A DNA stretch of 64,000 nt. It comes from Mycolicibacterium alvei. Its GTDB lineage: Bacteria > Actinomycetota > Actinomycetes > Mycobacteriales > Mycobacteriaceae. The translations under genes were made by a program, and so were the position numbers. Location: assembly GCF_010727325.1 (NCBI RefSeq), contig NZ_AP022565.1, positions 2,542,001 to 2,606,000 of the forward strand, in the 5' to 3' direction. Under the pieces are notes generated by a model. The model was not told the origin of the DNA. It searched no databases and saw only the letters and a list, made by a program, of their open reading frames with translations. Below are positions 1-64,000 of the stretch, piece after piece (position 1 is the stretch's first letter; each line of letters begins with the position of its first letter).

Positions 1-215
1 CCGGCCTCGGTGAGCACCAGTCCCCCGACCCGGCCGCGCCGCGCGTTCACCATGCCGAGCTCGGACAGCTTGGAGACCGCCTTGGCGACGTGATGCTCGG
101 ACGCATCGGCTCCCGAGGCGATGGTGCGGGTGGTGATGCGCCGGTCCACAGACTCACCCGAGGACAGCAGCATCATGGTGCGCAGTCCCAGGTCGGTGAA
201 TCGGGTGAGGTGCAT
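1..215 (-). CDS. Rrf2-family transcriptional regulator (5' part only)
   Basis: The reverse strand from an ATG at 213-215 encodes a winged-helix N-terminus beginning MHLTRFTDLGLRTMMLLSSG and leading into the Rrf2 recognition region (ITTRTIASGADASEHHVAK, then a basic wing and GGLVLTEA). This opening is typical of the Rrf2 family and closest to NsrR, the iron-sulphur nitric-oxide sensor. The cysteine cluster that would prove cluster binding lies beyond the window edge, so NsrR identity is only likely. The gene is divergent from the glyoxalase II gene, and a short inverted repeat sits between them. Family confidence is high; ligand is unknown. Confidence 0.8.
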   Translation of the reverse strand, partial: MHLTRFTDLGLRTMMLLSSGESVDRRITTRTIASGADASEHHVAKAVSKLSELGMVNARRGRVGGLVLTEA

Positions 216-235
216 GCCAGTGACGCTAGTAATTC

Positions 236-250
236 CGCATTTCTGATGCG
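236..250. promoter_or_regulatory. Inverted repeat, possible Rrf2/NsrR operator
   Basis: CGCAT and ATGCG flank a 5-base spacer, 21 bases upstream of the Rrf2-type start. NsrR operators are AT-rich palindromes built on a similar TGCAT half-site. Placement suits autoregulation and possibly control of the divergent gloB gene. Based on position and symmetry only. Confidence 0.35.
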
Positions 251-351
251 AGTTTTGTCGGTGTGGGTTCAAACACGTCATGACGTGCGGTTTTTAGACC
301 TGCGGGGATGCCTGCCCGGAGGCCGCCGCGGGGCGCCAATAGGCTTGGCGC

Positions 352-1077
352 ATGTCCGAGCCCCAGGTTGCAGACCGCTTGTACTTCCGCCAGTTGTTGT
401 CGGGCCGCGACTACGCGGCCGGCGACCCGATCGCACAGCAGATGCGCAACTTCTCCTATCTGATCGGCGACCGCGAGACCGGCGACGCGGTCGTGGTCGA
501 CCCGGCGTATGCGGCCAACGATCTGGTCGATGTGCTCGAGGCCGACGACATGCACCTCTCCGGTGTGTTGGTCACCCATCACCACCCCGACCACGTCGGC
601 GGCACGATGGCGGGCTTCTCCCTCAAGGGCCTCGCCGAACTGCTGGAGCGTCAGAGCGTGCCGGTCCACGTCAACACCCACGAGGCCGACTGGGTCTCGA
701 AGGTCACCGGGATCGCGCCCAGTGAGTTGACCTCGCACGTGCACGGCGACAAGGTCGCGATCGGCGCGGTGGAGATCGAGCTACTGCACACCCCCGGCCA
801 CACCCCGGGCAGTCAGTGCTTCCTGTTGGACGGCCGACTGGTCGCCGGCGACACCCTGTTTCTCGACGGATGCGGGCGCACCGACTTTCCCGGCGGCAAC
901 GTCGACGACATGTTCCACAGCCTGCAGGCGTTGGCCAAGCTGCCCGGTGACCCGACCGTCTTCCCCGGGCACTGGTACTCGACCGACCCGAGCGCCTCGC
1001 TCGACGAAGTCAAACGCAGCAACTACGTTTACCGGGCGTCGAACCTCGAGCAATGGCACATGCTGATGGGTGGCTGA
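352..1077 (+). CDS. gloB: Glyoxalase II-like metallo-beta-lactamase-fold hydrolase
   Basis: This 241-aa cytosolic protein has the zinc-binding motif THHHPDHVGG at about residue 80, a later histidine in HTPGHTPGS, the bridging aspartate in VAGDTLF and the final histidine in FPGHWYS. These are the complete metal ligands of hydroxyacylglutathione hydrolase-type MBL enzymes. From memory it resembles M. tuberculosis Rv0634c, annotated glyoxalase II. Mycobacteria lack glutathione, so the physiological thioester is probably a mycothiol conjugate or another metabolite (inference). It lies divergent from the Rrf2 regulator and upstream of the echA3-recCBD block, as in M. tuberculosis. The ATG start at 352 is used. 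Confidence 0.85.
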   Translation: MSEPQVADRLYFRQLLSGRDYAAGDPIAQQMRNFSYLIGDRETGDAVVVDPAYAANDLVDVLEADDMHLSGVLVTHHHPDHVGGTMAGFSLKGLAELLERQSVPVHVNTHEADWVSKVTGIAPSELTSHVHGDKVAIGAVEIELLHTPGHTPGSQCFLLDGRLVAGDTLFLDGCGRTDFPGGNVDDMFHSLQALAKLPGDPTVFPGHWYSTDPSASLDEVKRSNYVYRASNLEQWHMLMGG

Positions 1078-1317
1078 TGGATCGTTTCAGTTCGACCAAG
1101 TGCGGAATCCACTGAGTTGACGCGCAGGAAACGGGGTAATTCCACCCCGTAGCGGTCCCACTTCCACGGATTTCGTTGCCCAAGCGGTTGCAAGTGGAAT
1201 TACGTCCCATTTTCTGCGATTCGAGTAGTGCAATACTCAGGACACCGGCCCGCGGACCCGGCAAAGTATTGGTCATCATCAGTTGAGCAGTAGTTGACAG
1301 TCCCGCCGGGGGTCGCC

Positions 1318-2307
1318 GTGAAGAACATCGCGCTGTGCTTCGACCACTCAGATGAACATCCCGGACTCCGTGACGCGTCGAATACCGAGATCCTTTTTCG
1401 GTTGCTGGACGACACCGATCAGGTGACCTGGTATCACAGCGGCGCGGCCACGCAGCCGGGCAGACGGATCACACCGGGCCGCCGCGGCGACTCGGCCGGC
1501 GAAGCCCGGGCGGCCATCGCCGAGGCGTATCGATTCCTCGGCGACGCGTGGGATCCCGGAGATCGCATCTTCGTGTTCGGCGGCGGCGAGGGTGGGCATC
1601 GCGCCGGTGAACTGGCCACGTTGCTCGGCACGGTCGGCCTGTTGCCGGCTCATTCCGATGACGTACTGGACTACGCGCTGGCCACCTATGTGCTGCCACG
1701 TACGGCGCGCACGCCGCAGGACTGGCGACAGATCAGGGTGCTGGCGGCCCAGCTGTTCGGTGAACGCGATCCGGCCGTGCCGGTGCAGTTCGTCGGGCTG
1801 TGGAATGCCACCACCACTCCGGGCACCAAGCACAACATGGGTCCGCTGCCGACGGTGGAGTCCGGCCGGCACGCGGTGGCGATCGACGGTGGTCGCCGGA
1901 CGATGCGGTACGGCGAGGGCCTTGACGAAGTCTGGTTCCGGGGAACCCGCAGCGATGTCACCGGCGGCACCGGGGCGTGCTGGCCGCTGGCCGACATCAC
2001 TCTGGACTGGATGCTGGACGGAGCCATTTCGGCGGGGCTGCGGGTTCACGATCACAGCGCCTGCCCCACCGATCTCGATGCCCTGGCCGGGACCGCGCCG
2101 GTGATCGGCCGGTGTCGGCCGCCGCTGGACGCCAAGGTGCACGCCAGTGTCGAGGTGTATCTGCGTTCGCATCCGCACTATTGGCGGCGACTGCCTGCGC
2201 GTTTCGAATGGACCGACACCGAGTGGCTGGCACGCGGTGAGCGGCTGGTCCACACACCGGTGACGGTGCCGGTGCAGCGCGAAGTTCTCACCGCCGTCGC
2301 CTCGTGA
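1318..2307 (+). CDS. DUF2235 protein with lost catalytic serine
   Basis: The N-terminus KNIALCFDHSDEHP and the overall layout match DUF2235, an alpha/beta-hydrolase family related to Tle1 phospholipase effectors. The family's nucleophile elbow is usually G-F-S-R-G; here the aligned stretch at about residues 86-92 reads FGGGEGG, so the serine is a glycine and the arginine a glutamate. The protein may be inactive or may bind rather than cleave. I chose GTG 1318 because a GGGG purine run lies about 7 bases upstream and the family starts with this motif; a TTG at 1294 would add 8 residues. It stands alone between gloB and the Rv0633c-like gene. Family call good, function unknown. Confidence 0.65.
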   Translation: MKNIALCFDHSDEHPGLRDASNTEILFRLLDDTDQVTWYHSGAATQPGRRITPGRRGDSAGEARAAIAEAYRFLGDAWDPGDRIFVFGGGEGGHRAGELATLLGTVGLLPAHSDDVLDYALATYVLPRTARTPQDWRQIRVLAAQLFGERDPAVPVQFVGLWNATTTPGTKHNMGPLPTVESGRHAVAIDGGRRTMRYGEGLDEVWFRGTRSDVTGGTGACWPLADITLDWMLDGAISAGLRVHDHSACPTDLDALAGTAPVIGRCRPPLDAKVHASVEVYLRSHPHYWRRLPARFEWTDTEWLARGERLVHTPVTVPVQREVLTAVAS

Positions 2308-2379
2308 GAACGCCGGTTTTGGCTGAAGTTTGCTGAGCCGAGCCGCCGCCCGATCGAAGGTCCGTGATATACCCACCTG

Positions 2380-3237
2380 GTGGGGATCATCGATTCAGTC
2401 ACGGAGCGGGGGCGTGAGTTGGCTAGTTTCGACCCGGGCGCATGGACTGCGCTCGCAGCGTGGGTGGCGATTGCCGTCGTCGTCGTCGCGTTGATCTATG
2501 CGTGGCGGCAATATCTGAAGGCCAGGGACCGGCGCGCCGAGCTGACCCAGCCGAACGTGTCGATGTTCATGGAACCGAGCGGGGCCGATTGGCACCTGGT
2601 GGAGCTGGTCGTGCGCAATTACGGTCAGCGGCCGGCCTACGGGTTGCGGTTCGAATTCGCGAATCCGCCGACCGTCGGCAAGTACGAAAGCTCTTATGAC
2701 GACAAGTTCGTCGACATCGTGCCGTTGAACCTGCCCGCCGAGATTCCTTATCTGGCGCCGTCACAGGAGTGGCGCATCGTGTGGGATTCGGCGCTGGACC
2801 GTAAACAACTCGGCGAATCGATCGCCTCCCGTTTCGACGGGGCGATCACCTATTACGACGAGCCGGGCTCACCCGGCAAACCCAGCGGCCGCAAGCTGCG
2901 CAACACGGCGGTGCTGGATTGGGCGACGCTGCCGCCGGTGGACCGGATGGAATTGCTGACCACCCACGACCAGGCCCGCCGGGAGAAGCAGAAGCTGGAG
3001 TTGTTGCGCGGTGTGCTGAGCTATTTCCAGTACGCGGCCAAGGAAACCGATGAAGAGACGCTGCGCTCGGAGATCAACCGCATCAACGCGCTGGGCGCCG
3101 AGGTGCGGGCCCGCTGGCGCGACCGCTACGAGGCCGGCGGTGACGATGACGATTACGACGACGATTACGACGACGACGATCCCGAGACCGATCTGATCAA
3201 GCCGCCGCCTTCCTCAGGCAGGCGTCATCGGGCCTGA
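2380..3237 (+). CDS. Membrane-anchored protein with acidic tail (Rv0633c-like)
   Basis: A 285-aa protein with one hydrophobic segment at about residues 22-43 (AAWVAIAVVVVALIYAW), a soluble central domain rich in beta strand, a basic helical stretch, and an extremely acidic tail with repeated DDDDYDDDY blocks. Position between gloB and echA3 matches Rv0633c of M. tuberculosis, an uncharacterised possibly exported protein. The start is GTG 2380. The acidic tail could bind cations or basic partners, but no enzyme motif is visible. Orthology by position is fairly secure; role unknown. Confidence 0.65.
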   Translation: MGIIDSVTERGRELASFDPGAWTALAAWVAIAVVVVALIYAWRQYLKARDRRAELTQPNVSMFMEPSGADWHLVELVVRNYGQRPAYGLRFEFANPPTVGKYESSYDDKFVDIVPLNLPAEIPYLAPSQEWRIVWDSALDRKQLGESIASRFDGAITYYDEPGSPGKPSGRKLRNTAVLDWATLPPVDRMELLTTHDQARREKQKLELLRGVLSYFQYAAKETDEETLRSEINRINALGAEVRARWRDRYEAGGDDDDYDDDYDDDDPETDLIKPPPSSGRRHRA

Positions 3238-3259
3238 GCCACTCGCTAGCATCAGTGCG

Positions 3260-3970
3260 ATGAGCAGCCTGGTGAGCTACGAGCTCAACGATGCCGTGGC
3301 CACGATCACGATGAACGACGGCAAGGTCAACGCACTGTCGCCCGCCATGCAGGCCGAGATCAACGCGGCACTGGATCAGGCGGCGGCCGGTGCGGCGGCC
3401 GGCGAGGTGAAAGCCGTGGTGCTGGCCGGTAATTCCAAGGTGTTCAGCGGTGGGTTCGATCTGAGCGTGTTCTCGTCCGGCGATGCGGCGGCGACCCTGG
3501 GCATGCTCGCCGGCGGCTTCGAGTTGTCGGTGCGGTGTCTGAGCTTCCCGGTGCCGGTGATCATGGCCGCGACCGGCCATGCCATCGCGATGGGCTCGTT
3601 CCTGCTGCTCTCGGGTGATCACCGGGTCGGCGCGGTGACGTCACGGTGCCAGGCCAACGAGGTGAAGATCGGGATGACGCTGCCGATCTCAGCCATCGAG
3701 ATCATGCGGATGCGTTTGACCCGGGCCGCTTTTCAGCGCGGGATCGCCATGGCTGCGGTGTTCACCGGTGATGCGGCCATCGCCGGCGGCTGGCTCGATG
3801 AGGTCGTCGAGGCCGACGCGGTGCTCGCCCGGGCCCAGGAGGTGGCCGCCGAAGCTGCCGCGACCTTGAACACCGGTGCCCACGTGGCCAGCAAGCTCAA
3901 GGCCCGCGCCGAGGCCATCACCGCGATTCGCGCCGGAATCGACGGCCTGGCAAAGGAATTCGTGGGCTAG
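3260..3970 (+). CDS. echA3: Enoyl-CoA hydratase/isomerase family protein
   Basis: A 236-aa crotonase-fold protein. The two oxyanion-hole loops are visible as SKVFSGGFDLS (about residues 59-69) and ATGHAIAMGSF (about 101-111). The substrate-loop region ANEVKIGMTLP is present, but the acid/base glutamates of classical hydratases are not evident, so it may act as an isomerase, hydrolase or divergent hydratase on acyl-CoA. It precedes recC as Rv0632c (echA3) does in M. tuberculosis, which is the basis for the symbol. A TAGCAT element ends 7 bases upstream of the ATG, suggesting a leaderless transcript. Confidence 0.8.
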   Translation: MSSLVSYELNDAVATITMNDGKVNALSPAMQAEINAALDQAAAGAAAGEVKAVVLAGNSKVFSGGFDLSVFSSGDAAATLGMLAGGFELSVRCLSFPVPVIMAATGHAIAMGSFLLLSGDHRVGAVTSRCQANEVKIGMTLPISAIEIMRMRLTRAAFQRGIAMAAVFTGDAAIAGGWLDEVVEADAVLARAQEVAAEAAATLNTGAHVASKLKARAEAITAIRAGIDGLAKEFVG

Positions 3971-4060
3971 CCGAGCTTCGCGCGTCGCACCTGCCACCTC
4001 AGCCCCACCGCCGGGGCCATCCGCTCGCACATGAAGCGCTGTGGCGATTTCCCGGCCGAA

Positions 4061-4085
4061 ATATATGTATGTGCTATGCATATAT
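4061..4085. promoter_or_regulatory. Palindromic MarR operator at the marR start
   Basis: ATATATG (4061-4067) and CATATAT (4079-4085) form a perfect 7-base inverted repeat separated by 11 bases, ending 1 base before the chosen GTG start of the MarR gene. It is an AT-rich island in otherwise GC-rich DNA. MarR dimers bind such palindromes over their own promoters, so it likely mediates repression of the marR-MFS operon. Confidence 0.65.
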
Positions 4086-4086
4086 A

Positions 4087-4545
4087 GTGTCTCGCTACAC
4101 CGACCTCGATGAGCTTCTGGTGCGCATCCACATCGTCCGGCAGCGCCCGGGGTGGCGGCGCCGGTTGATCGACGCGTCGGGCAGCGTCCCGTCACTGTCG
4201 ACGCTGCGGGTGCTCCGCGCCGTCGAACAGCGGGAGAAGGCCGGGCAGAGCGCCTCGGTCGGCGAGGTTGCCGAGTACATGGCCGTCGAGCACTCCACCG
4301 CCAGCCGCACCGTCGGCAACGTCGTCGCCGCCGGCCTGCTCACCAAGACCCACGATGCCGAGGACCAGCGTCGGTGCGCCCTCACCCTGACCGATGACGG
4401 CCGCAAGGCCCTGGCCGACGTCACCGAACGGCGCCGGGAAATGGTCGCCGAGACCGTGGCCGAATGGCCGGAGTCCGACGTCGACACCCTCGTCGGCCTG
4501 CTGGAGCAGCTGGTCACCGATTTCGAGCGGGGGGTCAGCTCGTGA
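4087..4545 (+). CDS. MarR-family transcriptional regulator
   Basis: A 152-aa winged-helix protein beginning MSRYTDLDELLVR. The recognition region ASVGEVAEYMAVEHSTASRT and the wing DAEDQRRCALTLTDDGRKAL are diagnostic of MarR regulators. The start is set at GTG 4087 rather than the upstream ATG at 4069, because that ATG lies inside the palindromic operator. The stop overlaps the GTG of the MFS gene by 4 bases, so the two are co-transcribed. The probable job is ligand-relieved repression of its own operon; the ligand is unknown. Confidence 0.85.
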   Translation: MSRYTDLDELLVRIHIVRQRPGWRRRLIDASGSVPSLSTLRVLRAVEQREKAGQSASVGEVAEYMAVEHSTASRTVGNVVAAGLLTKTHDAEDQRRCALTLTDDGRKALADVTERRREMVAETVAEWPESDVDTLVGLLEQLVTDFERGVSS

Positions 4546-5792
4546 CAGCCGAGACCACTGCCCGCCCGCAGCCGCGCGGCGCCCTCCGATTGATGTTCGA
4601 CCCGGTATTCGGAGCCCTGTTCTGGGGCAAGATATTCTCCGTCGTCGCGGTGTGGACGCACGGCATCGTCGCGGCCATCGTGATCTTCGACGCCACCGGT
4701 TCGGCGGTGATGGTGGGCATGGTCGGTGTCGCACAGTTCCTGCCCCAGCTCATCCTGAGCCCGACCAGCGGCAAGTGGGCCGACATCGGCGACCCGGCCC
4801 GCCAGATCCTGTGGGGCCGGGTGTTGTGCATCATCGGCTCGGGCTCGACCGCACTGTGGCTGGGCCTATCCCCCGACCTGCAGGGCACAGCAGCGGCGGT
4901 ACCCGTGCTGGTCGGCTCCACCCTGGTCGGCTTCGGGTTCGTCATCGGCGGCCCGGCCATGCAGTCGATCGTCCCGAGCCTGATCCGCGACGGCGAGCTG
5001 GCGACGGCGATGGCGCTCAACAGCATTCCGATGACCATCGGCCGCATCCTGGGTCCGGCCATCGGCGCCCTACTGGCCGCCCGTCTCGGTGCGGCGCCCG
5101 GCTTCGCGATCAGCGCGGGCCTGCACATGGTGTTCGCGATCTTCCTGCTGCTGGTCACCTTCCCGGCCCGACCGGAGCGCAGCCCGCACCGGGACTACCG
5201 CGTTCGCGCGGCCGTGGCATACGTCTGGCGGGACCGCCCGCTGCTGCTGGCCCTGCTGGCCGTGGCGACGGTCGGGTTCGCCTCCGATCCGTCGATCACG
5301 CTCACCCCGTCGATGGCCGAGGAGCTCGGCGGCGGTGCTCACCTGGTGGGTGCGCTGTCGGCGGCGTTCGGCATCGGCGCGGCGGTCGGCATGGTGGCAC
5401 TGGCGTCGATGCGTGGACGGCTGGCGGCCGCCCGGGTGTCGGCGATCGGGCTGTGGCTGCTCGTGGCGGGCTGCGGACTGCTCGCCCTGGGTACCGTCAC
5501 GCCCTTGGCGCTGGCCGGTTTCGCGGTCGCGGGGCTGGGCTTCGGTTGGGCGATGACCGGCCTGAGCACCGTCGTGCAAGAGCGGGCACCCGAAGAACTG
5601 CGGGGCCGCATCATGGCGCTGTGGCTGGTCGGCTTCCTCGGGTCGCGCCCGTTCGCCGCGGCGTTGTTGGGCGGCGCGGCCGACATGTTCAGCGTGCGGG
5701 TGGCGTTCGTCATCGCAGGCGCGCTGACCCTCGCGGTCGCACTTGCGGCCCGACCCGCCGCGCTGTCGGCACCAAACCCAGCAACTCTTTGA
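4542..5792 (+). CDS. MFS-type efflux transporter
   Basis: A 416-aa integral membrane protein with about twelve hydrophobic segments, the loop motif LSPTSGKWADIGDPAR between helices 2 and 3 and a second MFS-like loop, LRGRIMALW, in the C-terminal half. It resembles drug or siderophore exporters of the major facilitator superfamily (EntS/multidrug type). The GTG start at 4542 overlaps the marR stop (GTGA), which outranks longer upstream reading. Co-transcription with MarR supports inducible export of a small toxic compound; substrate unknown. Confidence 0.85.
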   Translation: MTAETTARPQPRGALRLMFDPVFGALFWGKIFSVVAVWTHGIVAAIVIFDATGSAVMVGMVGVAQFLPQLILSPTSGKWADIGDPARQILWGRVLCIIGSGSTALWLGLSPDLQGTAAAVPVLVGSTLVGFGFVIGGPAMQSIVPSLIRDGELATAMALNSIPMTIGRILGPAIGALLAARLGAAPGFAISAGLHMVFAIFLLLVTFPARPERSPHRDYRVRAAVAYVWRDRPLLLALLAVATVGFASDPSITLTPSMAEELGGGAHLVGALSAAFGIGAAVGMVALASMRGRLAAARVSAIGLWLLVAGCGLLALGTVTPLALAGFAVAGLGFGWAMTGLSTVVQERAPEELRGRIMALWLVGFLGSRPFAAALLGGAADMFSVRVAFVIAGALTLAVALAARPAALSAPNPATL

Positions 5793-5816
5793 CCGGGTCT
5801 CCTATCGTGTCTGTCG

Positions 5817-8800
5817 ATGGCACTGCACCTGCACCGGGCCGAGCGCACCGATCTGCTCGCCGACGGGCTGGCAGATCTGCTGTCGCACCCGCCGGCTGAC
5901 CCGTTCGCCCAGGAGTTGGTGCTGGTGCCGGCCAAGGGTGTGGAGCGTTGGCTGAGTCAGCGGCTGTCGAACCGGTTGGGGGTGTGCGCGGCGGTCGAGT
6001 TCCGCAACCCGCGTTCGCTGATCGCCGAGTTGACCGGGACCGCCGAGGACGATCCGTGGTCGGCCGACGCGATGGCCTGGCCGCTGCTGGCGGTCATCGA
6101 CGACAACCTGGATCAGCCGTGGTGTGCGCCGGTGGCCACCCATCTCGGTCACTTCGAGACCGGTGACGAGTATGAGCTGCGTCAGGGCCGACGCTATGCG
6201 GTGGCCCGACGGTTGGCCGGACTGTTCGCCTCGTATGCGCGGCAGCGCCCGCAACTGCTGGTCGATTGGGCGGAGCTGCCCGAGGACCTGTCCTGGCAGG
6301 CTCCGTTGTGGCAGGCACTGCTCAAGCGGATCGACGCCGATCCCCCGCACCTGCGGCACGCGAAAACCCTTGCCCGGCTGATCGAATCGCCCAGTGATCT
6401 GCCCGAGCGGCTGTCGTTGTTCGGGCACACCCGGTTACCGGCCACCGAGATCGAACTGCTCACCGCGCTGGCCACCCATCACGATCTGCACCTGTGGCTA
6501 CCGCACCCCAGCGATGACCTATGGCAGTCACTGGCCGAGCACACCGGCTCGCTCCCCCGCCGTGAGGACAACAGTCACCGCGTGGTGGGCCACCCGCTGC
6601 TGGCCACCCTCGGCCGCGATCTGCGGGAACTGCAGCGCGGGCTGCCGATTCCGCAGACCGACGAATATCTCAGTGGCACAGGCTATCCCGATACAGTCCT
6701 GGGATGGCTGCAGTCGGATATTGCGGCCAACGCGGTGCGGCCGACCGGGCGGGTGCCGCGGCGGGAGGACCGCTCGGTGCAGGTGCACAGCTGCCACGGC
6801 CCGGCCCGTCAGATCGAGGTCCTGCGTGAGGTGCTCCTAGGCCTGCTCGCCGACGATCCGACACTGGAGCCCCGCGACATCCTGGTGATGTGCCCCGATA
6901 TCGAGACCTACGCACCGTTGATCACGGCCGGGTTCGGGCTGGGCGATGTGGTACGCGGCGCGCATCCGGCGCACCGGCTGCGGGTGCGGCTGGCCGATCG
7001 TGCCCTGGTGCAGACGAATCCGCTGCTCTCGGTGGCCGCGTCGGTGCTGGCCCTGGCCGGCGGGCGGGCCACCGCGAGCGAGGTGCTCAACCTGGCCGAG
7101 TCCGATCCGGTGCGGGCCCAGTTCGGATTCACCGACGATGATCTGGAGGCCATCACCGCCTGGGTACGTGAGGCCAACATCCGGTGGGGTTTCGACCAGG
7201 AGCACCGCGGCCCGTACGGCGTCGAGTTCCTACACAACACCTGGCGTTTCGGCATCGACCGGGTGTTGGCCGGGGTGGCGATGTCCGATGACTCGCACGC
7301 CTGGCTGGGCACCACGCTGCCGCTCGATGACGTCAGCAGTAACCGGGTCGAGCTGGCCGGCCGGTTCGCCGACTTCGTGGAGACGCTCAGCCACACGGTC
7401 CGTCAGCTCAGCGGTGTCCGACCGTTGCACGAGTGGCTATCGGCGCTGAGCACCGGGATCGAGGCGCTGGCCTGTTCCGACGAGGAGTGGCCTGCGGCCC
7501 AGGTGCAGCGCGAGTTCGCGGACATCACCGACGCCGCAGGTGCGGCAGCAACACCGCTGCGGCTCAGTGATGTTCGGGCGCTGCTGGATCGGCATCTGGC
7601 GGGTCGTCCGACGCGCGCCAACTTCCGTACCGGAACCCTGACGGTGTGCACCATGGTGCCGATGCGCTCGGTTCCGCACCGGGTGGTGTGCCTGGTCGGA
7701 CTGGACGACGGCGTGTTTCCGCGACTGGGGGCCGTCGACGGCGACGACGTGCTGGCCCGCGATCCCCGCACCGGTGAGCGCGACATCCGCTCGGAGGACC
7801 GCCAGTTGCTGCTCGACGCGATCGGCGCGGCCACGCAGACGCTCGTGGTCACCTATACCGGCGCCAACGAGTACTCCGGTCAGGCCCGGCCGCCGGCGGT
7901 GCCGCTGGCCGAGCTGCTCGACACCCTCAGGGTCACCGCCGAACAACCCCCGGTCGTTGTCACCACACACCCGTTGCAGCCCTTCGACATTCGCAACGTC
8001 ACGCCCGGCGCTTTGCTACCCGACGGGCCGTTCACCTTCGACCCCACCGTGCTCACCGCGGCACAGGCCAGCGCCGGGCAGCGGGCGAGCCGGCCGCCGT
8101 TCTTCGCGCATCAGCTGCCGGCCCTTCCCACTGGTGACGTCGCGTTGGAGGATCTCGTCACCTTCTTCAGGGATCCGGTGAAGGGCTTCTTCCGGGCGCT
8201 GGACTACACGCTGCCCTGGGATGTGGACGGGGTGTCGGATGTGATGCCGGTCGATATCGATGCCCTGGAGGAATGGACTGTCGGCGATCGGATGCTCGGC
8301 GACATCATGCGGGGCATGACCCCGGCCGACGCCCAGCAGGCCGAGTGGCGGCGCGGCACCCTGCCGCCGGGACAGTTGGGCTGGCGCCGCGCGATCGCGC
8401 TGCGCGATCGGTGCGCACTGCTGGCCACCGAGGCGCTGCGGTACCGGGACGCCGACCCGCAGGCCTTTGACGTCGATATCCAGCTGGGCGGCGGGCGGCG
8501 GATCACCGGGACGGTCTCGCCGGTGTTCGGTGACCGGCTGGTGTCGGTGACCTACTCCAAGCTCGGCGGCAAGCATCTCCTGCAGTCCTGGATTCCGTTG
8601 TTGGCGTTGGCTGCCGGGCATCCCGGCCGGGACTGGTCGGCGGTGTGCATCGGGCGGCCCCGGCGCGGCGACACCCCGCTCATCGAAACGTTGGACAGTC
8701 CGGACGATCCGGTCGCGCTACTCGGCGATCTGGTGGCCATCTATGACGCGGGCCGCCGGGAGCCGCTACCGCTGCCAGTCAAGACCTCCTATGCGTGGGC

Positions 8801-9002
8801 GGCAGCGCGCCATGCCGGTGACGACCCGGAGCGCGAGGCCTCCTACCGCTGGCGCAGTGGGAAATTCCCCGGCGAGGATGAGGCGCCGGCCCATGTGCGG
8901 GCGTGGGGCCGCAGTGCGCCGTTGAGCCGGCTGGTCGGGCTGGGCGAGTACGCCGAGCGGTTGTGGCTGCCCGTCCTGCAGGCCGAAAGGTCGCGCCGGT
9001 GA
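5817..9002 (+). CDS. recC: Exodeoxyribonuclease V gamma subunit RecC
   Basis: A 1061-aa protein of about the usual actinobacterial RecC length. It opens with MALHLHRAERTDLLADGLAD and has the inactivated helicase and nuclease-like folds of RecC, including VHSCHGPARQIEVLREVLL and FRTGTLTVCTMVPMRSVPHR. RecC scans DNA for Chi and holds the RecB and RecD motors together in the end-resecting RecBCD nuclease; in mycobacteria RecBCD serves mainly single-strand annealing. The stop overlaps recB by 4 bases. Gene order C-B-D matches M. tuberculosis. Confidence 0.95.
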   Translation: MALHLHRAERTDLLADGLADLLSHPPADPFAQELVLVPAKGVERWLSQRLSNRLGVCAAVEFRNPRSLIAELTGTAEDDPWSADAMAWPLLAVIDDNLDQPWCAPVATHLGHFETGDEYELRQGRRYAVARRLAGLFASYARQRPQLLVDWAELPEDLSWQAPLWQALLKRIDADPPHLRHAKTLARLIESPSDLPERLSLFGHTRLPATEIELLTALATHHDLHLWLPHPSDDLWQSLAEHTGSLPRREDNSHRVVGHPLLATLGRDLRELQRGLPIPQTDEYLSGTGYPDTVLGWLQSDIAANAVRPTGRVPRREDRSVQVHSCHGPARQIEVLREVLLGLLADDPTLEPRDILVMCPDIETYAPLITAGFGLGDVVRGAHPAHRLRVRLADRALVQTNPLLSVAASVLALAGGRATASEVLNLAESDPVRAQFGFTDDDLEAITAWVREANIRWGFDQEHRGPYGVEFLHNTWRFGIDRVLAGVAMSDDSHAWLGTTLPLDDVSSNRVELAGRFADFVETLSHTVRQLSGVRPLHEWLSALSTGIEALACSDEEWPAAQVQREFADITDAAGAAATPLRLSDVRALLDRHLAGRPTRANFRTGTLTVCTMVPMRSVPHRVVCLVGLDDGVFPRLGAVDGDDVLARDPRTGERDIRSEDRQLLLDAIGAATQTLVVTYTGANEYSGQARPPAVPLAELLDTLRVTAEQPPVVVTTHPLQPFDIRNVTPGALLPDGPFTFDPTVLTAAQASAGQRASRPPFFAHQLPALPTGDVALEDLVTFFRDPVKGFFRALDYTLPWDVDGVSDVMPVDIDALEEWTVGDRMLGDIMRGMTPADAQQAEWRRGTLPPGQLGWRRAIALRDRCALLATEALRYRDADPQAFDVDIQLGGGRRITGTVSPVFGDRLVSVTYSKLGGKHLLQSWIPLLALAAGHPGRDWSAVCIGRPRRGDTPLIETLDSPDDPVALLGDLVAIYDAGRREPLPLPVKTSYAWAAARHAGDDPEREASYRWRSGKFPGEDEAPAHVRAWGRSAPLSRLVGLGEYAERLWLPVLQAERSRR

Positions 9003-12000
9003 ACGTCTTCGATCTGCTCGGCCCGTTGCCGAAGGCCAACAGCACCACGGTGTTGGAGGCCAGCGCGGGCACCGGCAAGACCTTTGCGCTGGCCGGTCTG
9101 GTGACCCGCCTGGTGGCCGAGGGCGCGGCGACGCTGGATCAGATGCTGCTCATCACGTTCGGCCGGGCTGCCAGTCAGGAGTTGCGGGAGCGGGTGCGGG
9201 CCCAGATCGTCGGTGCGCTGGCGGCGTTGGAGGACCCGGCTCGCGCCGACAACGATCTACTGCGGTATCTGATCGCCGAGGACCAGCAGGCCCGCGGGCA
9301 GCGGCTGCGCGACGCCCTGGCTGGTTTCGACGCGGCGACGATCGCCACCACGCATCAGTTCTGCCAGATCGTCCTGAAATCCCTTGGTGTGGCCGGAGAC
9401 AGCGATTCGGGTGTGACGCTGGTCGAGAGTCTGGACGAGTTGGTCTGCGAGATCGTGGACGATCTGTATCTCGCCCACTTCGGCGCTCTGCGGGAAACCC
9501 CGGAGCTGGGGTATGCCGAGGCGCTGAAACTGGCCCGGGTGGTGGTGGCCAATCCGGCGACCGAGTTGCGCCCGCTGGAACCTGAACCGGAGTCCCCGGC
9601 GGGGATTCGGGTGGCGTTCGCGCGGGCGGTGCTGGCGGAGTTGGAGATTCGCAAGCGGCGGCGCGGCGTGCTGGGCTATGACGATCTGCTGACCCGGCTG
9701 GCCGGGGCGCTGGCCGCTCAAGGTTCCGCGGCGCGGGTACGAATGGCGCAGCGCTGGCCGATCGTGATGGTCGACGAGTTCCAGGACACCGACCCGGTGC
9801 AGTGGCAGGTGATCGAGCGGGCGTTCTCCGGGCATTCCACGCTGATCCTGATCGGTGACCCCAAGCAGGCGATCTACGCATTCCGCGGCGGCGATATCGA
9901 CACCTATCTGCGGGCCGCGGCGACCGCCGGAGACAAGCAGACGCTGGGCACCAACTGGCGTAGCGACAGCGTGCTGGTCGACCGGTTGCAGGCGGTGCTG
10001 CGCGGTGCCGAACTCGGGGGCCCCGACATCGTGGTGCACGACGTGCAGGCACACCATCAGGGTCATCGGCTGGCCGGGGCGCCCTACAACGATCCCTTCC
10101 GGCTGCGGGTGGTGCCGCGGAACCGCACCGGCACCAAGGTGATTCCGATCGCCGACCTGCGCCACCACATCGGTCGGGATCTGGCCGCCGACATCGGGGC
10201 ATTGTTGGCCAGCGGCGCCACCTATGCCGACCGGCAGCTGCAAGCGGGCGATATCGCGGTGATCGTCGAGACCCACAAGGACGCCGGGGCCTGCCATACC
10301 GCGCTGCTCGACGCCGGTATCCCCGCGGTCTACACCGGGGATTCGGATGTGTTCAATTCCGATGCGGCCGGGGACTGGCTGTATCTGTTGGAGGCCTTCG
10401 ATCAGCCGCACCGCACCGGGCTGGTGCGTGCCGCGGCGGCCACGATGTTCTTCGGGGAGACCGCGGAAACTCTTGCCGCGGGCGGTGATGCGTTGACCGA
10501 CCGGGTCGCCGACACGCTGCGCACCTGGGCCGGTCATGCCCGGGATCGGGGTGTGGCGGCGATATTCGAGGCTGCGCAGCTGGCCGGGATGAGCAGGCGG
10601 GTGCTGTCGTGGCAGGGTGGCGAGCGGTTGATGACCGATCTGGCGCAGGTGACCCAGCTCCTGGGCGACACCTCGCACCGGGAGGGCTTCGGGCTGGCCG
10701 CCCTGCGGGATTGGCTGCGCACCCAGCGGTCTGAGGGCCGGGGTTCGTCCGAACGCAACCGTCGCCTCGACAGCGACGCGGCCGCGGTGCAGATCATGAC
10801 GGTGTGGGTGAGCAAGGGACTGCAGTTCCCGATCGTGTATCTGCCGTTCGCGTTCAATCGGTATGTGCCGGAGCCGGATCTGGTGTTGTTCCACGACGAG
10901 GGGGTGCGCTGCCTGCAGATCGGTGGCCCCGATCCGGCGGTTACCCGCGCCGGGCGGGCCGAGGCCGCCGCCGATGACAGCCGCCTGACCTATGTGGCGA
11001 TGACCCGGGCCCAGTCGCAGGTGGTGGCGTGGTGGGCGCCGTCCAACGACGAGCCGAACGGCGGCCTGTCGCGCCTGTTGCGGGGCCGTGCGCCCGGGCA
11101 GTCCGTGGTGCCCGACCGTTGTGCACCGGCCCGGGTCTCCGATGACGATGCGCTGGCCCGGCTGCAGGCCTGGGAGGCCGCGGGTGGTCCGCTGCTGGAG
11201 GAGTCGGTGATCGGTGCGGTCATGCCGGTGCCGGCTCAGGCGATACCGGATGATCTGGCGGCACGGCATTTTCATCGCTCCATCGACACCGCGTGGCGGC
11301 GCACGTCGTATTCGGGGCTGCTGCGGGCGGCCGAAGACGCCGGGAATTCCGGGGTGTCCAGCGAGCCCGAGGTCGCCGAGCTCGACGACGAGTCGACCGA
11401 CATCGCCGTCGTCGCCCCCGCCCAGGGTGCCGACGTGCCCTCCCCGATGGCGTCGCTGCCGACCGGGGCCGCGTTCGGATCGCTTGTGCACGCGGTGCTG
11501 GAGACCGCCGACCCGCTGGCCGCGGATCTGACATCCGAACTGCTGGCCGAGGTCCGCCGCCACGCGGCCCGCTGGCCCGTCGAGATCGAGGCCGACGAAC
11601 TCGCCGCCGCGCTGGTGCCGATGCACGACACTCCGTTGGGCCCGTTGGCGCCCGGCATGACGCTGCGCCAGATCGGGTTGGCGGACCGGTTGTGCGAGTT
11701 GGACTTCGAGTTCCCAATGGCCGGCGGCGATCTGCGCGGCGGTGAGTACGCCCGGTTGGCCGAGATCGGGGCCCTGCTCGACGAGCATCTCCCTGCAGAC
11801 GATCCGATGGCCGTCTATGCCGAGCGGTTGTCGACCGGGCTGCTGGGCCGTCAGCCGCTGCGCGGCTACCTGTCCGGTTCGGTGGATGTGGTGCTGCGGA
11901 TCGGGCAACGCTTCGTGATCGTCGACTACAAGACCAACTGGCTGGGCACCGGCGACGCGCCGCTCACCGCGGCCGATTACGGGCGTGGCCGGATGGCGGA

Positions 12001-12253
12001 AGCCATGCTGCACTCGGACTATCCGTTGCAGGCGTTGTTGTACAGCGTTGTATTGCACCGGTTCCTGAGCTGGCGGCTGCCGGACTACGACCCGGGCACA
12101 CATCTGGGCGGGGCGATGTACCTGTTCGTGCGCGGGATGTGCGGGCCGCAGACGCCCGTCGTCGACGGACACCCGGCCGGGGTGTTCGGCTGGGAGCCAC
12201 CCGCCGCGTTGGTCGTCGCGATGTCGGAGCTACTGGATCAGGGGGCCCGATGA
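8999..12253 (+). CDS. recB: Exodeoxyribonuclease V beta subunit RecB
   Basis: The 1084-aa helicase-nuclease of RecBCD. The Walker A motif EASAGTGKT lies at about residues 20-28, motif II MVDEFQDTDP at about 256-265, and motif VI VAMTRAQSQ follows. The C-terminal nuclease has GSVDVVLRIG at about residue 959 and VIVDYKTNW at about 975, so its catalytic Asp-Asp-Tyr-Lys core is intact. The GTG at 8999 overlaps the recC stop (GTGA) and fits the conserved N-terminus; a longer in-frame reading would run into recC. It acts as a 3'-5' helicase and nuclease on double-strand ends. Confidence 0.95.
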   Translation: MNVFDLLGPLPKANSTTVLEASAGTGKTFALAGLVTRLVAEGAATLDQMLLITFGRAASQELRERVRAQIVGALAALEDPARADNDLLRYLIAEDQQARGQRLRDALAGFDAATIATTHQFCQIVLKSLGVAGDSDSGVTLVESLDELVCEIVDDLYLAHFGALRETPELGYAEALKLARVVVANPATELRPLEPEPESPAGIRVAFARAVLAELEIRKRRRGVLGYDDLLTRLAGALAAQGSAARVRMAQRWPIVMVDEFQDTDPVQWQVIERAFSGHSTLILIGDPKQAIYAFRGGDIDTYLRAAATAGDKQTLGTNWRSDSVLVDRLQAVLRGAELGGPDIVVHDVQAHHQGHRLAGAPYNDPFRLRVVPRNRTGTKVIPIADLRHHIGRDLAADIGALLASGATYADRQLQAGDIAVIVETHKDAGACHTALLDAGIPAVYTGDSDVFNSDAAGDWLYLLEAFDQPHRTGLVRAAAATMFFGETAETLAAGGDALTDRVADTLRTWAGHARDRGVAAIFEAAQLAGMSRRVLSWQGGERLMTDLAQVTQLLGDTSHREGFGLAALRDWLRTQRSEGRGSSERNRRLDSDAAAVQIMTVWVSKGLQFPIVYLPFAFNRYVPEPDLVLFHDEGVRCLQIGGPDPAVTRAGRAEAAADDSRLTYVAMTRAQSQVVAWWAPSNDEPNGGLSRLLRGRAPGQSVVPDRCAPARVSDDDALARLQAWEAAGGPLLEESVIGAVMPVPAQAIPDDLAARHFHRSIDTAWRRTSYSGLLRAAEDAGNSGVSSEPEVAELDDESTDIAVVAPAQGADVPSPMASLPTGAAFGSLVHAVLETADPLAADLTSELLAEVRRHAARWPVEIEADELAAALVPMHDTPLGPLAPGMTLRQIGLADRLCELDFEFPMAGGDLRGGEYARLAEIGALLDEHLPADDPMAVYAERLSTGLLGRQPLRGYLSGSVDVVLRIGQRFVIVDYKTNWLGTGDAPLTAADYGRGRMAEAMLHSDYPLQALLYSVVLHRFLSWRLPDYDPGTHLGGAMYLFVRGMCGPQTPVVDGHPAGVFGWEPPAALVVAMSELLDQGAR

Positions 12254-13902
12254 TGTTGGACGCGTTCGCCGAGATCCTCGAGCCTGCCGATGTGCAGGTG
12301 GCCCAACGCTTGTGCACGCTCGCGGAAGACACTGACCCGTCCGTCGAACTCGCTCTGGCCCTGGCCGTGCGGGCGCTGCGCGGCGGCTCGGTGTGTGTGG
12401 ACCTGCGCTCGGTGGCCGAGCAGGCCCAGCGCCCCGAGCTGCCCTGGCCGCCGGTCGACGAGTGGCTGGCGGCCGTAACGGCCAGCCCGCTGTTCGGCAC
12501 ACCTGCGGTGCTGCGGCTGTTCGGGGATCTGCTGTACCTCGACCGGTACTGGTTGGAGGAGCAGCAGGTGTGCGACGACGTGCTGGCCCTGGTGGGCGCC
12601 CAGCCGGGCGGCGTGGTTCCCGATGTGGCGCGGCTGTTCCCACCGGGTTTCGAGGAGCAGCGGGCGGCGGCGAAGGTGGCGTTGTCGCAGGGACTGACGG
12701 TGCTGACCGGTGGACCGGGCACCGGTAAGACGACCACGGTGGCTCGGTTGTTGGCGCTCTTGGCCGAGCAGGCCGCGCTGGCCGGCCGGCCGGCGCTGCG
12801 GATCGCGCTGGCCGCGCCGACGGGCAAGGCCGCGGCCCGGCTGCAGGAGGCCGTGCAGCTTGAGGTGAACCGGCTCGATGACGTGGACCGTGAGCGGATC
12901 TCCGGGCTGCAGGCAACCACATTGCACCGGCTGTTGGGGTCGCGTCCGGACACGTCGTCGCGGTTTCGTCATCACCGGGCAAATCGGTTGCCGCACGACG
13001 TGATCGTCGTCGACGAGACGTCGATGGTGTCGTTGACCATGATGGCCCGGTTGTTGGAGGCGGTGCGTCCGCAGACCCGGCTACTACTTGTGGGCGATCC
13101 CGATCAGCTGGCGTCGGTGGAGGCCGGGGCGGTGTTGGCCGATCTGGTCGAGGGGTTGGGGTCGCGTGGGGTGGCGGCGCTGCAAACCTCGCACCGGTTC
13201 GGTGAGTCGATCGGTGCGCTGGCGTCAGCAATTCGGTCCGGGGACGCCTCGGGCGCGGTCGAGGTACTGGCGGCCGGCGGTGAGCATGTCGAGTGGGTGT
13301 CCGCCGACGCAGGCGAGCGGCTGCGGGAAGTACTTGTGCCCCATGCCCTTGCGCTGCGCCAGGCGGCGATTCTCGGGGATGCAGGCACGGCGCTGGCCAT
13401 CCTCGACGAGCACCGGTTGTTGTGCGCGCATCGGCGCGGTCCGTTCGGTGTCGCGCAGTGGAACCGTCAGGTGCAGCGGTGGCTGGCCGAGGCGACCGGT
13501 GAGCCCACGTGGGCATTGTGGTACCCAGGACGGCCAATCCTGGTGACGGCCAACGATTATGGGCTCAAGCTCTACAACGGCGATACCGGCGTCACCGTGG
13601 CCACACCGGACGGGCTGCGCGCCACCGTGGGCGGGTCGGGAACGTTTGCGACGGGCCGGCTCACCGAGGTGGAGACCATGCACGCCATGACGATCCACAA
13701 GTCCCAGGGCAGCCAGGCCGACGAGGTGACCGTGCTGCTACCGCCGGAAGACTCCCGATTGTTGACGAGGGAGTTGTTCTACACCGCAGTCACCCGGGCC
13801 AAGACGCGGGTGCGGGTCGTGGGTTCCGAAGCGGAAATCCGCGCGGCCATCGCCCGGCAGGCAGTCCGAGCGACCGGCCTGCGAAAGCGGCTGAAGCTCT
13901 AA
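12250..13902 (+). CDS. recD: Exodeoxyribonuclease V alpha subunit RecD
   Basis: A 550-aa superfamily 1B 5'-3' helicase. Walker A GGPGTGKTT is at about residue 155, Walker B VVDETSM at about 254, the DPDQLASVEAG motif follows, and the C-terminal motif AMTIHKSQGSQ and FYTAVTRAK complete the set. The ATG at 12250 overlaps the recB stop (ATGA); an adjacent ATG at 12253 is the alternative. It is the fast motor of RecBCD. The 3' end overlaps by 4 bases the convergent small membrane-protein gene. No odd residues seen. Confidence 0.95.
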   Translation: MMLDAFAEILEPADVQVAQRLCTLAEDTDPSVELALALAVRALRGGSVCVDLRSVAEQAQRPELPWPPVDEWLAAVTASPLFGTPAVLRLFGDLLYLDRYWLEEQQVCDDVLALVGAQPGGVVPDVARLFPPGFEEQRAAAKVALSQGLTVLTGGPGTGKTTTVARLLALLAEQAALAGRPALRIALAAPTGKAAARLQEAVQLEVNRLDDVDRERISGLQATTLHRLLGSRPDTSSRFRHHRANRLPHDVIVVDETSMVSLTMMARLLEAVRPQTRLLLVGDPDQLASVEAGAVLADLVEGLGSRGVAALQTSHRFGESIGALASAIRSGDASGAVEVLAAGGEHVEWVSADAGERLREVLVPHALALRQAAILGDAGTALAILDEHRLLCAHRRGPFGVAQWNRQVQRWLAEATGEPTWALWYPGRPILVTANDYGLKLYNGDTGVTVATPDGLRATVGGSGTFATGRLTEVETMHAMTIHKSQGSQADEVTVLLPPEDSRLLTRELFYTAVTRAKTRVRVVGSEAEIRAAIARQAVRATGLRKRLKL

Positions 13903-14048
13903 ACGGCCCGTCCGGCGAAAAATGCGCCGGAAACGAGACCGATCACGAGCGCCAGGGTAGGTAACCCCATCACTACGGCCGTAACAACGCCGGCGACCGC
14001 GCCGATGCCGAGCACCAGCAGAAGTACACCCACAAATGCACTGAGCAT
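13899..14048 (-). CDS. Small two-helix membrane protein
   Basis: A 49-aa protein, MLSAFVGVLLLVLGIGAVAG onward, made of two hydrophobic segments separated by a short turn and ending GAFFAGRAV. An AAAGGG ribosome-binding site lies about 8 bases before this ATG, which is why I prefer it to the 25-residue longer reading. It converges on and overlaps the recD stop. No domain recognised; probably an inner-membrane microprotein. Confidence 0.55.
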   Translation of the reverse strand: MLSAFVGVLLLVLGIGAVAGVVTAVVMGLPTLALVIGLVSGAFFAGRAV

Positions 14049-14208
14049 TGCACGCCCTTTCGTATGACAGCGATCACAATGTACATCGTCCGTGGGCTGA
14101 ATCACACATAGATGCCGCACCAATTCGGTTAACGATTTCGCGGCAAAATGTATAGCTGAGCTTGGTATATGCCTTGTTCAGCGCGTCCCAGCGAACTCCG
14201 GTGCGGAC

Positions 14209-14670
14209 CTACCCGGCGCCCGAGACGCTCAGCGCCCAGAACACCAGCGCGTTGACGGCGATCAGGCTCAGCAACGAGATCGCGAACGCTCGCCCCCACC
14301 AGCGCCTGGGTGCGGCGAACGGCAACACCACGGCGCAGAAGAGACTGAGCGGCACGGAGGTGATGACACCGAAGACGATCCCGTAGCCGTGCGGATCGGT
14401 GGCCGGGTTCGTGTCGAAGGCCGAACTTAGCATCACGTAGACGATCAGCGCCCAGAACGCCATGGCACCGCCGCCGATGACCGCAGCGACGCACCGGATG
14501 GCCAGATGGGCCGCGGACGGCGGTTGGACATAGGCCTGGGGTACATACGCCCGGGGCCCGTACCGGTCCACCCATTCGTGCGGGTATTCCTCTGGCGGTG
14601 TCTCCCCCACGGCAACCCCCCGGTTCGGTGTCCTCACCAGGGTATGGTCTGAATCCTGGGGCGGCGACAC
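14209..14670 (-). CDS. Small membrane protein with proline-rich N-terminus
   Basis: A 153-aa protein with a hydrophilic N-terminal 55 residues (proline and tyrosine rich, PEEYPHEWVDRYGPRAY) followed by three hydrophobic segments at about residues 59-82, 96-118 and 127-148. Proteins of this shape, with an unstructured leader and an uncharacterised membrane domain, are common in mycobacteria. It lies just downstream of the exported hydrolase gene on the same strand (13-base gap) and may be co-transcribed. Function not recognised; the start is uncertain. Confidence 0.55.
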   Translation of the reverse strand: MSPPQDSDHTLVRTPNRGVAVGETPPEEYPHEWVDRYGPRAYVPQAYVQPPSAAHLAIRCVAAVIGGGAMAFWALIVYVMLSSAFDTNPATDPHGYGIVFGVITSVPLSLFCAVVLPFAAPRRWWGRAFAISLLSLIAVNALVFWALSVSGAG

Positions 14671-14683
14671 CGATTTTCGGCTC

Positions 14684-16402
14684 TCAGACGGTCAGCGAAA
14701 CAGACTGTCCGGCCAACGGCTCGTACACCGCGTACGGGAAGAGCGCATCCAGGATCGGCCCCACCAGCCCGTCCCACGGCGTCGCCTGCACCGGCTCGGT
14801 CGAGGTGAAGGGCAGCACCACCGCGGTGGCGGTGCCCGACGGGGTGGGAACCTCGATGCTCTCCTGCGGTGCGCCGTAGACGCCGTCGTCGGTGCCGTGG
14901 TACATGTCGTTGATCCACCCGGCCGCAATCGTTTTGACCGCATCGACATTCTGCGGTTGCGAGAAGCCGGCGACGAGGTACTCGGCGAATTGCAGGATGA
15001 CGTTGCCACCCTGAAGTCCGTCGATGTGCCGCCCACCGACCAGCATCACGCCGTTGAACTCCCCAGGCCGCGCGGCCTGTAGTTCGTCACCGACGGTGCC
15101 GTTGCGGTTCCACACATACCGCTCGGACGAAATGAGTAGCACGGGACGGTAATTGGCACCCTGGAGCTGGCCCAGCGCCTCGGGCATGTCGCGGTGGGTG
15201 TCCACCGCATCGAGCAGGACCACCCCGGCCAGGTCGTCGACCGCGCCGTTGTCGACCATGCGTCCGGCGGCACCGGTAACCAGCATTCCACCCAGGGAAT
15301 GGCCGACGAGAACGAACGTGGACGGCAGGGTGACGGGGTGATCGGCTGCCGCACTGGCGCTCGCGGTCAGTTCTGGCCGGTCATCGGCGAACAGGTCGGC
15401 CACCGACTGCTGCATCGGTTCGCCGCCGATCCATTCGCCGTTCGGGTCGAACAGGTTTGACGAGAGGGACGGGACGACGACGATGCTGTTCGTGTTCTCG
15501 GCCAGGTAGGCCGCGGTGTAGCTGTACATCGGGCCGGTGGCCATGAATCCGTGCTGCAGGTAGGTCACGCCGGTGACGGAGTCCGGGTCTTCGGGGAAGT
15601 ACCAGTCGGCGCGCACAGTCTGGTTGGTGCCCGGCATGCCCAACGTCGAGGTGCGGACGGTGACGTTACTGCCGGGCGGGAGCACCGGCGTTCCCGAAAA
15701 CACCTGCAGCGCAGTGCCGATAGCGTTAAACACCAGCGAGCCGACGATGTTGACCACCGGTACCGACCGCGGTGCGGTGATCGGGGTGGTCATGGCGGCG
15801 ACGGGCTTCACGATCTGGCGGCCCCGGGCCGGGATCGGGCTCGTGACCCGGTCGAGGACCGCGTCGACGCCGGCGGGCGGCGCCTTCACCTCGACCGGGT
15901 GGGTGATGACGTCGATCGCGTCCGCGATGTCCGGTACCACCTTCTCCGCCACGGTGGCGTCGGCGACCTCGGGCAGCTCCGGCACGTCCCGCTTCGTGGA
16001 GACTTTGGTGCGCGTAAGTGATTGTGCGGAACGGACGTTCGGCGCACGATCGGCGAGGTCGGTCAGGGCGGTCCGCGTGCGGGTGGTGAGGTTGTCGACC
16101 AGGCCACGCACGTCGGAACGCGGTGGCAGGGACTTCGGCGCGGATAGCCGCGGGCGTTGATGCACCGGTGTGTTGCCCTCCCGGCGCGGCTTCTCCTTGC
16201 GCGGGCCGAGCCGGGAGGCGGGGCCACGTTGTTTCGTCGATGCACCGGAGTCGTTGGCGGACTGGGTGGTTGACTTCTCGAGGCCGGGATCGGCGTGGGC
16301 CGTCGCGGCCGTTCCCGCGATCAATCCCATCCAGAGGGCGATCACCAGCACGCCCCAACCGATCGCCGCCACTGCATGACTTGTTCGCCCCCGTGTGGTC
16401 AC
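14684..16402 (-). CDS. Exported alpha/beta hydrolase (lipase-like)
   Basis: A 572-aa protein with a signal sequence (hydrophobic residues about 12-33 ending ATAHADPG), a roughly 170-residue basic, low-complexity linker, and a C-terminal alpha/beta-hydrolase domain. The domain carries VTYLQHGFM as the oxyanion-hole region and FVLVGHSLGGMLV as the GxSxG nucleophile elbow, with later candidate acid and histidine in LLDAVDTHRD and VGGRHIDG. It probably acts on lipid or ester substrates at the cell envelope. It is divergent from a TetR gene across a GAACAA/TTGTTC inverted repeat, suggesting TetR control. Substrate unknown. Confidence 0.75.
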   Translation of the reverse strand: MTTRGRTSHAVAAIGWGVLVIALWMGLIAGTAATAHADPGLEKSTTQSANDSGASTKQRGPASRLGPRKEKPRREGNTPVHQRPRLSAPKSLPPRSDVRGLVDNLTTRTRTALTDLADRAPNVRSAQSLTRTKVSTKRDVPELPEVADATVAEKVVPDIADAIDVITHPVEVKAPPAGVDAVLDRVTSPIPARGRQIVKPVAAMTTPITAPRSVPVVNIVGSLVFNAIGTALQVFSGTPVLPPGSNVTVRTSTLGMPGTNQTVRADWYFPEDPDSVTGVTYLQHGFMATGPMYSYTAAYLAENTNSIVVVPSLSSNLFDPNGEWIGGEPMQQSVADLFADDRPELTASASAAADHPVTLPSTFVLVGHSLGGMLVTGAAGRMVDNGAVDDLAGVVLLDAVDTHRDMPEALGQLQGANYRPVLLISSERYVWNRNGTVGDELQAARPGEFNGVMLVGGRHIDGLQGGNVILQFAEYLVAGFSQPQNVDAVKTIAAGWINDMYHGTDDGVYGAPQESIEVPTPSGTATAVVLPFTSTEPVQATPWDGLVGPILDALFPYAVYEPLAGQSVSLTV

Positions 16403-16445
16403 GCAGGCACGCTAACCGCCGTCGTCGGACGTCCGCAGGAAAACG

Positions 16446-16478
16446 GAACAAATGGTTGAAAATGTTTCTTTATTGTTC
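16446..16478. promoter_or_regulatory. Inverted repeat between hydrolase and TetR genes
   Basis: GAACAA (16446-16451) and TTGTTC (16473-16478) are inverted across 21 bases in an AT-rich stretch between divergent genes. Position and symmetry suit a TetR operator controlling both promoters. It overlaps the first ATG of the TetR reading frame, which argues that the true TetR start is downstream. Confidence 0.4.
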
Positions 16479-17174
16479 GGCGGGACCGTCCGGCATACTG
16501 AAACCCCACCCGCCGCCGAGCAGGACAGTCGATTGCCAGCACCAGAACGTCGCCCCCGGGGCCGACCCGTGGGTGGTGGCAACACCGCCGAGCAGGCACG
16601 CGAAGTGTTGATGGATGCCGCCGAGTATCTGTTCGTCACCCGCGGCTACCGGGCGTCGACGATGGAGGTCATCGCCCACGAGGCGGGTTATTCCCGCACG
16701 GCGATCTACCGCCAGTTCACCAACCGCGACGATTTGATCGCGGCCATTGTGCAGCGCACCACCCAGCGGCATATGGGGTCGATCCTGCCGCGGATACCCG
16801 ACGGTGCCGGGCCCATCGCGCTGCTGGTCGAGAGTCTGGTGATCGTCGCGACCGAACTGGTGTCGGATCCGCTGCTCAACACGATCGCCGATCAGACGCC
16901 CGAGGGCACGATCGCCTCGTTGATCGCTGGGGACTCTGATCTGACCGAACTGGTGACGACCACCATCGAAGGCATCATCGCCGAGGACGCCGGTCAGTTC
17001 CGTTCCGGGCTGGACCCACACGACCTCGCCCAGTTCATCATCGCGACCGCGCTGGGCTTCCTGGTGAGGGCCGTCCCCGGCATCACCGAGCCCGACGCGG
17101 CCCGACGCTACATCGAGACGTTCGTCCTGCCTGCCATCGTGAAGAAACCCCCGCCGCCATGTCGGGTGTTCTAG
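16452..17174 (+). CDS. TetR-family transcriptional regulator
   Basis: The helix-turn-helix is clear: AAEYLFVTRGYRASTMEVIA, then HEAGYSRTAIYRQFTNRDDL. The C-terminal ligand domain ends DAARRYIETFVLPAI. The ATG at 16452 gives 240 aa, but its first 27 residues are atypical and overlap a candidate operator. TTG 16533, preceded by AGGACAG at suitable spacing, would give 213 aa starting at PAPERRPRGRPVG and may be the real start. Divergent from the exported hydrolase, which is its most likely target. Ligand unknown. Confidence 0.8.
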   Translation: MVENVSLLFGGTVRHTETPPAAEQDSRLPAPERRPRGRPVGGGNTAEQAREVLMDAAEYLFVTRGYRASTMEVIAHEAGYSRTAIYRQFTNRDDLIAAIVQRTTQRHMGSILPRIPDGAGPIALLVESLVIVATELVSDPLLNTIADQTPEGTIASLIAGDSDLTELVTTTIEGIIAEDAGQFRSGLDPHDLAQFIIATALGFLVRAVPGITEPDAARRYIETFVLPAIVKKPPPPCRVF

Positions 17175-17183
17175 TGACGAGGC

Positions 17184-18440
17184 TCAGCGCAGGGCGCTGC
17201 CCTTGACCCATTCGGCCCAGGGCATCGACCAGTCGCCGTTGTTGACCGGCTTGAGCGGGTCACCGCCGGTGTTGCGGATCTCGACGATGTCGCCGGGCAC
17301 CGAGAAGTTGTAGAACCATTCGGCGTTCTCGCCGCTGAGGTTCAGGCAGCCGTGGCTGACGTTCTCCTTGCCCTGCGCCCAGATCGTCGAGTTGAGCTGA
17401 TGCAGATAGATGCCGTCGATGCTGATGCGCGTGGCCCACGGAATGGTCGTCTTGTAGCCGAGCCGCGAATTGACGGGCAGACCGTAGGTCGACGAGTCCA
17501 TGATCACCGGGTTGGCCTTGTCCATCACGGTGTAGACGCCGCGGGGAGTCCAGAAACTCATCTTGGTGCCGCCGACCGTCTCGGTGCCGCCCATGCCCAT
17601 CGAGGTCGGCATGGTCCGCACCAGCTTGCCGTTGTCGTAGACCCTGACCTGCTTGTCGGTGTCGTCGGCGACGGTGACGTGGGAGGCCCCGATGTTGAAC
17701 GAGACCTTCTCATCCTGCGCGCCGTAGAGATCGTCGCCGAGTTTGGCGCCGTAGATGCCGGCATCGACGGTGACCTTGGTGCCCGGTGCGTAGTACTTCT
17801 CCGGGCGCCAGTGCGCGGTCTGGTCGTCGATCCAGTTCCACGAGCCGACAGCCTTGGGCTCGGTGGTGACCTTCATCCGCTTCTCGGCGGTGGCCTTGTC
17901 GGTGATCGGTTCATCGAATCGCGCGACGATGACCGTGCCGACGCCGTAGGTGGCGCCGTCCTGCAGCGAGGCGTAGTTCGTGCCGTTGAGGTAGACCCGG
18001 GCCTGGTAGCCGGGCGTCACGGTGGAGAACGTGGTGGCTTTCCGGGTCGGCATGCCGCCGGGCCCGCGCGCGTCGACCTTCAGCGTGTAGCTGCGGCCAT
18101 AACCGAGCGCGGTGGTCGGCTTCCAGGTCTTGGAGTCGGGAGTGAGGATGCCGGGGATCTCTTTGCCGGCGTCGTTGACCATCGTCACGCGCGCGACGGT
18201 GCCGGTGTCGGCGGTGACCAAGACCCGGGCCAGCGGGTCGACCTCGGCGTCGGGCTTGGGGGTGATGGTGAGCTTGGCCGGTTCGGTGGGTGAGGGCTGC
18301 GGGGCACCCTGGGGTGCCGCGGCCAACGTCTGGCAGTGCTCCGCGCAGTCCGGCAGGGCCGAGACAACAACGCCACCCGACACGGCCAGCACGGCAAGTG
18401 CGACCGCCAGATAGGCACGACGAACAGACGTCAACATCAC
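17184..18440 (-). CDS. L,D-transpeptidase (YkuD domain, Ig-like domains)
   Basis: A 418-aa envelope enzyme with an N-terminal signal anchor (about residues 9-28), a proline-rich linker, two Ig-like beta domains (about 50-250) and a YkuD catalytic domain with KENVSHGCLNLS, the cysteine near residue 365 and histidine two before it. Such enzymes make 3-3 peptidoglycan cross-links and resist most beta-lactams other than carbapenems. The domain layout matches the mycobacterial Ldt family; I cannot assign the paralogue. No lipobox is seen. A TGATCA-GGGGG-TGATCA element lies about 30-45 bases upstream (18468-18484) and could be regulatory. Confidence 0.9.
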   Translation of the reverse strand: MMLTSVRRAYLAVALAVLAVSGGVVVSALPDCAEHCQTLAAAPQGAPQPSPTEPAKLTITPKPDAEVDPLARVLVTADTGTVARVTMVNDAGKEIPGILTPDSKTWKPTTALGYGRSYTLKVDARGPGGMPTRKATTFSTVTPGYQARVYLNGTNYASLQDGATYGVGTVIVARFDEPITDKATAEKRMKVTTEPKAVGSWNWIDDQTAHWRPEKYYAPGTKVTVDAGIYGAKLGDDLYGAQDEKVSFNIGASHVTVADDTDKQVRVYDNGKLVRTMPTSMGMGGTETVGGTKMSFWTPRGVYTVMDKANPVIMDSSTYGLPVNSRLGYKTTIPWATRISIDGIYLHQLNSTIWAQGKENVSHGCLNLSGENAEWFYNFSVPGDIVEIRNTGGDPLKPVNNGDWSMPWAEWVKGSALR

Positions 18441-18563
18441 TCCAATGTGGTTCGGCGAGGGCCATATTGATCAGGGGGTGATCAGTGTCTCAATGGTAGC
18501 CGGACCGCTTCGCCTTCGACGCAACGCCTCAGGGATGTGGGCGAGTCGTGGCGGTGTCGTTGC

Positions 18564-19100
18564 TCAGCTGACGGCACGCTCGAGGTACGCCAACGCCGCG
18601 GCGGGTTCCTCGGCGACGAACACCAGGTCATCCAGCGGCACTGGCAGGAACCCGTCCTGCTCCATCCGGCGCAACTGGATCACCAGGCCGTCATAGAAGC
18701 CGGCGGTGTTCAGCAGCACTACGGGCTTGTCGTGGCGCCGGTGCTTGCGCAGTTCCAGGATCTCGGTGGCCTCATCGAGTGTGCCGAGCCCGCCAGCCAT
18801 CACTACGAGCGCGTCGGAGCGTTCCAGCAGCAGCGCCTTACGCTCGGAGAGATCGCCGGTGATCACCATCTCGTCGGCTCCCGCCCGGGCCTGCTGTCGC
18901 AGGAACTCGACCGAGATCCCGACCAACCGGCCGCCGGCGGCCTGCACTCCGTCGGCCACGACCTTCATCAAGCCTTTGTTGGACCCGCCCCAGACGAGCG
19001 TGTGGCCTCCCTTGCCGAGGAGTTCGGCGAATGTGCGCGCTGGTTCGGTGTACCGCTCATCGAGGTCGGCGGCGGACAGGAAGACACAGATGTTCATCAC
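18564..19100 (-). CDS. LOG-like nucleotide-binding protein
   Basis: A 178-aa Rossmann-fold protein with the LOG/TIGR00730 layout: GGSNKGLMKVVADGV near residue 38 and LGTLDEATEIL near residue 103. LOG enzymes (phosphoribohydrolases on nucleoside monophosphates such as cytokinin ribotides) normally carry PGGxGTxxE; here the first residue of that motif is Ala (AGGLGTLDE), while the key glutamate remains. Activity is therefore uncertain. Start at ATG 19100 (a second ATG follows immediately). Monocistronic, divergent from prfC. Confidence 0.75.
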   Translation of the reverse strand: MMNICVFLSAADLDERYTEPARTFAELLGKGGHTLVWGGSNKGLMKVVADGVQAAGGRLVGISVEFLRQQARAGADEMVITGDLSERKALLLERSDALVVMAGGLGTLDEATEILELRKHRRHDKPVVLLNTAGFYDGLVIQLRRMEQDGFLPVPLDDLVFVAEEPAAALAYLERAVS

Positions 19101-19299
19101 GAACGATGATGCCCGCTTGGTTGTCCGTCGTTTCAGATGTTGGCCACATGCGTCACATCAGCACCGGAGAGGGGACCAATAGTCGATTCGGTAATGGAGT
19201 ACTACCGGCGATACTGCATTTCCTCACCCCACAGTCCCTGCCCGCGTACGTCGCCGATTACGGGTTTGCACCCAAACCGCCATACCATCGCTAGTCGAG

Positions 19300-20922
19300 A
19301 TGACCGAAAACGCCCTGGCCCCCCAAGCCTCCAACACCGCCCAAGCTGCCAAGATCGCCGCCGAGGGGGCCCGTCGCCGCACCTTCGCCGTCATCAGCCA
19401 CCCCGACGCCGGTAAGTCCACGCTGACCGAGGCGCTCGCGCTGCATGCCCGGGTGATCACCGAGGCCGGCGCGATCCACGGCAAGGCGGGCCGCCGCTCC
19501 ACGGTGTCGGACTGGATGGACATGGAGAAGGCTCGCGGCATCTCGATCACCTCGACGGCGCTGCAGTTCCCGTACCGCGACTGCGTCATCAACCTGCTCG
19601 ACACCCCCGGGCACGCCGACTTCTCCGAGGACACCTACCGGGTGCTGACGGCCGTGGACTGCGCGGTGATGCTCATCGACGCCGCGAAGGGCCTCGAACC
19701 GCAGACGCTGAAGCTGTTCCAGGTGTGTAAGCACCGCGGGATCCCGATCATCACGGTGATCAACAAGTGGGACCGCCCGGGCCGCCACGCCCTGGAGTTG
19801 ATGGACGAGATCCACGAACGGATCGGGCTGCGCACCACTCCCCTGACCTGGCCGGTCGGTATCGCCGGTGACTTCAAGGGCGTGATGGACCGCCGGGCCG
19901 AGAAGTTCATCCGCTTCACCCGCACCGCGGGTGGGGCCACCGCCGCCCCCGAGGAGCACATCGCCGCGGCCGACGCTCACGCTGCCGCCGGGGACGACTG
20001 GGAGACTGCGGTCGAGGAATCCGAGCTGCTGTCGATCGACGGGTCCGACTACGACCGCGAGACGTTCCTGTCCGGCGAGTCCTCCCCGGTGCTGTTCACC
20101 TCCGCCGCGTTGAACTTCGGTGTCAACCAGCTGCTCGACATCCTGGTCGAGTTGGCCCCGGCACCGAGCGGGTCACTCGGCGTCGACGGGGTTCACCGCG
20201 CGGTGGACTCTCCGTTCAGCGCGTTCGTGTTCAAGGTGCAGGCCGGTATGGACAGCTCGCACCGCGATCGCATCGCCTACGCGCGCGTCGTCTCGGGGAC
20301 CTTCGAACGCGGTGACGTCCTCACCCACGCTGCCAGCGGCAAGCCGTTCGTCACCAAGTACGCGCAGTCGGTGTTCGGCCAGCAGCGCTCGACGTTGGAT
20401 GACGCGTGGCCCGGCGACGTGATCGGGTTGGCCAACGCCGCAGCGCTCCGCCCGGGCGACACGCTGTACCGCGACGTCCCGGTGGCATACCCGCCGATCC
20501 CGAGCTTCTCCCCCGAGCACTTCGCCGTGGCCCGCGGCACCGACCCGAGCAAGCACAAGCAGTTCCGGAAGGGCATCGAGCAGCTCGAGCAGGAAGGCGT
20601 CGTGCAGGTCCTGCGCTCGGACAAGCGCGGCGAGCAGGCCCCGGTGTTCGCCGCCGTCGGGCCGATGCAGTTCGAGGTCGCCGCACACCGGATGGCCGCC
20701 GAGCTCAGCGCGCCGATCGCCCTGGAGAACCTGCCGTACCAGATCGCACGGGTTGTCTCGCCCGAAGACGCGGACTTCGTGAATCGTCAGGTGTCGGCCG
20801 AGGTGTTGACCCGCAGCGACGGCGTCATGCTCGTGCTGTTCTCCACGCCGTGGCGGCTCGAGGGTTTCCAGCGCGACAACCCCGACATCAAGCTGACGTC
20901 TCTGGTGGCTGCGGAGGGCTGA
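19300..20922 (+). CDS. prfC: Peptide chain release factor 3 (RF3)
   Basis: A 540-aa translational GTPase. G1 SHPDAGKSTL is at about residues 33-42, switch II LDTPGHADFS at about 100-109, and NKWDRPG at about 152-158. The C-terminal half matches RF3 domains II and III, including VGPMQFEVAAHRM. RF3 recycles RF1/RF2 after peptide release and acts in post-peptidyl quality control. Length equals the usual 520-540 aa. It is followed 3 bases later by a small membrane-protein gene on the same strand. Confidence 0.93.
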   Translation: MTENALAPQASNTAQAAKIAAEGARRRTFAVISHPDAGKSTLTEALALHARVITEAGAIHGKAGRRSTVSDWMDMEKARGISITSTALQFPYRDCVINLLDTPGHADFSEDTYRVLTAVDCAVMLIDAAKGLEPQTLKLFQVCKHRGIPIITVINKWDRPGRHALELMDEIHERIGLRTTPLTWPVGIAGDFKGVMDRRAEKFIRFTRTAGGATAAPEEHIAAADAHAAAGDDWETAVEESELLSIDGSDYDRETFLSGESSPVLFTSAALNFGVNQLLDILVELAPAPSGSLGVDGVHRAVDSPFSAFVFKVQAGMDSSHRDRIAYARVVSGTFERGDVLTHAASGKPFVTKYAQSVFGQQRSTLDDAWPGDVIGLANAAALRPGDTLYRDVPVAYPPIPSFSPEHFAVARGTDPSKHKQFRKGIEQLEQEGVVQVLRSDKRGEQAPVFAAVGPMQFEVAAHRMAAELSAPIALENLPYQIARVVSPEDADFVNRQVSAEVLTRSDGVMLVLFSTPWRLEGFQRDNPDIKLTSLVAAEG

Positions 20923-20925
20923 TCG

Positions 20926-21294
20926 GTGACGGACCCGGAATCACCTGCCCGAACCCGCAACAGCGGGAAGCACTGGGCGTGGTTCACCGGGCTGCTCGGT
21001 GGCATGGGCATTTTGGGGGTTACGGTCGCCGCCGCGCTCGTGTTGCCGCTCGCCATGGCGACCGCCGGCTGTCATGACGGAAGCACCGACAAGGTGTGTC
21101 AACTGTCCGTAACCGGTGAGAACATGCTCGTCTGGATTCCGTGGATGTGCGTGGCGGTAGGTGGCGCAGCAGCGTTGGCCGGCGCGGCATTCGCCGAACG
21201 GCGGAAGTGGACACCGCTGATCGGTATCCCCGTCGGCGTCCTCGGGTACTTCGCGACGATCCCCATCGGCTACTGGCTGGCGTTCGCGGTCTGA
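20926..21294 (+). CDS. Small membrane protein downstream of prfC
   Basis: A 122-aa protein with a short hydrophilic leader and three hydrophobic segments (about residues 24-47, 69-86, 96-118). A pair of cysteines (GCHDGSTDKVC) lies in the loop after the first helix and could form an extracytoplasmic disulphide. The GTG start at 20926 follows the prfC stop by 3 bases, so it is translated from the same transcript. No family recognised. Confidence 0.6.
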   Translation: MTDPESPARTRNSGKHWAWFTGLLGGMGILGVTVAAALVLPLAMATAGCHDGSTDKVCQLSVTGENMLVWIPWMCVAVGGAAALAGAAFAERRKWTPLIGIPVGVLGYFATIPIGYWLAFAV

Positions 21295-21298
21295 CCCG

Positions 21299-22390
21299 TC
21301 AGCCCCACCAGAACGAGGCGGCGATGATGCAGTACAACGCGATCAGCGCCGCACCTTCCAACCAGGTTGACTCCCCGTCGAAGGCGATGATCGCCGCAAG
21401 CACGACGGCGACCAGCAGTGCGACGATCAGCATCGGCCCGAACACCAGGGTCAGTGAGGCGAGTCCGAAGATCTGGCTCACCAACACCAGTACCGGCGCC
21501 AACACCAGGGCGATCTGAATCGGGCTGTTGAGGATGATCGAGAAGGCGTATTCGGACTGGTTTTTGGCGGCCAGTTGCACACCGACGACGTTCTCGACGG
21601 CGTTGCCGGCGATCGCCACGATCACCAGGCCGGCGAACGCCTGCGAGATGTGCAGCGAGTCCATCGCCGGTTCCAGCGCGGCGACGAACCAGTCCGACAC
21701 GAACGCTGCCGACGCCCCGGCGATGGCCAGCATGCCGATCGCCACCCCGACCGGCCAGCGCGGTGCCTCCTTGTGTGGCTGCGGTACCGGGTCGCTGGTC
21801 TTTGCCTTGTCCTTGTCGCGGCTCAGCGAGTACGGCAGCGACAATCCGAACAGCACCAGCAGGACCACTGACACGATCATCGAGAAGGACACTTCGTGCT
21901 CGGAGGCCGGTGCATGCACCTCGTGTGCGATCGACGGGATCGCCATCGCGGTTACTGACAGCACCATCAGCACCAGGATGGTCCGGACCTGCGCGGAACC
22001 GAGCTTCTGCGGGCCGTGCTTCAGCCCGCCGACCAGGAATGCCAAGCCCAGCACGAGCAGCAGATTGGCGAGGATGGAGCCGATCAGCGCGGCCCGCACC
22101 ACGTCCACCAGTCCGGCCTTGAGCGCGAAAATGCAGATGAACAGTTCCGGCAGATTGCCCAGTGCCGACTGCAGTACCCCGGTGGCGCCGGGACCGAACC
22201 GGTCGCCGAGCTGGTCGACGGCCAGGCCGACGAGCGATGCCAGCACACCCACCGCCAGCGCGCTGACGCCGAACGCGACAAGGTGCGGCCAGCCGCCGTA
22301 ATGGGACAGGCCGGCCAGCACGCAGATGGCCAGGCCACCGAAGATCAACAGCTTGTCGGATCGGATGAACACCGCCGTCATGCGCGTCAT
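21299..22390 (-). CDS. Cation/proton antiporter of the CaCA (Cax) family
   Basis: A 363-aa membrane protein of about eleven helices with the two inverted alpha-repeat motifs of Ca2+:cation antiporters: SALGNLPELFICIFALKAGL at about residue 95 and IAGNAVENVVGVQLAAKNQS at about residue 260. The central hydrophilic loop (SRDKDKAKTSDPVPQPHKEA) separates the halves. The paired glutamates bind Ca2+ in this family, so it likely exports calcium or a similar cation in exchange for protons. Convergent with the prfC operon; start at ATG 22390. Confidence 0.85.
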   Translation of the reverse strand: MTRMTAVFIRSDKLLIFGGLAICVLAGLSHYGGWPHLVAFGVSALAVGVLASLVGLAVDQLGDRFGPGATGVLQSALGNLPELFICIFALKAGLVDVVRAALIGSILANLLLVLGLAFLVGGLKHGPQKLGSAQVRTILVLMVLSVTAMAIPSIAHEVHAPASEHEVSFSMIVSVVLLVLFGLSLPYSLSRDKDKAKTSDPVPQPHKEAPRWPVGVAIGMLAIAGASAAFVSDWFVAALEPAMDSLHISQAFAGLVIVAIAGNAVENVVGVQLAAKNQSEYAFSIILNSPIQIALVLAPVLVLVSQIFGLASLTLVFGPMLIVALLVAVVLAAIIAFDGESTWLEGAALIALYCIIAASFWWG

Positions 22391-22427
22391 CTTTTCACGT
22401 CGGCAGGCACAAGGGCGGGAACCAGTG

Positions 22428-24752
22428 CTATCCCTTCAACGCCGCCGCCGCCGGGCCGAGATCGAGGAACACCGTCTCACCATTGGCGTCGTCGAGCCCG
22501 TCGTTGTCGGTGACCACGTACAGGTTCTGGTTGCCGGCGATCGCAAAGCCTTCGACCTTTTCCTGCGCATAGCTGTTGGTGGCCTGCAGATCCGGTACCA
22601 GATTGCGGGCCAACGTCTTCGGCAGAGCCGTTGGCTTGTCGGCGGCCGATGTCACGCCCCCGCCGTCGGGAATCGCCACCCGGTACACCGCTTTCAGACG
22701 CGCGTCGGGTCCGTTGAGTTTGTCGCGTTCGAGGACCAGCAATTCTCCGTTGTGGAGCGAGATTTCGGAGATGCCGATCCAGTCGTCCTTGGCGGTGGTG
22801 GAGTCCAGCTGGTAGCCGAACCATTCCCACTTGTCCCCGTCCGGCGTGTAGCGCCCGATGCGGACCACGCCCAACGGGTCGGACTTGAGCTCGCGCTGCA
22901 GCGCCACCCAGACGGCGTCTCCGGCGCTGTTCGACTGGAAGGCGACACCTTCGAGGCCCTGGCTCCCCAGCTGGGCTGCAATGTCTTTGGGCAGCGGCAC
23001 CCGCTTCTCGACACGGCCGTCGGCGGCGACGTAGACCAGCTGGTTGCCGGGGCCGTCTTCGCCCTCGACCGCCAGCACGAAACCGCCGTCGGGACGGGCC
23101 GATACGCCCTCGGTGTCGAGCGTGACGGGCTTGCCGTGTTCGGTGACCGGCAACGCGGTGTCGATCAGGGCCGGCTTGCGGTTGACGTCGATGCCGAGGA
23201 TGCGGGCCGGCCCGTACGCTATGTCGGTGGCGGTGTAGAGCCGGTTGCCGTCCCGCGGGTCGGCCGACAGCGCACCGAGTGCACCCCAACCGATCGGGGC
23301 ACCGTCGATATCGCCGGAGGCGATGGACGGAAAGTCCGGTTTGCCTGCGGTGGCGAATGATTCGCCGTATCCGTAGAGGTTGACCGAGGCCCGCACACGG
23401 GCGTCGGCGTCGTCGGCCTCCGAGGAGATGGCCAGCAGATTGCGCGACGGGATCGCCAGCACCCCTTCGGGGCCGGGCGTGGTGGGCAGGATCTGCCGGA
23501 ACCTCGGAGCGGCCGGTTCACTGACGTCGTAGACGGAGACGAAGTTGCTGCGCTCCGACGCGATCAACGCCGTGGGGCGGCCACCGATGTTGGTGATGGC
23601 CAGGCCTTCCGGCTCGGGCCCCTTGGATTCCGCGCGGCCTTCGATGTGCAGGCCGGTGCGTACCGCGAGTTGTTCGAGGGAGTTGCCGGCGTCCCACACC
23701 ACCTTGCCGGTGTTGGCGTCGAAGATCGTCCAGCCGCGGGTGCCGCCCTTCCAGTCGCCTTCGTTGGCGGTGGCGAAGTAGTCGTCACCGATCCAGCCGA
23801 TGGCATCGGGCTCGCGCGGGGTGTCTTTGATCGAACCCGTCGGGTCGATGGAGATGTCCTCTTTGGTGTCGATGCCGTCGACGGATTGTGTTCCGGCGTT
23901 GAAGATCTTGGTGACCTTGCCGGCCCGGCCGTCGATGACGGCGATGCCGTTGTTCTCCTGCAGCGTCACCGCGACCTGGCCGCGCGCGTTGATACTGACG
24001 TACTCGGGTTCGAGATCCTCGGGGGTGTCCAACCCGGCTTCCCGCGCGGCCTCCACGTCGAAGTCGACCTTGCGGGGTTTCCAGGTGTTCGGCGCGCCCT
24101 TGAGGTCGATCAGTTGCACGAATCCGGTCGGCGGCTGCGGAAGGTCACCTTCCTCCGTGCCGGGCGGAGTGAATTCTTCGTTGCGCTGGTTCTCCATGGC
24201 GATCGCGGCGAACGCGCCGTCGGGGCTGATGGCGATCGAGTCAGGCTGACCGCCCAGATCGATGCTGTGCACGCGGGTGCGGTCGGCGGTCCGGACGATG
24301 TCGACGCGTCCGGACGGGTGCGCGAAGTCGCCACCGGTGGTGTCGACGACGACGAGGACGTGCTCGCCTACCGCGGCGACCGAGGTGGGCTGGTCGTCCT
24401 TGTGGCCCAGCTCTGCGAGGGAAAGCGTGCCTTTACCAACGGGTTTGGCGGGATCGTGGATGTCGACGAACCCGATGCGTTTAGCAGCGGCGTCGGTGTA
24501 GATGACGGTGTTGCCGTCCGGGGTGACGGTGGAGATCTCGGCGACGGTCTCGTCGTCGACCGGATCCCCGGCCGTCCTGTTGAGATACACCGGGTACGTG
24601 GCCGTGCGGTGGTAGCGGTCGGCGTCGGGCAGGTTCCAGTCGATGGGCGAGGTCGCCTTCGGGGTCTCCGGCTTCTTGTCCTCGGTGGAGCAGCCCGCCA
24701 GGATCAGCGCTGCCACCGTGGTCAGGGCTGCGGCCAGTCTCGCCGTTGTCAT
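22428..24752 (-). CDS. Lipoprotein, phytase-like esterase with beta-propeller
   Basis: A 774-aa lipoprotein: the signal ends in a lipobox, LILAGC, with Cys21 as lipid attachment site. The N-terminal half has beta-propeller-type repeats (VTPDGNTVIYTD, AISPDGAFAAIA), and the C-terminal half matches the esterase-like phytase family (QGLEGVAFQ, WVALQREL, and the calcium-binding-like NDGLDDANGETVFLDLG). I moved the start to ATG 24752 because GAGGG lies 9 bases upstream and the lipoprotein signal starts there. It probably hydrolyses phosphate or other esters at the cell surface; substrate unknown. Confidence 0.75.
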   Translation of the reverse strand: MTTARLAAALTTVAALILAGCSTEDKKPETPKATSPIDWNLPDADRYHRTATYPVYLNRTAGDPVDDETVAEISTVTPDGNTVIYTDAAAKRIGFVDIHDPAKPVGKGTLSLAELGHKDDQPTSVAAVGEHVLVVVDTTGGDFAHPSGRVDIVRTADRTRVHSIDLGGQPDSIAISPDGAFAAIAMENQRNEEFTPPGTEEGDLPQPPTGFVQLIDLKGAPNTWKPRKVDFDVEAAREAGLDTPEDLEPEYVSINARGQVAVTLQENNGIAVIDGRAGKVTKIFNAGTQSVDGIDTKEDISIDPTGSIKDTPREPDAIGWIGDDYFATANEGDWKGGTRGWTIFDANTGKVVWDAGNSLEQLAVRTGLHIEGRAESKGPEPEGLAITNIGGRPTALIASERSNFVSVYDVSEPAAPRFRQILPTTPGPEGVLAIPSRNLLAISSEADDADARVRASVNLYGYGESFATAGKPDFPSIASGDIDGAPIGWGALGALSADPRDGNRLYTATDIAYGPARILGIDVNRKPALIDTALPVTEHGKPVTLDTEGVSARPDGGFVLAVEGEDGPGNQLVYVAADGRVEKRVPLPKDIAAQLGSQGLEGVAFQSNSAGDAVWVALQRELKSDPLGVVRIGRYTPDGDKWEWFGYQLDSTTAKDDWIGISEISLHNGELLVLERDKLNGPDARLKAVYRVAIPDGGGVTSAADKPTALPKTLARNLVPDLQATNSYAQEKVEGFAIAGNQNLYVVTDNDGLDDANGETVFLDLGPAAAALKG

Positions 24753-24849
24753 TTCGCCACCCTCTTCAGTTGTGCCGGTGCCTCGGGTGAGCCTGCCTGG
24801 CACAGGTGACTGACAGGGATTTCACAGATGAACGGAGAGAGACATCTGG

Positions 24850-25248
24850 TTACAGCGGCACTGTGAGCGGTCCGAGCACCTGGCATTGCGGGGCCATCTC
24901 CGCGATGCCCATCCACCCGCCGCATCCCCGGCCGGTGGACACGTAGGTCGCTCCGGGTCGGTAGGGCGTAAGCACCTCCGCCGGTTGGGCTCCCCTGCCC
25001 TGATTGCACTGGATGGGCGAGGCGTTGTCCTGACGCTGCACGCAGGCCACGCTGAGGCGCGGGTCGGCCGGGGCTCCACACGCGGCCGGGGCGACGGTCG
25101 CCCTGACCACATCGGCGCCACCAACGTGAACGACGGCGGGCGGCGACAGCGTGAAAGTGCAGGGCGGCGCCGGATCGGCGTGGGCGGGTGTCGCGATAGC
25201 GCCCGCGATCACGATTCCTGACAACAGCACCAAAATGGCCCGAGCCAT
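24850..25248 (-). CDS. Small exported cysteine-containing protein
   Basis: A 132-aa protein with a classical signal peptide (MARAILVLLSGIVIAGAIAT, cleavage likely after PAHA) and six cysteines in the mature part, enough for three disulphides. The mature region is short, beta-rich and proline/glycine-rich (CTFTLSPPAVVHVGGADVV). Secreted proteins of this shape are frequent in mycobacteria and uncharacterised. It lies upstream of the lipoprotein gene on the same strand, about 97 bases away. Confidence 0.65.
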   Translation of the reverse strand: MARAILVLLSGIVIAGAIATPAHADPAPPCTFTLSPPAVVHVGGADVVRATVAPAACGAPADPRLSVACVQRQDNASPIQCNQGRGAQPAEVLTPYRPGATYVSTGRGCGGWMGIAEMAPQCQVLGPLTVPL

Positions 25249-25292
25249 GTGGGGATTCTAGTCCGCCGCCTCGCCAATCAGAAGGACTCGGC

Positions 25293-25643
25293 TCAGAAGG
25301 ACTTGGCGGGAATCAGTGACGCGACCACCTCGCACAGGTACTCGACCTCGGCGGTGGAGGGCTGCATCTCGAAGGCATGCACATGGCAGGCGACGCTGAG
25401 ACGGTTCCACGCCAGCGCTGCGCGGTCAGCAGCCTCGGCGGTGTCCAGGGACTTGAGCACGACGAGCTTGCTGCGCGAACTCGCCCAGGGTGCATCCGCA
25501 TTGAGGGCGGAGCAGCGCTGATCGATGATCTCCTCCAAGGCCTGGCGGGCCAGGAACGCCGCGACCCGTGACGACAATCCCTCCGCTGCACCGGGGGCCC
25601 GCAGGACACGTTGCGCCTGGCCGAGCAGGTCCGTCGCACTCAC
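25293..25643 (-). CDS. Small HEPN-like partner of the ATPase gene
   Basis: A 116-aa all-helical protein whose start overlaps the ATPase stop by 4 bases. The C-terminal part has R81-LSVAC-H87 (an Rx5H arrangement), within the RX4-6H range that defines HEPN ribonucleases and non-catalytic HEPN partners; flanking helices LARQALEEIIDQR and STAEVEYLCEVVASL fit a four-helix bundle. HEPN identity is my inference from this short pattern. Tight coupling implies it works with the ATPase as toxin, antitoxin or sensor subunit. Confidence 0.55.
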   Translation of the reverse strand: MSATDLLGQAQRVLRAPGAAEGLSSRVAAFLARQALEEIIDQRCSALNADAPWASSRSKLVVLKSLDTAEAADRAALAWNRLSVACHVHAFEMQPSTAEVEYLCEVVASLIPAKSF

Positions 25644-28045
25644 CGCAGGGCCAGCACTTCCAGAACAGTTTTCTCCAGGTCACGCGCGTCGTGGATGGAC
25701 ACCGGCTGCGCGTCACCATGCGCGCCGGCGTTGCAGATCCGCAGTGCCCGCTTGCGTTCGGGTTTGAGCCAGGCGGTCAGATCGGTCTGCGGATCACCGT
25801 GGATCGCCAGCGCGAGTCGACTCGAGGTCTTCTTGGCAGATGCCCATTTGTCCTCGGATTCGGTGAGTGCGCGGCCGGCCAGCGCCTGCTTGGCATAGAA
25901 GGTCTGCTTGGCAGCGGATTCCAGCGCCATCCGGAACAACGCCGGTGCGGCCCGGCCTTTGATGTCCTCGGGCATCTTGGCGTCTTTGATCAGCGCGAAG
26001 ATGTCGCCTACTTGTCGTAGTGCCGGATTGACGTTGTCGCGCACGGTGACTCGCGATCCGGTCTCGCGGACCACTTCGATGAGCCTGGCGTCGACCCCGG
26101 TTTCCCGGATGACCGAGGCCAACCGGTCGTCGTGGGAGAAGACGATCACCTGGTGGGTCTTGGCGATCTCGCACAGCACCTGGACGAAGCCGTCGATCTT
26201 CGACGGATCCATCGCCTGGATCGGGTCGTCGAGGACGACGAACCGGAACGGGCTCTTCGCCGAGGTCGCCCGGGGCAGGAACAACGCCAGCGCCAGTGCG
26301 TGCAGTTCGCCCTGGCTCATCACCGACAGCGCCTTGGTGGGCTTGCCGTCGACCGCGCCTTCCAGCACCACCTTGCGCCGGGTGGCGGTGCCTTCCAACG
26401 AGATCTCGACGAGGTCGACGTTGCTTTCCTGACGGAGTTGGTGCCAGATGTCGCGGGCCTGGGCGGCAATGGGCTTGAGCCGTCGATTACGGAAGGCAGC
26501 GGCGTGTTCAGTGACCCATTTCTTCGCCGTGCCGACGGCGTCGAGCTCGTCGTCCACTGCCCTGGCCTGTTCTTCGAGGCCGACCCAGCCGCCCAGTTGC
26601 GCGGCCAGCGGGGCCCACGCGGTTTCGCGTCGGGCGAGTTCGTCGGCCGCCTCGGCGCGCAGCGTTTCGGCGGTGGCGATCACCTCGGTCAGCGTCGACT
26701 CGGCGTGCGCCGCCAGGGCATCGTCGCCGACCGGGATCTTCCGCGCGGCGGCTACCGCCTCGTTATAGGTCGACAGGGCTGGGAGTTCGACACCGGGCAC
26801 CGCGACCACCGGCGTAGGTCCCTGGATCAGGGCGGTGAGATTCGACCGTGCGGTGTTGAGTTGTCGTGCCGTGGAACGGTAGTCGTCCAGCAGCTCCTCG
26901 CTTTGCGTGATGCTGTCCTGGGCGGCCGTGGCCCATTCCGCGTCGAGGCGGCCCTGTGCACAGACGGGGCAGTCGGTGTCGCCGCCCTGGCCGTGGAATC
27001 GCAGGGCGGCGCGCAACAGGTCGATGCGTTGGCTGGTGAGGTCGATCGCGGCGGTCGCGGAGTCGGTGGCGGCCTTGGTGGCCGCCCATAGCTGCCGGGT
27101 CGCCTCCTCGACGCTGTCGATGGTCGGGGCTTCCAACTGGGCCAGGGCCCGCAACGCGGGCACCACATCGGATTGCGCCTCCCCCGCTCCGGTGGCCAGC
27201 GCGCGGACTTCATCAAGGGGCACCCGGTGTTTGCGCAGGAGTTTGGCGGCGCGCCCGGCGCGTTCATCGGCGTGCCCGGCGAGTGCGGCCAGGACGCGCT
27301 TGCGTTCGGCGTCGGCGGTGTCGCTGGCGGTCCTGATCGCCTTCAGTCTGGTGGCCAGCAGCTTCTCGGTGTCGGCGAGCGCGTCGAGCCCCAGCAGTTT
27401 GGCCAGCGCGTCGTACAGCGCAGACGGTCCGCCGTCGAAGAGTCGGCCGAGCTCCTCATACGACAGCAGCGGGCGGTGCAGTTCCAGGGCCCGCGACCAG
27501 CCCAGGGCCGCGGTACCGTCGACCCGCTTACCCCCGCCGGCCTGCGTCCAGGTGCTGCAGCCATCCAGCTTCGCGCCCTGATCCCAGTCGACCCCGACGG
27601 TGAACGGACCGGACGCCTCGCGGGTGAATCCCACCTGGATCTCGCACGGGTCGGGGTGGTGGAGGTTCTGCCAGGCCTCGGCCCACAGGCTCTCCTTCTT
27701 GTTCCAGCGGTAGCTCGTTCCGGTGAGGGTGAGCTCCAGTGCCTCGGCGAAGCTGGACTTTCCGGAGCCGTTGCGGCCGCTGACCACCATCAGACCCGGA
27801 GCGGGGAAGAGGTCCAGCCGTGCCGACGGGCCGACACCTCGGAATCCGGAGACCGTGATCGAGCTGAGAAATGTTGGCGTCGGGCCGGTTTGCGTCTGCT
27901 CGCCTACCCCGCCGGACACCTCCGTCAGGGCGTTCAGCACGACGTCCTTGGCTGCCTCGGACAATGCGTCGTCGTCCCCGAGCAGTTCCAGGATGACGTC
28001 GTGCACGGACTGTTCGGCGCCTGCGGCCCCACCCTGTTGCGACAT
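25640..28045 (-). CDS. RloC-like ATPase with zinc hook and C-terminal HEPN-like domain
   Basis: An 801-aa protein of the Rad50/RecF ABC-ATPase type. It shows Walker A SGRNGSGKSSF (about 89-99), coiled-coil arms, a CPVC zinc hook (359-362), an ABC signature-like MSQGEL (576-581), Walker B FVVLDDPIQAMDPS (602-615) and the H-loop VIVFSHDDRLAS. After the ATPase comes about 110 residues ending in R769-ICNAGA-H776, an Rx6H pattern of HEPN nucleases. Zinc hook plus C-terminal nuclease is the architecture of RloC, a DNA-damage-responsive tRNA anticodon nuclease. A plain SMC-like repair ATPase is the alternative. A leaderless PafBC-type promoter ends 6 bases before the ATG. Confidence 0.75.
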   Translation of the reverse strand: MSQQGGAAGAEQSVHDVILELLGDDDALSEAAKDVVLNALTEVSGGVGEQTQTGPTPTFLSSITVSGFRGVGPSARLDLFPAPGLMVVSGRNGSGKSSFAEALELTLTGTSYRWNKKESLWAEAWQNLHHPDPCEIQVGFTREASGPFTVGVDWDQGAKLDGCSTWTQAGGGKRVDGTAALGWSRALELHRPLLSYEELGRLFDGGPSALYDALAKLLGLDALADTEKLLATRLKAIRTASDTADAERKRVLAALAGHADERAGRAAKLLRKHRVPLDEVRALATGAGEAQSDVVPALRALAQLEAPTIDSVEEATRQLWAATKAATDSATAAIDLTSQRIDLLRAALRFHGQGGDTDCPVCAQGRLDAEWATAAQDSITQSEELLDDYRSTARQLNTARSNLTALIQGPTPVVAVPGVELPALSTYNEAVAAARKIPVGDDALAAHAESTLTEVIATAETLRAEAADELARRETAWAPLAAQLGGWVGLEEQARAVDDELDAVGTAKKWVTEHAAAFRNRRLKPIAAQARDIWHQLRQESNVDLVEISLEGTATRRKVVLEGAVDGKPTKALSVMSQGELHALALALFLPRATSAKSPFRFVVLDDPIQAMDPSKIDGFVQVLCEIAKTHQVIVFSHDDRLASVIRETGVDARLIEVVRETGSRVTVRDNVNPALRQVGDIFALIKDAKMPEDIKGRAAPALFRMALESAAKQTFYAKQALAGRALTESEDKWASAKKTSSRLALAIHGDPQTDLTAWLKPERKRALRICNAGAHGDAQPVSIHDARDLEKTVLEVLALR

Positions 28046-28051
28046 GCAACG

Positions 28052-28074
28052 ATTTAACTACCCGAGGCCGACAA
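28052..28074 (-). promoter_or_regulatory. PafBC-type promoter of the RloC-like operon
   Basis: Reverse strand TTGTCGGCC, 8 bases, TTAAAT. It fits the mycobacterial RecA-independent damage promoter (TTGTCRGTG-N8-TANNNT) except for the two bases before the spacer and the second base of the -10. Six bases then separate the -10 from the ATG, so the transcript would be leaderless. Confidence 0.6.
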
Positions 28075-28103
28075 ATTCGCCGGGACCGTCAGTTGGGCTG
28101 ATC

Positions 28104-28490
28104 TCACGTGCTGGCGACGCTGAAACTCAACAGTGCAGCGACGATCTCACCCAGCTCACCATCCTGGGTCGCCACCTCGTTCATCAGAATCTCGGCCCTA
28201 TCGATGTCGAAATCGGGTGCGAGTTCAATCCCGTTGATGTGCAAGAACGTCCACGCCGATGCCCAGGCGGTCCGCTTGTTTCCGTCGATCAGGGCGTGAT
28301 TACGGGCAAGCGATTGCAGAAGTGCCGCGGCCTTCTCCCAAACTTGGGGGTAGGCGTCCACCCCGAAGACCGTCGCCTGAGGTCGGGCGACAGCCGCGTC
28401 GAGCAGGCCATAGTCACGCACCTGCAGTTCACCGCCGAACGCGATTGACCCCGCGGTCAGTACGTCATCGCGGTCGAGATACTCGATCAC
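28104..28490 (-). CDS. doc: Doc-type (Fic fold) toxin
   Basis: A 128-aa Fic-fold protein with the Doc signature [15 protein letters not shown] at about residues 64-78 (HxxxDGNKR). Doc toxins phosphorylate EF-Tu and stop translation, unlike AMP-transferring Fic proteins. Its ATG overlaps the antitoxin stop by 4 bases, the usual arrangement. Length equals the family's 120-130 aa, and all key residues (His, Asp, Asn, Lys, Arg) are present, so it should be active. Confidence 0.88.
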
Positions 28491-28684
28491 GCCAAACGTC
28501 GGTTGAGTTCGGCCGAACGCTGGGCCACGACCCGCGCCGCCTCGGCCACCCTGCGCTTGTGCATGCTGGCGCGCTCAATGACGGCCGCGTGCGCGAACTT
28601 CTTCAACGACAGGTCGTCGGCTCGGGCCGCGGCCCGAATCTGCTCCATTTCGGCGTCGTCGAAGTCCAGGTTCAATGAAGGCAT
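28487..28684 (-). CDS. Antitoxin of the Doc system (ribbon-helix-helix-like)
   Basis: A 65-aa protein starting [20 protein letters not shown]. The beta-strand-then-helices pattern ([37 protein letters not shown]) suits a ribbon-helix-helix DNA-binding antitoxin, not the classic Phd fold. The start is ATG 28684; an upstream ATG would run back through the operator. Just upstream lies a perfect 12-base inverted repeat, consistent with self-repression. It should neutralise the neighbouring Doc toxin. Confidence 0.8.
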
Positions 28685-28698
28685 GAGATGAGAGTACT

Positions 28699-28728
28699 CC
28701 TGTTGGTACCAAATCAGGTACCAACAGG
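28699..28728. promoter_or_regulatory. Perfect inverted-repeat operator of the Doc toxin-antitoxin pair
   Basis: CCTGTTGGTACC (28699-28710) and GGTACCAACAGG (28717-28728) are exact inverse complements across 6 bases. Each arm also contains GGTACC, itself a palindrome, giving two stacked sites as ribbon-helix-helix dimers prefer. It ends 15 bases upstream of the antitoxin ATG. Confidence 0.8.
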
Positions 28729-28766
28729 GCGAAACCCTCACCCAACAGCGAGGATGCAGTAAATCC

Positions 28767-29363
28767 TTACTCCGGCGGCGGCGGATAGCGGCCGTGCACT
28801 CCGCGCGGGTCGCCCTCCTGGTACAGCTTGTCCTCGTAGTCGGCGCGGTCGGCTAGCACGTCGCGGCGAAACTGCTCGGCGCGCTGCTGTTCCTCGCGCT
28901 GCTGCGCCGACTTGAACATCCAGACGCCGAACCCGGCCGCCACGCCGACCACCGCCAAAACCCCGATCAGCCAAGGGTGTTCAGCGACGACGCCCAGCGT
29001 GAACAGCCCGCCCAGCACGGCTGCCACCACCAGCGCGGGCCGGCGGTGGGAGGTCTGAACGACGGCACCAGGGCCGGATACGGCCACCGAGGACGACGAA
29101 CCTCCGCTGAACAAGGCAACGAGGATCCAGATCGGCAACCACGCCCCGCAGGTCAGCAGGGTCAGCACAAGGTGCAATCCGTGGTTGGCTCCGCCGCCGG
29201 TGGCGACGGCCACCGCAACGGCCGGCGCGACCGGTACCGGCGGGACCGGCGGGGTGGGGACGAAGTGCTGCGTCCAGCGGCGGCCGTCGTGGTAGCGCCG
29301 GCCGGGTTGACCCTCGGGGTCCGGATGCCAACCGGGCGCCGGCGCTGGGTACTGGTTTGTCAT
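28767..29363 (-). CDS. DUF2510 membrane protein
   Basis: A 198-aa protein opening with a DUF2510 motif ([18 protein letters not shown] then RRWTQHF), followed by a proline-rich linker and three or four hydrophobic segments, then a charged C-terminal tail ([15 protein letters not shown]). DUF2510 is a short tryptophan-rich module of actinobacterial membrane proteins with no settled function. I start at ATG 29363 because AGAGGAA lies at proper distance. A PafBC-type promoter sits 48 bases upstream, so it is likely damage-induced. Confidence 0.75.
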
Positions 29364-29410
29364 GGTCGTTCCTCTCGTCAGCGGTGACACCGCGCTCACG
29401 CGAGCCGATC

Positions 29411-29433
29411 AGACTGACACGTGCCACCGACAA
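29411..29433 (-). promoter_or_regulatory. PafBC-type promoter of the DUF2510 gene
   Basis: Reverse strand TTGTCGGTG, 8 bases, CAGTCT. The -35-like nonamer is a full match to the RecA-independent damage-promoter consensus; the -10 keeps A2 and T6. Predicted transcript start is about 40 bases before the ATG of the DUF2510 gene. Confidence 0.7.
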
Positions 29434-29444
29434 ATCCCGACTAG

Positions 29445-30092
29445 CACGCGGCATTCCTGGCGCAGGTCACGGGCGCCGACCGACGTCGATATCTGAACTG
29501 GTTCACCACGATTCCGCTGTGGCTGGACCTGGGCGGCCTGCGCGTGGTGCATGCGTGCTGGCACCCGGATTCGATCTCGGTCGTCGAACGGCAGTGCGGT
29601 TCGAGCACTCCGTTTCACGAACTCGACCATCTCGTGGCAGCCACCGCCGAAAGCGATCCGCTCTATCGGGCGGTAGAGACGCTGCTGAAGGGCCCTGAGA
29701 TCAGCCTGGTGGACCACGGTCAGCGCCAGTACGTCGACAAGGACGGCATCCCCCGCGGCAATGCGCGGATGCGGTGGTGGCACAGCGGTGCCGTCACGCT
29801 GCGCGACTTTGCCGAAATGGGAGGCAATTTCACCACCGAAGCGGGCGGCCCTTACCCGCCGCTGCCTGAATTGGCCTTGTCAGGCAACGATCTGTCCTAC
29901 GTCTACCCGCCGGGAGTCCCGGTGTTCTACGGGCACTATTGGCGGCAACGGCCGGCCAAGCACCTGCACGACTGGACGGACTACACCGCGTGCGTGGACT
30001 TCAGCGCGGTGAAAGGCGGTGCGTTGACGGCCTACCGGTGGTCGGGTGAGACGCGGATCAACCCAGCCAATTACGTGCCTTTGGTCTCCTGA
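29445..30092 (+). pseudogene. Metallophosphoesterase remnant lacking its N-terminal half
   Basis: The frame opens right after a TAG at 29442 and reads HAAFLAQVTGADRRRYLNWF, then PLWLDLGGLRVVHACWHPDS and ends with VFYGHYWRQR and a normal stop. This is the C-terminal half of a calcineurin-like diadenosine tetraphosphatase/PrpE-type phosphatase. The family's metal-binding motifs (GDxHG, GDxxDRG, GNHE) should lie upstream but are missing; the sequence instead runs into the DUF2510 promoter region. A GTG at 29544 could start a 182-aa product but without an active site. It is best read as a deletion remnant marking an island boundary. Its 3' end overlaps the MscS gene by 22 bases. Confidence 0.7.
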
Positions 30093-31036
30093 CCGCCGAC
30101 GACCGCATGTATGCGGCCCTGCGGGTAGGGCAGGTCGATGCCGTTCTCGTCGTAAGCGCGCAGGATTTCCCGACGGAGCTTGCGCTGCACCGACCATTGG
30201 GCGTTCGGCCGGGTCTTCAGGGTCATCCGCAACGTGAGCTGGTCCGCCGCCAACGACTGCACGCCGAGCATCTCCGGTTCGCCGATGACCTTGCCCGCCA
30301 TCGACGGATCGGCGATGACGTCGTGGGCGGCGTCGACGGCGACCTGTTCGGCGCGGTCCACGTCCGCGGTCAATGCGACGGGCACCTCGACGCGGGCCAC
30401 GGCGTAGTCCTGGCTCATGTTCCCGACGCGGGCGATCTCACCGTTGCGGACGTACCAGAGTGTGCCGTCGATGTCGCGCACCGTGGTGATCCGCAGCCCG
30501 ACGGACTGCACCTCCCCGGACACCTCGCCGAGGTCGACATTGTCGCCGACGCCGTACTGGTCCTCCAACAACATGAAGACGCCGCTGACGAAATCGCGGA
30601 CCAGGTTCTGGGCACCGAAGCCGATCGCGAGCCCGACCACGCCGGCCGAGGCGATGAACGGCGCGATGTTCACCCCGAGCACGCTGAAGATCGCCAGCAC
30701 CACCCAGACCAGCAGCACGATCGACACGGTGGACTTCAGGACCGACCCGATGGTCTGCGCTCGCTGCTGACGACGTTCGGCCGCCCGGATGCCGTTGGTC
30801 GTCGCCGAGGCCCGGTCCCGCAGATACCGCAGCAGCGGAGGCTTTTTCGCTTGCCCTTCGAGTTCGTCGCTAACAGACTTGTTGGCCCTGCCGGTAGTCG
30901 CGCGGTCGATCATGCGATGCAGCAAAAACCGAATGATTAACGCGACAACGATGTACGCCACCACCCGGATGGGGACCTCAACGAGCCAATGACGATTGGT
31001 GTCAGTCCATTCGAAAGCCTGGGTGTACACAGCCAT
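30071..31036 (-). CDS. MscS-family mechanosensitive ion channel
   Basis: A 321-aa protein with an N-terminal helix, a basic cytosolic linker, and the MscS pore and beta domain: GVVGLAIGFGAQNLVRDFVS at about residues 132-151 is the pore-lining TM3, followed by EDQYGVGDNVDLGEVSG and the vestibule. Such channels open under membrane tension to release solutes during osmotic downshock. Intact, with ATG 31036. The stop overlaps the end of the phosphatase remnant on the other strand. Confidence 0.88.
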   Translation of the reverse strand: MAVYTQAFEWTDTNRHWLVEVPIRVVAYIVVALIIRFLLHRMIDRATTGRANKSVSDELEGQAKKPPLLRYLRDRASATTNGIRAAERRQQRAQTIGSVLKSTVSIVLLVWVVLAIFSVLGVNIAPFIASAGVVGLAIGFGAQNLVRDFVSGVFMLLEDQYGVGDNVDLGEVSGEVQSVGLRITTVRDIDGTLWYVRNGEIARVGNMSQDYAVARVEVPVALTADVDRAEQVAVDAAHDVIADPSMAGKVIGEPEMLGVQSLAADQLTLRMTLKTRPNAQWSVQRKLRREILRAYDENGIDLPYPQGRIHAVVGGQETKGT

Positions 31037-31129
31037 GTTTTCGACCGTACGGCAGACCCGACGCCCCCGTCGAACGATGCGGGAGACTTACCTCCGTGAC
31101 GCGGCAAACAGATTCTGCAGCAGCCGAAT

Positions 31130-31789
31130 TCACGTCGACGGAGTGCGCCGGAACAGCTCGGCGGGCCGGCCGCGGCCGCCGGCGGTGAAGTCGCCGGTCG
31201 CTTCGAGTTGATCGGCCATCGCGCGCCGGAAGTTGTCGCGCTGCAGCGCATGTCCCGCGACCGCTTCGTGGATCAGACGCAGGTCACGCAGGCTGAACGT
31301 CTCCCCCAGCAGGCGGTCGGGGTCCGGAGACTTTTCGTAGCGGGCACGCACGTCGGCGACGGCCAACTCGATGATGTCGTCGTGGTCGAAGGCCAACCCA
31401 CCGCGGACGTCGGTCGACACCAGGCGGGTCGTCTCGACCGACCGCGTCGCCAGGCGTTCCGCTGGGACGACGGCGAGGTGCGCGACGGACAACACCCGGC
31501 CCCGGTCGTCGCGTTTCAGCGCGTCGAACACGTGCAGTTGCCGTGGGTCCAGACCGTGGATATCGGCCTTGTCCGCCAGCGACCGCCGGACCGCGTCGGC
31601 GAGGAGCTCCCCCTCGTGCAGGAATGTGCCCGGCAAAGCCCAGCCACGCCCACGCGTGCGACTGACCTGCAGCACCACTAGACCGGCATCCGGGTCGACG
31701 GTCAGGACTGCGGTGTCGACCGCGACCGAGGGCCGCGGGTAGTCCTCCAACCCCTTGCCGCTGGTGTCCCGATACGGATGCTTGTCCAT
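31130..31789 (-). CDS. Nudix-domain regulator (NrtR-like)
   Basis: A 219-aa protein with an N-terminal Nudix fold and a C-terminal winged-helix (FSLRDLRLIHEAVAGHALQR, then DNFRRAMADQLEATGD). The Nudix box region GTFLHEGELLADAVRRSLAD lacks the catalytic REUxEE residues (RR, DK instead), as in NrtR regulators, which sense ADP-ribose rather than cleave it. It is divergent from an ADP-ribosylglycohydrolase gene, so ADP-ribose sensing is a fitting guess. NrtR identity is inferred from architecture and neighbour. Confidence 0.7.
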   Translation of the reverse strand: MDKHPYRDTSGKGLEDYPRPSVAVDTAVLTVDPDAGLVVLQVSRTRGRGWALPGTFLHEGELLADAVRRSLADKADIHGLDPRQLHVFDALKRDDRGRVLSVAHLAVVPAERLATRSVETTRLVSTDVRGGLAFDHDDIIELAVADVRARYEKSPDPDRLLGETFSLRDLRLIHEAVAGHALQRDNFRRAMADQLEATGDFTAGGRGRPAELFRRTPST

Positions 31790-31810
31790 GTCAGTGCCCC
31801 AGCGTACAGT
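31788..31810 (+). promoter_or_regulatory. PafBC-type promoter of the ADP-ribosylglycohydrolase gene
   Basis: ATGTCAGTG, 8 bases, TACAGT: eight of nine consensus bases plus a perfect TANNNT -10. It overlaps the start codon of the divergent Nudix regulator and predicts a 5' leader of about 40 bases. The leader also holds two GCGC blocks (31824-31827 and 31834-31837) in an AT-rich frame, possibly the regulator's operator. Confidence 0.7.
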
Positions 31811-31857
31811 GATTCATCAATTAGCGCAGATTCGCGCAATATTAGAGGAGGGGTGCC

Positions 31858-33270
31858 ATGACATCACTGAACGACCGCGTTGAGGGCGTACTGCTGGGCA
31901 CGGCAGCAGGCGACGCATTGGGGGCGCCGCATGAGTTCCAGCCGGCGCGCGGACCAGAACTGCCGGTCGAGATGGTCGGCGGCGGCCCCTGGGAGCCCGG
32001 GGAATGGACCGACGACACCTCCATGGCGATCGCGATCGCCGAAGTCGCCGCCACCGGAGCCGATTTGCGGAATCCCGAGGCGCAGGACGCGATCGTGAAA
32101 CGTTGGTACGAATGGTCTTTGGAGGCAAAGGATGTCGGGATTCAAACCCGGGCGGTGCTCAGCGCCGCGGGTCGCGACGGAGCCACTGCCGACGTGGCGC
32201 GTGCCGCGGCCGCCGAGGTCCACGCACGCATAGGTCGCAGCGGCGGCAACGGATCGCTGATGCGGACCGCGCCGGTGGCGATCGCCTACCTCGACGACGA
32301 GGACGCCATGGTCCAGGCCGCCCGCGCGATCAGCGGACTCACCCATTTCGAAGCCGACGCCGCCGATGCCACGGTGTTGTGGTGCAGCGCAATTCGCCAT
32401 GCCGTGCTGACCACCGAGCTCAATGCCCGGATCGGTCTGCACCACCTCGACCCTGACCGTCGCGCCCTGTGGTCGCAGCGACTGGACGAGGCCGAGGCTT
32501 CCCGTCCGGTGGATTTTCCGAGGAACGGGTGGGTGGTCGGGGCGTTGCAGGCGGCGTGGTCGGCGATCGTCACGACCGCCGCCGACGGTCGCGGTCCCGA
32601 GCACCTGCGCCGCGGGATCGATGCGGCCGTGCGCTCCGGGAACGACACCGACACCGTGGCCGCGATTGCCGGCGGGCTACTCGGCGCCGCATATGGTGCG
32701 TCCGCGGTTCCGTTGCAGTGGCGCTACCTGCTGCATGGTTGGCCCGGGATGCGGTCGCGTGGGCTGGTGGGGTTGGCAACGGCGATCGAACGGAAGAAGC
32801 CGAGCGCCGATCCCGACTACTCCTGGTCGGGGGCCGACATCCTGATTGCTCATCCCCATGACCCGGGGGTTCTGCTGGGCAGTGTCGGCGCGCTGCGGAA
32901 ACTGCCGGAAGAGGTGAGTGCAGTGGTGTCGCTGTGCCGTATCCCGGAAAGCGATGTGCCCGAAGGTATGCCGCATGTCGAGGTGCGACTGATCGACAAG
33001 ACCGATTTCGACGAGAATCCCCATCTGGATTTCGTACTGCTCGACACGGTGAGGGCTATTGAAGCGCTTCGCGCGCAGGGCCACACGGTGCTGGTGCACT
33101 GCGTCGAGTCCTACAGTCGCACACCCACGGTGGCGGCGCTCTACGGTGCGCAGTCCTGCGGCGTCGAGGCCAAGCGGGCGTTGGCCGATGTGCTCGCGGT
33201 ACTGCCCGGTGCCAATCCGAACCCGGTGTTTCGGGAGGCGTTGCGGCGGTTGGGTAATCGGCGAATGTGA
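31858..33270 (+). CDS. ADP-ribosylglycohydrolase fused to a dual-specificity phosphatase-like domain
   Basis: A 470-aa two-domain protein. Residues 1 to about 300 match the DraG/ARH fold: GVLLGTAAGDALGAPHEF, WTDDTSMA (metal-binding Asp-Asp), GGNGSLMRTAP, and NDTDTVAAIAGGLLGA. Residues about 320-470 match a dual-specificity phosphatase: HTVLVHCVESYSRTPTVAA contains the CX5R loop with cysteine and arginine intact. It should remove ADP-ribose from proteins or DNA and perhaps dephosphorylate a related product. A strong AGGAGGGG precedes ATG 31858. It is likely damage-induced and regulated by the adjacent Nudix protein. Confidence 0.85.
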   Translation: MTSLNDRVEGVLLGTAAGDALGAPHEFQPARGPELPVEMVGGGPWEPGEWTDDTSMAIAIAEVAATGADLRNPEAQDAIVKRWYEWSLEAKDVGIQTRAVLSAAGRDGATADVARAAAAEVHARIGRSGGNGSLMRTAPVAIAYLDDEDAMVQAARAISGLTHFEADAADATVLWCSAIRHAVLTTELNARIGLHHLDPDRRALWSQRLDEAEASRPVDFPRNGWVVGALQAAWSAIVTTAADGRGPEHLRRGIDAAVRSGNDTDTVAAIAGGLLGAAYGASAVPLQWRYLLHGWPGMRSRGLVGLATAIERKKPSADPDYSWSGADILIAHPHDPGVLLGSVGALRKLPEEVSAVVSLCRIPESDVPEGMPHVEVRLIDKTDFDENPHLDFVLLDTVRAIEALRAQGHTVLVHCVESYSRTPTVAALYGAQSCGVEAKRALADVLAVLPGANPNPVFREALRRLGNRRM

Positions 33271-33278
33271 CTCGTCAC

Positions 33279-34133
33279 TCACCACCACGCGTGGTCACAC
33301 ACCGTGCACCACCACTTCTCATCACTAGGACAGCAGCCGCCGATATGCAGCCACGGTCCCCACGACTCGGGATCAGCCGGCATGCCGTACTGGATCGTCT
33401 GGGTCCGTTGCCCTCCGCACTGCGGACAATCGGGATTCTGGGCGTATTTGAAGTCGATGAACGACCGGAAGTTTCCGTCGCGCATGCGGTCGCGACAGCG
33501 TCGACAGATGACGGCCGGCCAGTCCTTGGCAGCGCTCCGTACCGCCGCACGGAACGGCCCCCGCACACGTGGACTGTCCGGAGTTCGGATCGGTGGGTCC
33601 GGGTGCCAACGCGGCAGCGGGTCGACGGTATGAATGTGCACCAGGTCGCGGGCGTCGGCTTCACTCAGGTCGATCGGCGCGCCACAGCCGTGGCAGTCCC
33701 CGTCGAAGTTGAGCAGGTTGCGTGCGGCCGCCACCGAGGAATGCCCCCAGCGGTTCTCCGGTCCCCCGTATACCGGGCTCTCGTGGATGGCCAGGATGAC
33801 CCGCTCGGCGTCGTCATCATCGAGGCGCCAGCTGACGAACGCATCGCTGAGGTCGAGCACCATCGCCAGGGTCGCCAGGTCCACCAGATCAGCGCCGTGC
33901 AGACCCAGCACCGCACCGCCGAGACCGCCCTCGTGGTCGATGCGGGCCAGCCGCGTCACCACCGAGACCGGATCGGTGCCCAATACGACGATCGCGTAGT
34001 CGCCGGGGCGCGATTCCCCGAACGCGTACCGCCACGGCTGGTACGGCGAGCGCGGCTCCAGCAGGGTGATGATGCCGTCCTTCCAATCTGCGGCTTCGAG
34101 GATGTGCAGGCGGTGGTGGATCGTTTGCGACAT
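33279..34133 (-). CDS. Uncharacterised zinc-binding protein, possibly HNH-like
   Basis: A 284-aa protein with a folded N-terminal domain of about 145 residues and a cysteine-rich C-terminal half. CHGCG then VHIHTVDPLPRW then ICRRCRDRM resembles the CxxC-H-CxxC skeleton of HNH nucleases, but the usual DHI catalytic motif is altered. Further pairs (DCPQCGG, GGCC, WWCTVC) suggest an extra zinc ribbon at the end. A PafBC-type leaderless promoter lies directly upstream. No specific function recognised; HNH descent is a guess. Confidence 0.6.
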   Translation of the reverse strand: MSQTIHHRLHILEAADWKDGIITLLEPRSPYQPWRYAFGESRPGDYAIVVLGTDPVSVVTRLARIDHEGGLGGAVLGLHGADLVDLATLAMVLDLSDAFVSWRLDDDDAERVILAIHESPVYGGPENRWGHSSVAAARNLLNFDGDCHGCGAPIDLSEADARDLVHIHTVDPLPRWHPDPPIRTPDSPRVRGPFRAAVRSAAKDWPAVICRRCRDRMRDGNFRSFIDFKYAQNPDCPQCGGQRTQTIQYGMPADPESWGPWLHIGGCCPSDEKWWCTVCDHAWW

Positions 34134-34139
34134 ACGTCA

Positions 34140-34162
34140 ATTATCCCATCGGGGTATGACAA
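34140..34162 (-). promoter_or_regulatory. PafBC-type leaderless promoter of the 284-aa zinc protein
   Basis: Reverse strand TTGTCATAC, 8 bases, GATAAT, then 6 bases to the ATG. The TTGTCA core, spacing and -10 T6 fit the damage-promoter pattern, and the distance to ATG predicts a leaderless mRNA. Confidence 0.55.
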
Positions 34163-34279
34163 TTCGCGGTCCGTAGAGTTAGCTGACCAGCGTCTGATCG
34201 CACCAACTGAGCCGATCGGGCCGCGCCGAGGCAGCTGAGTGCCTACCGTGTATTCACCAGCAACCGAGAGGATGCCGAG

Positions 34280-36265
34280 TTGGCCGTCGAAAGCTCCGCG
34301 AACCCCACCACGCCGACGCTGCGCGAGCTCACCGTCCGCGGCATCCTGCTCGGCGGCGCGATCACGCTGGTGTTCACCGCCGCCAACGTCTATCTCGGTC
34401 TCAAGGTCGGCCTGACCTTCGCCACCGCCATCCCGGCCGCGGTGATCTCGATGGCCCTCCTGCGCAATTTCGCCAACCATTCCATCGTCGAGAACAACAT
34501 CGTGCAGACCGTCGCCTCGGCGGCCGGCACGCTCTCGGCGATCATTTTCGTGCTGCCCGGGCTGATCATGATCGGCTGGTGGACCGGGTTCCCGTACTGG
34601 ATCACCGCCGCGGTGTGCGCGGTCGGCGGCACCCTCGGCGTCATGTACTCCATCCCGCTGCGCCGGGCCCTGGTGACCGGCTCGGATCTGCCCTATCCCG
34701 AAGGCGTCGCCGCGGCCGAGGTGCTCAAGGTCGGTGACAGCACGCGTGGCGCCGAGGAGAACCGCATCGGCATCCGGGTCATCGCGTTCGGCGCGCTGGT
34801 ATCGGCCGGATTCGGGCTGTTGGCCAACCTCAAGGTGCTGGCCAACTATGTGGCGGCGTACTTCCGCGTCGGGGCCGGCGGTTCGATGTTCGGCGCCAGC
34901 CTCTCGCTCGCGCTGATCGGGGTGGGGCATCTGATCGGGATGACCGTCGGCATCGCGATGCTCGTCGGGTTGATCATCTCCTTCGGGGTGCTGCTGCCGA
35001 TCCGGACCATCGGGACGTTCGGGACCGGTGAGTCGGTGGCCGACGTGATCGATGGCGTGTTCGTGCACGAGGTGCGGTTCATCGGCGCCGGGGCGATCGC
35101 GGTGGCCGCGGTGTGGACGCTGCTGAAGATCCTGCGCCCGATCATCAAGGGCATCACCGAGGCGATGGCCTCGGCACGGGATCGGCGTGGCGGTCAACTG
35201 GTCGACATCACCCAACGCGACATCCCGTTCCCCCTCGTCGTGGGGGTCATCGTGGCGATGCTGATTCCGATCGCAGCGCTGCTGTGGGAATTCTCCCGCG
35301 GCACCGCACTGCAGGGCAGTTCGACCGGGATCATCGTGGCGAGCCTGGTGTTCGTCTTCGTCATCGGCCTGATCATCGCCGCGGTATGCGGCTACATGGC
35401 CGGCCTGATCGGCTCGTCGAACAGTCCCATCTCCGGGGTCGGCATCCTGACCGTGATGATCGCCGCACTGCTGATCAAGGTGGTCTTCGGCCGCGCCGAT
35501 GGCGACCAGTCCCTCGCGCTGGTGGCCTTCACCCTGTTCGTCGCGGCCGTCACGTTCGGAGTCGCCACCATCTCCAACGACAACCTGCAAGACCTCAAGA
35601 CCGGTCAACTCGTCGGCGCCACACCCTGGAAACAGCAGGTGGCCTTGATCATTGGAGTTCTGTTCGGGTCGGCGGTGATCCCGCCGGTGCTCGACCTGAT
35701 GCAACGCGCGTTCGGCTTTCTTGGCGCGCCGGGCGCCACCGACCATGCCCTGGCCGCGCCGCAGGCCGCGCTGATCTCCTCACTCGCCAAAGGCGTGTTC
35801 GGCGGGTCCCTGGACTGGTCGCTGATCGGCCTGGGTGCGGCGATCGGGGTGGGGATCGTGATTGTCGACGAAATCCTATGTCGCACTTCCCGGTTAAGCT
35901 TGCCCCCGTTGGCAGTCGGGATGGGTATGTACCTGCCGATGAGCCTGACCTTGATCATCCCGCTGGGTTCACTGCTGGGTTGGTTCTACAACCGGTGGGC
36001 CGATCGCAGTGACTCCGCGGCCGGCACCGAACGCAAGAAGCGCCTCGGCGTGCTGCTGGCCACCGGCATGATCGTCGGCGAAAGCCTCTACGGCGTCGTC
36101 TTCGCCGGGTTCGTCGCCGGCACCGGAAGCGACGAGCCGCTCGCGATCTTCACCGGCAATGACGGGACATTGGCTGAGGTTCTCGGGGTGATCGGCTTCG
36201 CGGCCGTGCTTCTGTGGTTGTACAAGCGGACACAGAAGATTTCGGGGCATGCGGTGGAGGTGTGA
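34280..36265 (+). CDS. OPT-family oligopeptide transporter
   Basis: A 661-aa membrane protein of about 15 hydrophobic segments with the OPT/YSL family features GLKVGLTFATAIPAAVISMA near the N-terminus, NNIVQTVASAAGTLSAIIFV, and SDLPYPEGVAAAEVLKVG. OPT proteins take up oligopeptides or metal chelates by proton symport. The start is TTG 34280, after GAGAGGATG; an ATG at 34272 is out of frame. Long and intact, in a region otherwise holding accessory genes. Confidence 0.88.
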   Translation: MAVESSANPTTPTLRELTVRGILLGGAITLVFTAANVYLGLKVGLTFATAIPAAVISMALLRNFANHSIVENNIVQTVASAAGTLSAIIFVLPGLIMIGWWTGFPYWITAAVCAVGGTLGVMYSIPLRRALVTGSDLPYPEGVAAAEVLKVGDSTRGAEENRIGIRVIAFGALVSAGFGLLANLKVLANYVAAYFRVGAGGSMFGASLSLALIGVGHLIGMTVGIAMLVGLIISFGVLLPIRTIGTFGTGESVADVIDGVFVHEVRFIGAGAIAVAAVWTLLKILRPIIKGITEAMASARDRRGGQLVDITQRDIPFPLVVGVIVAMLIPIAALLWEFSRGTALQGSSTGIIVASLVFVFVIGLIIAAVCGYMAGLIGSSNSPISGVGILTVMIAALLIKVVFGRADGDQSLALVAFTLFVAAVTFGVATISNDNLQDLKTGQLVGATPWKQQVALIIGVLFGSAVIPPVLDLMQRAFGFLGAPGATDHALAAPQAALISSLAKGVFGGSLDWSLIGLGAAIGVGIVIVDEILCRTSRLSLPPLAVGMGMYLPMSLTLIIPLGSLLGWFYNRWADRSDSAAGTERKKRLGVLLATGMIVGESLYGVVFAGFVAGTGSDEPLAIFTGNDGTLAEVLGVIGFAAVLLWLYKRTQKISGHAVEV

Positions 36266-36699
36266 TCTGACGCGAGGCCGGCACCTCGTTGAGTTTGAGT
36301 CGATGGGGGTCCGTCGGTGATCCTGTTTCGGGGCGCTGTGGCGAACGTGCAGTTTTTCCGGCCAGAACTGCCTCGTGACGCCAAGATCCTGCACGCTCGC
36401 CACGGTGCACCGCATCGAACGTTGGGATAATAATTCGCTTCTCGCACTTCATGCTTCGGCGGCTGCGCTGCCCGGTTCGAACCGCAGTGGCAACGCCTCG
36501 CCTTCTCGTCCCTGCTCGTGTCGTCCACAGCCATTTCTTGTATGCGGGTTTGTAAGACCTGGCTATGCCTTCTAAATGTCGCGAATCACGGGCGCCAAAA
36601 CGTCCTCGACGATGCCCTCACTCGCCCAGCCCTGACGGTGAACTTCGCGACGAACCATCGATAGACATCGCATATGCGGGCGATCGCGGACAACAGCGC
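36266..36699. other. 434-base stretch without a recognised gene
   Basis: Between the OPT transporter and vapC. I see only short incoherent reading frames. One GGTTCGAACC palindrome near 36476 recalls a tRNA T-arm, but no cloverleaf can be built around it on either strand. It may be decayed sequence. Confidence 0.6.
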
Positions 36700-37083
36700 T
36701 CAGCGAGGCACGACCGTGATGGTGCATCGAGGTCCGTTCGCCCCGGACAACCGCACATCCGCAGTGACCAGGGCGCAGTCTAGATTTTCGGCAAGCGCGA
36801 CATACATTGCGTCGTATGGCGTTACAGCGGACCGGAGTTCCCAGACCCGTTCCAGGAGAGGTCCAGCGGCATAGCGAATCAGCCCGAGTCTTCGCCAGAT
36901 ATCCAGCGCCTGACGCGCTTCCTCTGTCCCGAGCAAGCCGGCTGCGACTTGACGACGCAGCACACTGACAACTTCCACGTCCGCCACATGCGGTACATGA
37001 ATCGGTTCGGCCACAAGAAGTCTCCGGGCCGGCCCATCATTCAACAGCGCTGAGACTGCCGCCGACGCGTCGAGCACGATCAC
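36700..37083 (-). CDS. vapC: VapC-type PIN-domain toxin
   Basis: A 127-aa PIN-fold ribonuclease. The acidic residues of the active site are visible: VLDASAA (Asp5), VADVEVVSVL with its glutamate (about 38), VTPYDAMYVALAE (Asp about 91) and LVTADVRL (Asp about 109). VapC toxins cleave tRNA or rRNA. The start overlaps the antitoxin stop by 4 bases. Length and residues are normal, so it should be active. Confidence 0.88.
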   Translation of the reverse strand: MIVLDASAAVSALLNDGPARRLLVAEPIHVPHVADVEVVSVLRRQVAAGLLGTEEARQALDIWRRLGLIRYAAGPLLERVWELRSAVTPYDAMYVALAENLDCALVTADVRLSGANGPRCTITVVPR

Positions 37084-37295
37084 CTGCGTTCGGATTCCAA
37101 CTGCTCGACGATCGTCTCGGTGGGAATGTCGAGATCGGGCAGTGTGGCGACCAGCGCCGCGTTGTCGACTCGGCGAGTCGCCGCATCGAGTTCACGGATT
37201 GCCACGGCGGTCACCGACGTGCTCGCGGCACGTGCCATCCGCTCGAGTCGATCCATGACCTCGTCGGGGACATTACGCAGATGCAGAGTTCGCAC
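37080..37295 (-). CDS. vapB: VapB-type antitoxin
   Basis: A 71-aa ribbon-helix-helix protein beginning MRTLHLRNVPDEVMDRLERM, followed by RAASTSVTAVAIRELD and an acidic tail that would bind VapC. I use GTG 37295 because it gives the family's N-terminus; the upstream ATG adds 13 unrelated residues. It should repress its own promoter through the tandem GCTAGC sites upstream. Confidence 0.85.
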   Translation of the reverse strand: MRTLHLRNVPDEVMDRLERMARAASTSVTAVAIRELDAATRRVDNAALVATLPDLDIPTETIVEQLESERR

Positions 37296-37326
37296 CGTCT
37301 CAGCGTACGCTTCCCGCTTGCATTCT

Positions 37327-37348
37327 GCTAGCAAATTGCTAGCAAATT
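37327..37348. promoter_or_regulatory. Tandem 11-base operator repeats upstream of vapBC
   Basis: GCTAGCAAATT occurs twice in a row (37327-37337 and 37338-37348). Each unit carries the GCTAGC palindrome, with 11-base (one-turn) phasing as ribbon-helix-helix antitoxins favour. Located 32 bases upstream of the vapB start. Confidence 0.7.
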
Positions 37349-37361
37349 GGGATCATTTCTT

Positions 37362-38507
37362 TCAGCCTGCATCGTCGAGGCTCCAGTAGTTCTCCGCTTG
37401 TCTCAGGATGTCTTTCTTGTAACGCGACCTCAGCTGGTCGATCACCGCGATCGTGTGCGCCGTCAGCTCCTCGCGAATCCCGCTCTGCGCGTGGGCGAAT
37501 GGGATGAAGGCACGCAGCAGATCAGGCGCGTCCAACACGACCTCCAACGGAGTGTAGGAGTCGTCGTAGTACGGGCTGCCGATCGCCCGTTCCACGCGGA
37601 CCTCACTCCACCGCAGCGGATCACCACAACCAGTCTCGATCAGCTCGAGCAGCAGATCCCGGTGGCCGCGGTCGGCAAAGGGCGCTGCTGAGTCCGTGGC
37701 GAAGAACCGGTCGCACAGCTGCCCGGCCGCCACCCAGTCCGTGGACGGCCGCTGTGCACCACCTTCGGGCAGCTGCCGTACCAACCACTGAATCAGGGCT
37801 CGGCACTGCGGCCAGGTATCGGTCGCACGCGTCAAGGTCGGCTCCGAGAGCGCATCCTCGATCCACGCCCTGGCATCGGCCAGGGTCATCTCGACGACAT
37901 AGGTATCACTGCTGGAGGCGACCGCCCGCGCAAGACACTGGTCAATCGGATCCCACACGACGATGGCATCGACGACGCCGGACAGTCCGTTGTGGTCGAT
38001 CAAAACGGACGCGGTCACCTCGTGTTTGCCGTCGAATCGCGCGCCGATCACAAGTTCGTCGGCGTCGCCGAGCACATCAGCGAGGCGCACCGCGCGGTAC
38101 ATCTCGACGTGCGACAGACCGGTGATCCATTGCGGCAGAGGATCGTTGCGCTCAGCGACAGCTTCTCTGCATCGCAGCTGGAGCTCTGGATCATCGACGA
38201 GAAGTTCAGCGAGCACGGCCAGCAGCGCCCTCGTCTCCCGATTACGCTCACCGATCATGCCGTCGACAAACCGATCCAGGAAGCCGGCGTCGTACTCCGA
38301 CTTTGGCCAGTCCAACGGATCGGGCCTGCCCTTCTGGATCACGTAGCTGGCCGTGCCAAGCAGACTGTGGGGGTGTCTGCCCGAAACGGTCATACGTATC
38401 GCGTCCCTGAAGGTTGTGTCGGGACGAGATTCCCGGTCGCGTTTCCTGGCCCGCCGCACATCACGACGAGCCTCTTTGGCCTTGCGTTCACGTCGTTTGT
38501 CTCCCAT
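37362..38507 (-). CDS. Uncharacterised 381-aa protein
   Basis: A hydrophilic protein with a very basic N-terminus (MGDKRRERKAKEARRDVRRA) and an alpha-helix-rich body. The N-terminal half holds HPHSLLGTASYVIQKGRPDP and the middle a beta region (FDGKHEVTASVLIDHNGLSG) ending in a proline-flanked helical tail. The start is at ATG 38507, and a stem-loop fills the space where a ribosome-binding site is expected. Uncharacterised proteins of this type, with a lysine/arginine leader, occur in actinobacteria. No catalytic motif recognised. Confidence 0.65.
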   Translation of the reverse strand: MGDKRRERKAKEARRDVRRARKRDRESRPDTTFRDAIRMTVSGRHPHSLLGTASYVIQKGRPDPLDWPKSEYDAGFLDRFVDGMIGERNRETRALLAVLAELLVDDPELQLRCREAVAERNDPLPQWITGLSHVEMYRAVRLADVLGDADELVIGARFDGKHEVTASVLIDHNGLSGVVDAIVVWDPIDQCLARAVASSSDTYVVEMTLADARAWIEDALSEPTLTRATDTWPQCRALIQWLVRQLPEGGAQRPSTDWVAAGQLCDRFFATDSAAPFADRGHRDLLLELIETGCGDPLRWSEVRVERAIGSPYYDDSYTPLEVVLDAPDLLRAFIPFAHAQSGIREELTAHTIAVIDQLRSRYKKDILRQAENYWSLDDAG

Positions 38508-38508
38508 A

Positions 38509-38543
38509 GGCGGAGGCTACTCAGGGGTGCTGACACCTCCGCC
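38509..38543. terminator. Stem-loop between two co-oriented genes
   Basis: GGCGGAGG (38509-38516) and CCTCCGCC (38536-38543) form a perfect 8-base-pair GC stem with a 19-base loop. It starts 2 bases upstream of the 381-aa gene's ATG and lies downstream of the 169-aa gene. It could end the upstream transcript or occlude translation of the downstream gene; there is no U-run. Confidence 0.4.
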
Positions 38544-38586
38544 GGCTGCTCAAGTCCCTTCGCATCCAGGGCTTTCACCCCAGCTC

Positions 38587-39093
38587 CTACCGCTCGATGA
38601 GCAGCGACGCGTCGGTCCAGTAGCCGCCCATGTAAGGCACTGCGATCACCGCGATCACTCGGTGCAGCGGGGCCCGGCCCGGGCAGTTCTCGGTGAGGAG
38701 TATGTCGTAGCGGTAGGTCCTGGTGTCGGACGAAACCCACGAAATGTCCATCGTCCCCTGCTCACCCCGATCGCGGACCGAGTCGAGGGCGTACCGGCAA
38801 TCAGGAAGCGGAAATGCCGCCTCGATGAGACGGTCAAGTTGCAGGTTGTCCGGCGCGTCCGGCGCGGCGCTGGTGTTGCGCAGCAGCTGCAATCGCTTCG
38901 GGTCTCGCGAATTCAAGGCGGCGACGAGGTCCTGGGCCCGTTGTTGCTGCTTGTCCGGCAGGTAGGGCTTCATCTGCCCCAGTCGGTCATCCTCGACCTT
39001 CCCGAGGTACCACCCCGCGGCAGCGCCACCGACGATGAGGACGAGCACGAGAGCCGCAACCAGGGCCAGACGCCCGACGTTGACTCTGCGCAC
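38587..39093 (-). CDS. Anchored extracytoplasmic protein
   Basis: A 168-aa protein with a basic start, a membrane segment at about residues 8-27 (LALVAALVLVLIVGGAAAG), and a soluble domain containing two cysteines (LPDCRYALDS and TENCPGRAP) likely joined in a disulphide. The start is GTG 39093, preceded by GAGAGGGGGAG. It follows the RNase H gene by 26 bases on the same strand and may share its damage-inducible transcript. No family recognised. Confidence 0.65.
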   Translation of the reverse strand: MRRVNVGRLALVAALVLVLIVGGAAAGWYLGKVEDDRLGQMKPYLPDKQQQRAQDLVAALNSRDPKRLQLLRNTSAAPDAPDNLQLDRLIEAAFPLPDCRYALDSVRDRGEQGTMDISWVSSDTRTYRYDILLTENCPGRAPLHRVIAVIAVPYMGGYWTDASLLIER

Positions 39094-39119
39094 AGCTCCC
39101 CCTCTCCGGGCGCACCACA

Positions 39120-40082
39120 CTACGCCGGCACACTTGCGACCCGACAGAACTCTGCGGCGAACGCCTGCGCGATACCCGCAGCGCGGCGGTGGTACTCGGC
39201 GTCATCGAGGTCGGCGTCGCCGCGTCGGTATCGAGAGCCCAACCGCGCCAACGCGTCCGCTCCCTCGTTCAAAGGGACACCGGAATGCCCGGGCACCCAG
39301 CGTATTTCGATCCGGTCGCGCTCGAGATAGATGCGGCGCCGGGCGGCGTGCAGGCAGTGTTCGCGATCGGGCTCTTCTGCCGGGTAATCCGCGGGCATGG
39401 CCGGCTGGCCACGCTTCCAGCGGTTCACCATGGAGATGGCGTGCTGACTGTCGGACAACACCGTCAAGTGATGGCGGGGCAACGCGGACACCGCGGCGCC
39501 GATCGCCCGCAGCTCGGCGACGAGCACCGGTTCGGTACCGACACGTTTGGACGACGACCGATATCCAGCCAGCCCGTAGTCCCCGGACGAGGTGAGCCAG
39601 CCGAACCCGGCATGCTGTTGACGCACCGAGCCGTCGGTCGCCACGGTCACGGGCCCGCCATCGACCGAGCGTGGCGACGGGAGCGGTACCGGCTGTGCCG
39701 GGCAGGCATTCTGCACGGATGCGACGGCGGCGGCCAGCAATGAGCGATCGGCATGGTCTGGACGCTCGATCCACCAGTCGCCTGCCGCCTCGGAGATCTG
39801 CCCGGCGTAGCGCCACAGCGGGCTTCCGCAAGTCAGGTTCACGACGAACCGCAACCGCTCCAGCCCCTGGCGCCCGGCGCAGACCACGCCGATGGCATCC
39901 AGCACCGCCACCTCGGGATTGGGCGCCGCCACCACTCCTGAGCACGACCAGGACTCCCCGACCGCGGCATACCGGTAACCGAACGCCGTCTCGGCGACCG
40001 CAATCGCGATCGACTCGGCCGGACGCGGGCGCGCAAACACCAGGTCGACGCGCCTGGGGCGGGCCTGAGGTACCTGAACCAT
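39120..40082 (-). CDS. RNase HI with an uncharacterised N-terminal domain
   Basis: A 320-aa protein. Residues about 145-320 form an RNase HI domain with all catalytic residues: ATDGS (Asp150), VAELRA (Glu190), LSDSQ (Asp211) and NEGADALAR (Asp276), plus WVPGHSGVP. The N-terminal 140 residues (start MVQVPQARPRRVDLVFARPR) resemble no domain I know. It should remove RNA from RNA-DNA hybrids, relevant to R-loops after damage. A PafBC-type promoter with a perfect TACTGT -10 is 31 bases upstream, divergent from that of the EEP nuclease gene. Confidence 0.85.
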   Translation of the reverse strand: MVQVPQARPRRVDLVFARPRPAESIAIAVAETAFGYRYAAVGESWSCSGVVAAPNPEVAVLDAIGVVCAGRQGLERLRFVVNLTCGSPLWRYAGQISEAAGDWWIERPDHADRSLLAAAVASVQNACPAQPVPLPSPRSVDGGPVTVATDGSVRQQHAGFGWLTSSGDYGLAGYRSSSKRVGTEPVLVAELRAIGAAVSALPRHHLTVLSDSQHAISMVNRWKRGQPAMPADYPAEEPDREHCLHAARRRIYLERDRIEIRWVPGHSGVPLNEGADALARLGSRYRRGDADLDDAEYHRRAAGIAQAFAAEFCRVASVPA

Positions 40083-40112
40083 CTCTCACCTCCTGCGGGT
40101 TCCGATGGGGAG

Positions 40113-40135
40113 ACAGTAGGGGTGGCCACCGACAG
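40113..40135 (-). promoter_or_regulatory. PafBC-type promoter of the RNase HI gene
   Basis: Reverse strand CTGTCGGTG, 8 bases, TACTGT: eight of nine -35 bases and a perfect TANNNT. The leader would be about 24 bases. It is back-to-back with the promoter at 40167-40189. Confidence 0.72.
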
Positions 40136-40166
40136 TGCATCGGGGCGCGAGTCGGGCTCGACCGAG

Positions 40167-40189
40167 TTGTCGGTGCCCCTCTTCATACT
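40167..40189 (+). promoter_or_regulatory. PafBC-type promoter of the EEP nuclease gene
   Basis: TTGTCGGTG, 8 bases, CATACT. The -35 nonamer is a full consensus match; -10 has A2 and T6. Predicted start about 38 bases before the ATG at 40234. Confidence 0.72.
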
Positions 40190-40233
40190 GGTCGGCTCGC
40201 TGGAGATTCCATGCCGAGCGAGAGGACCCCGGC

Positions 40234-40932
40234 ATGACGATCCGCATCGCGACACTGAACATCCGCCACGGTGGCAGCAAGTTCAGTGACGCACTCAGCA
40301 CGCGACTGCTCGGTTATGACGCCGACCTGCTCGTCGTGACCGAGTTCCGGGCCAACGAGGCGGGCACCACTCTGGTCGCCCAGCTCGAAGACGCCGGATA
40401 TACGACCACGCATCCCATGGCCGAGCCGAAGCAGAACACCGTGCTCATCGCTTCCCGCAGCCCCATCGACCGGGCGGCGCCCTTCACCCGGGATCTGCCC
40501 GGCCGGCACCTGTGGTGCGCGGAGTTCGACGGGACTCTCGTCTGCGGCGTCTACCTGCCGCAGGCCCACGCGAAGCTGCCCTATTGGGAGGCGTTGATCG
40601 ACCGTGCCCGCCGCAGCGGCGTCGACCTCCTCATCGGTGACTTCAACACGGGCAACAACGATCTCGACAAAGAACCCAAGGGGACGAAGTTCATCGGCCC
40701 GGAGACGCCCGGTCGCCTGATCGCCACCGGATACACCGACGTGTGGCGGTCGCTGCACCCGACCGCCCGCGAGTACTCATGGTTCAGCCGCCCCGGCGAC
40801 AACGGATTTCGCCTCGACTACATCTTCGCCGCGCCGGAGTTCGCAGAGCGTGTGGTGGCGTGCGAATTCGACCACGCACCGCGGCTTGCCCGCGAGACCG
40901 ACCACTCGGCGCTCGTGGCCTCGTTCAACTGA
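40234..40932 (+). CDS. Endonuclease/exonuclease/phosphatase-family enzyme
   Basis: A 232-aa protein with the EEP (DNase I/exonuclease III-like) fold: ATLNIRHGG (Asn8), VVTEFRAN (Glu37), LLIGDFNTGNND and FRLDYIFA, ending with DHSALVASF (Asp-His pair). All metal- and phosphate-binding residues are present. It could cleave abasic or damaged DNA, or act on another phosphodiester; compact size suggests a small EEP nuclease. Promoter and neighbours put it in the damage response. The start ATG 40234 follows a GAGAGGA-like site. Confidence 0.82.
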   Translation: MTIRIATLNIRHGGSKFSDALSTRLLGYDADLLVVTEFRANEAGTTLVAQLEDAGYTTTHPMAEPKQNTVLIASRSPIDRAAPFTRDLPGRHLWCAEFDGTLVCGVYLPQAHAKLPYWEALIDRARRSGVDLLIGDFNTGNNDLDKEPKGTKFIGPETPGRLIATGYTDVWRSLHPTAREYSWFSRPGDNGFRLDYIFAAPEFAERVVACEFDHAPRLARETDHSALVASFN

Positions 40933-40955
40933 ACGCCGATAAAGAGAAGGAGACC

Positions 40956-41291
40956 ATGACCGACCGAAGGCGTGAGCCATGTGCCCGGTGGCCGCTAAGC
41001 ATCATCCGTGGTTCGAAAACGGCTGAACTGCAGCGTGTTCGCGGGACGGTCACGTTCTACATGAGCTCCGACACGGGGACGGTTGACCTCGCGGTGCAGG
41101 GGTATGAGCGCGAGGCGACACCGAAAGAAGCCGTCGCCCGCACCAAGGAATACGTTCTCGTGCAGCTGCATCGGGTGATCACGCAGCGGGGCGGAACGTT
41201 CGAGCGGTGGTGGGCCGAAGACGAACACGGCCATGTGCTCGAATCTCACGACGAATACCAACGGCCGCGCCGGCCGCAGATGTGGAGCTAG
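40956..41291 (+). CDS. Uncharacterised small protein downstream of the EEP gene
   Basis: A 111-aa protein beginning MTDRRREPCARWPLSIIRGS. It is hydrophilic with a beta-rich middle (TVTFYMSSDTGTVDLAVQGY) and a charged C-terminus. The ATG is preceded by GAAGGAGA at ideal spacing and lies 23 bases after the EEP stop, so it is co-transcribed. No family recognised. Confidence 0.6.
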   Translation: MTDRRREPCARWPLSIIRGSKTAELQRVRGTVTFYMSSDTGTVDLAVQGYEREATPKEAVARTKEYVLVQLHRVITQRGGTFERWWAEDEHGHVLESHDEYQRPRRPQMWS

Positions 41292-41345
41292 GGTCGATCT
41301 CAGTATCGAGCACTCCGACTGACCGCGCCGTGGTAACAAGGTTTC

Positions 41346-42425
41346 GTGCCTGACGCCATCGATCCCCTGCTGCTCGGTCAGCGCGTGGTGGCGATCTTAG
41401 AGACCGGTGCCCGGGTGGCGACGTACAAGTTGGCCACCCTCATGGCGCTCATCGACCACTGCATCGAGAACCTGCCGGACCAACCGTCTGATTCGTTGAC
41501 GGTCCCCATCCCCGATCTCGCGCACCGGGTGCTGGAGTTGTACTGGCGCCAGGTGCGGCCGTTCGAGGGCCACGACCTTCGGCAGTCCACCGGTGAACGC
41601 GAACGAATCCCTCGCGCCGCCAGGGCGTTACGTTCAGCTGCGACCGGCTCATCGCTGAGTGTCGCGATGACGACCGCACCGGAGGTCTATCGGGCGTCCA
41701 TCGATGACATCGGCCTCTGCCTGGCGCAACAACCGTTGTACCGGCTGCAGCGCCTCCCGGGCGCTGCTACCAACGAGCCGTTTCTCTACGACGACAGCTT
41801 TCTGCACTCGAACGTCTCCCGCCGGACGCTGCGCGCCCACGGTGACGCGATCGAGTTGATGCCCGGGGTGGCGACGGGCCTGGCCCGGCTCGCCGGACTC
41901 CTCAAACCGGCCCTGGAGATCATGTGGGTCGACGATGTGCGACGGATGAACAAGTTCCTCACCGCTGAGGTGCCCGATATCGCCGGCCACTTGTTCGGCC
42001 GGGACCGCACCGCGCTCGCCGCCGTGCGGGAGCCGTTCAAGGAGGCTTTCACGCCGCACTGCTTCTACTGCAAGGCGCACCTGCCCGCGGACAACCCGAT
42101 CGACCATGTGCTGCCGTGGTCGCTGGTGGGCATCGACGGCCTGGCCAACCTTGTGCTGGCCTGCGCGCGGTGTAACACCGACAAACGGCACGCGCTGCCG
42201 GCGGTAGAAATCGTCACGGAGGTGCTGGGGCGCGATCAGGCGAAGCTGGAGCAGATCGCCAGCGAAATCCGTTGGCCCACCGAATACAACCGGGTGGTGG
42301 CTGCGGCCCGCGGGGTCTACGCGAGCCAACCGCCGGGGATTGCGACGTGGTCGGGCTATAAGACGAGCGCGCGGTTGGACATCGGGTTCCTGCCGGGATG
42401 GGTCCGCGGGACGACGGCCCGGTGA
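41346..42425 (+). CDS. HNH endonuclease
   Basis: A 359-aa protein. Residues about 239-285 form an HNH domain: CFYCKAHLPADNPIDHVLPW then LANLVLACARCNTDKR, with two CxxC pairs for zinc and the catalytic histidine in DHVLPW. The N-terminal 230 residues are helical and unrecognised, possibly DNA recognition. Such proteins act as restriction-type or homing-type nucleases; no methylase lies nearby. The start is GTG 41346; a TAACAA element 6 bases upstream suggests a leaderless mRNA. Confidence 0.82.
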   Translation: MPDAIDPLLLGQRVVAILETGARVATYKLATLMALIDHCIENLPDQPSDSLTVPIPDLAHRVLELYWRQVRPFEGHDLRQSTGERERIPRAARALRSAATGSSLSVAMTTAPEVYRASIDDIGLCLAQQPLYRLQRLPGAATNEPFLYDDSFLHSNVSRRTLRAHGDAIELMPGVATGLARLAGLLKPALEIMWVDDVRRMNKFLTAEVPDIAGHLFGRDRTALAAVREPFKEAFTPHCFYCKAHLPADNPIDHVLPWSLVGIDGLANLVLACARCNTDKRHALPAVEIVTEVLGRDQAKLEQIASEIRWPTEYNRVVAAARGVYASQPPGIATWSGYKTSARLDIGFLPGWVRGTTAR

Positions 42426-42453
42426 CTGCTGGCGTCCTCGGCGCGCGCCGCAG

Positions 42454-43254
42454 CTACGCGGCTCCCCCGTCACGGGCTTGTTGAATCTGGTTCTTGATCT
42501 CCCGATAGGCCTGCACGCGCGCCATCACCCCATCTACCGCCGAATCCTGCTGCGAGGCTTCTGGGGTGGCCTCAATGCCGTAGAGCATGCCGCTCAGCTT
42601 CGCGTGCAGCTCGGCGCGTTGTTCGGCGACCCTGGCATCCTCGCGTTCGGTGCGTAGTGACTTGTCGATGAGCTGGGCTTCCTTGGCGCATTTGCCGATG
42701 AGTTCCACCCGTTCGATCGCCACGAGTTCCAAGTTGGCGGCAGTGGTCTTGGCCTCAGCGAGAATCTTGCGGTCCTCGGCGCTGGGCTTGTCCAATGCCG
42801 ACAACTTTCCGATTACGCCACGCAGCGCGTGCGCCTTCTCGAAGTTGTCGGTGATCGCCTTGATGTCGGCGCTGAAGTCGACGTCACCCAGCCACCCGGC
42901 ACGGGCGGCTTCGGACGCGGTTACCTGCTTCACCGCGATCAGCGCGGACTCCACAAGCGCGGCGTTCTGTTTGCCGAGTGTATCGATGCGCCGCTGCTTC
43001 TCCTTGCGGACCCGTTCTTCGCGTTGACGTTTGGCGTCCGCAGCCAGTGCCGCCTGCTCGATACGAGCGCGTTCCTGCGCCTCATAGCTGCGTTGCTCCA
43101 GTGCAACGACAATCTTGTAGCCGGCCCACCCCACCACAGACACCACAGCGACGACGCCGAGTGCGATCCACACCGGCTTCGGGACCAACGCGATGAGCAC
43201 GAAGACGAAGAAGATCAGGCCACCCACGCCCGAGGAGCTCTTATTGTTGCTCAC
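42454..43254 (-). CDS. Membrane protein with long coiled coil
   Basis: A 266-aa protein with two hydrophobic segments at about residues 11-26 and 27-50 and a long charged helical region (EQRSYEAQERARIEQAALAA onward, RKEKQRRIDTLGKQN) forming a coiled coil. The start is GTG 43254, preceded by GGAGGT. A PafBC-type promoter with GATACT -10 lies about 105 bases upstream. No domain recognised; a membrane-tethered scaffold is possible. Confidence 0.65.
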   Translation of the reverse strand: MSNNKSSSGVGGLIFFVFVLIALVPKPVWIALGVVAVVSVVGWAGYKIVVALEQRSYEAQERARIEQAALAADAKRQREERVRKEKQRRIDTLGKQNAALVESALIAVKQVTASEAARAGWLGDVDFSADIKAITDNFEKAHALRGVIGKLSALDKPSAEDRKILAEAKTTAANLELVAIERVELIGKCAKEAQLIDKSLRTEREDARVAEQRAELHAKLSGMLYGIEATPEASQQDSAVDGVMARVQAYREIKNQIQQARDGGAA

Positions 43255-43359
43255 CACATACCTCCAGATACTCGTCCATGCGACGCACTGCTGCCATTGA
43301 TTTTCCTGGGCCAGAGCGACTCCCGCAGCCGGCAAGGCCGGTGCTCACGGGAGCCGCTC

Positions 43360-43382
43360 AGTATCACACCGACCACCGACAA
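43360..43382 (-). promoter_or_regulatory. PafBC-type promoter of the coiled-coil membrane gene
   Basis: Reverse strand TTGTCGGTG, 8 bases, GATACT: full -35 match, -10 with A2 and T6. The predicted leader is about 100 bases, longer than at other sites in the window. Confidence 0.7.
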
Positions 43383-43396
43383 CGGTTGAGCAAGTG

Positions 43397-43954
43397 CTAC
43401 AGCCCTGCTGCAGTGGCTCCATAGGCGGCCTGGGCCGAGGTGAACCCGGCGTATTCGAGTTGGCCGATGAGGCCGCCACGGGAGAACGCCGAATAGTCCA
43501 GGTAGTCCTTCGCAGCTTTTGCGGCTTGCTCGTTCCAGTCGACGGTGATGCTGTCGACGGCGAAAGTCGCGTCTGCGGTGGAGAACTCGCTGTACTCCAG
43601 TTGCTCGATGAGGCCCTGCCGGGAGAAGGCGGTGTCGTCGAGGTAGTCCTTGGCGGCGCGCACCGCGTTGCGCTGACTCACCGTCGAGACGGGTTCCAAC
43701 GGGACCATGGGTCCGGAGAGAGCTCGAACATGGGGCTCGTCGTGCTGTTCGATGCTGGTGACGGCGCCGGCCAACTGCACTGACGGTGCGGCGACGTCGA
43801 ATCCCTCAGTGGTGGCATTGACGGACCACAAGGCAGCGCCACCGAATGACAACAGCATGCCCACGGCGAAGGCGCCGAGAAGGTTCTTTCTCGTCATCGT
43901 GCGGCTCGCCTCGCCATGCAGGGTCGCGGCCGTCTTGACCAAGTAGGTAGTCAT
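43397..43954 (-). CDS. Ltp-repeat membrane protein (superinfection-exclusion family)
   Basis: A 185-aa protein with a membrane anchor (GAFAVGMLLSFGGAALWSVN) and two C-terminal repeats: RAAKDYLDDTAFSRQGLIEQ with following LEYSEFS, and KAAKDYLDYSAFSRGGLIGQ with LEYAGFT. This is the host-cell-surface-exposed lipoprotein (Ltp, PF07553) repeat, which in phage TP-J34 Ltp blocks DNA injection by other phages. Here a transmembrane anchor replaces the lipobox. I keep ATG 43954 (GGAG upstream); ATG 43897 is possible. A PafBC-type promoter lies 51 bases upstream. Confidence 0.75.
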   Translation of the reverse strand: MTTYLVKTAATLHGEASRTMTRKNLLGAFAVGMLLSFGGAALWSVNATTEGFDVAAPSVQLAGAVTSIEQHDEPHVRALSGPMVPLEPVSTVSQRNAVRAAKDYLDDTAFSRQGLIEQLEYSEFSTADATFAVDSITVDWNEQAAKAAKDYLDYSAFSRGGLIGQLEYAGFTSAQAAYGATAAGL

Positions 43955-44004
43955 CGTATGTGCTCCATCCGTTGTTCATGGTTGCTCGCACACGCGAGCC
44001 GCAC

Positions 44005-44027
44005 AGAATGACAGAGCCCACCGACAA
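44005..44027 (-). promoter_or_regulatory. PafBC-type promoter of the Ltp gene
   Basis: Reverse strand TTGTCGGTG, 8 bases, CATTCT: full -35 match. It sits at the left end of a duplicated block, and the copy at 47671-47693 is its duplicate. Confidence 0.72.
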
Positions 44028-44198
44028 CCTTGCGAATCTGCGACGCGGGGGTGCGGTTGGCGCGGCCAGCGTGCTGCTGGACTACAAGCCACTTCTGCCA
44101 CATTCGCACCAGATCCGGAGTGCCACAAGAGTTCGACGATGCCTAGACACGGCGCGCACAACGCGCTGAGCGGGCGTGCGCGTGCGGCCGCGCAGACG

Positions 44199-44585
44199 CT
44201 ATCCGGCAGGGTTCGAGCGAAAACCGTCCAGACCACACCAGTCCGCACGATTGAAATCAGACGGATGCTCAGCGACGTGACAAACGCGCCGACCCCACGT
44301 TGCGATCCACGTATCCGGCGCTGTCCGCGCCGTCTCGGCAGCTGTCAACAGGCGTGTGTCCGTGCGCTCCGAATGGCCGAATATGCAATACAAGCTGTCA
44401 AGAAGGTACTTCCGGGACGGGCACGATTGATCGCCGATCAGCTCCAGGAGCAGTTCCAGGTTCTCCACGTCCGCGATGATGAGATCCCAGTCCTGCATCG
44501 GCTCAAAAGCTCCGCTGTATGCCCAGGAGCGGATCTCGTCCGGTGTCGGGTTGACCACATCGACAAAGCGCGGTTCGTCGGGCAT
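44199..44585 (-). CDS. Uncharacterised 128-aa protein, intact duplicate
   Basis: A 128-aa protein starting MPDEPRFVDVVNPTPDEIRS. It has an acidic N-terminal half (QDWDLIIADVENLELLLELI) and a basic end (TWIATWGRRVCHVAEHPSDF). A frameshifted relative lies at 47860-48244. I start at ATG 44585, because the paralogue shares homology from this codon and both have AGGGCG just before it; GAGAAT six bases upstream could be a leaderless -10. Widespread uncharacterised actinobacterial type; could be an immunity-like or regulatory protein. Confidence 0.6.
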   Translation of the reverse strand: MPDEPRFVDVVNPTPDEIRSWAYSGAFEPMQDWDLIIADVENLELLLELIGDQSCPSRKYLLDSLYCIFGHSERTDTRLLTAAETARTAPDTWIATWGRRVCHVAEHPSDFNRADWCGLDGFRSNPAG

Positions 44586-44684
44586 CGCCCTATTCTCGCA
44601 GGTGAACCGCACTGGTGGAGAATATGATTGGGCCAGGAGGACGTGGTTGTAGCTGCAAGTCCTAGACCTTCAGCTACCTAGGCA

Positions 44685-45941
44685 TCACGACACCGGTTCA
44701 ACCGCGTGGATCTCGCCTGACAGCGACCATGTGGCCTCGGGCACCGGCCGACATACGACCTGCGCAGCCACCACCAAATGGTCGGCCGGATTCCACTGCA
44801 CCCCCGCTCCCCGGAGGTAAACGAGCCGATCCGTGGCGCCCAGGACGGCATGGCTGCCGTCGAGCAGTAATTGCTTGATCAGATCTGCCGGCTTGCCTGT
44901 GGTGCGGGCCAGTCGAGAGCCGATCTCGTCGACCGATGTCCTGTCGCGGTGGCACTGGAACGCGGCGACGGTGGCGTCGATGAGTGCTTTGACAACTTCG
45001 GGGTTGGCCCCTGCCGTTCTCGAGCACGGATAACTGAGGGTGAGGCGGATCGCGACCCGGTCCGACGCGGCGATAGGGGTGTCGGCGACGTGCACGTCTT
45101 TGGTGTGCCGAATAGCGAGCCAGACCTGTTCCAATCGCTTGGCGGACGGGAACTCGCCAAGATCGGATTCCGTGAAGCGAGCCAGTGGCCGTGTGGGCCG
45201 CCAATGGGTGAATCCGCTGTCCGGGCTCGTCAGTCCATACTCGTAGGAGCACGCACGTGATCGACCAGACGGCGCATTGCCGTGCAACGCATTTGCCGTT
45301 TCAATGCGGACTCCGTGCCGGGTGCCTGGCTGGAAGCACCCGCCCGCGGTGCCGTCGATGTTGTAGAGCACCACGTTCTCCACGTCCATCCCATCGGGTG
45401 TGACGCCTGCGAAACTTGCGTGCAGGATTTCACCGGGCGCCGCTGTTAGGGATCGCACCCTAGCCCGCAGCGCTGCGCGAGCGGCCCGCTGATCATCGGT
45501 GAGCCGCTCGTACGGAATGTAGCGGTCGGTCCACAACCGGACCCACCGCTTGCCGGCCCCGGGTCCGTCGATTTCCCACTCATACGTTGCCGTCGACTTC
45601 AGCTCAGCCTCTGCGGCTTCCGGCGCTGACAGAACCTGTTGGGCCGGCACAGAATCCTCGGTGGAAGCGTTGTACGCGGGTGGCTGGCACGTCCCGCACG
45701 AGGACAGGTCGACGCCTGGGTAGCCCAGAACCCAATCGTCGAAGTCACGCAGCGCAGCTGAGCAGATCTTGATGTATGACTCAGTAAATGGTGGCCTGCT
45801 GATGATCGTGCGGCATGCCGCGTGATGCAGCTTGGCGACACCGCTCAGACTTCGTCCGACGTTGATCACGTAACCGGCGCTGTGCGCTTCCACCCACGTC
45901 AGGTAATCGTCGTCCCGATCCCGAAACACCTCGACGCTCAC
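44685..45941 (-). CDS. Uncharacterised 418-aa protein
   Basis: An acidic protein with at least two parts. The N-terminal module (INVGRSLSGVAKLHHAACRT, then a SYIKICSAALRDFDDWV stretch ending near CGTC) resembles a short domain I have seen at the front of other uncharacterised actinobacterial proteins. The C-terminal part (VRLWTDRYIPYERLTDDQRA, then VARTTGKPADLIKQLLLDGS) is unrecognised. GTG 45941 has AAGGGG at suitable spacing. No membrane segment and no catalytic motif. Confidence 0.6.
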   Translation of the reverse strand: MSVEVFRDRDDDYLTWVEAHSAGYVINVGRSLSGVAKLHHAACRTIISRPPFTESYIKICSAALRDFDDWVLGYPGVDLSSCGTCQPPAYNASTEDSVPAQQVLSAPEAAEAELKSTATYEWEIDGPGAGKRWVRLWTDRYIPYERLTDDQRAARAALRARVRSLTAAPGEILHASFAGVTPDGMDVENVVLYNIDGTAGGCFQPGTRHGVRIETANALHGNAPSGRSRACSYEYGLTSPDSGFTHWRPTRPLARFTESDLGEFPSAKRLEQVWLAIRHTKDVHVADTPIAASDRVAIRLTLSYPCSRTAGANPEVVKALIDATVAAFQCHRDRTSVDEIGSRLARTTGKPADLIKQLLLDGSHAVLGATDRLVYLRGAGVQWNPADHLVVAAQVVCRPVPEATWSLSGEIHAVEPVS

Positions 45942-46055
45942 GATGACCCCTTCACCGACGTGTTGTCAGAATTCCCGGTTTCGTCCATGCCCAGATCCCA
46001 GATCTAACTATGCGGGTACGACATGGTGCTGATCTCCCCGCTCGACGCCAGCACG

Positions 46056-46700
46056 CTACCCGTCGGACAACTCGGTGCGTTGATCCGGAGTGAACTCGGG
46101 CATTGCGGCGTCCTCGTCCACGAGCTTCGCGCCACGGTACCTACGGACGTTGCCCGATGCTGCGACCCAGGCCTCACGGGATTTCCCTCGTGCGTAGGAC
46201 ACAGACTGCCCGGCTTTGACGCCCAAGCCCTCGCCGACCTCCACAGCGTCTTGATCAGCGCCCATGTAGAGGAACTCCCACCCGTGCTGGTTGGTTTGTT
46301 GCTCGACAAGGGATTTGATGGCCGGCCGTTGCCATTCGACGCTCGCGTTCTCCAAACCATCGGTCATGATCGCCACGACCACCGTTCCCGGCTTGTCATC
46401 TTCGGGCAGCGCATCGATCTCGGCAGCTGTGTCAGTGATGAGCTTGCCCATCGAATCCAGCAATGCAGTACACCCACGTGGCGACAGGTCGAGCTGCGGC
46501 ACCTGGCCCAGCGGAACGCCACGGTAGACGACCTCGTACTCGTCGTCGAACTGCGCCAGGGTCACGACGCACTGACCGTCGGCGGCGCGCTGTTCGGTGA
46601 GGAAGGCGTGGAATCCGCCGATGACGTCGGATTTGATCGATTGCATCGACCCGGACCGGTCGAGCAGGAACACAAGGTGGCTGAGATTCGGGTTGGTCAT
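46056..46700 (-). CDS. von Willebrand factor A domain protein
   Basis: A 214-aa protein that is a single vWA domain. The MIDAS metal site is complete: D14-R-S-G-S18 in FLLDRSGSM, with later threonine and aspartate in VVAIMTDGLEN. Single-domain vWA proteins often bind a partner ATPase or chaperone. It follows the HTH gene by 19 bases with AAAGGA before the ATG, forming a two-gene operon. Partner unknown. Confidence 0.8.
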   Translation of the reverse strand: MTNPNLSHLVFLLDRSGSMQSIKSDVIGGFHAFLTEQRAADGQCVVTLAQFDDEYEVVYRGVPLGQVPQLDLSPRGCTALLDSMGKLITDTAAEIDALPEDDKPGTVVVAIMTDGLENASVEWQRPAIKSLVEQQTNQHGWEFLYMGADQDAVEVGEGLGVKAGQSVSYARGKSREAWVAASGNVRRYRGAKLVDEDAAMPEFTPDQRTELSDG

Positions 46701-46721
46701 GATTGGTCCTTTCCGGAAAAA

Positions 46722-47102
46722 TTAGGAGCGCTTGGTGTTTCGGCGCGGTTTGAACCGCATCGGTTCGGGTGTAGCTGCCGGCGGCAGCGGGTTATTGGCC
46801 CACTTGTCATTGCGGGCGCGTTTGACGTCTTCGGCAGTGACGCGGCGTTCAGTTGTTGCGTATGGAGCAAGCCTGGCGGTATTCGCCAGGCGTGGCCCAA
46901 CGGCGTTTTCGGTGAGGCCGGCACTCTTTCCGGCTGCCGCAATTGACATTTCGTCGTCGACAACGGCACGGGCAAGCTGTTCGTCAAGCAACTTTCCGAC
47001 CTCCGTCAGAACGTGCCGCAAGTGTTGTAGGGCTTCAGCAGCAGTGTCGGCGCCTTCTGCGTGGGCCAGGTGGTTGCGAATCTGCTCGTAGGAGTTCGAC
47101 AT
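46722..47102 (-). CDS. Helix-turn-helix protein upstream of the vWA gene
   Basis: A 126-aa protein starting MSNSYEQIRNHLAHAEGADT. A helix-turn-helix-like stretch is at about residues 50-75 (MSIAAAGKSAGLTENAVGPR), and the basic tail (RFKPRRNTKRS) could touch DNA. Upstream is a TATAGT -10 whose spacing predicts a leaderless transcript, overlapped by TGCGG inverted and direct repeats, so it likely represses its own operon with the vWA gene. Confidence 0.65.
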   Translation of the reverse strand: MSNSYEQIRNHLAHAEGADTAAEALQHLRHVLTEVGKLLDEQLARAVVDDEMSIAAAGKSAGLTENAVGPRLANTARLAPYATTERRVTAEDVKRARNDKWANNPLPPAATPEPMRFKPRRNTKRS

Positions 47103-47107
47103 GACCA

Positions 47108-47146
47108 ACTATAGCGCAGATACTGCGGCATCCGCAATAACTGCGG
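47108..47146 (-). promoter_or_regulatory. Leaderless promoter and TGCGG operator of the HTH-vWA operon
   Basis: TATAGT on the reverse strand (47108-47113) ends 5 bases before the ATG. A TGCGG-CAT-CCGCA inverted repeat (47124-47136) covers the expected -35, and a further TGCGG lies at 47142-47146. Good candidate for autorepression. Confidence 0.5.
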
Positions 47147-47210
47147 ATTACTCGCAACGCACGAGTCCATCAACACGCTCCCAGCCCTGCTTCGGCGCAC
47201 GAATCGTGTT

Positions 47211-47603
47211 CTACGAGTTGGTGATCCTTTCCAGGACGGCCGGGCGGTCTTGCACGACCACCACATCAGGGAATTGCGCGAGCAACGCGCAGACGAACGC
47301 CGATCGCATGACTTTCAGGTCGTTCAGAAGCTCGATGTGGCTGAGAGTTCCGTTCTTACGCAACTGTTCCCAGGCCACGACGACCATCCATGCCGGCACC
47401 AGCTGAGGCCCGGAGGCGCGCGCCCTGGATCGCTCCGTTTCCACCCACACGCCCGTGCGGTCGAACGACGTCACCCAGTTGGTGCGCTTGTTGCTCAACG
47501 TCTGGATGACATCGCTAGCGGCGACCACCTCCCCGATGCGGTCCAACAGGTCGTCGTCGAGTTCGACCGCCTTCGTGCGGCGGCCTCCGCTGTCACGAGT
47601 CAT
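47211..47603 (-). CDS. Uncharacterised 130-aa damage-promoter gene
   Basis: A 130-aa protein beginning MTRDSGGRRTKAVELDDDLL. The C-terminal half (AWMVVVAWEQLRKNGTLSHI, then LNDLKVMRSAFVCALLAQFP) is helical and ends in VVVVQDRPAVLERITNS. ATG 47603 has GGGAGG upstream. The reading frame stays open far upstream into the pseudogene at 47860, but that is chance or a relic. The PafBC-type promoter at 47671-47693 lies 68 bases upstream. No family recognised. Confidence 0.6.
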   Translation of the reverse strand: MTRDSGGRRTKAVELDDDLLDRIGEVVAASDVIQTLSNKRTNWVTSFDRTGVWVETERSRARASGPQLVPAWMVVVAWEQLRKNGTLSHIELLNDLKVMRSAFVCALLAQFPDVVVVQDRPAVLERITNS

Positions 47604-47670
47604 TTCTCTTGCCTCCCGTCGTTCAATCTGCTTGCGCTGAGTCGCGCTGGTTGCGTTCAAGCAGCCGGAC

Positions 47671-47693
47671 AGAATGACAGACACCTCCGACAA
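47671..47693 (-). promoter_or_regulatory. PafBC-type promoter of the 130-aa gene
   Basis: Reverse strand TTGTCGGAG, 8 bases, CATTCT: eight of nine -35 bases. It is the duplicate of the Ltp promoter and now drives a different gene. Confidence 0.68.
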
Positions 47694-47859
47694 GCCGGCG
47701 AATCCGCGACGCATGAGGCAGTTGGTGTGGCCACCCGCCGCTGGATCAAGAGCCATTTCGGTCGCATCCGAGCAGATTGGAAGTGCCAGAGGAGTTCGAC
47801 AATGCCTAGGCACGTCGCGCACAGGGCGCTGATTGGTATGCGTGCAGCTGCTTAGACGC

Positions 47860-48244
47860 GATCCGTCGGGGTTCGCGCGAAAACCGTGCCGGCCACACCA
47901 GTCCGCCCGATTGAAATCGGACGGATGCTCAGGGACCAGACAAACGCGCCGACCCCACGTCGCGATCCACGCATCCGTGGCTTTCCGCGCCGTCTCGGCG
48001 GCTCTCAACGGCCGCGGGTCGGTGTGGTCCGAATGGCGACCAGGCAATACAAACTGTCAAGAAGGTATTTGCGAGCACGGCACGCTTGATCGCCGACGAG
48101 CTCCAGGAGCAATTCCAAGTTGTCCGCGTCAGCGACGATGAGGTCCCAGTCCTGCATCTGCTCGCACGCTCCGCTGTATGCCCAGGCGCGGATCTCCCCC
48201 GGCTTCGGGTTGACCACATCGACAAAGCTCGGCTCCCCGGACAC
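47860..48244 (-). pseudogene. Frameshifted duplicate of the 128-aa gene
   Basis: Homologous to 44199-44585. The N-terminal part (GTG 48244, MSGEPSFVDVVNPKPGEIRA to SLYCLV) is in one frame and the C-terminal part (AAETARKATDAWIATWGRRV onward) in another. Near 48030 this copy has 8 bases where copy 1 has 9, which accounts for the shift, and the original stop codon is lost. Whether a truncated product is made is unknown. Confidence 0.75.
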
Positions 48245-48347
48245 CGCCCTGTCTTTGCAGGAGTGCTCCGGCGTCTGCCCGATCGAGCCGGCGGGATCGG
48301 TTACTGTGATATCCGTCGATGTAGCAAACCGGTAGGAGCTCAACGAC

Positions 48348-48704
48348 ATGGATCAAACCGAGCCCGAGCGTGCAGAATCCCGCCACGTGAGCCTGCTAAA
48401 TGAACACCGCGAGGACGGCAGCTGGCTCAATCTTGATGCCTATCTCGACTCCAACGGAACGCTTCGGATCGTCGGTCAAGATCTCGGCGCGGTCACCGAA
48501 TTCATCAGCTCGGACGGCGAATACGAGTACTTCTACACGATCGCCGCCGAGGACGTGCCTGCCCTGGTGAACGCGCTTGGTGGGCAACCCGGAGCTGACG
48601 TCCTCGATGTGCTCGCCCGTAACTGGTCGGGCGACGCATCGTACGGAGTCGGTCGGACAATCGAGTCCAGCGGCGTCAAGTACCACTTCGCAAACTACTT
48701 CTGA
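48348..48704 (+). CDS. Uncharacterised 118-aa acidic protein
   Basis: A 118-aa acidic protein with a beta-rich core (RIVGQDLGAVTEFISSDGEY) and a helix VPALVNALGG. It has AGGAG before the ATG. Proteins of this shape occur as possible immunity or orphan accessory factors in actinobacteria. Its orientation differs from the neighbours, so it is probably monocistronic. Function unknown. Confidence 0.6.
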   Translation: MDQTEPERAESRHVSLLNEHREDGSWLNLDAYLDSNGTLRIVGQDLGAVTEFISSDGEYEYFYTIAAEDVPALVNALGGQPGADVLDVLARNWSGDASYGVGRTIESSGVKYHFANYF

Positions 48705-48762
48705 CTAGTCCACTCGCGCCATTGTCCGGTCCGCTACGCCTGCGCTCAGGTCGCAGTCGCAG

Positions 48763-49365
48763 CTACGTGCGCACAGCAGGACCGGCTAGCGCCGCAATCT
48801 GCTCGACGGTGTACCTGAGCTCCTCCACCAGCCAACTGTCGGTCCGCTGCTCGAACACCTCCAGCAGGCTGCGGTAGTACCACAGATGCTGTTGCGGATC
48901 CTTGACGTTGAAGCGCTGCCAGAGGTGGTCACCGTGCAACCGCAGGTCGCGCAGAATCGCCCGGGCATTGTCAACCTTGTCGGCCAGCGAGACCAGGACG
49001 GCATCATCGGAGGCGCCCCGCAAATGCGCGATATAGCGTTCCTTGCGATCTCGCCACGGCGGTTTGGGTACCTCGTCCGTATCGCTGCACTCGGACACGA
49101 TCTTGGCCACGGCCGAACCGAACCGGGATTCGATCGCGTCCAAAGTCGGCTTTCCGCCCTGGTCTTCGACGGCGTCGTGGAGAAGACCCGCGATCGCCTG
49201 CGTCTGGCTGCCACCGGCTTCGATCACCAGTGCCGACACCGACATCAGATGTCCGAAGTACGGGATGTCCCCGCCTTTCCGAGTCTGTGTCGCATGTAGT
49301 TTTGCCGCGTAACACATGGCCTCTGCGAACTCGTCGCCAAGCTTCGGTGTGGTTGTCGACTCCAT
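48763..49365 (-). CDS. HD-domain hydrolase of the SpoT/MESH1 type
   Basis: A 200-aa protein with the HD metal ligands in order: H39 (FGHLM), H63-D64 followed by ED (LLHDAVED), and D129 (LADKVDN). The layout matches the hydrolase domain of RelA/SpoT and stand-alone MESH1-like ppGpp or NADPH hydrolases; no synthetase domain is present. It may trim alarmones or related nucleotides. A PafBC-type promoter sits 28 bases upstream, with GGGAAAGAG as ribosome site, so it is likely induced by damage. Confidence 0.8.
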   Translation of the reverse strand: MESTTTPKLGDEFAEAMCYAAKLHATQTRKGGDIPYFGHLMSVSALVIEAGGSQTQAIAGLLHDAVEDQGGKPTLDAIESRFGSAVAKIVSECSDTDEVPKPPWRDRKERYIAHLRGASDDAVLVSLADKVDNARAILRDLRLHGDHLWQRFNVKDPQQHLWYYRSLLEVFEQRTDSWLVEELRYTVEQIAALAGPAVRT

Positions 49366-49392
49366 CTGTGCTCTTTCCCGATCCTCGACTTC

Positions 49393-49415
49393 AGTGTCCC
49401 AGACCGGTATGACAT
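49393..49415 (-). promoter_or_regulatory. PafBC-type promoter of the HD hydrolase gene
   Basis: Reverse strand ATGTCATAC, 8 bases, GACACT. Weaker -35 (six of nine) but exact spacing and the A2/T6 -10. The leader would be about 21 bases, with a ribosome-binding site inside. Confidence 0.5.
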
Positions 49416-49477
49416 GCGGTGACGAACTGGAAGCGTCCCTGATTGGTCCGGTCCAACCAGAGCGGTCTACTCAACCT

Positions 49478-50431
49478 TCAGGCCCGACCGGGTCCTCGAA
49501 TCAAGTCGTTTTCGGCTCGTGCCCGCGCGCTCTTCCACGTGTCTCGCTCGAGCCTCACTTTGGTCCGCACGAGCCAATTTCCGGATTGGGCGCTGCCGTT
49601 GAACGGTTCCATAGTTCGCAGCACTTCTGCTCGAGGTCGCTCGACCCCGCTGCGCATCTCCAAGGCGAGAGCGACGATGCGACAATCCCGCCGCAAGCGC
49701 GCCATGATTCGGCACGCTTCGGATGTGCGCCCCGCGCCGAGTGCGGCCTGAACTTTCAGCAACTCGTTGCGTAACTTTCCCAGATCGACAAGCGCGGCCT
49801 GACCATTGCGAGATCGGCCCACGACATGCGCCCAGTCTCGCAAGGCACCGATCACACGCCGAACACATTGGTCGAGTAGGTCCGTGCGCCACGAGTCCGC
49901 TCCATCGGCAAGTTGACCGGCAGGCTCGTGGCGACGGGGATCGGTTGGCGACGGACCACCTGCCTCGGCGCGATTGAGCAGTTCGTGCCGGTCCCGAAGC
50001 CACCTCAACGGGCGGCCGTCCGCCGACCAGTCACCCCACTGCACGGGATCTGGCGGGTTCGGCGCTGCTGCCAAGGCAAGTGCGACCTCGATGTCAACGA
50101 CGTGATCGACGATGCCGCCCATCCCGGCGGCGGTGACATTGTCGTCGAGCTCGGACTGCACACGAGTGTCATGCACCTCGAATGCGAGAAATCCGACACC
50201 TACAAGAAGCAACGAGCTCAACACTGCGCTCAACACCGAGTGATCAGCCCAAAACTTCGACAGCAGGCCCAAGGGCCAATCGGTAAGCAACATGGCCAAC
50301 AGCCCGAACCCGCAAGCAAACGCAAGGATAACGAGCCAGCGCCTGGCCACCCGACCGAAACGGATAGCCGCTACCAGCAAGAAGACAGCGCACGCCGCGG
50401 TGAGCACTGCGACCAACGCGATCATGTTCAC
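49478..50431 (-). CDS. Uncharacterised membrane protein with helical C-terminal domain
   Basis: A 317-aa protein with three hydrophobic segments (about residues 4-24, 31-50, 62-82) and a cytosolic helical region of about 220 residues rich in arginine (CVRRVIGALRDWAHVVGRSR, then RLRRDCRIVALALEMRSGVE). No motif recognised. The start is GTG 50431 or ATG 6 bases later. Its setting in the island makes a membrane-anchored effector imaginable, but nothing in the sequence proves it. Confidence 0.6.
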   Translation of the reverse strand: MNMIALVAVLTAACAVFLLVAAIRFGRVARRWLVILAFACGFGLLAMLLTDWPLGLLSKFWADHSVLSAVLSSLLLVGVGFLAFEVHDTRVQSELDDNVTAAGMGGIVDHVVDIEVALALAAAPNPPDPVQWGDWSADGRPLRWLRDRHELLNRAEAGGPSPTDPRRHEPAGQLADGADSWRTDLLDQCVRRVIGALRDWAHVVGRSRNGQAALVDLGKLRNELLKVQAALGAGRTSEACRIMARLRRDCRIVALALEMRSGVERPRAEVLRTMEPFNGSAQSGNWLVRTKVRLERDTWKSARARAENDLIRGPGRA

Positions 50432-50683
50432 GGCCGAGGATCCAACCGCACATCAGCCACACACATCAGTTCCCCCTTGCCCAATAGTTTGGACGGTAAC
50501 AGGGTCTGCCCCGGAAGCATTGCCCCTTCTTGCAGCAGACAAGTCGGCCGAAGGGAACGCCATGGGTCTGCGGGTAAGGGCTATGGGGCGGTGTGGGGTC
50601 GAAAGTGACCGAGCCGCGACGGTAAGAGTGTCCACGGGATTACCGCGCCGGGATTGTGTTGGGCTGTGGACGCAAAGGTCGAG

Positions 50684-50854
50684 ATGAGCAACAGTCATCA
50701 GCTGCGTGAAGGCTCCATAGTCAGGTACTGGCGGTCAGCACCCGAGGCCGAGGCAGATGCCGCACTGATCGATCAGGGCGGCCAGTTCTACAAAGGCACG
50801 AACCGACGTTACTTCGATCCCGTTGTTACGGAAGCGGAAGCTTACTGGCGATGA
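50684..50854 (+). CDS. Small hypothetical protein
   Basis: A 56-aa frame starting MSNSHQLREGSIVRYWRSAP, ending AEAYWR. Charge and residue pattern look protein-like, but there is no good ribosome-binding site and no relative in the window. The 250 bases upstream to the 317-aa gene hold no other gene I recognise. Low confidence. Confidence 0.3.
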   Translation: MSNSHQLREGSIVRYWRSAPEAEADAALIDQGGQFYKGTNRRYFDPVVTEAEAYWR

Positions 50855-50867
50855 CTCACGAAGCGGT

Positions 50868-50999
50868 TCAGCCGCACTCGTCGCACATACCCGTCACAGG
50901 CAGCGCGATTGAGTGCACAGGGCAGAGTTTCGGAGGCTCTGCCAACTTGGTCTGCGTGCGTTTCCATTCTCGTGCCGCCTGCGCTTTGGGCGCGAGCAT
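50868..50999 (-). CDS. 43-aa zinc-ribbon microprotein
   Basis: A reverse-strand frame from ATG 50999 encodes MLAPKAQAAREWKRTQTKLA and a zinc-ribbon-like end with CPVH and TGMCDECG before the stop. The CPVH/CDEC spacing suits one zinc ion. It has a decayed paralogue at 52992-53168 with matching CPVHPSVLPATGACDD, which supports it as a real gene. Conserved C-terminal style recalls the TGIC-SCD endings of the two zinc-ribbon proteins nearby. Function unknown. Confidence 0.55.
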   Translation of the reverse strand: MLAPKAQAAREWKRTQTKLAEPPKLCPVHSIALPVTGMCDECG

Positions 51000-51068
51000 C
51001 TATAACTAATGACATCGGTCCACTGGCCTCAACCGGTGGGTCACCGAGCAGACAGGAGGGCTGCGCCG

Positions 51069-51638
51069 ATGACGACGAACTACAACCCATGGGGCTGGTG
51101 GGACGAACGCGGAATCAGCCATCCCCAGGTGCCTTTCCCGAAGAAGTCCCTGATGCTCGACGGTTTACTCCCGCTCGAGCAGCTGCTCATGGAGGCCATC
51201 CGCGTCGAGGCCGAGCAACTCGGCATCCCGGCCGAAGTGCTGACCCAGGTCTACGCCGACGGCATCGAGAAGGTCCGTCAGTTCGACCAGGAGCGCGCGC
51301 AGCGCCGTGACGAGAAGAACCGCGAGCTCGACGGCCATCTAGGCGAACTACGCGAGAACCACCGGCGCCGACAGGGCGAGGCGAAAGCTCGGACGGCCAA
51401 CAGCGAGGTCTCGATCGTGGGTCCCACTGGCGACAGAGAGGATCGCACTCTCAGATTGGTCCAGGGCGACAAGGTTCTTGGCCAGCTCATCTACTACAAC
51501 TCCACCGGGACAGTCGTGGAGGTCGATCCTCATGAGGGGCCGATTCACGATCGGCTGGTACGAGAAGCCAAGGCCCGGGGACTCTTGCACGGCAAAGACA
51601 TCCCCGATCATCTTCAGCACGACCAGGAGCACCGATGA
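51069..51638 (+). CDS. Uncharacterised 189-aa protein
   Basis: A 189-aa protein starting MTTNYNPWGWWDERGISHPQ. It has a helical central section with heptad-like charge (KVRQFDQERAQRRDEKNREL) and a beta-rich region near the end (RLVQGDKVLGQLIYYNSTGT). ATG 51069 has AGGAGGG upstream. TATAAC near 51001 may be its -10. It overlaps by 4 bases the ATG of the broken gene that follows. Confidence 0.6.
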   Translation: MTTNYNPWGWWDERGISHPQVPFPKKSLMLDGLLPLEQLLMEAIRVEAEQLGIPAEVLTQVYADGIEKVRQFDQERAQRRDEKNRELDGHLGELRENHRRRQGEAKARTANSEVSIVGPTGDREDRTLRLVQGDKVLGQLIYYNSTGTVVEVDPHEGPIHDRLVREAKARGLLHGKDIPDHLQHDQEHR

Positions 51639-52600
51639 GCCGACGGATCATCACGACCGAACAGAACGACAGAGGCCACCGACAACCTTCCGATTCCGCC
51701 GACGTTCTCGACCCGGGCCTGCCGCCAGAAGAGCTACACGCGCCAGACTCCCCCGACGACTATGCTGCGGTGAGTTTCTGCACACGCCTGGAGGGCGACG
51801 AACTCGGTGTGCGATGCCGAATCGAAACATGCAATGCCTATGGGCATTTCGTGGTCGATGGTGAGGCCATCTTCTTTCTGCCGGCACCGGTTTCGCGCGA
51901 TAAACCGGAGATCGTCCACGAATTCACCGAGCAAGTCGGTGGGCTGGTCGTGTTTCCCTACGTCAGATCCGCGGTAGCGTCGCTCGCGCCCAGATGTCGG
52001 TACCGGCCTCGCCGCTGCCGTTGCTTCACGCCGGCGACGTGGCGCTCACACAGGACGATGAACTCGTCACCGAGCAGGAACGTCCCGAGCTCTTCATGCA
52101 CGGCACCGTGACGAGGACCACCGCCGAGGGACAGGAGGAGCTCGCCGAGTTCTTCGTCGCCAGCGAAACGGGAACGGTCACGCCATTCGGCGCGGAGGGG
52201 CAAACGCCCGACCTTGATGAATTTCTCAACGCCATTGCCGAGCTTCCGCCGCCCGAGGAAATCACAGCGGCATGGATGGTACGCCCGCACGGAGAGGCGG
52301 CGGTCCGCCAATCCCATAGAGGCCTTGCGGTCAGCGGACAGGGACACCGCCACCGACGCCGCCCTGACCGAAATCGACGAAGCAGTAGCACATATCGCGG
52401 CGGAAGATGCCTTCACGGCGCTGAACGAGGCGGTCGACATTCTCAGTGTTTCGATCGAAACGTCACGAAAGACGGTCGACGACACTGATGACACCGGGCG
52501 CGACGGCAGCGAGGCTCCGATAACACTGCTGGAGGCCGCCGAATACGTACGCGACAGCTGGGAGCCCGTGCGGGTCGCAACAACGTCTGTGGAGAACTAG
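51635..52600 (+). pseudogene. Frameshifted gene, possibly SecB-like
   Basis: Three consecutive frames read as one protein. Frame 1 (from GTG 51770 or ATG 51635) gives LEGDELGVRCRIETCNAYGH to FPYVRSAVASLA; a missing base near 51990 shifts to MSVPASPLPLLHAGDVALTQ; a second shift near 52300 moves to EALRSADRDTATDAALTEID and the end. The FPYVRSAVASLA-to-SVPASPLPLL stretch resembles the VRxxxxxLxxxxGxPPLxLPPx pattern of SecB-like toxin-antitoxin chaperones. No intact product is expected; a sequencing error is possible. Confidence 0.6.
51663..51685 (-). promoter_or_regulatory. Orphan PafBC-type promoter pointing into a sense gene
   Basis: Reverse strand TTGTCGGTG, 8 bases, CGTTCT. The flank beyond the -35 (ACCTT then CGATTC and CGACG) resembles the flanks of the sites at 44005 and 47671, so it may be another copy of that promoter module. 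It would transcribe antisense to the 189-aa gene; no reverse-strand gene starts nearby. Confidence 0.5.
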
Positions 52601-52607
52601 GGAACCC

Positions 52608-53027
52608 ATGAACACATCAGATCAGTCGTCAGCCTCTCTCATCGCGGCATTGTCGGAGGCACGGATACCGGCAGAGAATCACGCGTTCATCCGCGCGACC
52701 ACCACTGCCGCCCGGATCACCGGGTACCGCGTCGTTCACCACGTTGGCAAGTCGTATGTCGTGGCCACAAGATGCGACGGCGGTCGCGATCTACACATCG
52801 AGTACGGGGCTACGAACGGATTCAGCTCCGAAGAGGAGACCATGCGACTCGCGCCCGATGCGGTGGGCCGAGGAGCCAGTTCGAGGAAGGGAACGTGGTA
52901 CGTCTTGCACCCGGTCAATCAGGCTCGTGTAGGCGGTGAGCGTTCCCGGGATGTCCGACGTAAGGCAACATTGTGCGACTGCGGTATGGAGCTATCGCTG
53001 ACAGGAATATGTGGCAGTTGCGATTAG
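52608..53027 (+). CDS. Uncharacterised zinc-ribbon protein, paralogue 1
   Basis: A 139-aa protein. A folded N-terminal part (IPAENHAFIRATTTAARITG, then KSYVVATRCDGGRDLHIEYG) ends in a short zinc ribbon, CDCG then TGICGSCD. A paralogue at 54900-55331 has the same plan, and the two flank the 445-aa gene. A GGGAACCC-type ribosome site precedes the ATG. DNA or protein binding by the ribbon is plausible; no function recognised. Confidence 0.6.
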   Translation: MNTSDQSSASLIAALSEARIPAENHAFIRATTTAARITGYRVVHHVGKSYVVATRCDGGRDLHIEYGATNGFSSEEETMRLAPDAVGRGASSRKGTWYVLHPVNQARVGGERSRDVRRKATLCDCGMELSLTGICGSCD

Positions 53028-53168
53028 CGGCCGCGTGAACAAATCGTCGCATGCTCCGGTCGCGGGCAGCACGCTTGGGTGAACAGGGCAGAGCTTCGGC
53101 CCCCGCACTGGCAATTCGAACGATTGCGGCCGCCAGTTGCGCGAGTGCTGCGCCCACAGCATTGACAT
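52992..53168 (-). pseudogene. Decayed zinc-ribbon microprotein paralogue
   Basis: The reverse strand reads MSMLWAQHSRNWRPQSFELP, then CPVHPSVLPATGACDD, aligning with the 43-aa gene at 50868-50999. The last zinc ligands (CDEC) are lost, and the end runs into the 3' end of the zinc-ribbon paralogue. It lies 2 bases downstream of the short reverse frame at 53171, suggesting a former two-gene unit. Confidence 0.5.
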
Positions 53169-53170
53169 CC

Positions 53171-53416
53171 CTACAGACCCAGCTGCGCATCGGCGTCAAC
53201 GAGCGCTTCAATGTCGCCGAAATAAAGCCCGCCTTCCGGCAGCACCAAGGATGGGGCAGCGCCGACGACGTTGCGCACGACCACCCAGCGTCCACCCCCG
53301 GACGCCTGCAGCGAGCCGCCGTCGGCGTCAGTGAAACGGTTAGCGAATGCGCCAGACGGATACCGATCCGCGGCCCGCGAAAACGTGAACTCACCTAGAA
53401 TCCCGAGCGCGAGCAA
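53171..53416 (-). pseudogene. Short reverse-strand frame of protein-like composition
   Basis: An 81-codon frame from TTG 53416 reads MLALGILGEFTFSRAADRYP onward to EALVDADAQLGL. The composition is protein-like, and no ordinary start with a ribosome site exists, so it may be the end of a gene lost when the 445-aa gene arrived. Low confidence. Besides this and the decayed microprotein, 53028-53428 contains nothing else I can name. Confidence 0.3.
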
Positions 53417-53428
53417 AAGGGGACGCAG

Positions 53429-54766
53429 ATGCCGAACGAGCTTGATCCGACAACACCGGTACCTGTGGACAGCGTGCCTGACGAACTCCCCGCGGTGATT
53501 CCGCACGACGGCGAGGTTGCCGTTTCCGTACAGCCCGAGGGACTTTTGGTCGCGGGTGATCCATCGGAGATCGAAGCCTACGTCGACCGCATTCGGGGTG
53601 CCGCGGGCAACGTGGTCGGGGTCATGGGGGTGGACAAGACAGCACTCGGCAACGTGGCCGGCCTCGCGGCTGGAACGGCGTCGTTCCTGGGGCAGTCGGC
53701 AAAGTTCGTTCAGCTGCACCCCGAGAGCCTCAAGGCGATTCAGAAGGGCCGGCTGATCCCAGGAACAGACGGCTTCTACCGGATGATGACGCGCGGTGCG
53801 GACAAGAAATTTGTCAGCCAGCTGCAGTGGAAGCACGCCAACCTCACCCCGGCGCGCATGATGTCGCTGCAGATGGTCGCGGTGCAACTGGCGCTCAAGT
53901 CAGCGATTGCTGAAGTCGAAGAATCCGTCAAGCGAGTCGAGGGCAAGGTCGAGGAAGTGCTGCGCCTCGCCCACGCCAATCGGTCCGGCGACGTCTTGGG
54001 TGATCGCGTCACCATCGATCGGATGACCGCGTATCTGGACCGACACGGATCGTTCTCCCATGCCGACTGGGATTCGATTGCCGGGATCGGGCCGGCACTC
54101 AATCGCACCGTGGAGCAGCTCCGTCATCACGCCGATCGGACGTTGAAGAGCTTCGACGCAACGAAGCCGATCCAGGAGCGCGCCGATTTCATCGTCAAAG
54201 CGGTCGACAGCAACCAGCTCGGCGAGACACTGAGTCTGTTGGTGGTGGCCCAGGAGTCGTTGTTCAAGTGGCAGCGGCTACGGCTGGCTCGCGTTGAGGC
54301 TACTCAACCTGAGCACGTGCAGCAGGTTCTCGATGACGCGCGCGATCTGCTGGCCCGACAGCTGGTCGAGGACGACGCGTTGTTCCAACGTGCCCGTGAA
54401 ATCCTGGAGGCCGTGGCGAAGACGGAAGCCATCGACGGTTTCCGGTTCTGGTCGGTGCAGGGTCTACAACGCAGCCTGCCGATACTTCGCGCCGACCTCG
54501 ATCGATTCGGCCAGTCGCGACGCGCGCATATGCAGGAGTGGCAGGACTTCAAGGCGCCGACCGCTCGTGACGCCGCCAACGCTGCCGTCGAGCGAGTGAG
54601 CGATACCGCCACGGCAGCACTCGGGGTGGCAAGTGACACAGCAACTTTGGCTCTTGGCGCCGCAAGTGAAGGTATCGACCGGATCGGGGGGCTGCTCGGG
54701 CGGGCACGCGACAAGAGCAAGGTGTGGCGGCGGGAAAACCCGAGCGACACCGAGGATTTGATGTAG
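53429..54766 (+). CDS. Uncharacterised 445-aa protein bracketed by paralogues
   Basis: A 445-aa protein. The N-terminal 130 residues have a glycine-rich segment (DRIRGAAGNVVGVMGVDKTA, then GLAAGTASFLGQSAKF); the middle is helical with coiled-coil character (AIAEVEESVKRVEGKVEEVL); the C-terminus has alanine-rich repeats (VSDTATAALGVASDTATLAL) and a charged tail. AAAAGGGGA precedes the ATG; TAGAAT at 53396-53401 is a good -10. It looks like a membrane- or surface-associated accessory protein. Unknown function. Confidence 0.6.
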   Translation: MPNELDPTTPVPVDSVPDELPAVIPHDGEVAVSVQPEGLLVAGDPSEIEAYVDRIRGAAGNVVGVMGVDKTALGNVAGLAAGTASFLGQSAKFVQLHPESLKAIQKGRLIPGTDGFYRMMTRGADKKFVSQLQWKHANLTPARMMSLQMVAVQLALKSAIAEVEESVKRVEGKVEEVLRLAHANRSGDVLGDRVTIDRMTAYLDRHGSFSHADWDSIAGIGPALNRTVEQLRHHADRTLKSFDATKPIQERADFIVKAVDSNQLGETLSLLVVAQESLFKWQRLRLARVEATQPEHVQQVLDDARDLLARQLVEDDALFQRAREILEAVAKTEAIDGFRFWSVQGLQRSLPILRADLDRFGQSRRAHMQEWQDFKAPTARDAANAAVERVSDTATAALGVASDTATLALGAASEGIDRIGGLLGRARDKSKVWRRENPSDTEDLM

Positions 54767-54807
54767 CTTCCTGCCACTGAGTGCGGCGGCTGGCCATTCA
54801 CCCATCG

Positions 54808-54830
54808 GTGTCAGTGCGCGATGAGACAAT
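54808..54830 (+). promoter_or_regulatory. PafBC-type promoter of zinc-ribbon paralogue 2
   Basis: GTGTCAGTG, 8 bases, GACAAT: eight of nine -35 bases and a -10 with A2 and T6. The leader would be about 63 bases. It shows that this paralogue, at least, is in the damage regulon. Confidence 0.6.
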
Positions 54831-54899
54831 GCACCACATGGAGGGAGATCGACCGCCGATACCATTGCTTCGCTGGCTGGCCAAAATAGGTCAGGTGGG

Positions 54900-55331
54900 G
54901 TGACGATGACGAGAGCAGGCCGACCACACGATTCGCTCCTCGAAGCGTTGACCGCGGTGCGAATCCCAGTCGAGAACCACGAGTTCATCCGTCGGATCGT
55001 GAACGCGATAGGCATCGTCGAATTCCGTGCAGTACCGCAGCCGGGCAAGGGATACATCAGGGCCATCCGACGCGACGGCCTGCCCGACCTCCACATCTAT
55101 TTCGGCTACACAACTGGCTTCACCTCCGAAGATGAGGTCAACCGAGCGGCGGCGAACGGGGCCGGCCGCGGCAGGAGCAGTTCCCAGAAGGGAACGTGGT
55201 ATGTCGAGCACCCGACTAACCGGATGTACCGCGGCAGGGAGGACAGCGTTCGTGATGTCAGGCGGGAAGCAGGCTTCTGCAGATGCGGGATGCAGTTGTC
55301 CCTGACCGGAATCTGTCCCAGCTGCGATTGA
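54900..55331 (+). CDS. Uncharacterised zinc-ribbon protein, paralogue 2
   Basis: A 143-aa paralogue of the protein at 52608. Shared features include PVENHEFIRRI versus PAENHAFIRAT, DLHIYFGYTTGFTSEDEV versus DLHIEYGATNGFSSEEET, KGTWYVEHPTN and the ribbon CRCG then TGICPSCD. The start is GTG 54900 or ATG 54906. Its own PafBC-type promoter is upstream. The two copies probably arose by local duplication around the 445-aa gene. Confidence 0.65.
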   Translation: MTMTRAGRPHDSLLEALTAVRIPVENHEFIRRIVNAIGIVEFRAVPQPGKGYIRAIRRDGLPDLHIYFGYTTGFTSEDEVNRAAANGAGRGRSSSQKGTWYVEHPTNRMYRGREDSVRDVRREAGFCRCGMQLSLTGICPSCD

Positions 55332-55459
55332 CGGCATCGGCCGATCGATCGCAGAATTTTATGACCGCCGGGGAAGATTTCGTGCCCGAAAGCGTCGCCT
55401 ACGCCGCGCATCAGACCCCTGTTCACTGCGATGGAAGTAGCTGTGGCTAGCATGCGCGG

Positions 55460-57283
55460 ATGCCGCTAGCAATTGGTGACAACGTCGCTGGATACACAAT
55501 CTTGCGACTTCTTGGCGCCGGTGGAATGGGAGAGGTCTACCTTGCCCAACACCCACGCCTGCCCCGACCAGACGCACTCAAGGTCCTGCGCCCCGAGGCC
55601 TCATTGGATGAGGACTTCCGACAGCGATTCATTCGCGAAGCCGACCTCGCGGCCAGGCTGACGCACCCCAACATCGTCACCGTGCACGACAGAGGCGAGT
55701 TCAATGGTCAACTCTGGATTGCATCCCAGTACGTGGACGGCATCGATGCTGCCCGGATGCTGCACGACTCGTACCCAGACGGTATGCCGGCCAACTTGGC
55801 GTCAGCGATCATAAGCGCGATCGCCAACGCACTCGACTACGCCCATGAGCAGAACCTATTGCATCGAGATGTCAAGCCGGCCAACATACTTCTCAGTCAT
55901 CCCGATCGCAGCGGAAGGCACCGCGCATATCTAGCAGACTTTGGCATTGCTCGGTCGTTGACCGAGGCTAACGGCCTTACCGCCACAAACATGACGGTGG
56001 GCACCTTCGCCTATAGTGCACCCGAACAGTTACTAGGCGAGGGAGTCGGCGACCAGGCCGACCAATACGCCCTGGCCGCGACCGCCTATCACCTGCTCAC
56101 GGGATCACACCTGTACCCAAGCTCCAACGCGGCTGCCGTCATCAATCATCAGGTCAATAGCATTCCGCCCAGTCTCTCTGAAAAGCGACCTGAACTCGCG
56201 AAACTTGATCCCATATTGCAAATGGGCCTGGCGAAACGGGCCGGTGACCGATTCCTGCGTTGTGTTGACTTCGCCGACGCACTCGCTGATCACATCGACT
56301 CGCCGGGGGCGCCAGGACCGGTAGATCCCACAATCGCTGCGGCCAGGCCGACGGTGGAGCCTGCGCCCTACGGGCTGTTAGCAAAACAACCAGCCCGTGA
56401 TCGGAAGGTACGTCGAACCAGAATTCTCGTCGCCACTGTCATGACGGGTGTCGTCGTTGCAGTTGGGGCGTTTCTCGCCGGGCGGCCATGGCAGAGTGGA
56501 GATGTCGAGGGGGCTCATCCATCAGAAGTAACAGGCAGCAGCGTCGCAGCAAGCCCCAAACCGGCCAATGCGCACGCCGCAGCAGCAGCGATTCAGGCCG
56601 CAGTCCCTCAGGTTACGAGCATCGTCGACCTGAACGAAGACACTGACGCCAACCACCTGCTCGGTAGGCCGAACGGCTATTCGGCGGCGACGGTATTGAT
56701 CGATTCCCGCGCCGATTGCGACACGGGTTCCCCCGGTGCCAGTTGCGGAGCCACGATCGAGCAATGGCCCGATGAGACCGCGGCTCGCCGCAGGTCCGAC
56801 TACCTCCAGCAGATTCATTCCTCCGTACCGATCCTTGGCACGGAATGGACGACCGTAAAAGGAGGTTTGCTGCTGAGGGTCAGCGGCGACCTCCCGGCTT
56901 CGGCAGCCAAGGTCTATGAGGCCGCTTTCGGCGCCGAGTCAACAAACAGCGTGACAACGGCCGCAGTACCCAATTCCAAAGAAGCACTGGAGATCCGAGC
57001 GCATCAACTCGACGTATTCGCATCGCGAGGGAACGCCGCTGCGGCCTACGAGTTCTACTCGCAGAGGTGCAAACAGACGCTCGGCGATCTCGACAGCTAC
57101 AACGCCTTCCTCAACGAGTGGCTTAAAGGTCGCAAGCCGCAATACGCCGGCGTCACAGTGAAAGTGAACGGATCATCCGCCCAGGTGGTCTCAATCGACA
57201 ACGACCCGAACACACCAGCAAGCTCCATGAACCCGAGGACATGGACATTCATCGACGGCGCTTGGCAGTTCGACAACTGCTAG
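55460..57283 (+). CDS. Receptor Ser/Thr protein kinase (PknH-like)
   Basis: A 607-aa membrane kinase. The catalytic domain (about residues 10-280) has the glycine loop GAGGMGEV, Lys41 in DALKVL, HRDVKPANILL and DFGIARSL, all intact. A transmembrane segment is near residues 319-341. The extracytoplasmic part has paired cysteines (DCDTGSPGASC) in a PknH-type sensor-like region, then an NTF2-like module (AAYEFYSQRCKQTLGDLDSY). A TAGCAT -10 six bases before the ATG suggests a leaderless mRNA. It senses an unknown signal and phosphorylates cytoplasmic targets. Confidence 0.88.
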   Translation: MPLAIGDNVAGYTILRLLGAGGMGEVYLAQHPRLPRPDALKVLRPEASLDEDFRQRFIREADLAARLTHPNIVTVHDRGEFNGQLWIASQYVDGIDAARMLHDSYPDGMPANLASAIISAIANALDYAHEQNLLHRDVKPANILLSHPDRSGRHRAYLADFGIARSLTEANGLTATNMTVGTFAYSAPEQLLGEGVGDQADQYALAATAYHLLTGSHLYPSSNAAAVINHQVNSIPPSLSEKRPELAKLDPILQMGLAKRAGDRFLRCVDFADALADHIDSPGAPGPVDPTIAAARPTVEPAPYGLLAKQPARDRKVRRTRILVATVMTGVVVAVGAFLAGRPWQSGDVEGAHPSEVTGSSVAASPKPANAHAAAAAIQAAVPQVTSIVDLNEDTDANHLLGRPNGYSAATVLIDSRADCDTGSPGASCGATIEQWPDETAARRRSDYLQQIHSSVPILGTEWTTVKGGLLLRVSGDLPASAAKVYEAAFGAESTNSVTTAAVPNSKEALEIRAHQLDVFASRGNAAAAYEFYSQRCKQTLGDLDSYNAFLNEWLKGRKPQYAGVTVKVNGSSAQVVSIDNDPNTPASSMNPRTWTFIDGAWQFDNC

Positions 57284-57465
57284 CTCCGAGACCACATGGG
57301 GTCAGATTGGATCGACCGCCCATCCCGAGACAGGTGTGCACGGCAGCGGTGATCGAGGTCAGGTAATCGCAGACACGCCGTTGATCTGCTGCGAGCGGTT
57401 GCCCCCGCCGGAGTCAACTATCCGAGTATCCGATGCTGATGGTGTCGTCGAGATCCGCTGAAGCA

Positions 57466-59364
57466 TCACGACCCAAACCAGTTCAAGATCCGCCGGAAAA
57501 CATTGGCCAAGCCGTCACTTCCATACTGGTCGTTCGTTCCATTCCGGTTGCGTTCAATGGAATACGCCCTGTCGTAGTCATCAGGATCCCGCACGCGATA
57601 GCGGCCATCCGAATAGTCGAAGTAGAGCTGGCCATTGTCGAACTCGTCGCGGTCACATTCGAGCAGGGCAACAATCTTGCTGACCATGGCCTCATACACG
57701 TCGATTTTGTGATCCAAGTCGACTCGGAACAACAGGCTTCGAGCACCAAGTTCCTTGGCCTCCCGCTTCGTCCGGGAAAGCACCGAAGGCCAAGGATACT
57801 GTTGGCCACACCCGTGCCGGACGACGTATGTGGCGTGTTCACCCTTCCAAGGGCTGATCGCAATTGCGTCTTCGTCGGTGCTATTTGGCAGCGCCATTCT
57901 CAGTACGACGTAGCCGTTGTCGTTACCCGTCGACGAGAACGCACCTCGGTGGACAGTCGACTTCCGGTCCGGGAAACGCTTGGCCACTTCGAGCAACACC
58001 GCCGTGCGCTGAACGTCTGCCTCCCGGCCATGGAATGTGCCGCTACGGCGGACTTCATCGACAAACGACTGCACCAACTCTCCCGGTGGCAGCACCTCGA
58101 AGGGAAGATCCGCCACGGCCACTCGGTCGGCCGTTCGAGACCCATCCACGTAAAGGGCAGCGAGGAAATCGAAATCACCTGCCTCCAATGCGAGCAACTC
58201 CGCACGGCCCTTGGCGTACAGCGTTGCGGGATCATCGACGCCGAGGAGTTCGTCCACGAGAGTGATCGTCCGGGTGAGGTTGGCGATCGCTGCGGCGACA
58301 TTGCGTGGTGAATCAATGACACGCGCCTCCGCAGGCGGCATGAGTTGGGTGAGCATCGTCTGTAGCAGTTCTGAGCAATCGTCGGTGCCGAAGGTCAACA
58401 TGACAGCATGGCGCAAGAACGTCTGGCTAGCCCGCGCCCGGCGCAGCGCATCATCCGGTGAGCGCCAGGAAGTATCGACGTCAACCTTGTCGAATTCAGT
58501 AGCCAGTGCGCGCTCGGCGAGATGTGGACGGTTCTCCAAGAAACGGCCGTGGCGCGAAATCAAACGGGCAATGAGCTCCCTGTCGTCTCGGACGATAGAG
58601 CAAATGTATTTCAGCCGGCTCGCGGCAGAGTCGTCAAGCGAAGAGACAGGGCGGGCGGTCACTTCGCGCAGGCGCCATGCCAAATAGCCTCCGCCGCAGG
58701 CTGGGTCCGCGTCGAACGGCTCCAGGTTGTCCATAACAGTATCGGCGTCGAGTGACCTGCTGGAGGCTGCGATAACCAGGCTCGCCAGCTGATGCCGTCT
58801 CCCAACGGAATGCGCGCCGTCGACGTCTTCGAGATCTGAGTAGTAATCCTCGACAACGTCCTCCGCGATAAGGTCACCGACCAGGCCCACGCACTCTTCC
58901 CGAGTTCCGTTGTACCCGAGGCGGATATACCAGTCGTAGAACTCGCCGTTGTCTGCGGGCCGCCAGCTCTCGCCCCATCCTCTGACACCGAGCCCAATTG
59001 TGTCTACTGCCTCTACGAGTCGCTCGGCAGCTTCTTCCGACCCGTCGAAAACGAGGTAGTGGCCGAATCTATTGGTTTCCAAATACCACTCTTCGATTCC
59101 GAGGGCACCGTCGGCGACAGCAGACGCGGGCCTGCGAGCGTATGGAATAGCCACGTCAGCCGATACAAAAACGTTGCATTCCTCCTTACTCCGCGCGTCG
59201 TCGGCAATATTGATGACATCCCCCTCATACAGGGGATAGACCCACCCGCTATAGACGATCCCGGCGACTCCACCCGGCATCAATCGCACCGGACGGCCAG
59301 CCGCCTTCGCCACCGACTTGTCACCGTCGAAGATGACTGCGTCGACTGTCTTGGACGCCATCAC
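57466..59364 (-). CDS. Uncharacterised 632-aa protein, third gene of the helicase operon
   Basis: A 632-aa acidic, soluble protein starting MMASKTVDAVIFDGDKSVAK. The N-terminal quarter is beta-rich (IVYSGWVYPLYEGDVINIAD), the middle is helical (about 200-420), and the C-terminus has beta strands (SLLFRVDLDHKIDVYEAMVS). No catalytic motif recognised. It follows the UvrD gene by 22 bases in the same direction, so it is the third gene of a DUF1998-UvrD operon and probably works with the helicases. Confidence 0.65.
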   Translation of the reverse strand: MMASKTVDAVIFDGDKSVAKAAGRPVRLMPGGVAGIVYSGWVYPLYEGDVINIADDARSKEECNVFVSADVAIPYARRPASAVADGALGIEEWYLETNRFGHYLVFDGSEEAAERLVEAVDTIGLGVRGWGESWRPADNGEFYDWYIRLGYNGTREECVGLVGDLIAEDVVEDYYSDLEDVDGAHSVGRRHQLASLVIAASSRSLDADTVMDNLEPFDADPACGGGYLAWRLREVTARPVSSLDDSAASRLKYICSIVRDDRELIARLISRHGRFLENRPHLAERALATEFDKVDVDTSWRSPDDALRRARASQTFLRHAVMLTFGTDDCSELLQTMLTQLMPPAEARVIDSPRNVAAAIANLTRTITLVDELLGVDDPATLYAKGRAELLALEAGDFDFLAALYVDGSRTADRVAVADLPFEVLPPGELVQSFVDEVRRSGTFHGREADVQRTAVLLEVAKRFPDRKSTVHRGAFSSTGNDNGYVVLRMALPNSTDEDAIAISPWKGEHATYVVRHGCGQQYPWPSVLSRTKREAKELGARSLLFRVDLDHKIDVYEAMVSKIVALLECDRDEFDNGQLYFDYSDGRYRVRDPDDYDRAYSIERNRNGTNDQYGSDGLANVFRRILNWFGS

Positions 59365-59386
59365 ATCACCTTTGTCAGAAACTCAT

Positions 59387-61609
59387 TCAGCCTTGCCCGG
59401 CCGATCCCAACAAATCAGACCGCTTCCCACTCCATGTCACCACCAACGCATCTCGCGCGCGACTGCTGGCGACATAGAGCAGGGATCGCTCGCGCAGCAA
59501 CGCTTCCGCGCGTTCTTCATCGGGCACGTTGCGCAGGGTCGCCGGTGACGGCACGTGCTTCTCATCAGCACCCGCGAGGACGACACGTGAGAACTCCATC
59601 CCCTTTGCCCGGTGCATGGTCATCACAAGCGGTTGGCCCGGTGTCGCAGCGTTCTTGTCGACGGCACGAGCTGTGACGCCGCGTTCGCCGAGCCCGCGTA
59701 CGAAACGGTCGCGTTCGTCTTGGCTGCGGGTGAGCACGGCGATGCTCTCCGGCTCCACGCCGTCTTCCGCCAACCATTCCTTGACCTTCGTCGCCACCGA
59801 TTCCAGCTCGGCAGCCAAGTCGGAGCATGGAATCAATTCCGGCACAGGGCCATTTCGCGCGGAGCGGTAATCGCTGGTCGACTCCTCCCCCTGTTCGAGA
59901 TCGCGGTACTCCGCGCCGGAGAGCACGCTCACAGCGAAGTGGAGGTTCTGCGCGGTGGTCCGGTAGTTCAGCGTCAGCCGACGGGACCGGCCGACGATCT
60001 TGATCCCGAAGCGGCTCAACACAACCGGGCTGCCGTAGATCCGCTGATGTGAATCCTCGGCGATGAAGAGGTCGTTCGGCCCTTCTGCCGCCAGTGCCCG
60101 CAACAACGCCCAGTGCGTGGCGTGCAGATCCTGAGCCTCGTCGACGAGGACGTGGTCAGCCAGGTAGGTGCCGTCGCGCTCCGCGCGAACGCGCAGCGCC
60201 TCTGCGGCGAGGGCGAGGACTTCGGGGAAGCTGATGGTTTCGTCCATCTGGCTGTGCCGACGGAACGCCTCGACCAGCTTCCAGACGCCGATGCGCTCCG
60301 GACGGCTGAGCCGTACTCCCCGGCCGGGTCGCGCGACCTTGGCGTACTGCTCCAGCGTGGTGATGCGATTGGCCAGAACCACCGCCACGTATTCGCTCTC
60401 CAGAAATGTGGGGCCGGCCAATTTGGTGTCCAGCCCTGAGTCGACGGACTGGGCAACTTCTCGCCACACCGGATCGGATGCGGTTCGCTTAGAACCGAAT
60501 TCGATGCCATGCCCGAACAATCGCTCACAGGCCGGCGCGACGGCAGATCCGGCTCGGTGCAGCACACCACTACCGAGTGCATCGATGCCACCGACGTAGA
60601 CGCCGGGATCCCCGGGCTTGTCGGCGATCCGTACGTCGGGGTCCAGTGCCTTGAGGTCAGCTTTGAGGCCTTCGGCGAGAGCCTTGTTGTAAGTGGTCAG
60701 GATGATCCTGGCGTCCGGGTTGTCGCGGGCGAGGCGACGGGCCCGATGGATCGCGACGACAGTCTTACCAGTGCCGGCGCCACCTGAAAGACGAAATGCG
60801 CCAGAAAAATTCGACTCGACATACTTGCGTTGTTCGGGATGCAAGAACGTACGCCACGCGGCAAAGTCGCCGCCTTCGATGACGCGGCGCAGTTCTTCGT
60901 TATCTTCTATGAACGCGAACTGCATCTTCGAAGCTGGACGCTGCAGCGCCGCGATGATCTGCTGGTTCTCGTCGAGTTTCTTGTCCACCGGCTCTTTGGT
61001 AAACCCGTGGTTCTCCCTGATCGTCTCGATCGCGATGCCGGTGGCGAGTTCGAGCAGTGCGCTCCCCTCCCATTCGAGGCCGGTCGCCGCGGCCTCCAAC
61101 AACGCCGACTCGTCCGGCGCCTCCATCGCCTTGGCCGCGAGCACGGGATTGATACCCAACCCCTCGGTGAGGTCGGTGAGCTTATAGCCGACCCCGGCAA
61201 GGTAGGACAGCTCGGGTTTCGCGACCAGTTCCGTGACAGGCGGAGCCTGAACCGGCTCAACGGGTGCGGAGTCTCCGATCAACCCTTCAAGGGTGCCGTT
61301 GATGGGGTTGACCCGTAGGGTCGCCTTTTCGGCGAGTTTGATCGCATCGTCGTGTCCCCAGGTGCCCATGTAGATGTACGTCGGGCCGCTGGACTTGTCG
61401 TCCACCCGAAACAGCACCGCGCGGTAGTGCAGGTCGACGCGCCCCGTGCGCACGCGGGGATCGATGGCCACATGCAGCGGTTCGATGTGCAGCGAGGGTT
61501 GAGTGTCATCGGCGGTGAGCTTCTCGAAGAAGTCGTACACCTTGTTCTTGACCGAACCGTCCAGCTTCGACATGCCCTTGCTGTTCGACGCGATAACCAG
61601 ATTCGCCAC
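59387..61609 (-). CDS. UvrD-type helicase with N-terminal RelE-like domain
   Basis: A 740-aa SF1 helicase. Residues about 1-110 resemble the RelE/ParE toxin fold (DLHYRAVLFRVD, then YMGTWGHDDAIKLAEKATLR), a fusion seen in other UvrD-like proteins. Walker A SGGAGTGKTVVAIHRA is at about 275-290, motif II VLVDEAQDLHATHW at about 490, and TMHRAKGMEFSRVVLAGADE is the late UvrD motif. The start is GTG 61609, abutting the stop of the DUF1998 gene with no gap. It should unwind DNA in a defence or repair complex with its two neighbours. Confidence 0.82.
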   Translation of the reverse strand: MANLVIASNSKGMSKLDGSVKNKVYDFFEKLTADDTQPSLHIEPLHVAIDPRVRTGRVDLHYRAVLFRVDDKSSGPTYIYMGTWGHDDAIKLAEKATLRVNPINGTLEGLIGDSAPVEPVQAPPVTELVAKPELSYLAGVGYKLTDLTEGLGINPVLAAKAMEAPDESALLEAAATGLEWEGSALLELATGIAIETIRENHGFTKEPVDKKLDENQQIIAALQRPASKMQFAFIEDNEELRRVIEGGDFAAWRTFLHPEQRKYVESNFSGAFRLSGGAGTGKTVVAIHRARRLARDNPDARIILTTYNKALAEGLKADLKALDPDVRIADKPGDPGVYVGGIDALGSGVLHRAGSAVAPACERLFGHGIEFGSKRTASDPVWREVAQSVDSGLDTKLAGPTFLESEYVAVVLANRITTLEQYAKVARPGRGVRLSRPERIGVWKLVEAFRRHSQMDETISFPEVLALAAEALRVRAERDGTYLADHVLVDEAQDLHATHWALLRALAAEGPNDLFIAEDSHQRIYGSPVVLSRFGIKIVGRSRRLTLNYRTTAQNLHFAVSVLSGAEYRDLEQGEESTSDYRSARNGPVPELIPCSDLAAELESVATKVKEWLAEDGVEPESIAVLTRSQDERDRFVRGLGERGVTARAVDKNAATPGQPLVMTMHRAKGMEFSRVVLAGADEKHVPSPATLRNVPDEERAEALLRERSLLYVASSRARDALVVTWSGKRSDLLGSAGQG

Positions 61610-64000
61610 CTACACCACTCCGTTCAATTTCAATGCCTCGACAATCTCGTCGACATCCGGCGCGCACAGCGTCCACCCGTCCACCGGTTCCGCTTCATCG
61701 AACACCACAGCCACCCGACCACCGGCCCATGCCATGTCCAGCACATCGCCATTCGTCGTCTCGTAACCCAGCTCGGGTGCCGCAGCACCTGCGGCAGCCA
61801 AGGCCCGGATGAGTTCGCGTTCTGCGTCGGACACCGCCTCGTCGAACAGGAGCTGCCATTCCGCAGGCAGCTCGGGCTCTCCTGCCTCCGCAGGCCCGGA
61901 CACCGGGGCCGATGCCAGCAAGGTGCGGGTGCTGACCCGGCCGGGGTCGCTGATCCCCAACCAGTTCGACAGCCGCAGCCATTTCTTCCACGCCTTCCCG
62001 CCCAGGTCTTCCAACCGCTCGTCTCGGTCATCGACGGCGAGCACGGCCTGTGGCGGGTCGGACGTGGTGCGGACGCCGGCGGTGACGGTGACGCTTCCGT
62101 CTACATATGCCCAGCACATGTCGGACCCGGCCGCTTCAAACGGCGTTGATCCGTCCAGCGTCGCCAACGCCGCCGCGGTGACCTCGTCAACATCAGACTT
62201 CACCCTGTTGTCACTGCGGACGAACAAGTACGGCATCCACTTGCTGAAGTGTCGCCAGGCGTCGATGTCGGGAGTCACCATGAACTCGAGCAGTTGCGAT
62301 ACCGGGTCTTTGGCTTGCAGCCGAACCAAACCCGGTTGAACATGGAACCGGCTGGTGACGAAGCTAGTGGCCTTTTGATCGAACCAAGCCGGCTCGATCG
62401 ACTCCCCAGATTTGAACCGCTGCAGATCCTCATGTCCGAAGACCCACACCAGATAGCCCGCGGCCCGCAATGCGGCACGTTTGTCGGCGTCGTCGGCGAC
62501 GCGGTTGCGGTCTCCGGTCCCCGCGTGAAATGCGCGACCGTCGGCGAAGATCGCGACGCGGGGGATGTCCGGGTCGGCGGTCTGCAACACAAAGTCGGGT
62601 TTCACGAAGTCCAGCGAAACCTGCGGTCGCAGTGACCATTTCCGCGCCTTGCTGCCCTGCAGGGTGATGGTGGCCGACGGACCGTAGGTTCCCGGCTTCT
62701 CCACGACGGCGGCACCCATCAACTTGAGCCGCTCGATGAACGAGCAGTAGTAGTCGCGTTCCAGGAACGACTCGTCGCTGAGCGGCGTGCTGGGCGGTGC
62801 CTGCTCGGTCACGTCGGCGGTCCAGGCATCCAGCTCGGGCGTGCCGTGGGCGCCGACCTCGAGGATGCCGTCGAGCAGATTCAACGCGGTCAGCCGTGAC
62901 ACCTTGTCCATCTCGTAAGGCGCAGCGAACGGCAGCAGGCAGCGGTGGCAGGCCAGCCGATCCTCGTCCCGGCACGGGCATTCCCGCAGAATCTGCCGGG
63001 CCGCCGCCAGCACCGCGAAAACCTTGGTGTGGTCAGCGAATTCGGCGAGGTATCCGGTCCCGCCGGGAACCGTGTCGTGGATCAGCAGCGCGCGTCGGTC
63101 GGGCGCCCAGAGCGCATCGCTGATGGTGGCGACGTCGAGATGCTCGGGTGATCCGCCGATCACCTCGCGCAGGCCGAGCAGGATCGCGGCGGCCAGGCTG
63201 GGGTGGGCGAAGTTGTCGTACTCCATCTGCGGAGGCAGGTGTAGCAGCACGCCCTGAGTGCGTAGTCGTCGCGCCAGCGCGATGTCACGGACGTCCTCGG
63301 CCGCCGAGCCCCGCAGGCGACACCAGGTGCGGTGCTCGTATCGACTGTTGCGCCCGGCCTCCCGGTCGAGTTGCCCACACGACGCGCAGACCCGGAACAG
63401 GCCGCTGGCCGATTCCTGCCCGGCAATCATCCGAGTCTTGCCCTTGGACGCCCGCCCGCCGAGATTGATCCAACGAATATCCAAGCGCCGCAGGTATTCC
63501 GCACCGAACGACGAGCTGGAGCGGAACCAGGTGCGCCCCACCTGGGTGGGGTCGACGTCGGCGGCGGTCACCACGGTGAACGGTTCCTGTGCGCGGTTGT
63601 CGCGCAGGTCGTTAATGGTGGCCTCATCCCGGCGCACTTCCGCCGAAACGCGGGTCATCTCGACGACCGACAGGTGCTGACTCACGTCGGCGATGCCTGA
63701 GCTGTGGCAGCGCGGGCAGCTCGACACGGGATCAGGTCCCGCAGCGGACGCGCTGCTGCGCACCCACCCGCACTGTGGGCAGACTTGCCAGTCGTGGATG
63801 TTGGATTCACCGGTGCCCAGGTCGACCGCGTCGATGGTGACCGCGAGGCCTTGGGCGTAGAAGGTGGCGCCCGGCGCGAGCTCGGTGAGCGCAACCCGGG
63901 AGCCGCGTTGATAGCTGAGTTGCTCGCCCATGTAGTCGTTGCTGTCCGGGTCGATCCAGGTCACGCCGACATCCAGGGTCACCGCGTCGTCGAGGAGCGT
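61610..64000 (-). CDS. DUF1998 (MZB) helicase C-terminal part, continues off the window
   Basis: A 797-codon open frame continuing past 64000. It has a zinc ribbon (VCPQCGWVRSSASA, then CPRCHSSGI), a second site (RVCASCGQL), and the DUF1998/MZB cysteines (ECPCRDEDRLACHRC after HDTVPGGTGYL). The C-terminal 280 residues hold a possible PD-(D/E)xK-like nuclease (KPDFVLQTADPDIPRVAIFA, then ADGRAFHA). The DExH motor is presumably upstream. DUF1998 helicases occur in MrfA repair proteins, DISARM and Druantia; this one pairs with a UvrD helicase. Membership of any named system is unproved. Confidence 0.75.
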   Translation of the reverse strand, partial: TLLDDAVTLDVGVTWIDPDSNDYMGEQLSYQRGSRVALTELAPGATFYAQGLAVTIDAVDLGTGESNIHDWQVCPQCGWVRSSASAAGPDPVSSCPRCHSSGIADVSQHLSVVEMTRVSAEVRRDEATINDLRDNRAQEPFTVVTAADVDPTQVGRTWFRSSSSFGAEYLRRLDIRWINLGGRASKGKTRMIAGQESASGLFRVCASCGQLDREAGRNSRYEHRTWCRLRGSAAEDVRDIALARRLRTQGVLLHLPPQMEYDNFAHPSLAAAILLGLREVIGGSPEHLDVATISDALWAPDRRALLIHDTVPGGTGYLAEFADHTKVFAVLAAARQILRECPCRDEDRLACHRCLLPFAAPYEMDKVSRLTALNLLDGILEVGAHGTPELDAWTADVTEQAPPSTPLSDESFLERDYYCSFIERLKLMGAAVVEKPGTYGPSATITLQGSKARKWSLRPQVSLDFVKPDFVLQTADPDIPRVAIFADGRAFHAGTGDRNRVADDADKRAALRAAGYLVWVFGHEDLQRFKSGESIEPAWFDQKATSFVTSRFHVQPGLVRLQAKDPVSQLLEFMVTPDIDAWRHFSKWMPYLFVRSDNRVKSDVDEVTAAALATLDGSTPFEAAGSDMCWAYVDGSVTVTAGVRTTSDPPQAVLAVDDRDERLEDLGGKAWKKWLRLSNWLGISDPGRVSTRTLLASAPVSGPAEAGEPELPAEWQLLFDEAVSDAERELIRALAAAGAAAPELGYETTNGDVLDMAWAGGRVAVVFDEAEPVDGWTLCAPDVDEIVEALKLNGVV

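Follow-up and report, generated by a model that had tools for sequence, protein, structure and literature searches.

PafBC is described as controlling most damage-induced mycobacterial genes and as being switched on by single-stranded DNA (ssDNA) (PMC6789036; PMC11804915). The known promoters of this type belong to scattered repair genes. In the chromosome of Mycolicibacterium alvei, in contrast, a stretch of 64,000 nucleotides (here called the window, to which all coordinates refer) holds a row of similar promoter sequences ahead of genes that are accessory and clustered, between positions 28,052 and 54,830. The locus raises two questions, i.e., whether these sequences are PafBC-type promoters and whether the genes behind them form one regulon, as a first-pass annotation had proposed. 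On balance, the island is probably an accessory-gene hotspot of the chromosome, in which many genes have a PafBC-type promoter of their own and would be co-switched by DNA damage.

Architecture and frequency of the sites

Each of the twelve sites listed in the first-pass annotation is found in the sequence, nine on the minus and three on the plus strand, and each is composed of a nonamer, exactly 8 bases and a hexamer with a final T. The −26 box reads TGTC followed by GG or AG in 10/12, the exceptions being 34140 and 49393 (TGTCAT). The sites had been described as starting with TTGTC, which holds for eight; the start is ATGTC at 31788 and 49393, CTGTC at 40113 and GTGTC at 54808. The complete TTGTCGGTG is present in five sites, as noted earlier (29411, 40167, 43360, 44005 and 51663). 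A spacer of 8 bases is also where a hand-weighted score peaks: at a cut-off of at least 15.5 the island yields nine sites at spacer 8, none in the reversed sequence, and 0, 3, 0, 1, 0, 5, 2 and 0 sites at spacers 4, 5, 6, 7, 9, 10, 11 and 12, respectively. These nine are not identical to the twelve: 28052, 34140 and 49393 fall short of the cut-off, and of these 28052 and 49393 do not even reach 14.5. A 13th site, overlooked before, is located at 38514 (−). Matches with one mismatch are also seen at 3524, 17653 and 22504, all within long open reading frames, and are probably background.

The assignment to TTGTCRGTG-N8-TANNNT stands for the box, the gap and the final T; the full TANNNT hexamer is found only at 31788 and 40113. 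The hexamer at 28052 is TTAAAT, and the remaining nine sites lack the T at −12, eight of them having TG at −15/−14, i.e., an extended −10 element. Genome-wide, counted over all 73 one-mismatch rows, TG occurs in 9/29 sites without the −12 T and in 0/15 with it (P 0.014); this association is weak when the island is left out (6/25 vs 0/15, P 0.046). Strict membership in the PafBC promoter class is claimed only for 31788 and 40113; for the other sites the sequence points to a similar way of working.

The window contains 21 motif matches at up to two mismatches, compared with 2.95 in dinucleotide shuffles. Across the genome, the pattern with at most one mismatch gives 73 matches and the reversed pattern 14. 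Six of the 73 fall in the island (26.8 kb), where 0.32 are expected at the genome rate (Poisson P 8e-7, for a region chosen after the fact), and the earlier suggestion that the density exceeds the genome average is borne out. Chance clustering of motif-like sequence draws on the 14 reversed matches, which mean that some of the 73 are fortuitous, and on the post hoc choice of the island. Set against the excess over expectation, the spacer peak, the empty reversed control and the conservation described below, it is refuted for the set as a whole, with a residual probability that is negligible; an individual weak site, 54808 for instance, could nevertheless be due to chance. Related promoters are found in 12 of 148 genomes of the genus, seven of which have at least two of them inside 30 kb.

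The probable regulator

The genome encodes pafB and pafC, and exact motifs are found at recA, uvrA and uvrB. The chromosome has 11 exact copies in total, seven of them ahead of recognisable genes (uvrB, uvrA, recA, two DUF222, DUF2786 and a metallophosphoesterase); because the other four lack a clear downstream gene, an exact motif alone is no proof of a promoter. The island sites share with the RecA-independent PafBC promoters the TGTC[GA]G box, the 8-base gap (10 N after TGTCGG), the hexamer with a final T and the dispensable −35 element. They differ in the frequent replacement of the −12 T by TGn and in two sites that read TGTCATACC. Control by LexA (SOS) would have only damage responsiveness in common with these observations; LexA-like boxes with at most two mismatches number 5 in the window vs 3.64 in shuffles, and this explanation is very improbable. 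The assignment to PafBC-type promoters is upheld by the motif, the spacing, the presence of pafB/pafC, the exact motifs at recA, uvrA and uvrB, and conservation before orthologs. A PafBC regulon is likely here.

Genes downstream of the sites

On the left, a PafBC-like site (28052..28074 (−), TTGTCGGCC-N8-TTAAAT) lies 6 nt ahead of ATG 28045 of an SMC/RecN-like ATPase gene (25640..28045 (−), 801 aa, Pfam SMC_N E 2e-16). This gene is missing at the corresponding place in M. peregrinum (loci L012 and L014); a site of the same type precedes SMC-like homologs at L064 and L072, loci retrieved via the neighbouring DUF2510 promoter. That promoter (29411..29433 (−), extended −10 TGT-CAGTCT) precedes the gene of a DUF2510 membrane-type protein (28767..29363 (−), Pfam PF10708, likely start ATG 29363). 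An ADP-ribosylglycohydrolase (ARH) gene (31858..33270 (+), Pfam PF03747 E 2e-49) follows the site 31788..31810 (+), ATGTCAGTG-N8-TACAGT, for which the fetched loci hold no ortholog for comparison. The additional site (38514..38536 (−), GTGTCAGCA-N8-TAGCCT), which has a counterpart before the ortholog in L014, is located 6 nt ahead of ATG 38507 of a gene (37362..38507 (−), 381 aa) without a match in Pfam or PHROG.

Two divergent sites follow. The first, 40113..40135 (−), CTGTCGGTG-N8-TACTGT, is kept in L012 and L014 and precedes a gene with a C-terminal RNase H domain (39120..40082 (−), Pfam PF00075 E 1e-13); the second, 40167..40189 (+), TTGTCGGTG-N8-CATACT, is kept in L011, L012, L013 and L014 and precedes an endonuclease/exonuclease/phosphatase-family (EEP) gene (40234..40932 (+), Pfam PF03372, likely start ATG 40234). 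The site 43360..43382 (−), with extended −10 TGT-GATACT, is kept in L011, L012 and L014 and falls below threshold in L013; its gene (42454..43254 (−), 266 aa) encodes a protein that is coiled-coil-like by eye and has 466 homologs, the named ones among the matches listed being mostly mycobacterial "hypothetical" proteins. An Ltp-family lipoprotein gene with two repeats (43397..43954 (−), Pfam PF07553) is preceded by 44005..44027 (−), extended −10 TGT-CATTCT, kept in L011 and L013; relatives in Gordonia phages are annotated as lipoprotein or superinfection exclusion.

The site 47671..47693 (−), TTGTCGGAG with extended −10 TGT-CATTCT, is kept before 5/5 homologs (two in L011, one each in L012, L013 and L014) of a 130-aa gene (47211..47603 (−)) whose family is spread in Mycobacteriaceae (228 homologs) and whose AlphaFold model (pLDDT 90) matches no PDB entry at E ≤ 0.001. 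In this family the promoter is found at only 7/30 loci, all of them among the eight (counting the locus of the window) that share 70% identity or more, so the link between gene and promoter is lineage-specific. The site 51663..51685 (−), TTGTCGGTG with TGT-CGTTCT, points against a plus-strand ORF (51009-51638) and is apparently an orphan with no evident gene ahead. At the right end, 54808..54830 (+), GTGTCAGTG-N8-GACAAT with TGA ahead of the −10, is the weakest case, having no footprint and no ortholog to compare; its gene (54900..55331 (+), 143 aa, no Pfam match) is related to 52608-53027 (67% nucleotide identity over 280 nt).

The idea of a single regulon holds in part. Sites precede the RNase H, EEP, ARH, Ltp, HD_4 (see below), DUF2510 and SMC-like genes and five unknown genes; individual sites are lacking at the HNH (41346-42425), PIN, Fic and 46056 genes, and likewise at the MscS and OPT genes, which lie between site-bearing segments.

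Conservation and apparent spread of the promoters

All sites are located in segments that the M. peregrinum and M. setense relatives either lack or carry in another arrangement. Where orthologs could be compared, the motif is kept more strictly than its surroundings. At independent loci, i.e., omitting DUF2510, SMC, 42454 and any locus retrieved through the promoter of the gene under test, identity to the window is 182/198 in the nonamer, 129/132 in the hexamer, 126/176 in the spacer and 363/660 (55%) in the upstream 30 nt, and six core positions are identical in 132/132 comparisons. The all-pairs footprint, which leaves out 42454, ARH, 51663 and 54808, gives 94.7%, 94.5%, 74.2% and 47.1%, respectively. 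Both footprints are motif-anchored and ungapped, the relatives' sites being the best score in 120 nt.

A segment comprising gene and promoter is duplicated (43997..44602 (−), 81% identical to 47663..48261 (−)). The homology ends 8 nt past the −10, beyond which the downstream genes differ, and 48 nt around 51663 are 85% identical to the 44005 region. Because many sites have TGn and the similarity among several extends past the motif, the promoters look like one cassette that spread to unrelated genes. The same features, i.e., TGn in 8/12 sites, common downstream sequence and duplication of the cassette together with its flank, would fit ordinary, damage-independent extended −10 sigma-A promoters in which the TGTC box was carried along as the cassette spread and contributes little to regulation. 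That explanation is unlikely, as conservation is equally strict in the nonamer and the −10 and not in the flanks, and as the identical box is found at recA, uvrA and uvrB.

A shared 5′ leader hairpin was considered and is at most a weak observation: several leaders start with CGGCTCGC and can fold, with a mean z of only −1.0 for 43 leaders against simple shuffles, a set that includes at least 3524 and 8541 of the window, which are probably not promoters. Rfam gave no match at gathering score within 27-56 kb.

Variant sites at 34140 and 49393

The two TGTCAT sites form a second class, whose pattern has exactly two exact copies in the genome, both in the island. One (34140..34162 (−), TTGTCATACC-N4-TGG-GATAAT) lies 6 nt ahead of ATG 34133 of a gene (33279..34133 (−), 284 aa) whose product has conserved Cys in the alignment and is zinc-ribbon-like by eye; no match was found in Pfam, NCBIfam or PHROG, nor for its AlphaFold model (pLDDT 82) in the PDB at E 0.001 or better. 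The layout is repeated before 4/4 homologs (L067, L069, L073 and L074). The other (49393..49415 (−), ATGTCATACC-N4-TGG-GACACT) precedes an HD_4-family hydrolase gene (48763..49365 (−), Pfam PF13328 E 1e-23) and is kept before 4/4 orthologs (L011-L014); the layout is recognized by eye in three of four more distant homologs (L015, L016 and L017; not L020).

At such variant sites, above all TGTCATACC-N4-TGG, another WYL activator, or PafBC with a further factor, could operate. The departure from TGTCRGTG, the restriction to the island and the conservation before both gene families speak for this possibility, as do two WYL genes beyond pafB/pafC in the genome, one of them PafB-like (C1:2525079), and the description of SiwR as another ssDNA-responsive mycobacterial WYL activator (PMC10693628). 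The class-2 sites have, however, the 8-base geometry of class 1 and reside in the same island, and for PafBC of M. tuberculosis, variants with TGTCAC have been reported (PMC8151990). We regard either option, a separate activator or a further factor, as conceivable but rather doubtful.

Relation to defence islands and plasmid arrays

As in defence islands and integration hotspots, variable genes, including small ones without known function, are found in a fixed neighbourhood, and a PD-T4-6-like kinase and helicase-like genes adjoin on the right (55-64 kb). PADLOC was applied to ten proteins, of which six are encoded within 25.6-49.4 kb. The SMC-like gene matches 41 models of ATPases, with mad3 ranking first at E 3e-22, the HNH gene gives weak matches to PtuB/Cas9 HNH, the kinase 55460, outside the site range, matches PD-T4-6 (E 4e-82), and the ARH, 37362, RNase H and HD_4 proteins have no match. 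Unlike in such islands, no complete known system could be recognised in these ten proteins, and no integrase among the annotated island genes.

The same promoter occurs in arrays on the second contig of the genome (C2) and on 5/5 related mycobacterial plasmids checked; part of this contig is denser than the island (11 one-mismatch sites in 51 kb). The five plasmids, which carry a methyltransferase-helicase gene, are five of the six mycobacterial rows among the 25 records listed out of 1964. The controls (ten mycobacterial, three Nocardia/Rhodococcus) are the analyst's pick of 13 from 80 EccB-matching records with most pathogen plasmids left out, and neither group was selected by promoters. In one control without TrwC (NZ_CP122996.1), three exact sites are packed into 2.7 kb. 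For 40-57 kb, no plasmid relative of high identity was found.

The plasmid arrays, not the island, resemble Frpo leading-region anti-defence islands, as far as PMC11541004 describes them, in repeating one promoter type ahead of numerous small genes, largely on a single strand, together with the methyltransferase-helicase gene. They differ from that description in that the promoters are PafBC-type rather than ssDNA hairpins, and in that nine TrwC-bearing mycobacterial plasmids have no arrays. A role as conjugative leading region or in entry is not supported, given these nine plasmids and a TrwC (PF08751) search without a match in this genome or the five array plasmids.

Proposed function

The arrangement suggests that the island genes are switched on jointly upon DNA damage. 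This induction, its dependence on PafBC and the joint expression are what we infer from the sequence; the damage-triggered defence or repair island suggested in the first-pass annotation is more conjectural. Damage would generate ssDNA, and ssDNA-bound PafBC would allow sigma-A polymerase to use a −26 element (TGTCRGTG) located 8 bases ahead of the −10, such that the scattered island genes would be turned on together with recA, uvrA and uvrB. The single promoter cassette may have reached unrelated genes through duplication and recombination.

More tentatively, and with less confidence than we place in the hotspot itself, mobile and accessory mycobacterial DNA may have taken over PafBC, the ssDNA sensor of the host, as a master switch for its genes, in the hotspot and in one family of large plasmids with arrays. 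Single-stranded DNA, whether it stems from damage, from a phage or from other DNA entering the cell, would then induce a gene set private to this DNA (methyltransferase-helicase, AAA, VWA, nucleases, Ltp). If islands and plasmids carry PafBC promoter arrays of their own, damage would turn on accessory genes as a block. If so, the TGn and TGTCATACC variants would broaden the known promoter code, and a set of uncharacterised genes would become testable as damage-induced.

Promoter architecture and enrichment

PafBC-dependent promoters take the form TTGTCRGTG-N8-TANNNT. All twelve PafBC-type sites placed by the first-pass annotation in an island at 28052..54830 were found as described, i.e., with 8 bases between nonamer and hexamer and T as the last hexamer base; TTGTCGGTG is carried by five of them, as had been counted, and the sites begin with TTGTC in eight cases and with another base followed by TGTC in four. 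A scan of the genome (6.02 Mb in two contigs; the window is C1:2542001-2606000 of the chromosome) gave 73 matches with at most one mismatch, and 14 for the reversed pattern, while up to two mismatches gave 21 matches in the window vs 2.95 in shuffled sequences. The expectation of a density above the genome average was borne out, with six one-mismatch matches in the 26.8 kb island vs 0.32 predicted from the genome rate (Poisson P 8e-7, for an island chosen after the fact). At a hand-weighted score of at least 15.5, below which sites 28052, 34140 and 49393 fall, the 8-base spacer gave nine island sites and none in the reversed sequence; spacers of 4, 5, 6, 7, 9, 10, 11 and 12 gave 0, 3, 0, 1, 0, 5, 2 and 0.

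Of the twelve hexamers, only those at 31788 and 40113 read TANNNT, and T at −12 is absent from nine sites. Eight of these nine (29411, 34140, 43360, 44005, 47671, 49393, 51663 and 54808; not 40167) carry TG at −15/−14, which is an extended −10 element. When the 73 genome sites were restricted to the 44 that have an intact nonamer, A at −11 and T at −7, TG was found in 9/29 without the −12 T vs 0/15 with it (P 0.014), and in 6/25 vs 0/15 when the island was removed (P 0.046). The combination TTGTCGGTG-N5-TGNNANNNT has nine exact copies in the genome, three of them inside the island. A second class, TGTCAYACC-N4-TGG-NANANT, comprises sites 34140 and 49393, which are its two exact genome copies, both in the island; allowing up to two mismatches raises the count to 12, vs 4 for the reversed pattern. 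A thirteenth site, at 38514, had been overlooked. Since sites 28052, 34140 and 38514 end 6 nt ahead of an ATG, their transcripts would be leaderless.

Conservation and regulator

Four loci of relatives (L011−L014) were retrieved through the HD_4 protein, independently of promoters. Sites precede the orthologs of Ltp (2/2), EEP (4/4), RNase H (2/2), HD_4 (4/4) and genes 37362 (1/1), 47211 (5/5) and 42454 (3/4, with none at threshold in L013); for gene 33279 they precede 4/4 homologs, from four loci retrieved through promoters of other genes. In an ungapped, motif-anchored comparison of the window with these sequences, leaving aside 42454, identity was 182/198 in the nonamer, 129/132 in the hexamer, 126/176 in the spacer and 363/660 in the upstream 30 nt, and six core positions were identical in 132/132. 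Sites 31788, 51663 and 54808 have no ortholog for comparison. Among distant HD_4 homologs, NTGTCNNAC-N8-NANNNT was seen by eye in three of four (L015, L016 and L017, 58−75% identity) and not in L020. The 47211 family has the promoter at only 7 of 30 loci (one hit in the reverse-complement control), which speaks against it as a general rule; at 70% identity or more it is present in 7/8, the window's own copy counted. RNase H homologs at 56−58% identity (L057, L061) have no site of their own and lie directly downstream of a site-bearing DUF2510 gene.

Two adjoining WYL genes in the genome match solved chains: the first aligns over 326 residues with a “transcriptional regulator-like protein” and less strongly with PafBC (6sj9), the second across 314 residues with PafC. 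The exact motif has 11 chromosomal copies; seven precede a recognizable gene, i.e., uvrB (7 nt to the start), uvrA, recA, two DUF222, one DUF2786 and one metallophosphoesterase gene, and four precede no clear gene. PMC8151990 gives the M. tuberculosis motif as TGTCGG, TGTCAG or TGTCAC-N10-TA-N3-T, equal in geometry to the island sites, and PMC11804915 describes activation of PafBC by ssDNA and contact of PafB, with sigma-A, to the −26 motif. A third PafB-like WYL gene lies at C1:2525079-2525279, ~17 kb left of the window, and is a candidate regulator of the second-class sites.

Variable segments and a duplicated gene-promoter unit

The HD_4 protein is 93−97% identical to those of Mycolicibacterium setense and M. 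peregrinum, which places the genome beside them. In M. peregrinum (L014) genes 22428, 24850, MscS 30071 and OPT 34280 follow in direct succession, as do the last three in L012; because these flanking genes are contiguous there, the SMC/Fic/DUF2510 and NrtR/ARH/33279 blocks were either inserted here or lost there. In L014, unlike L011, the space between OPT and EEP is occupied by RNase H, 37362 and PIN, and the order of the 41−55 kb genes differs among L011−L014. All 13 sites fall inside segments variable among relatives; MscS and OPT have no site upstream. The GC content is 64−72% at 1−28 kb vs 60−64% at 43−57 kb.

A 606-nt segment occurs twice at 81% identity (43997-44602 and 47663-48261), comprising a gene plus a promoter; homology ends 8 nt beyond the −10 element and the downstream genes differ (Ltp vs 47211), which points to cassette-like shuffling at the promoter. 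Site 51663 has 48 nt in common with the 44005 region and is called an orphan because it is directed against the plus-strand ORF 51009-51638. The strict cassette promoter is found in 12 of 148 genus genomes, our own included (reversed control 0), seven of which hold at least two copies within 30 kb. These promoters precede relatives of DUF2510, Ltp, 42454 and 47211 and, by eye, DUF732-like and LuxR-type HTH-like genes (DUF732 was confirmed behind one related site); at some loci the downstream gene is indistinct.

Several of sites 40167, 43360, 44005, 29411 and related loci have a common downstream sequence starting CGGCTCGC, a leader able to form a 5′ stem-loop; across 43 leaders the mean z was only −1.0. 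The protein at 46056-46700 matches phage family phrog_7371 over nearly its full length (E 1e-63) and by eye resembles a von Willebrand A domain. The segment 55460-63982, immediately to the right of the island, codes for three further proteins: a kinase that closely matches the PD-T4-6 defence models, a helicase of UvrD type and a protein with an MZB domain and weak similarity to DruE.

Promoter arrays on plasmids

Of the 73 genome matches, 15 fall on the second contig, C2 (304 kb, treated as a plasmid), a density of 49 per Mb vs 10 per Mb on C1, and 20 of 22 C2 sites at 40−100 kb (score at least 14.5) lie on one strand. Arrays, mostly on one strand, occur at 46−97 kb of C2 (L004, L005, L006), which encodes a 1566-aa methyltransferase-helicase, and on five mycobacterial plasmids reached through this common gene (L123, L124, L125, L134, L135). 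All five carry 8−15 one-mismatch matches, 4.3−6.4 times the C1 rate (reversed control 0, 2, 0, 0, 0). Around the gene, 33/47 sites lie at most 120 nt upstream of an annotated same-strand start (thresholds 14.5 and 15.5 in two scans, the first without a check of minus-strand starts). On the M. vanbaalenii plasmid (1-178,999 of 183,415 scanned), 10 of 18 sites lie at 0.6−19.2 kb, all on the minus strand. Homologous plasmid regions of two Rhodococcus, one Dietzia, Curtobacterium and Streptomyces have 1, 3, 1, 0 and 2 sites, and two Nocardia and one Rhodococcus plasmid 2, 0 and 2 matches.

Ten other mycobacterial ESX plasmids, 2.67 Mb in total, have 21 matches (~8 per Mb), vs 11 for the reversed pattern, and nine carry a TrwC relaxase, for which C2 and the five array plasmids gave no match; the arrays therefore mark one plasmid family. 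A role of the arrays at conjugative entry is not supported by this distribution, the nine TrwC-bearing plasmids being without arrays. Three exact PafBC-type sites lie on one strand within 2.7 kb (176.5−179.2 kb) of the M. aubagnense plasmid NZ_CP122996.1, where a TrwC search gave no match.

Possible function

Titles and opening lines of abstracts in the open-access literature on PafBC with genomic islands and promoters, on plasmids, conjugation and ssDNA, and on mycobacteriophage describe no PafBC promoter islands or plasmid arrays; subscription papers are mostly outside this coverage, and absence from print is not claimed. Beside the architecture, enrichment, conservation, regulator and canonical targets shown here, the mechanism that we infer is that ssDNA-activated PafBC would switch on the island genes. 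RNase H and EEP suggest work on nucleic acids, and HD_4 and ARH suggest nucleotide or ADP-ribose chemistry; relatives of Ltp in Gordonia phages are annotated as lipoprotein or superinfection exclusion (among 10 of the 126 records). The region is a possible defence island.
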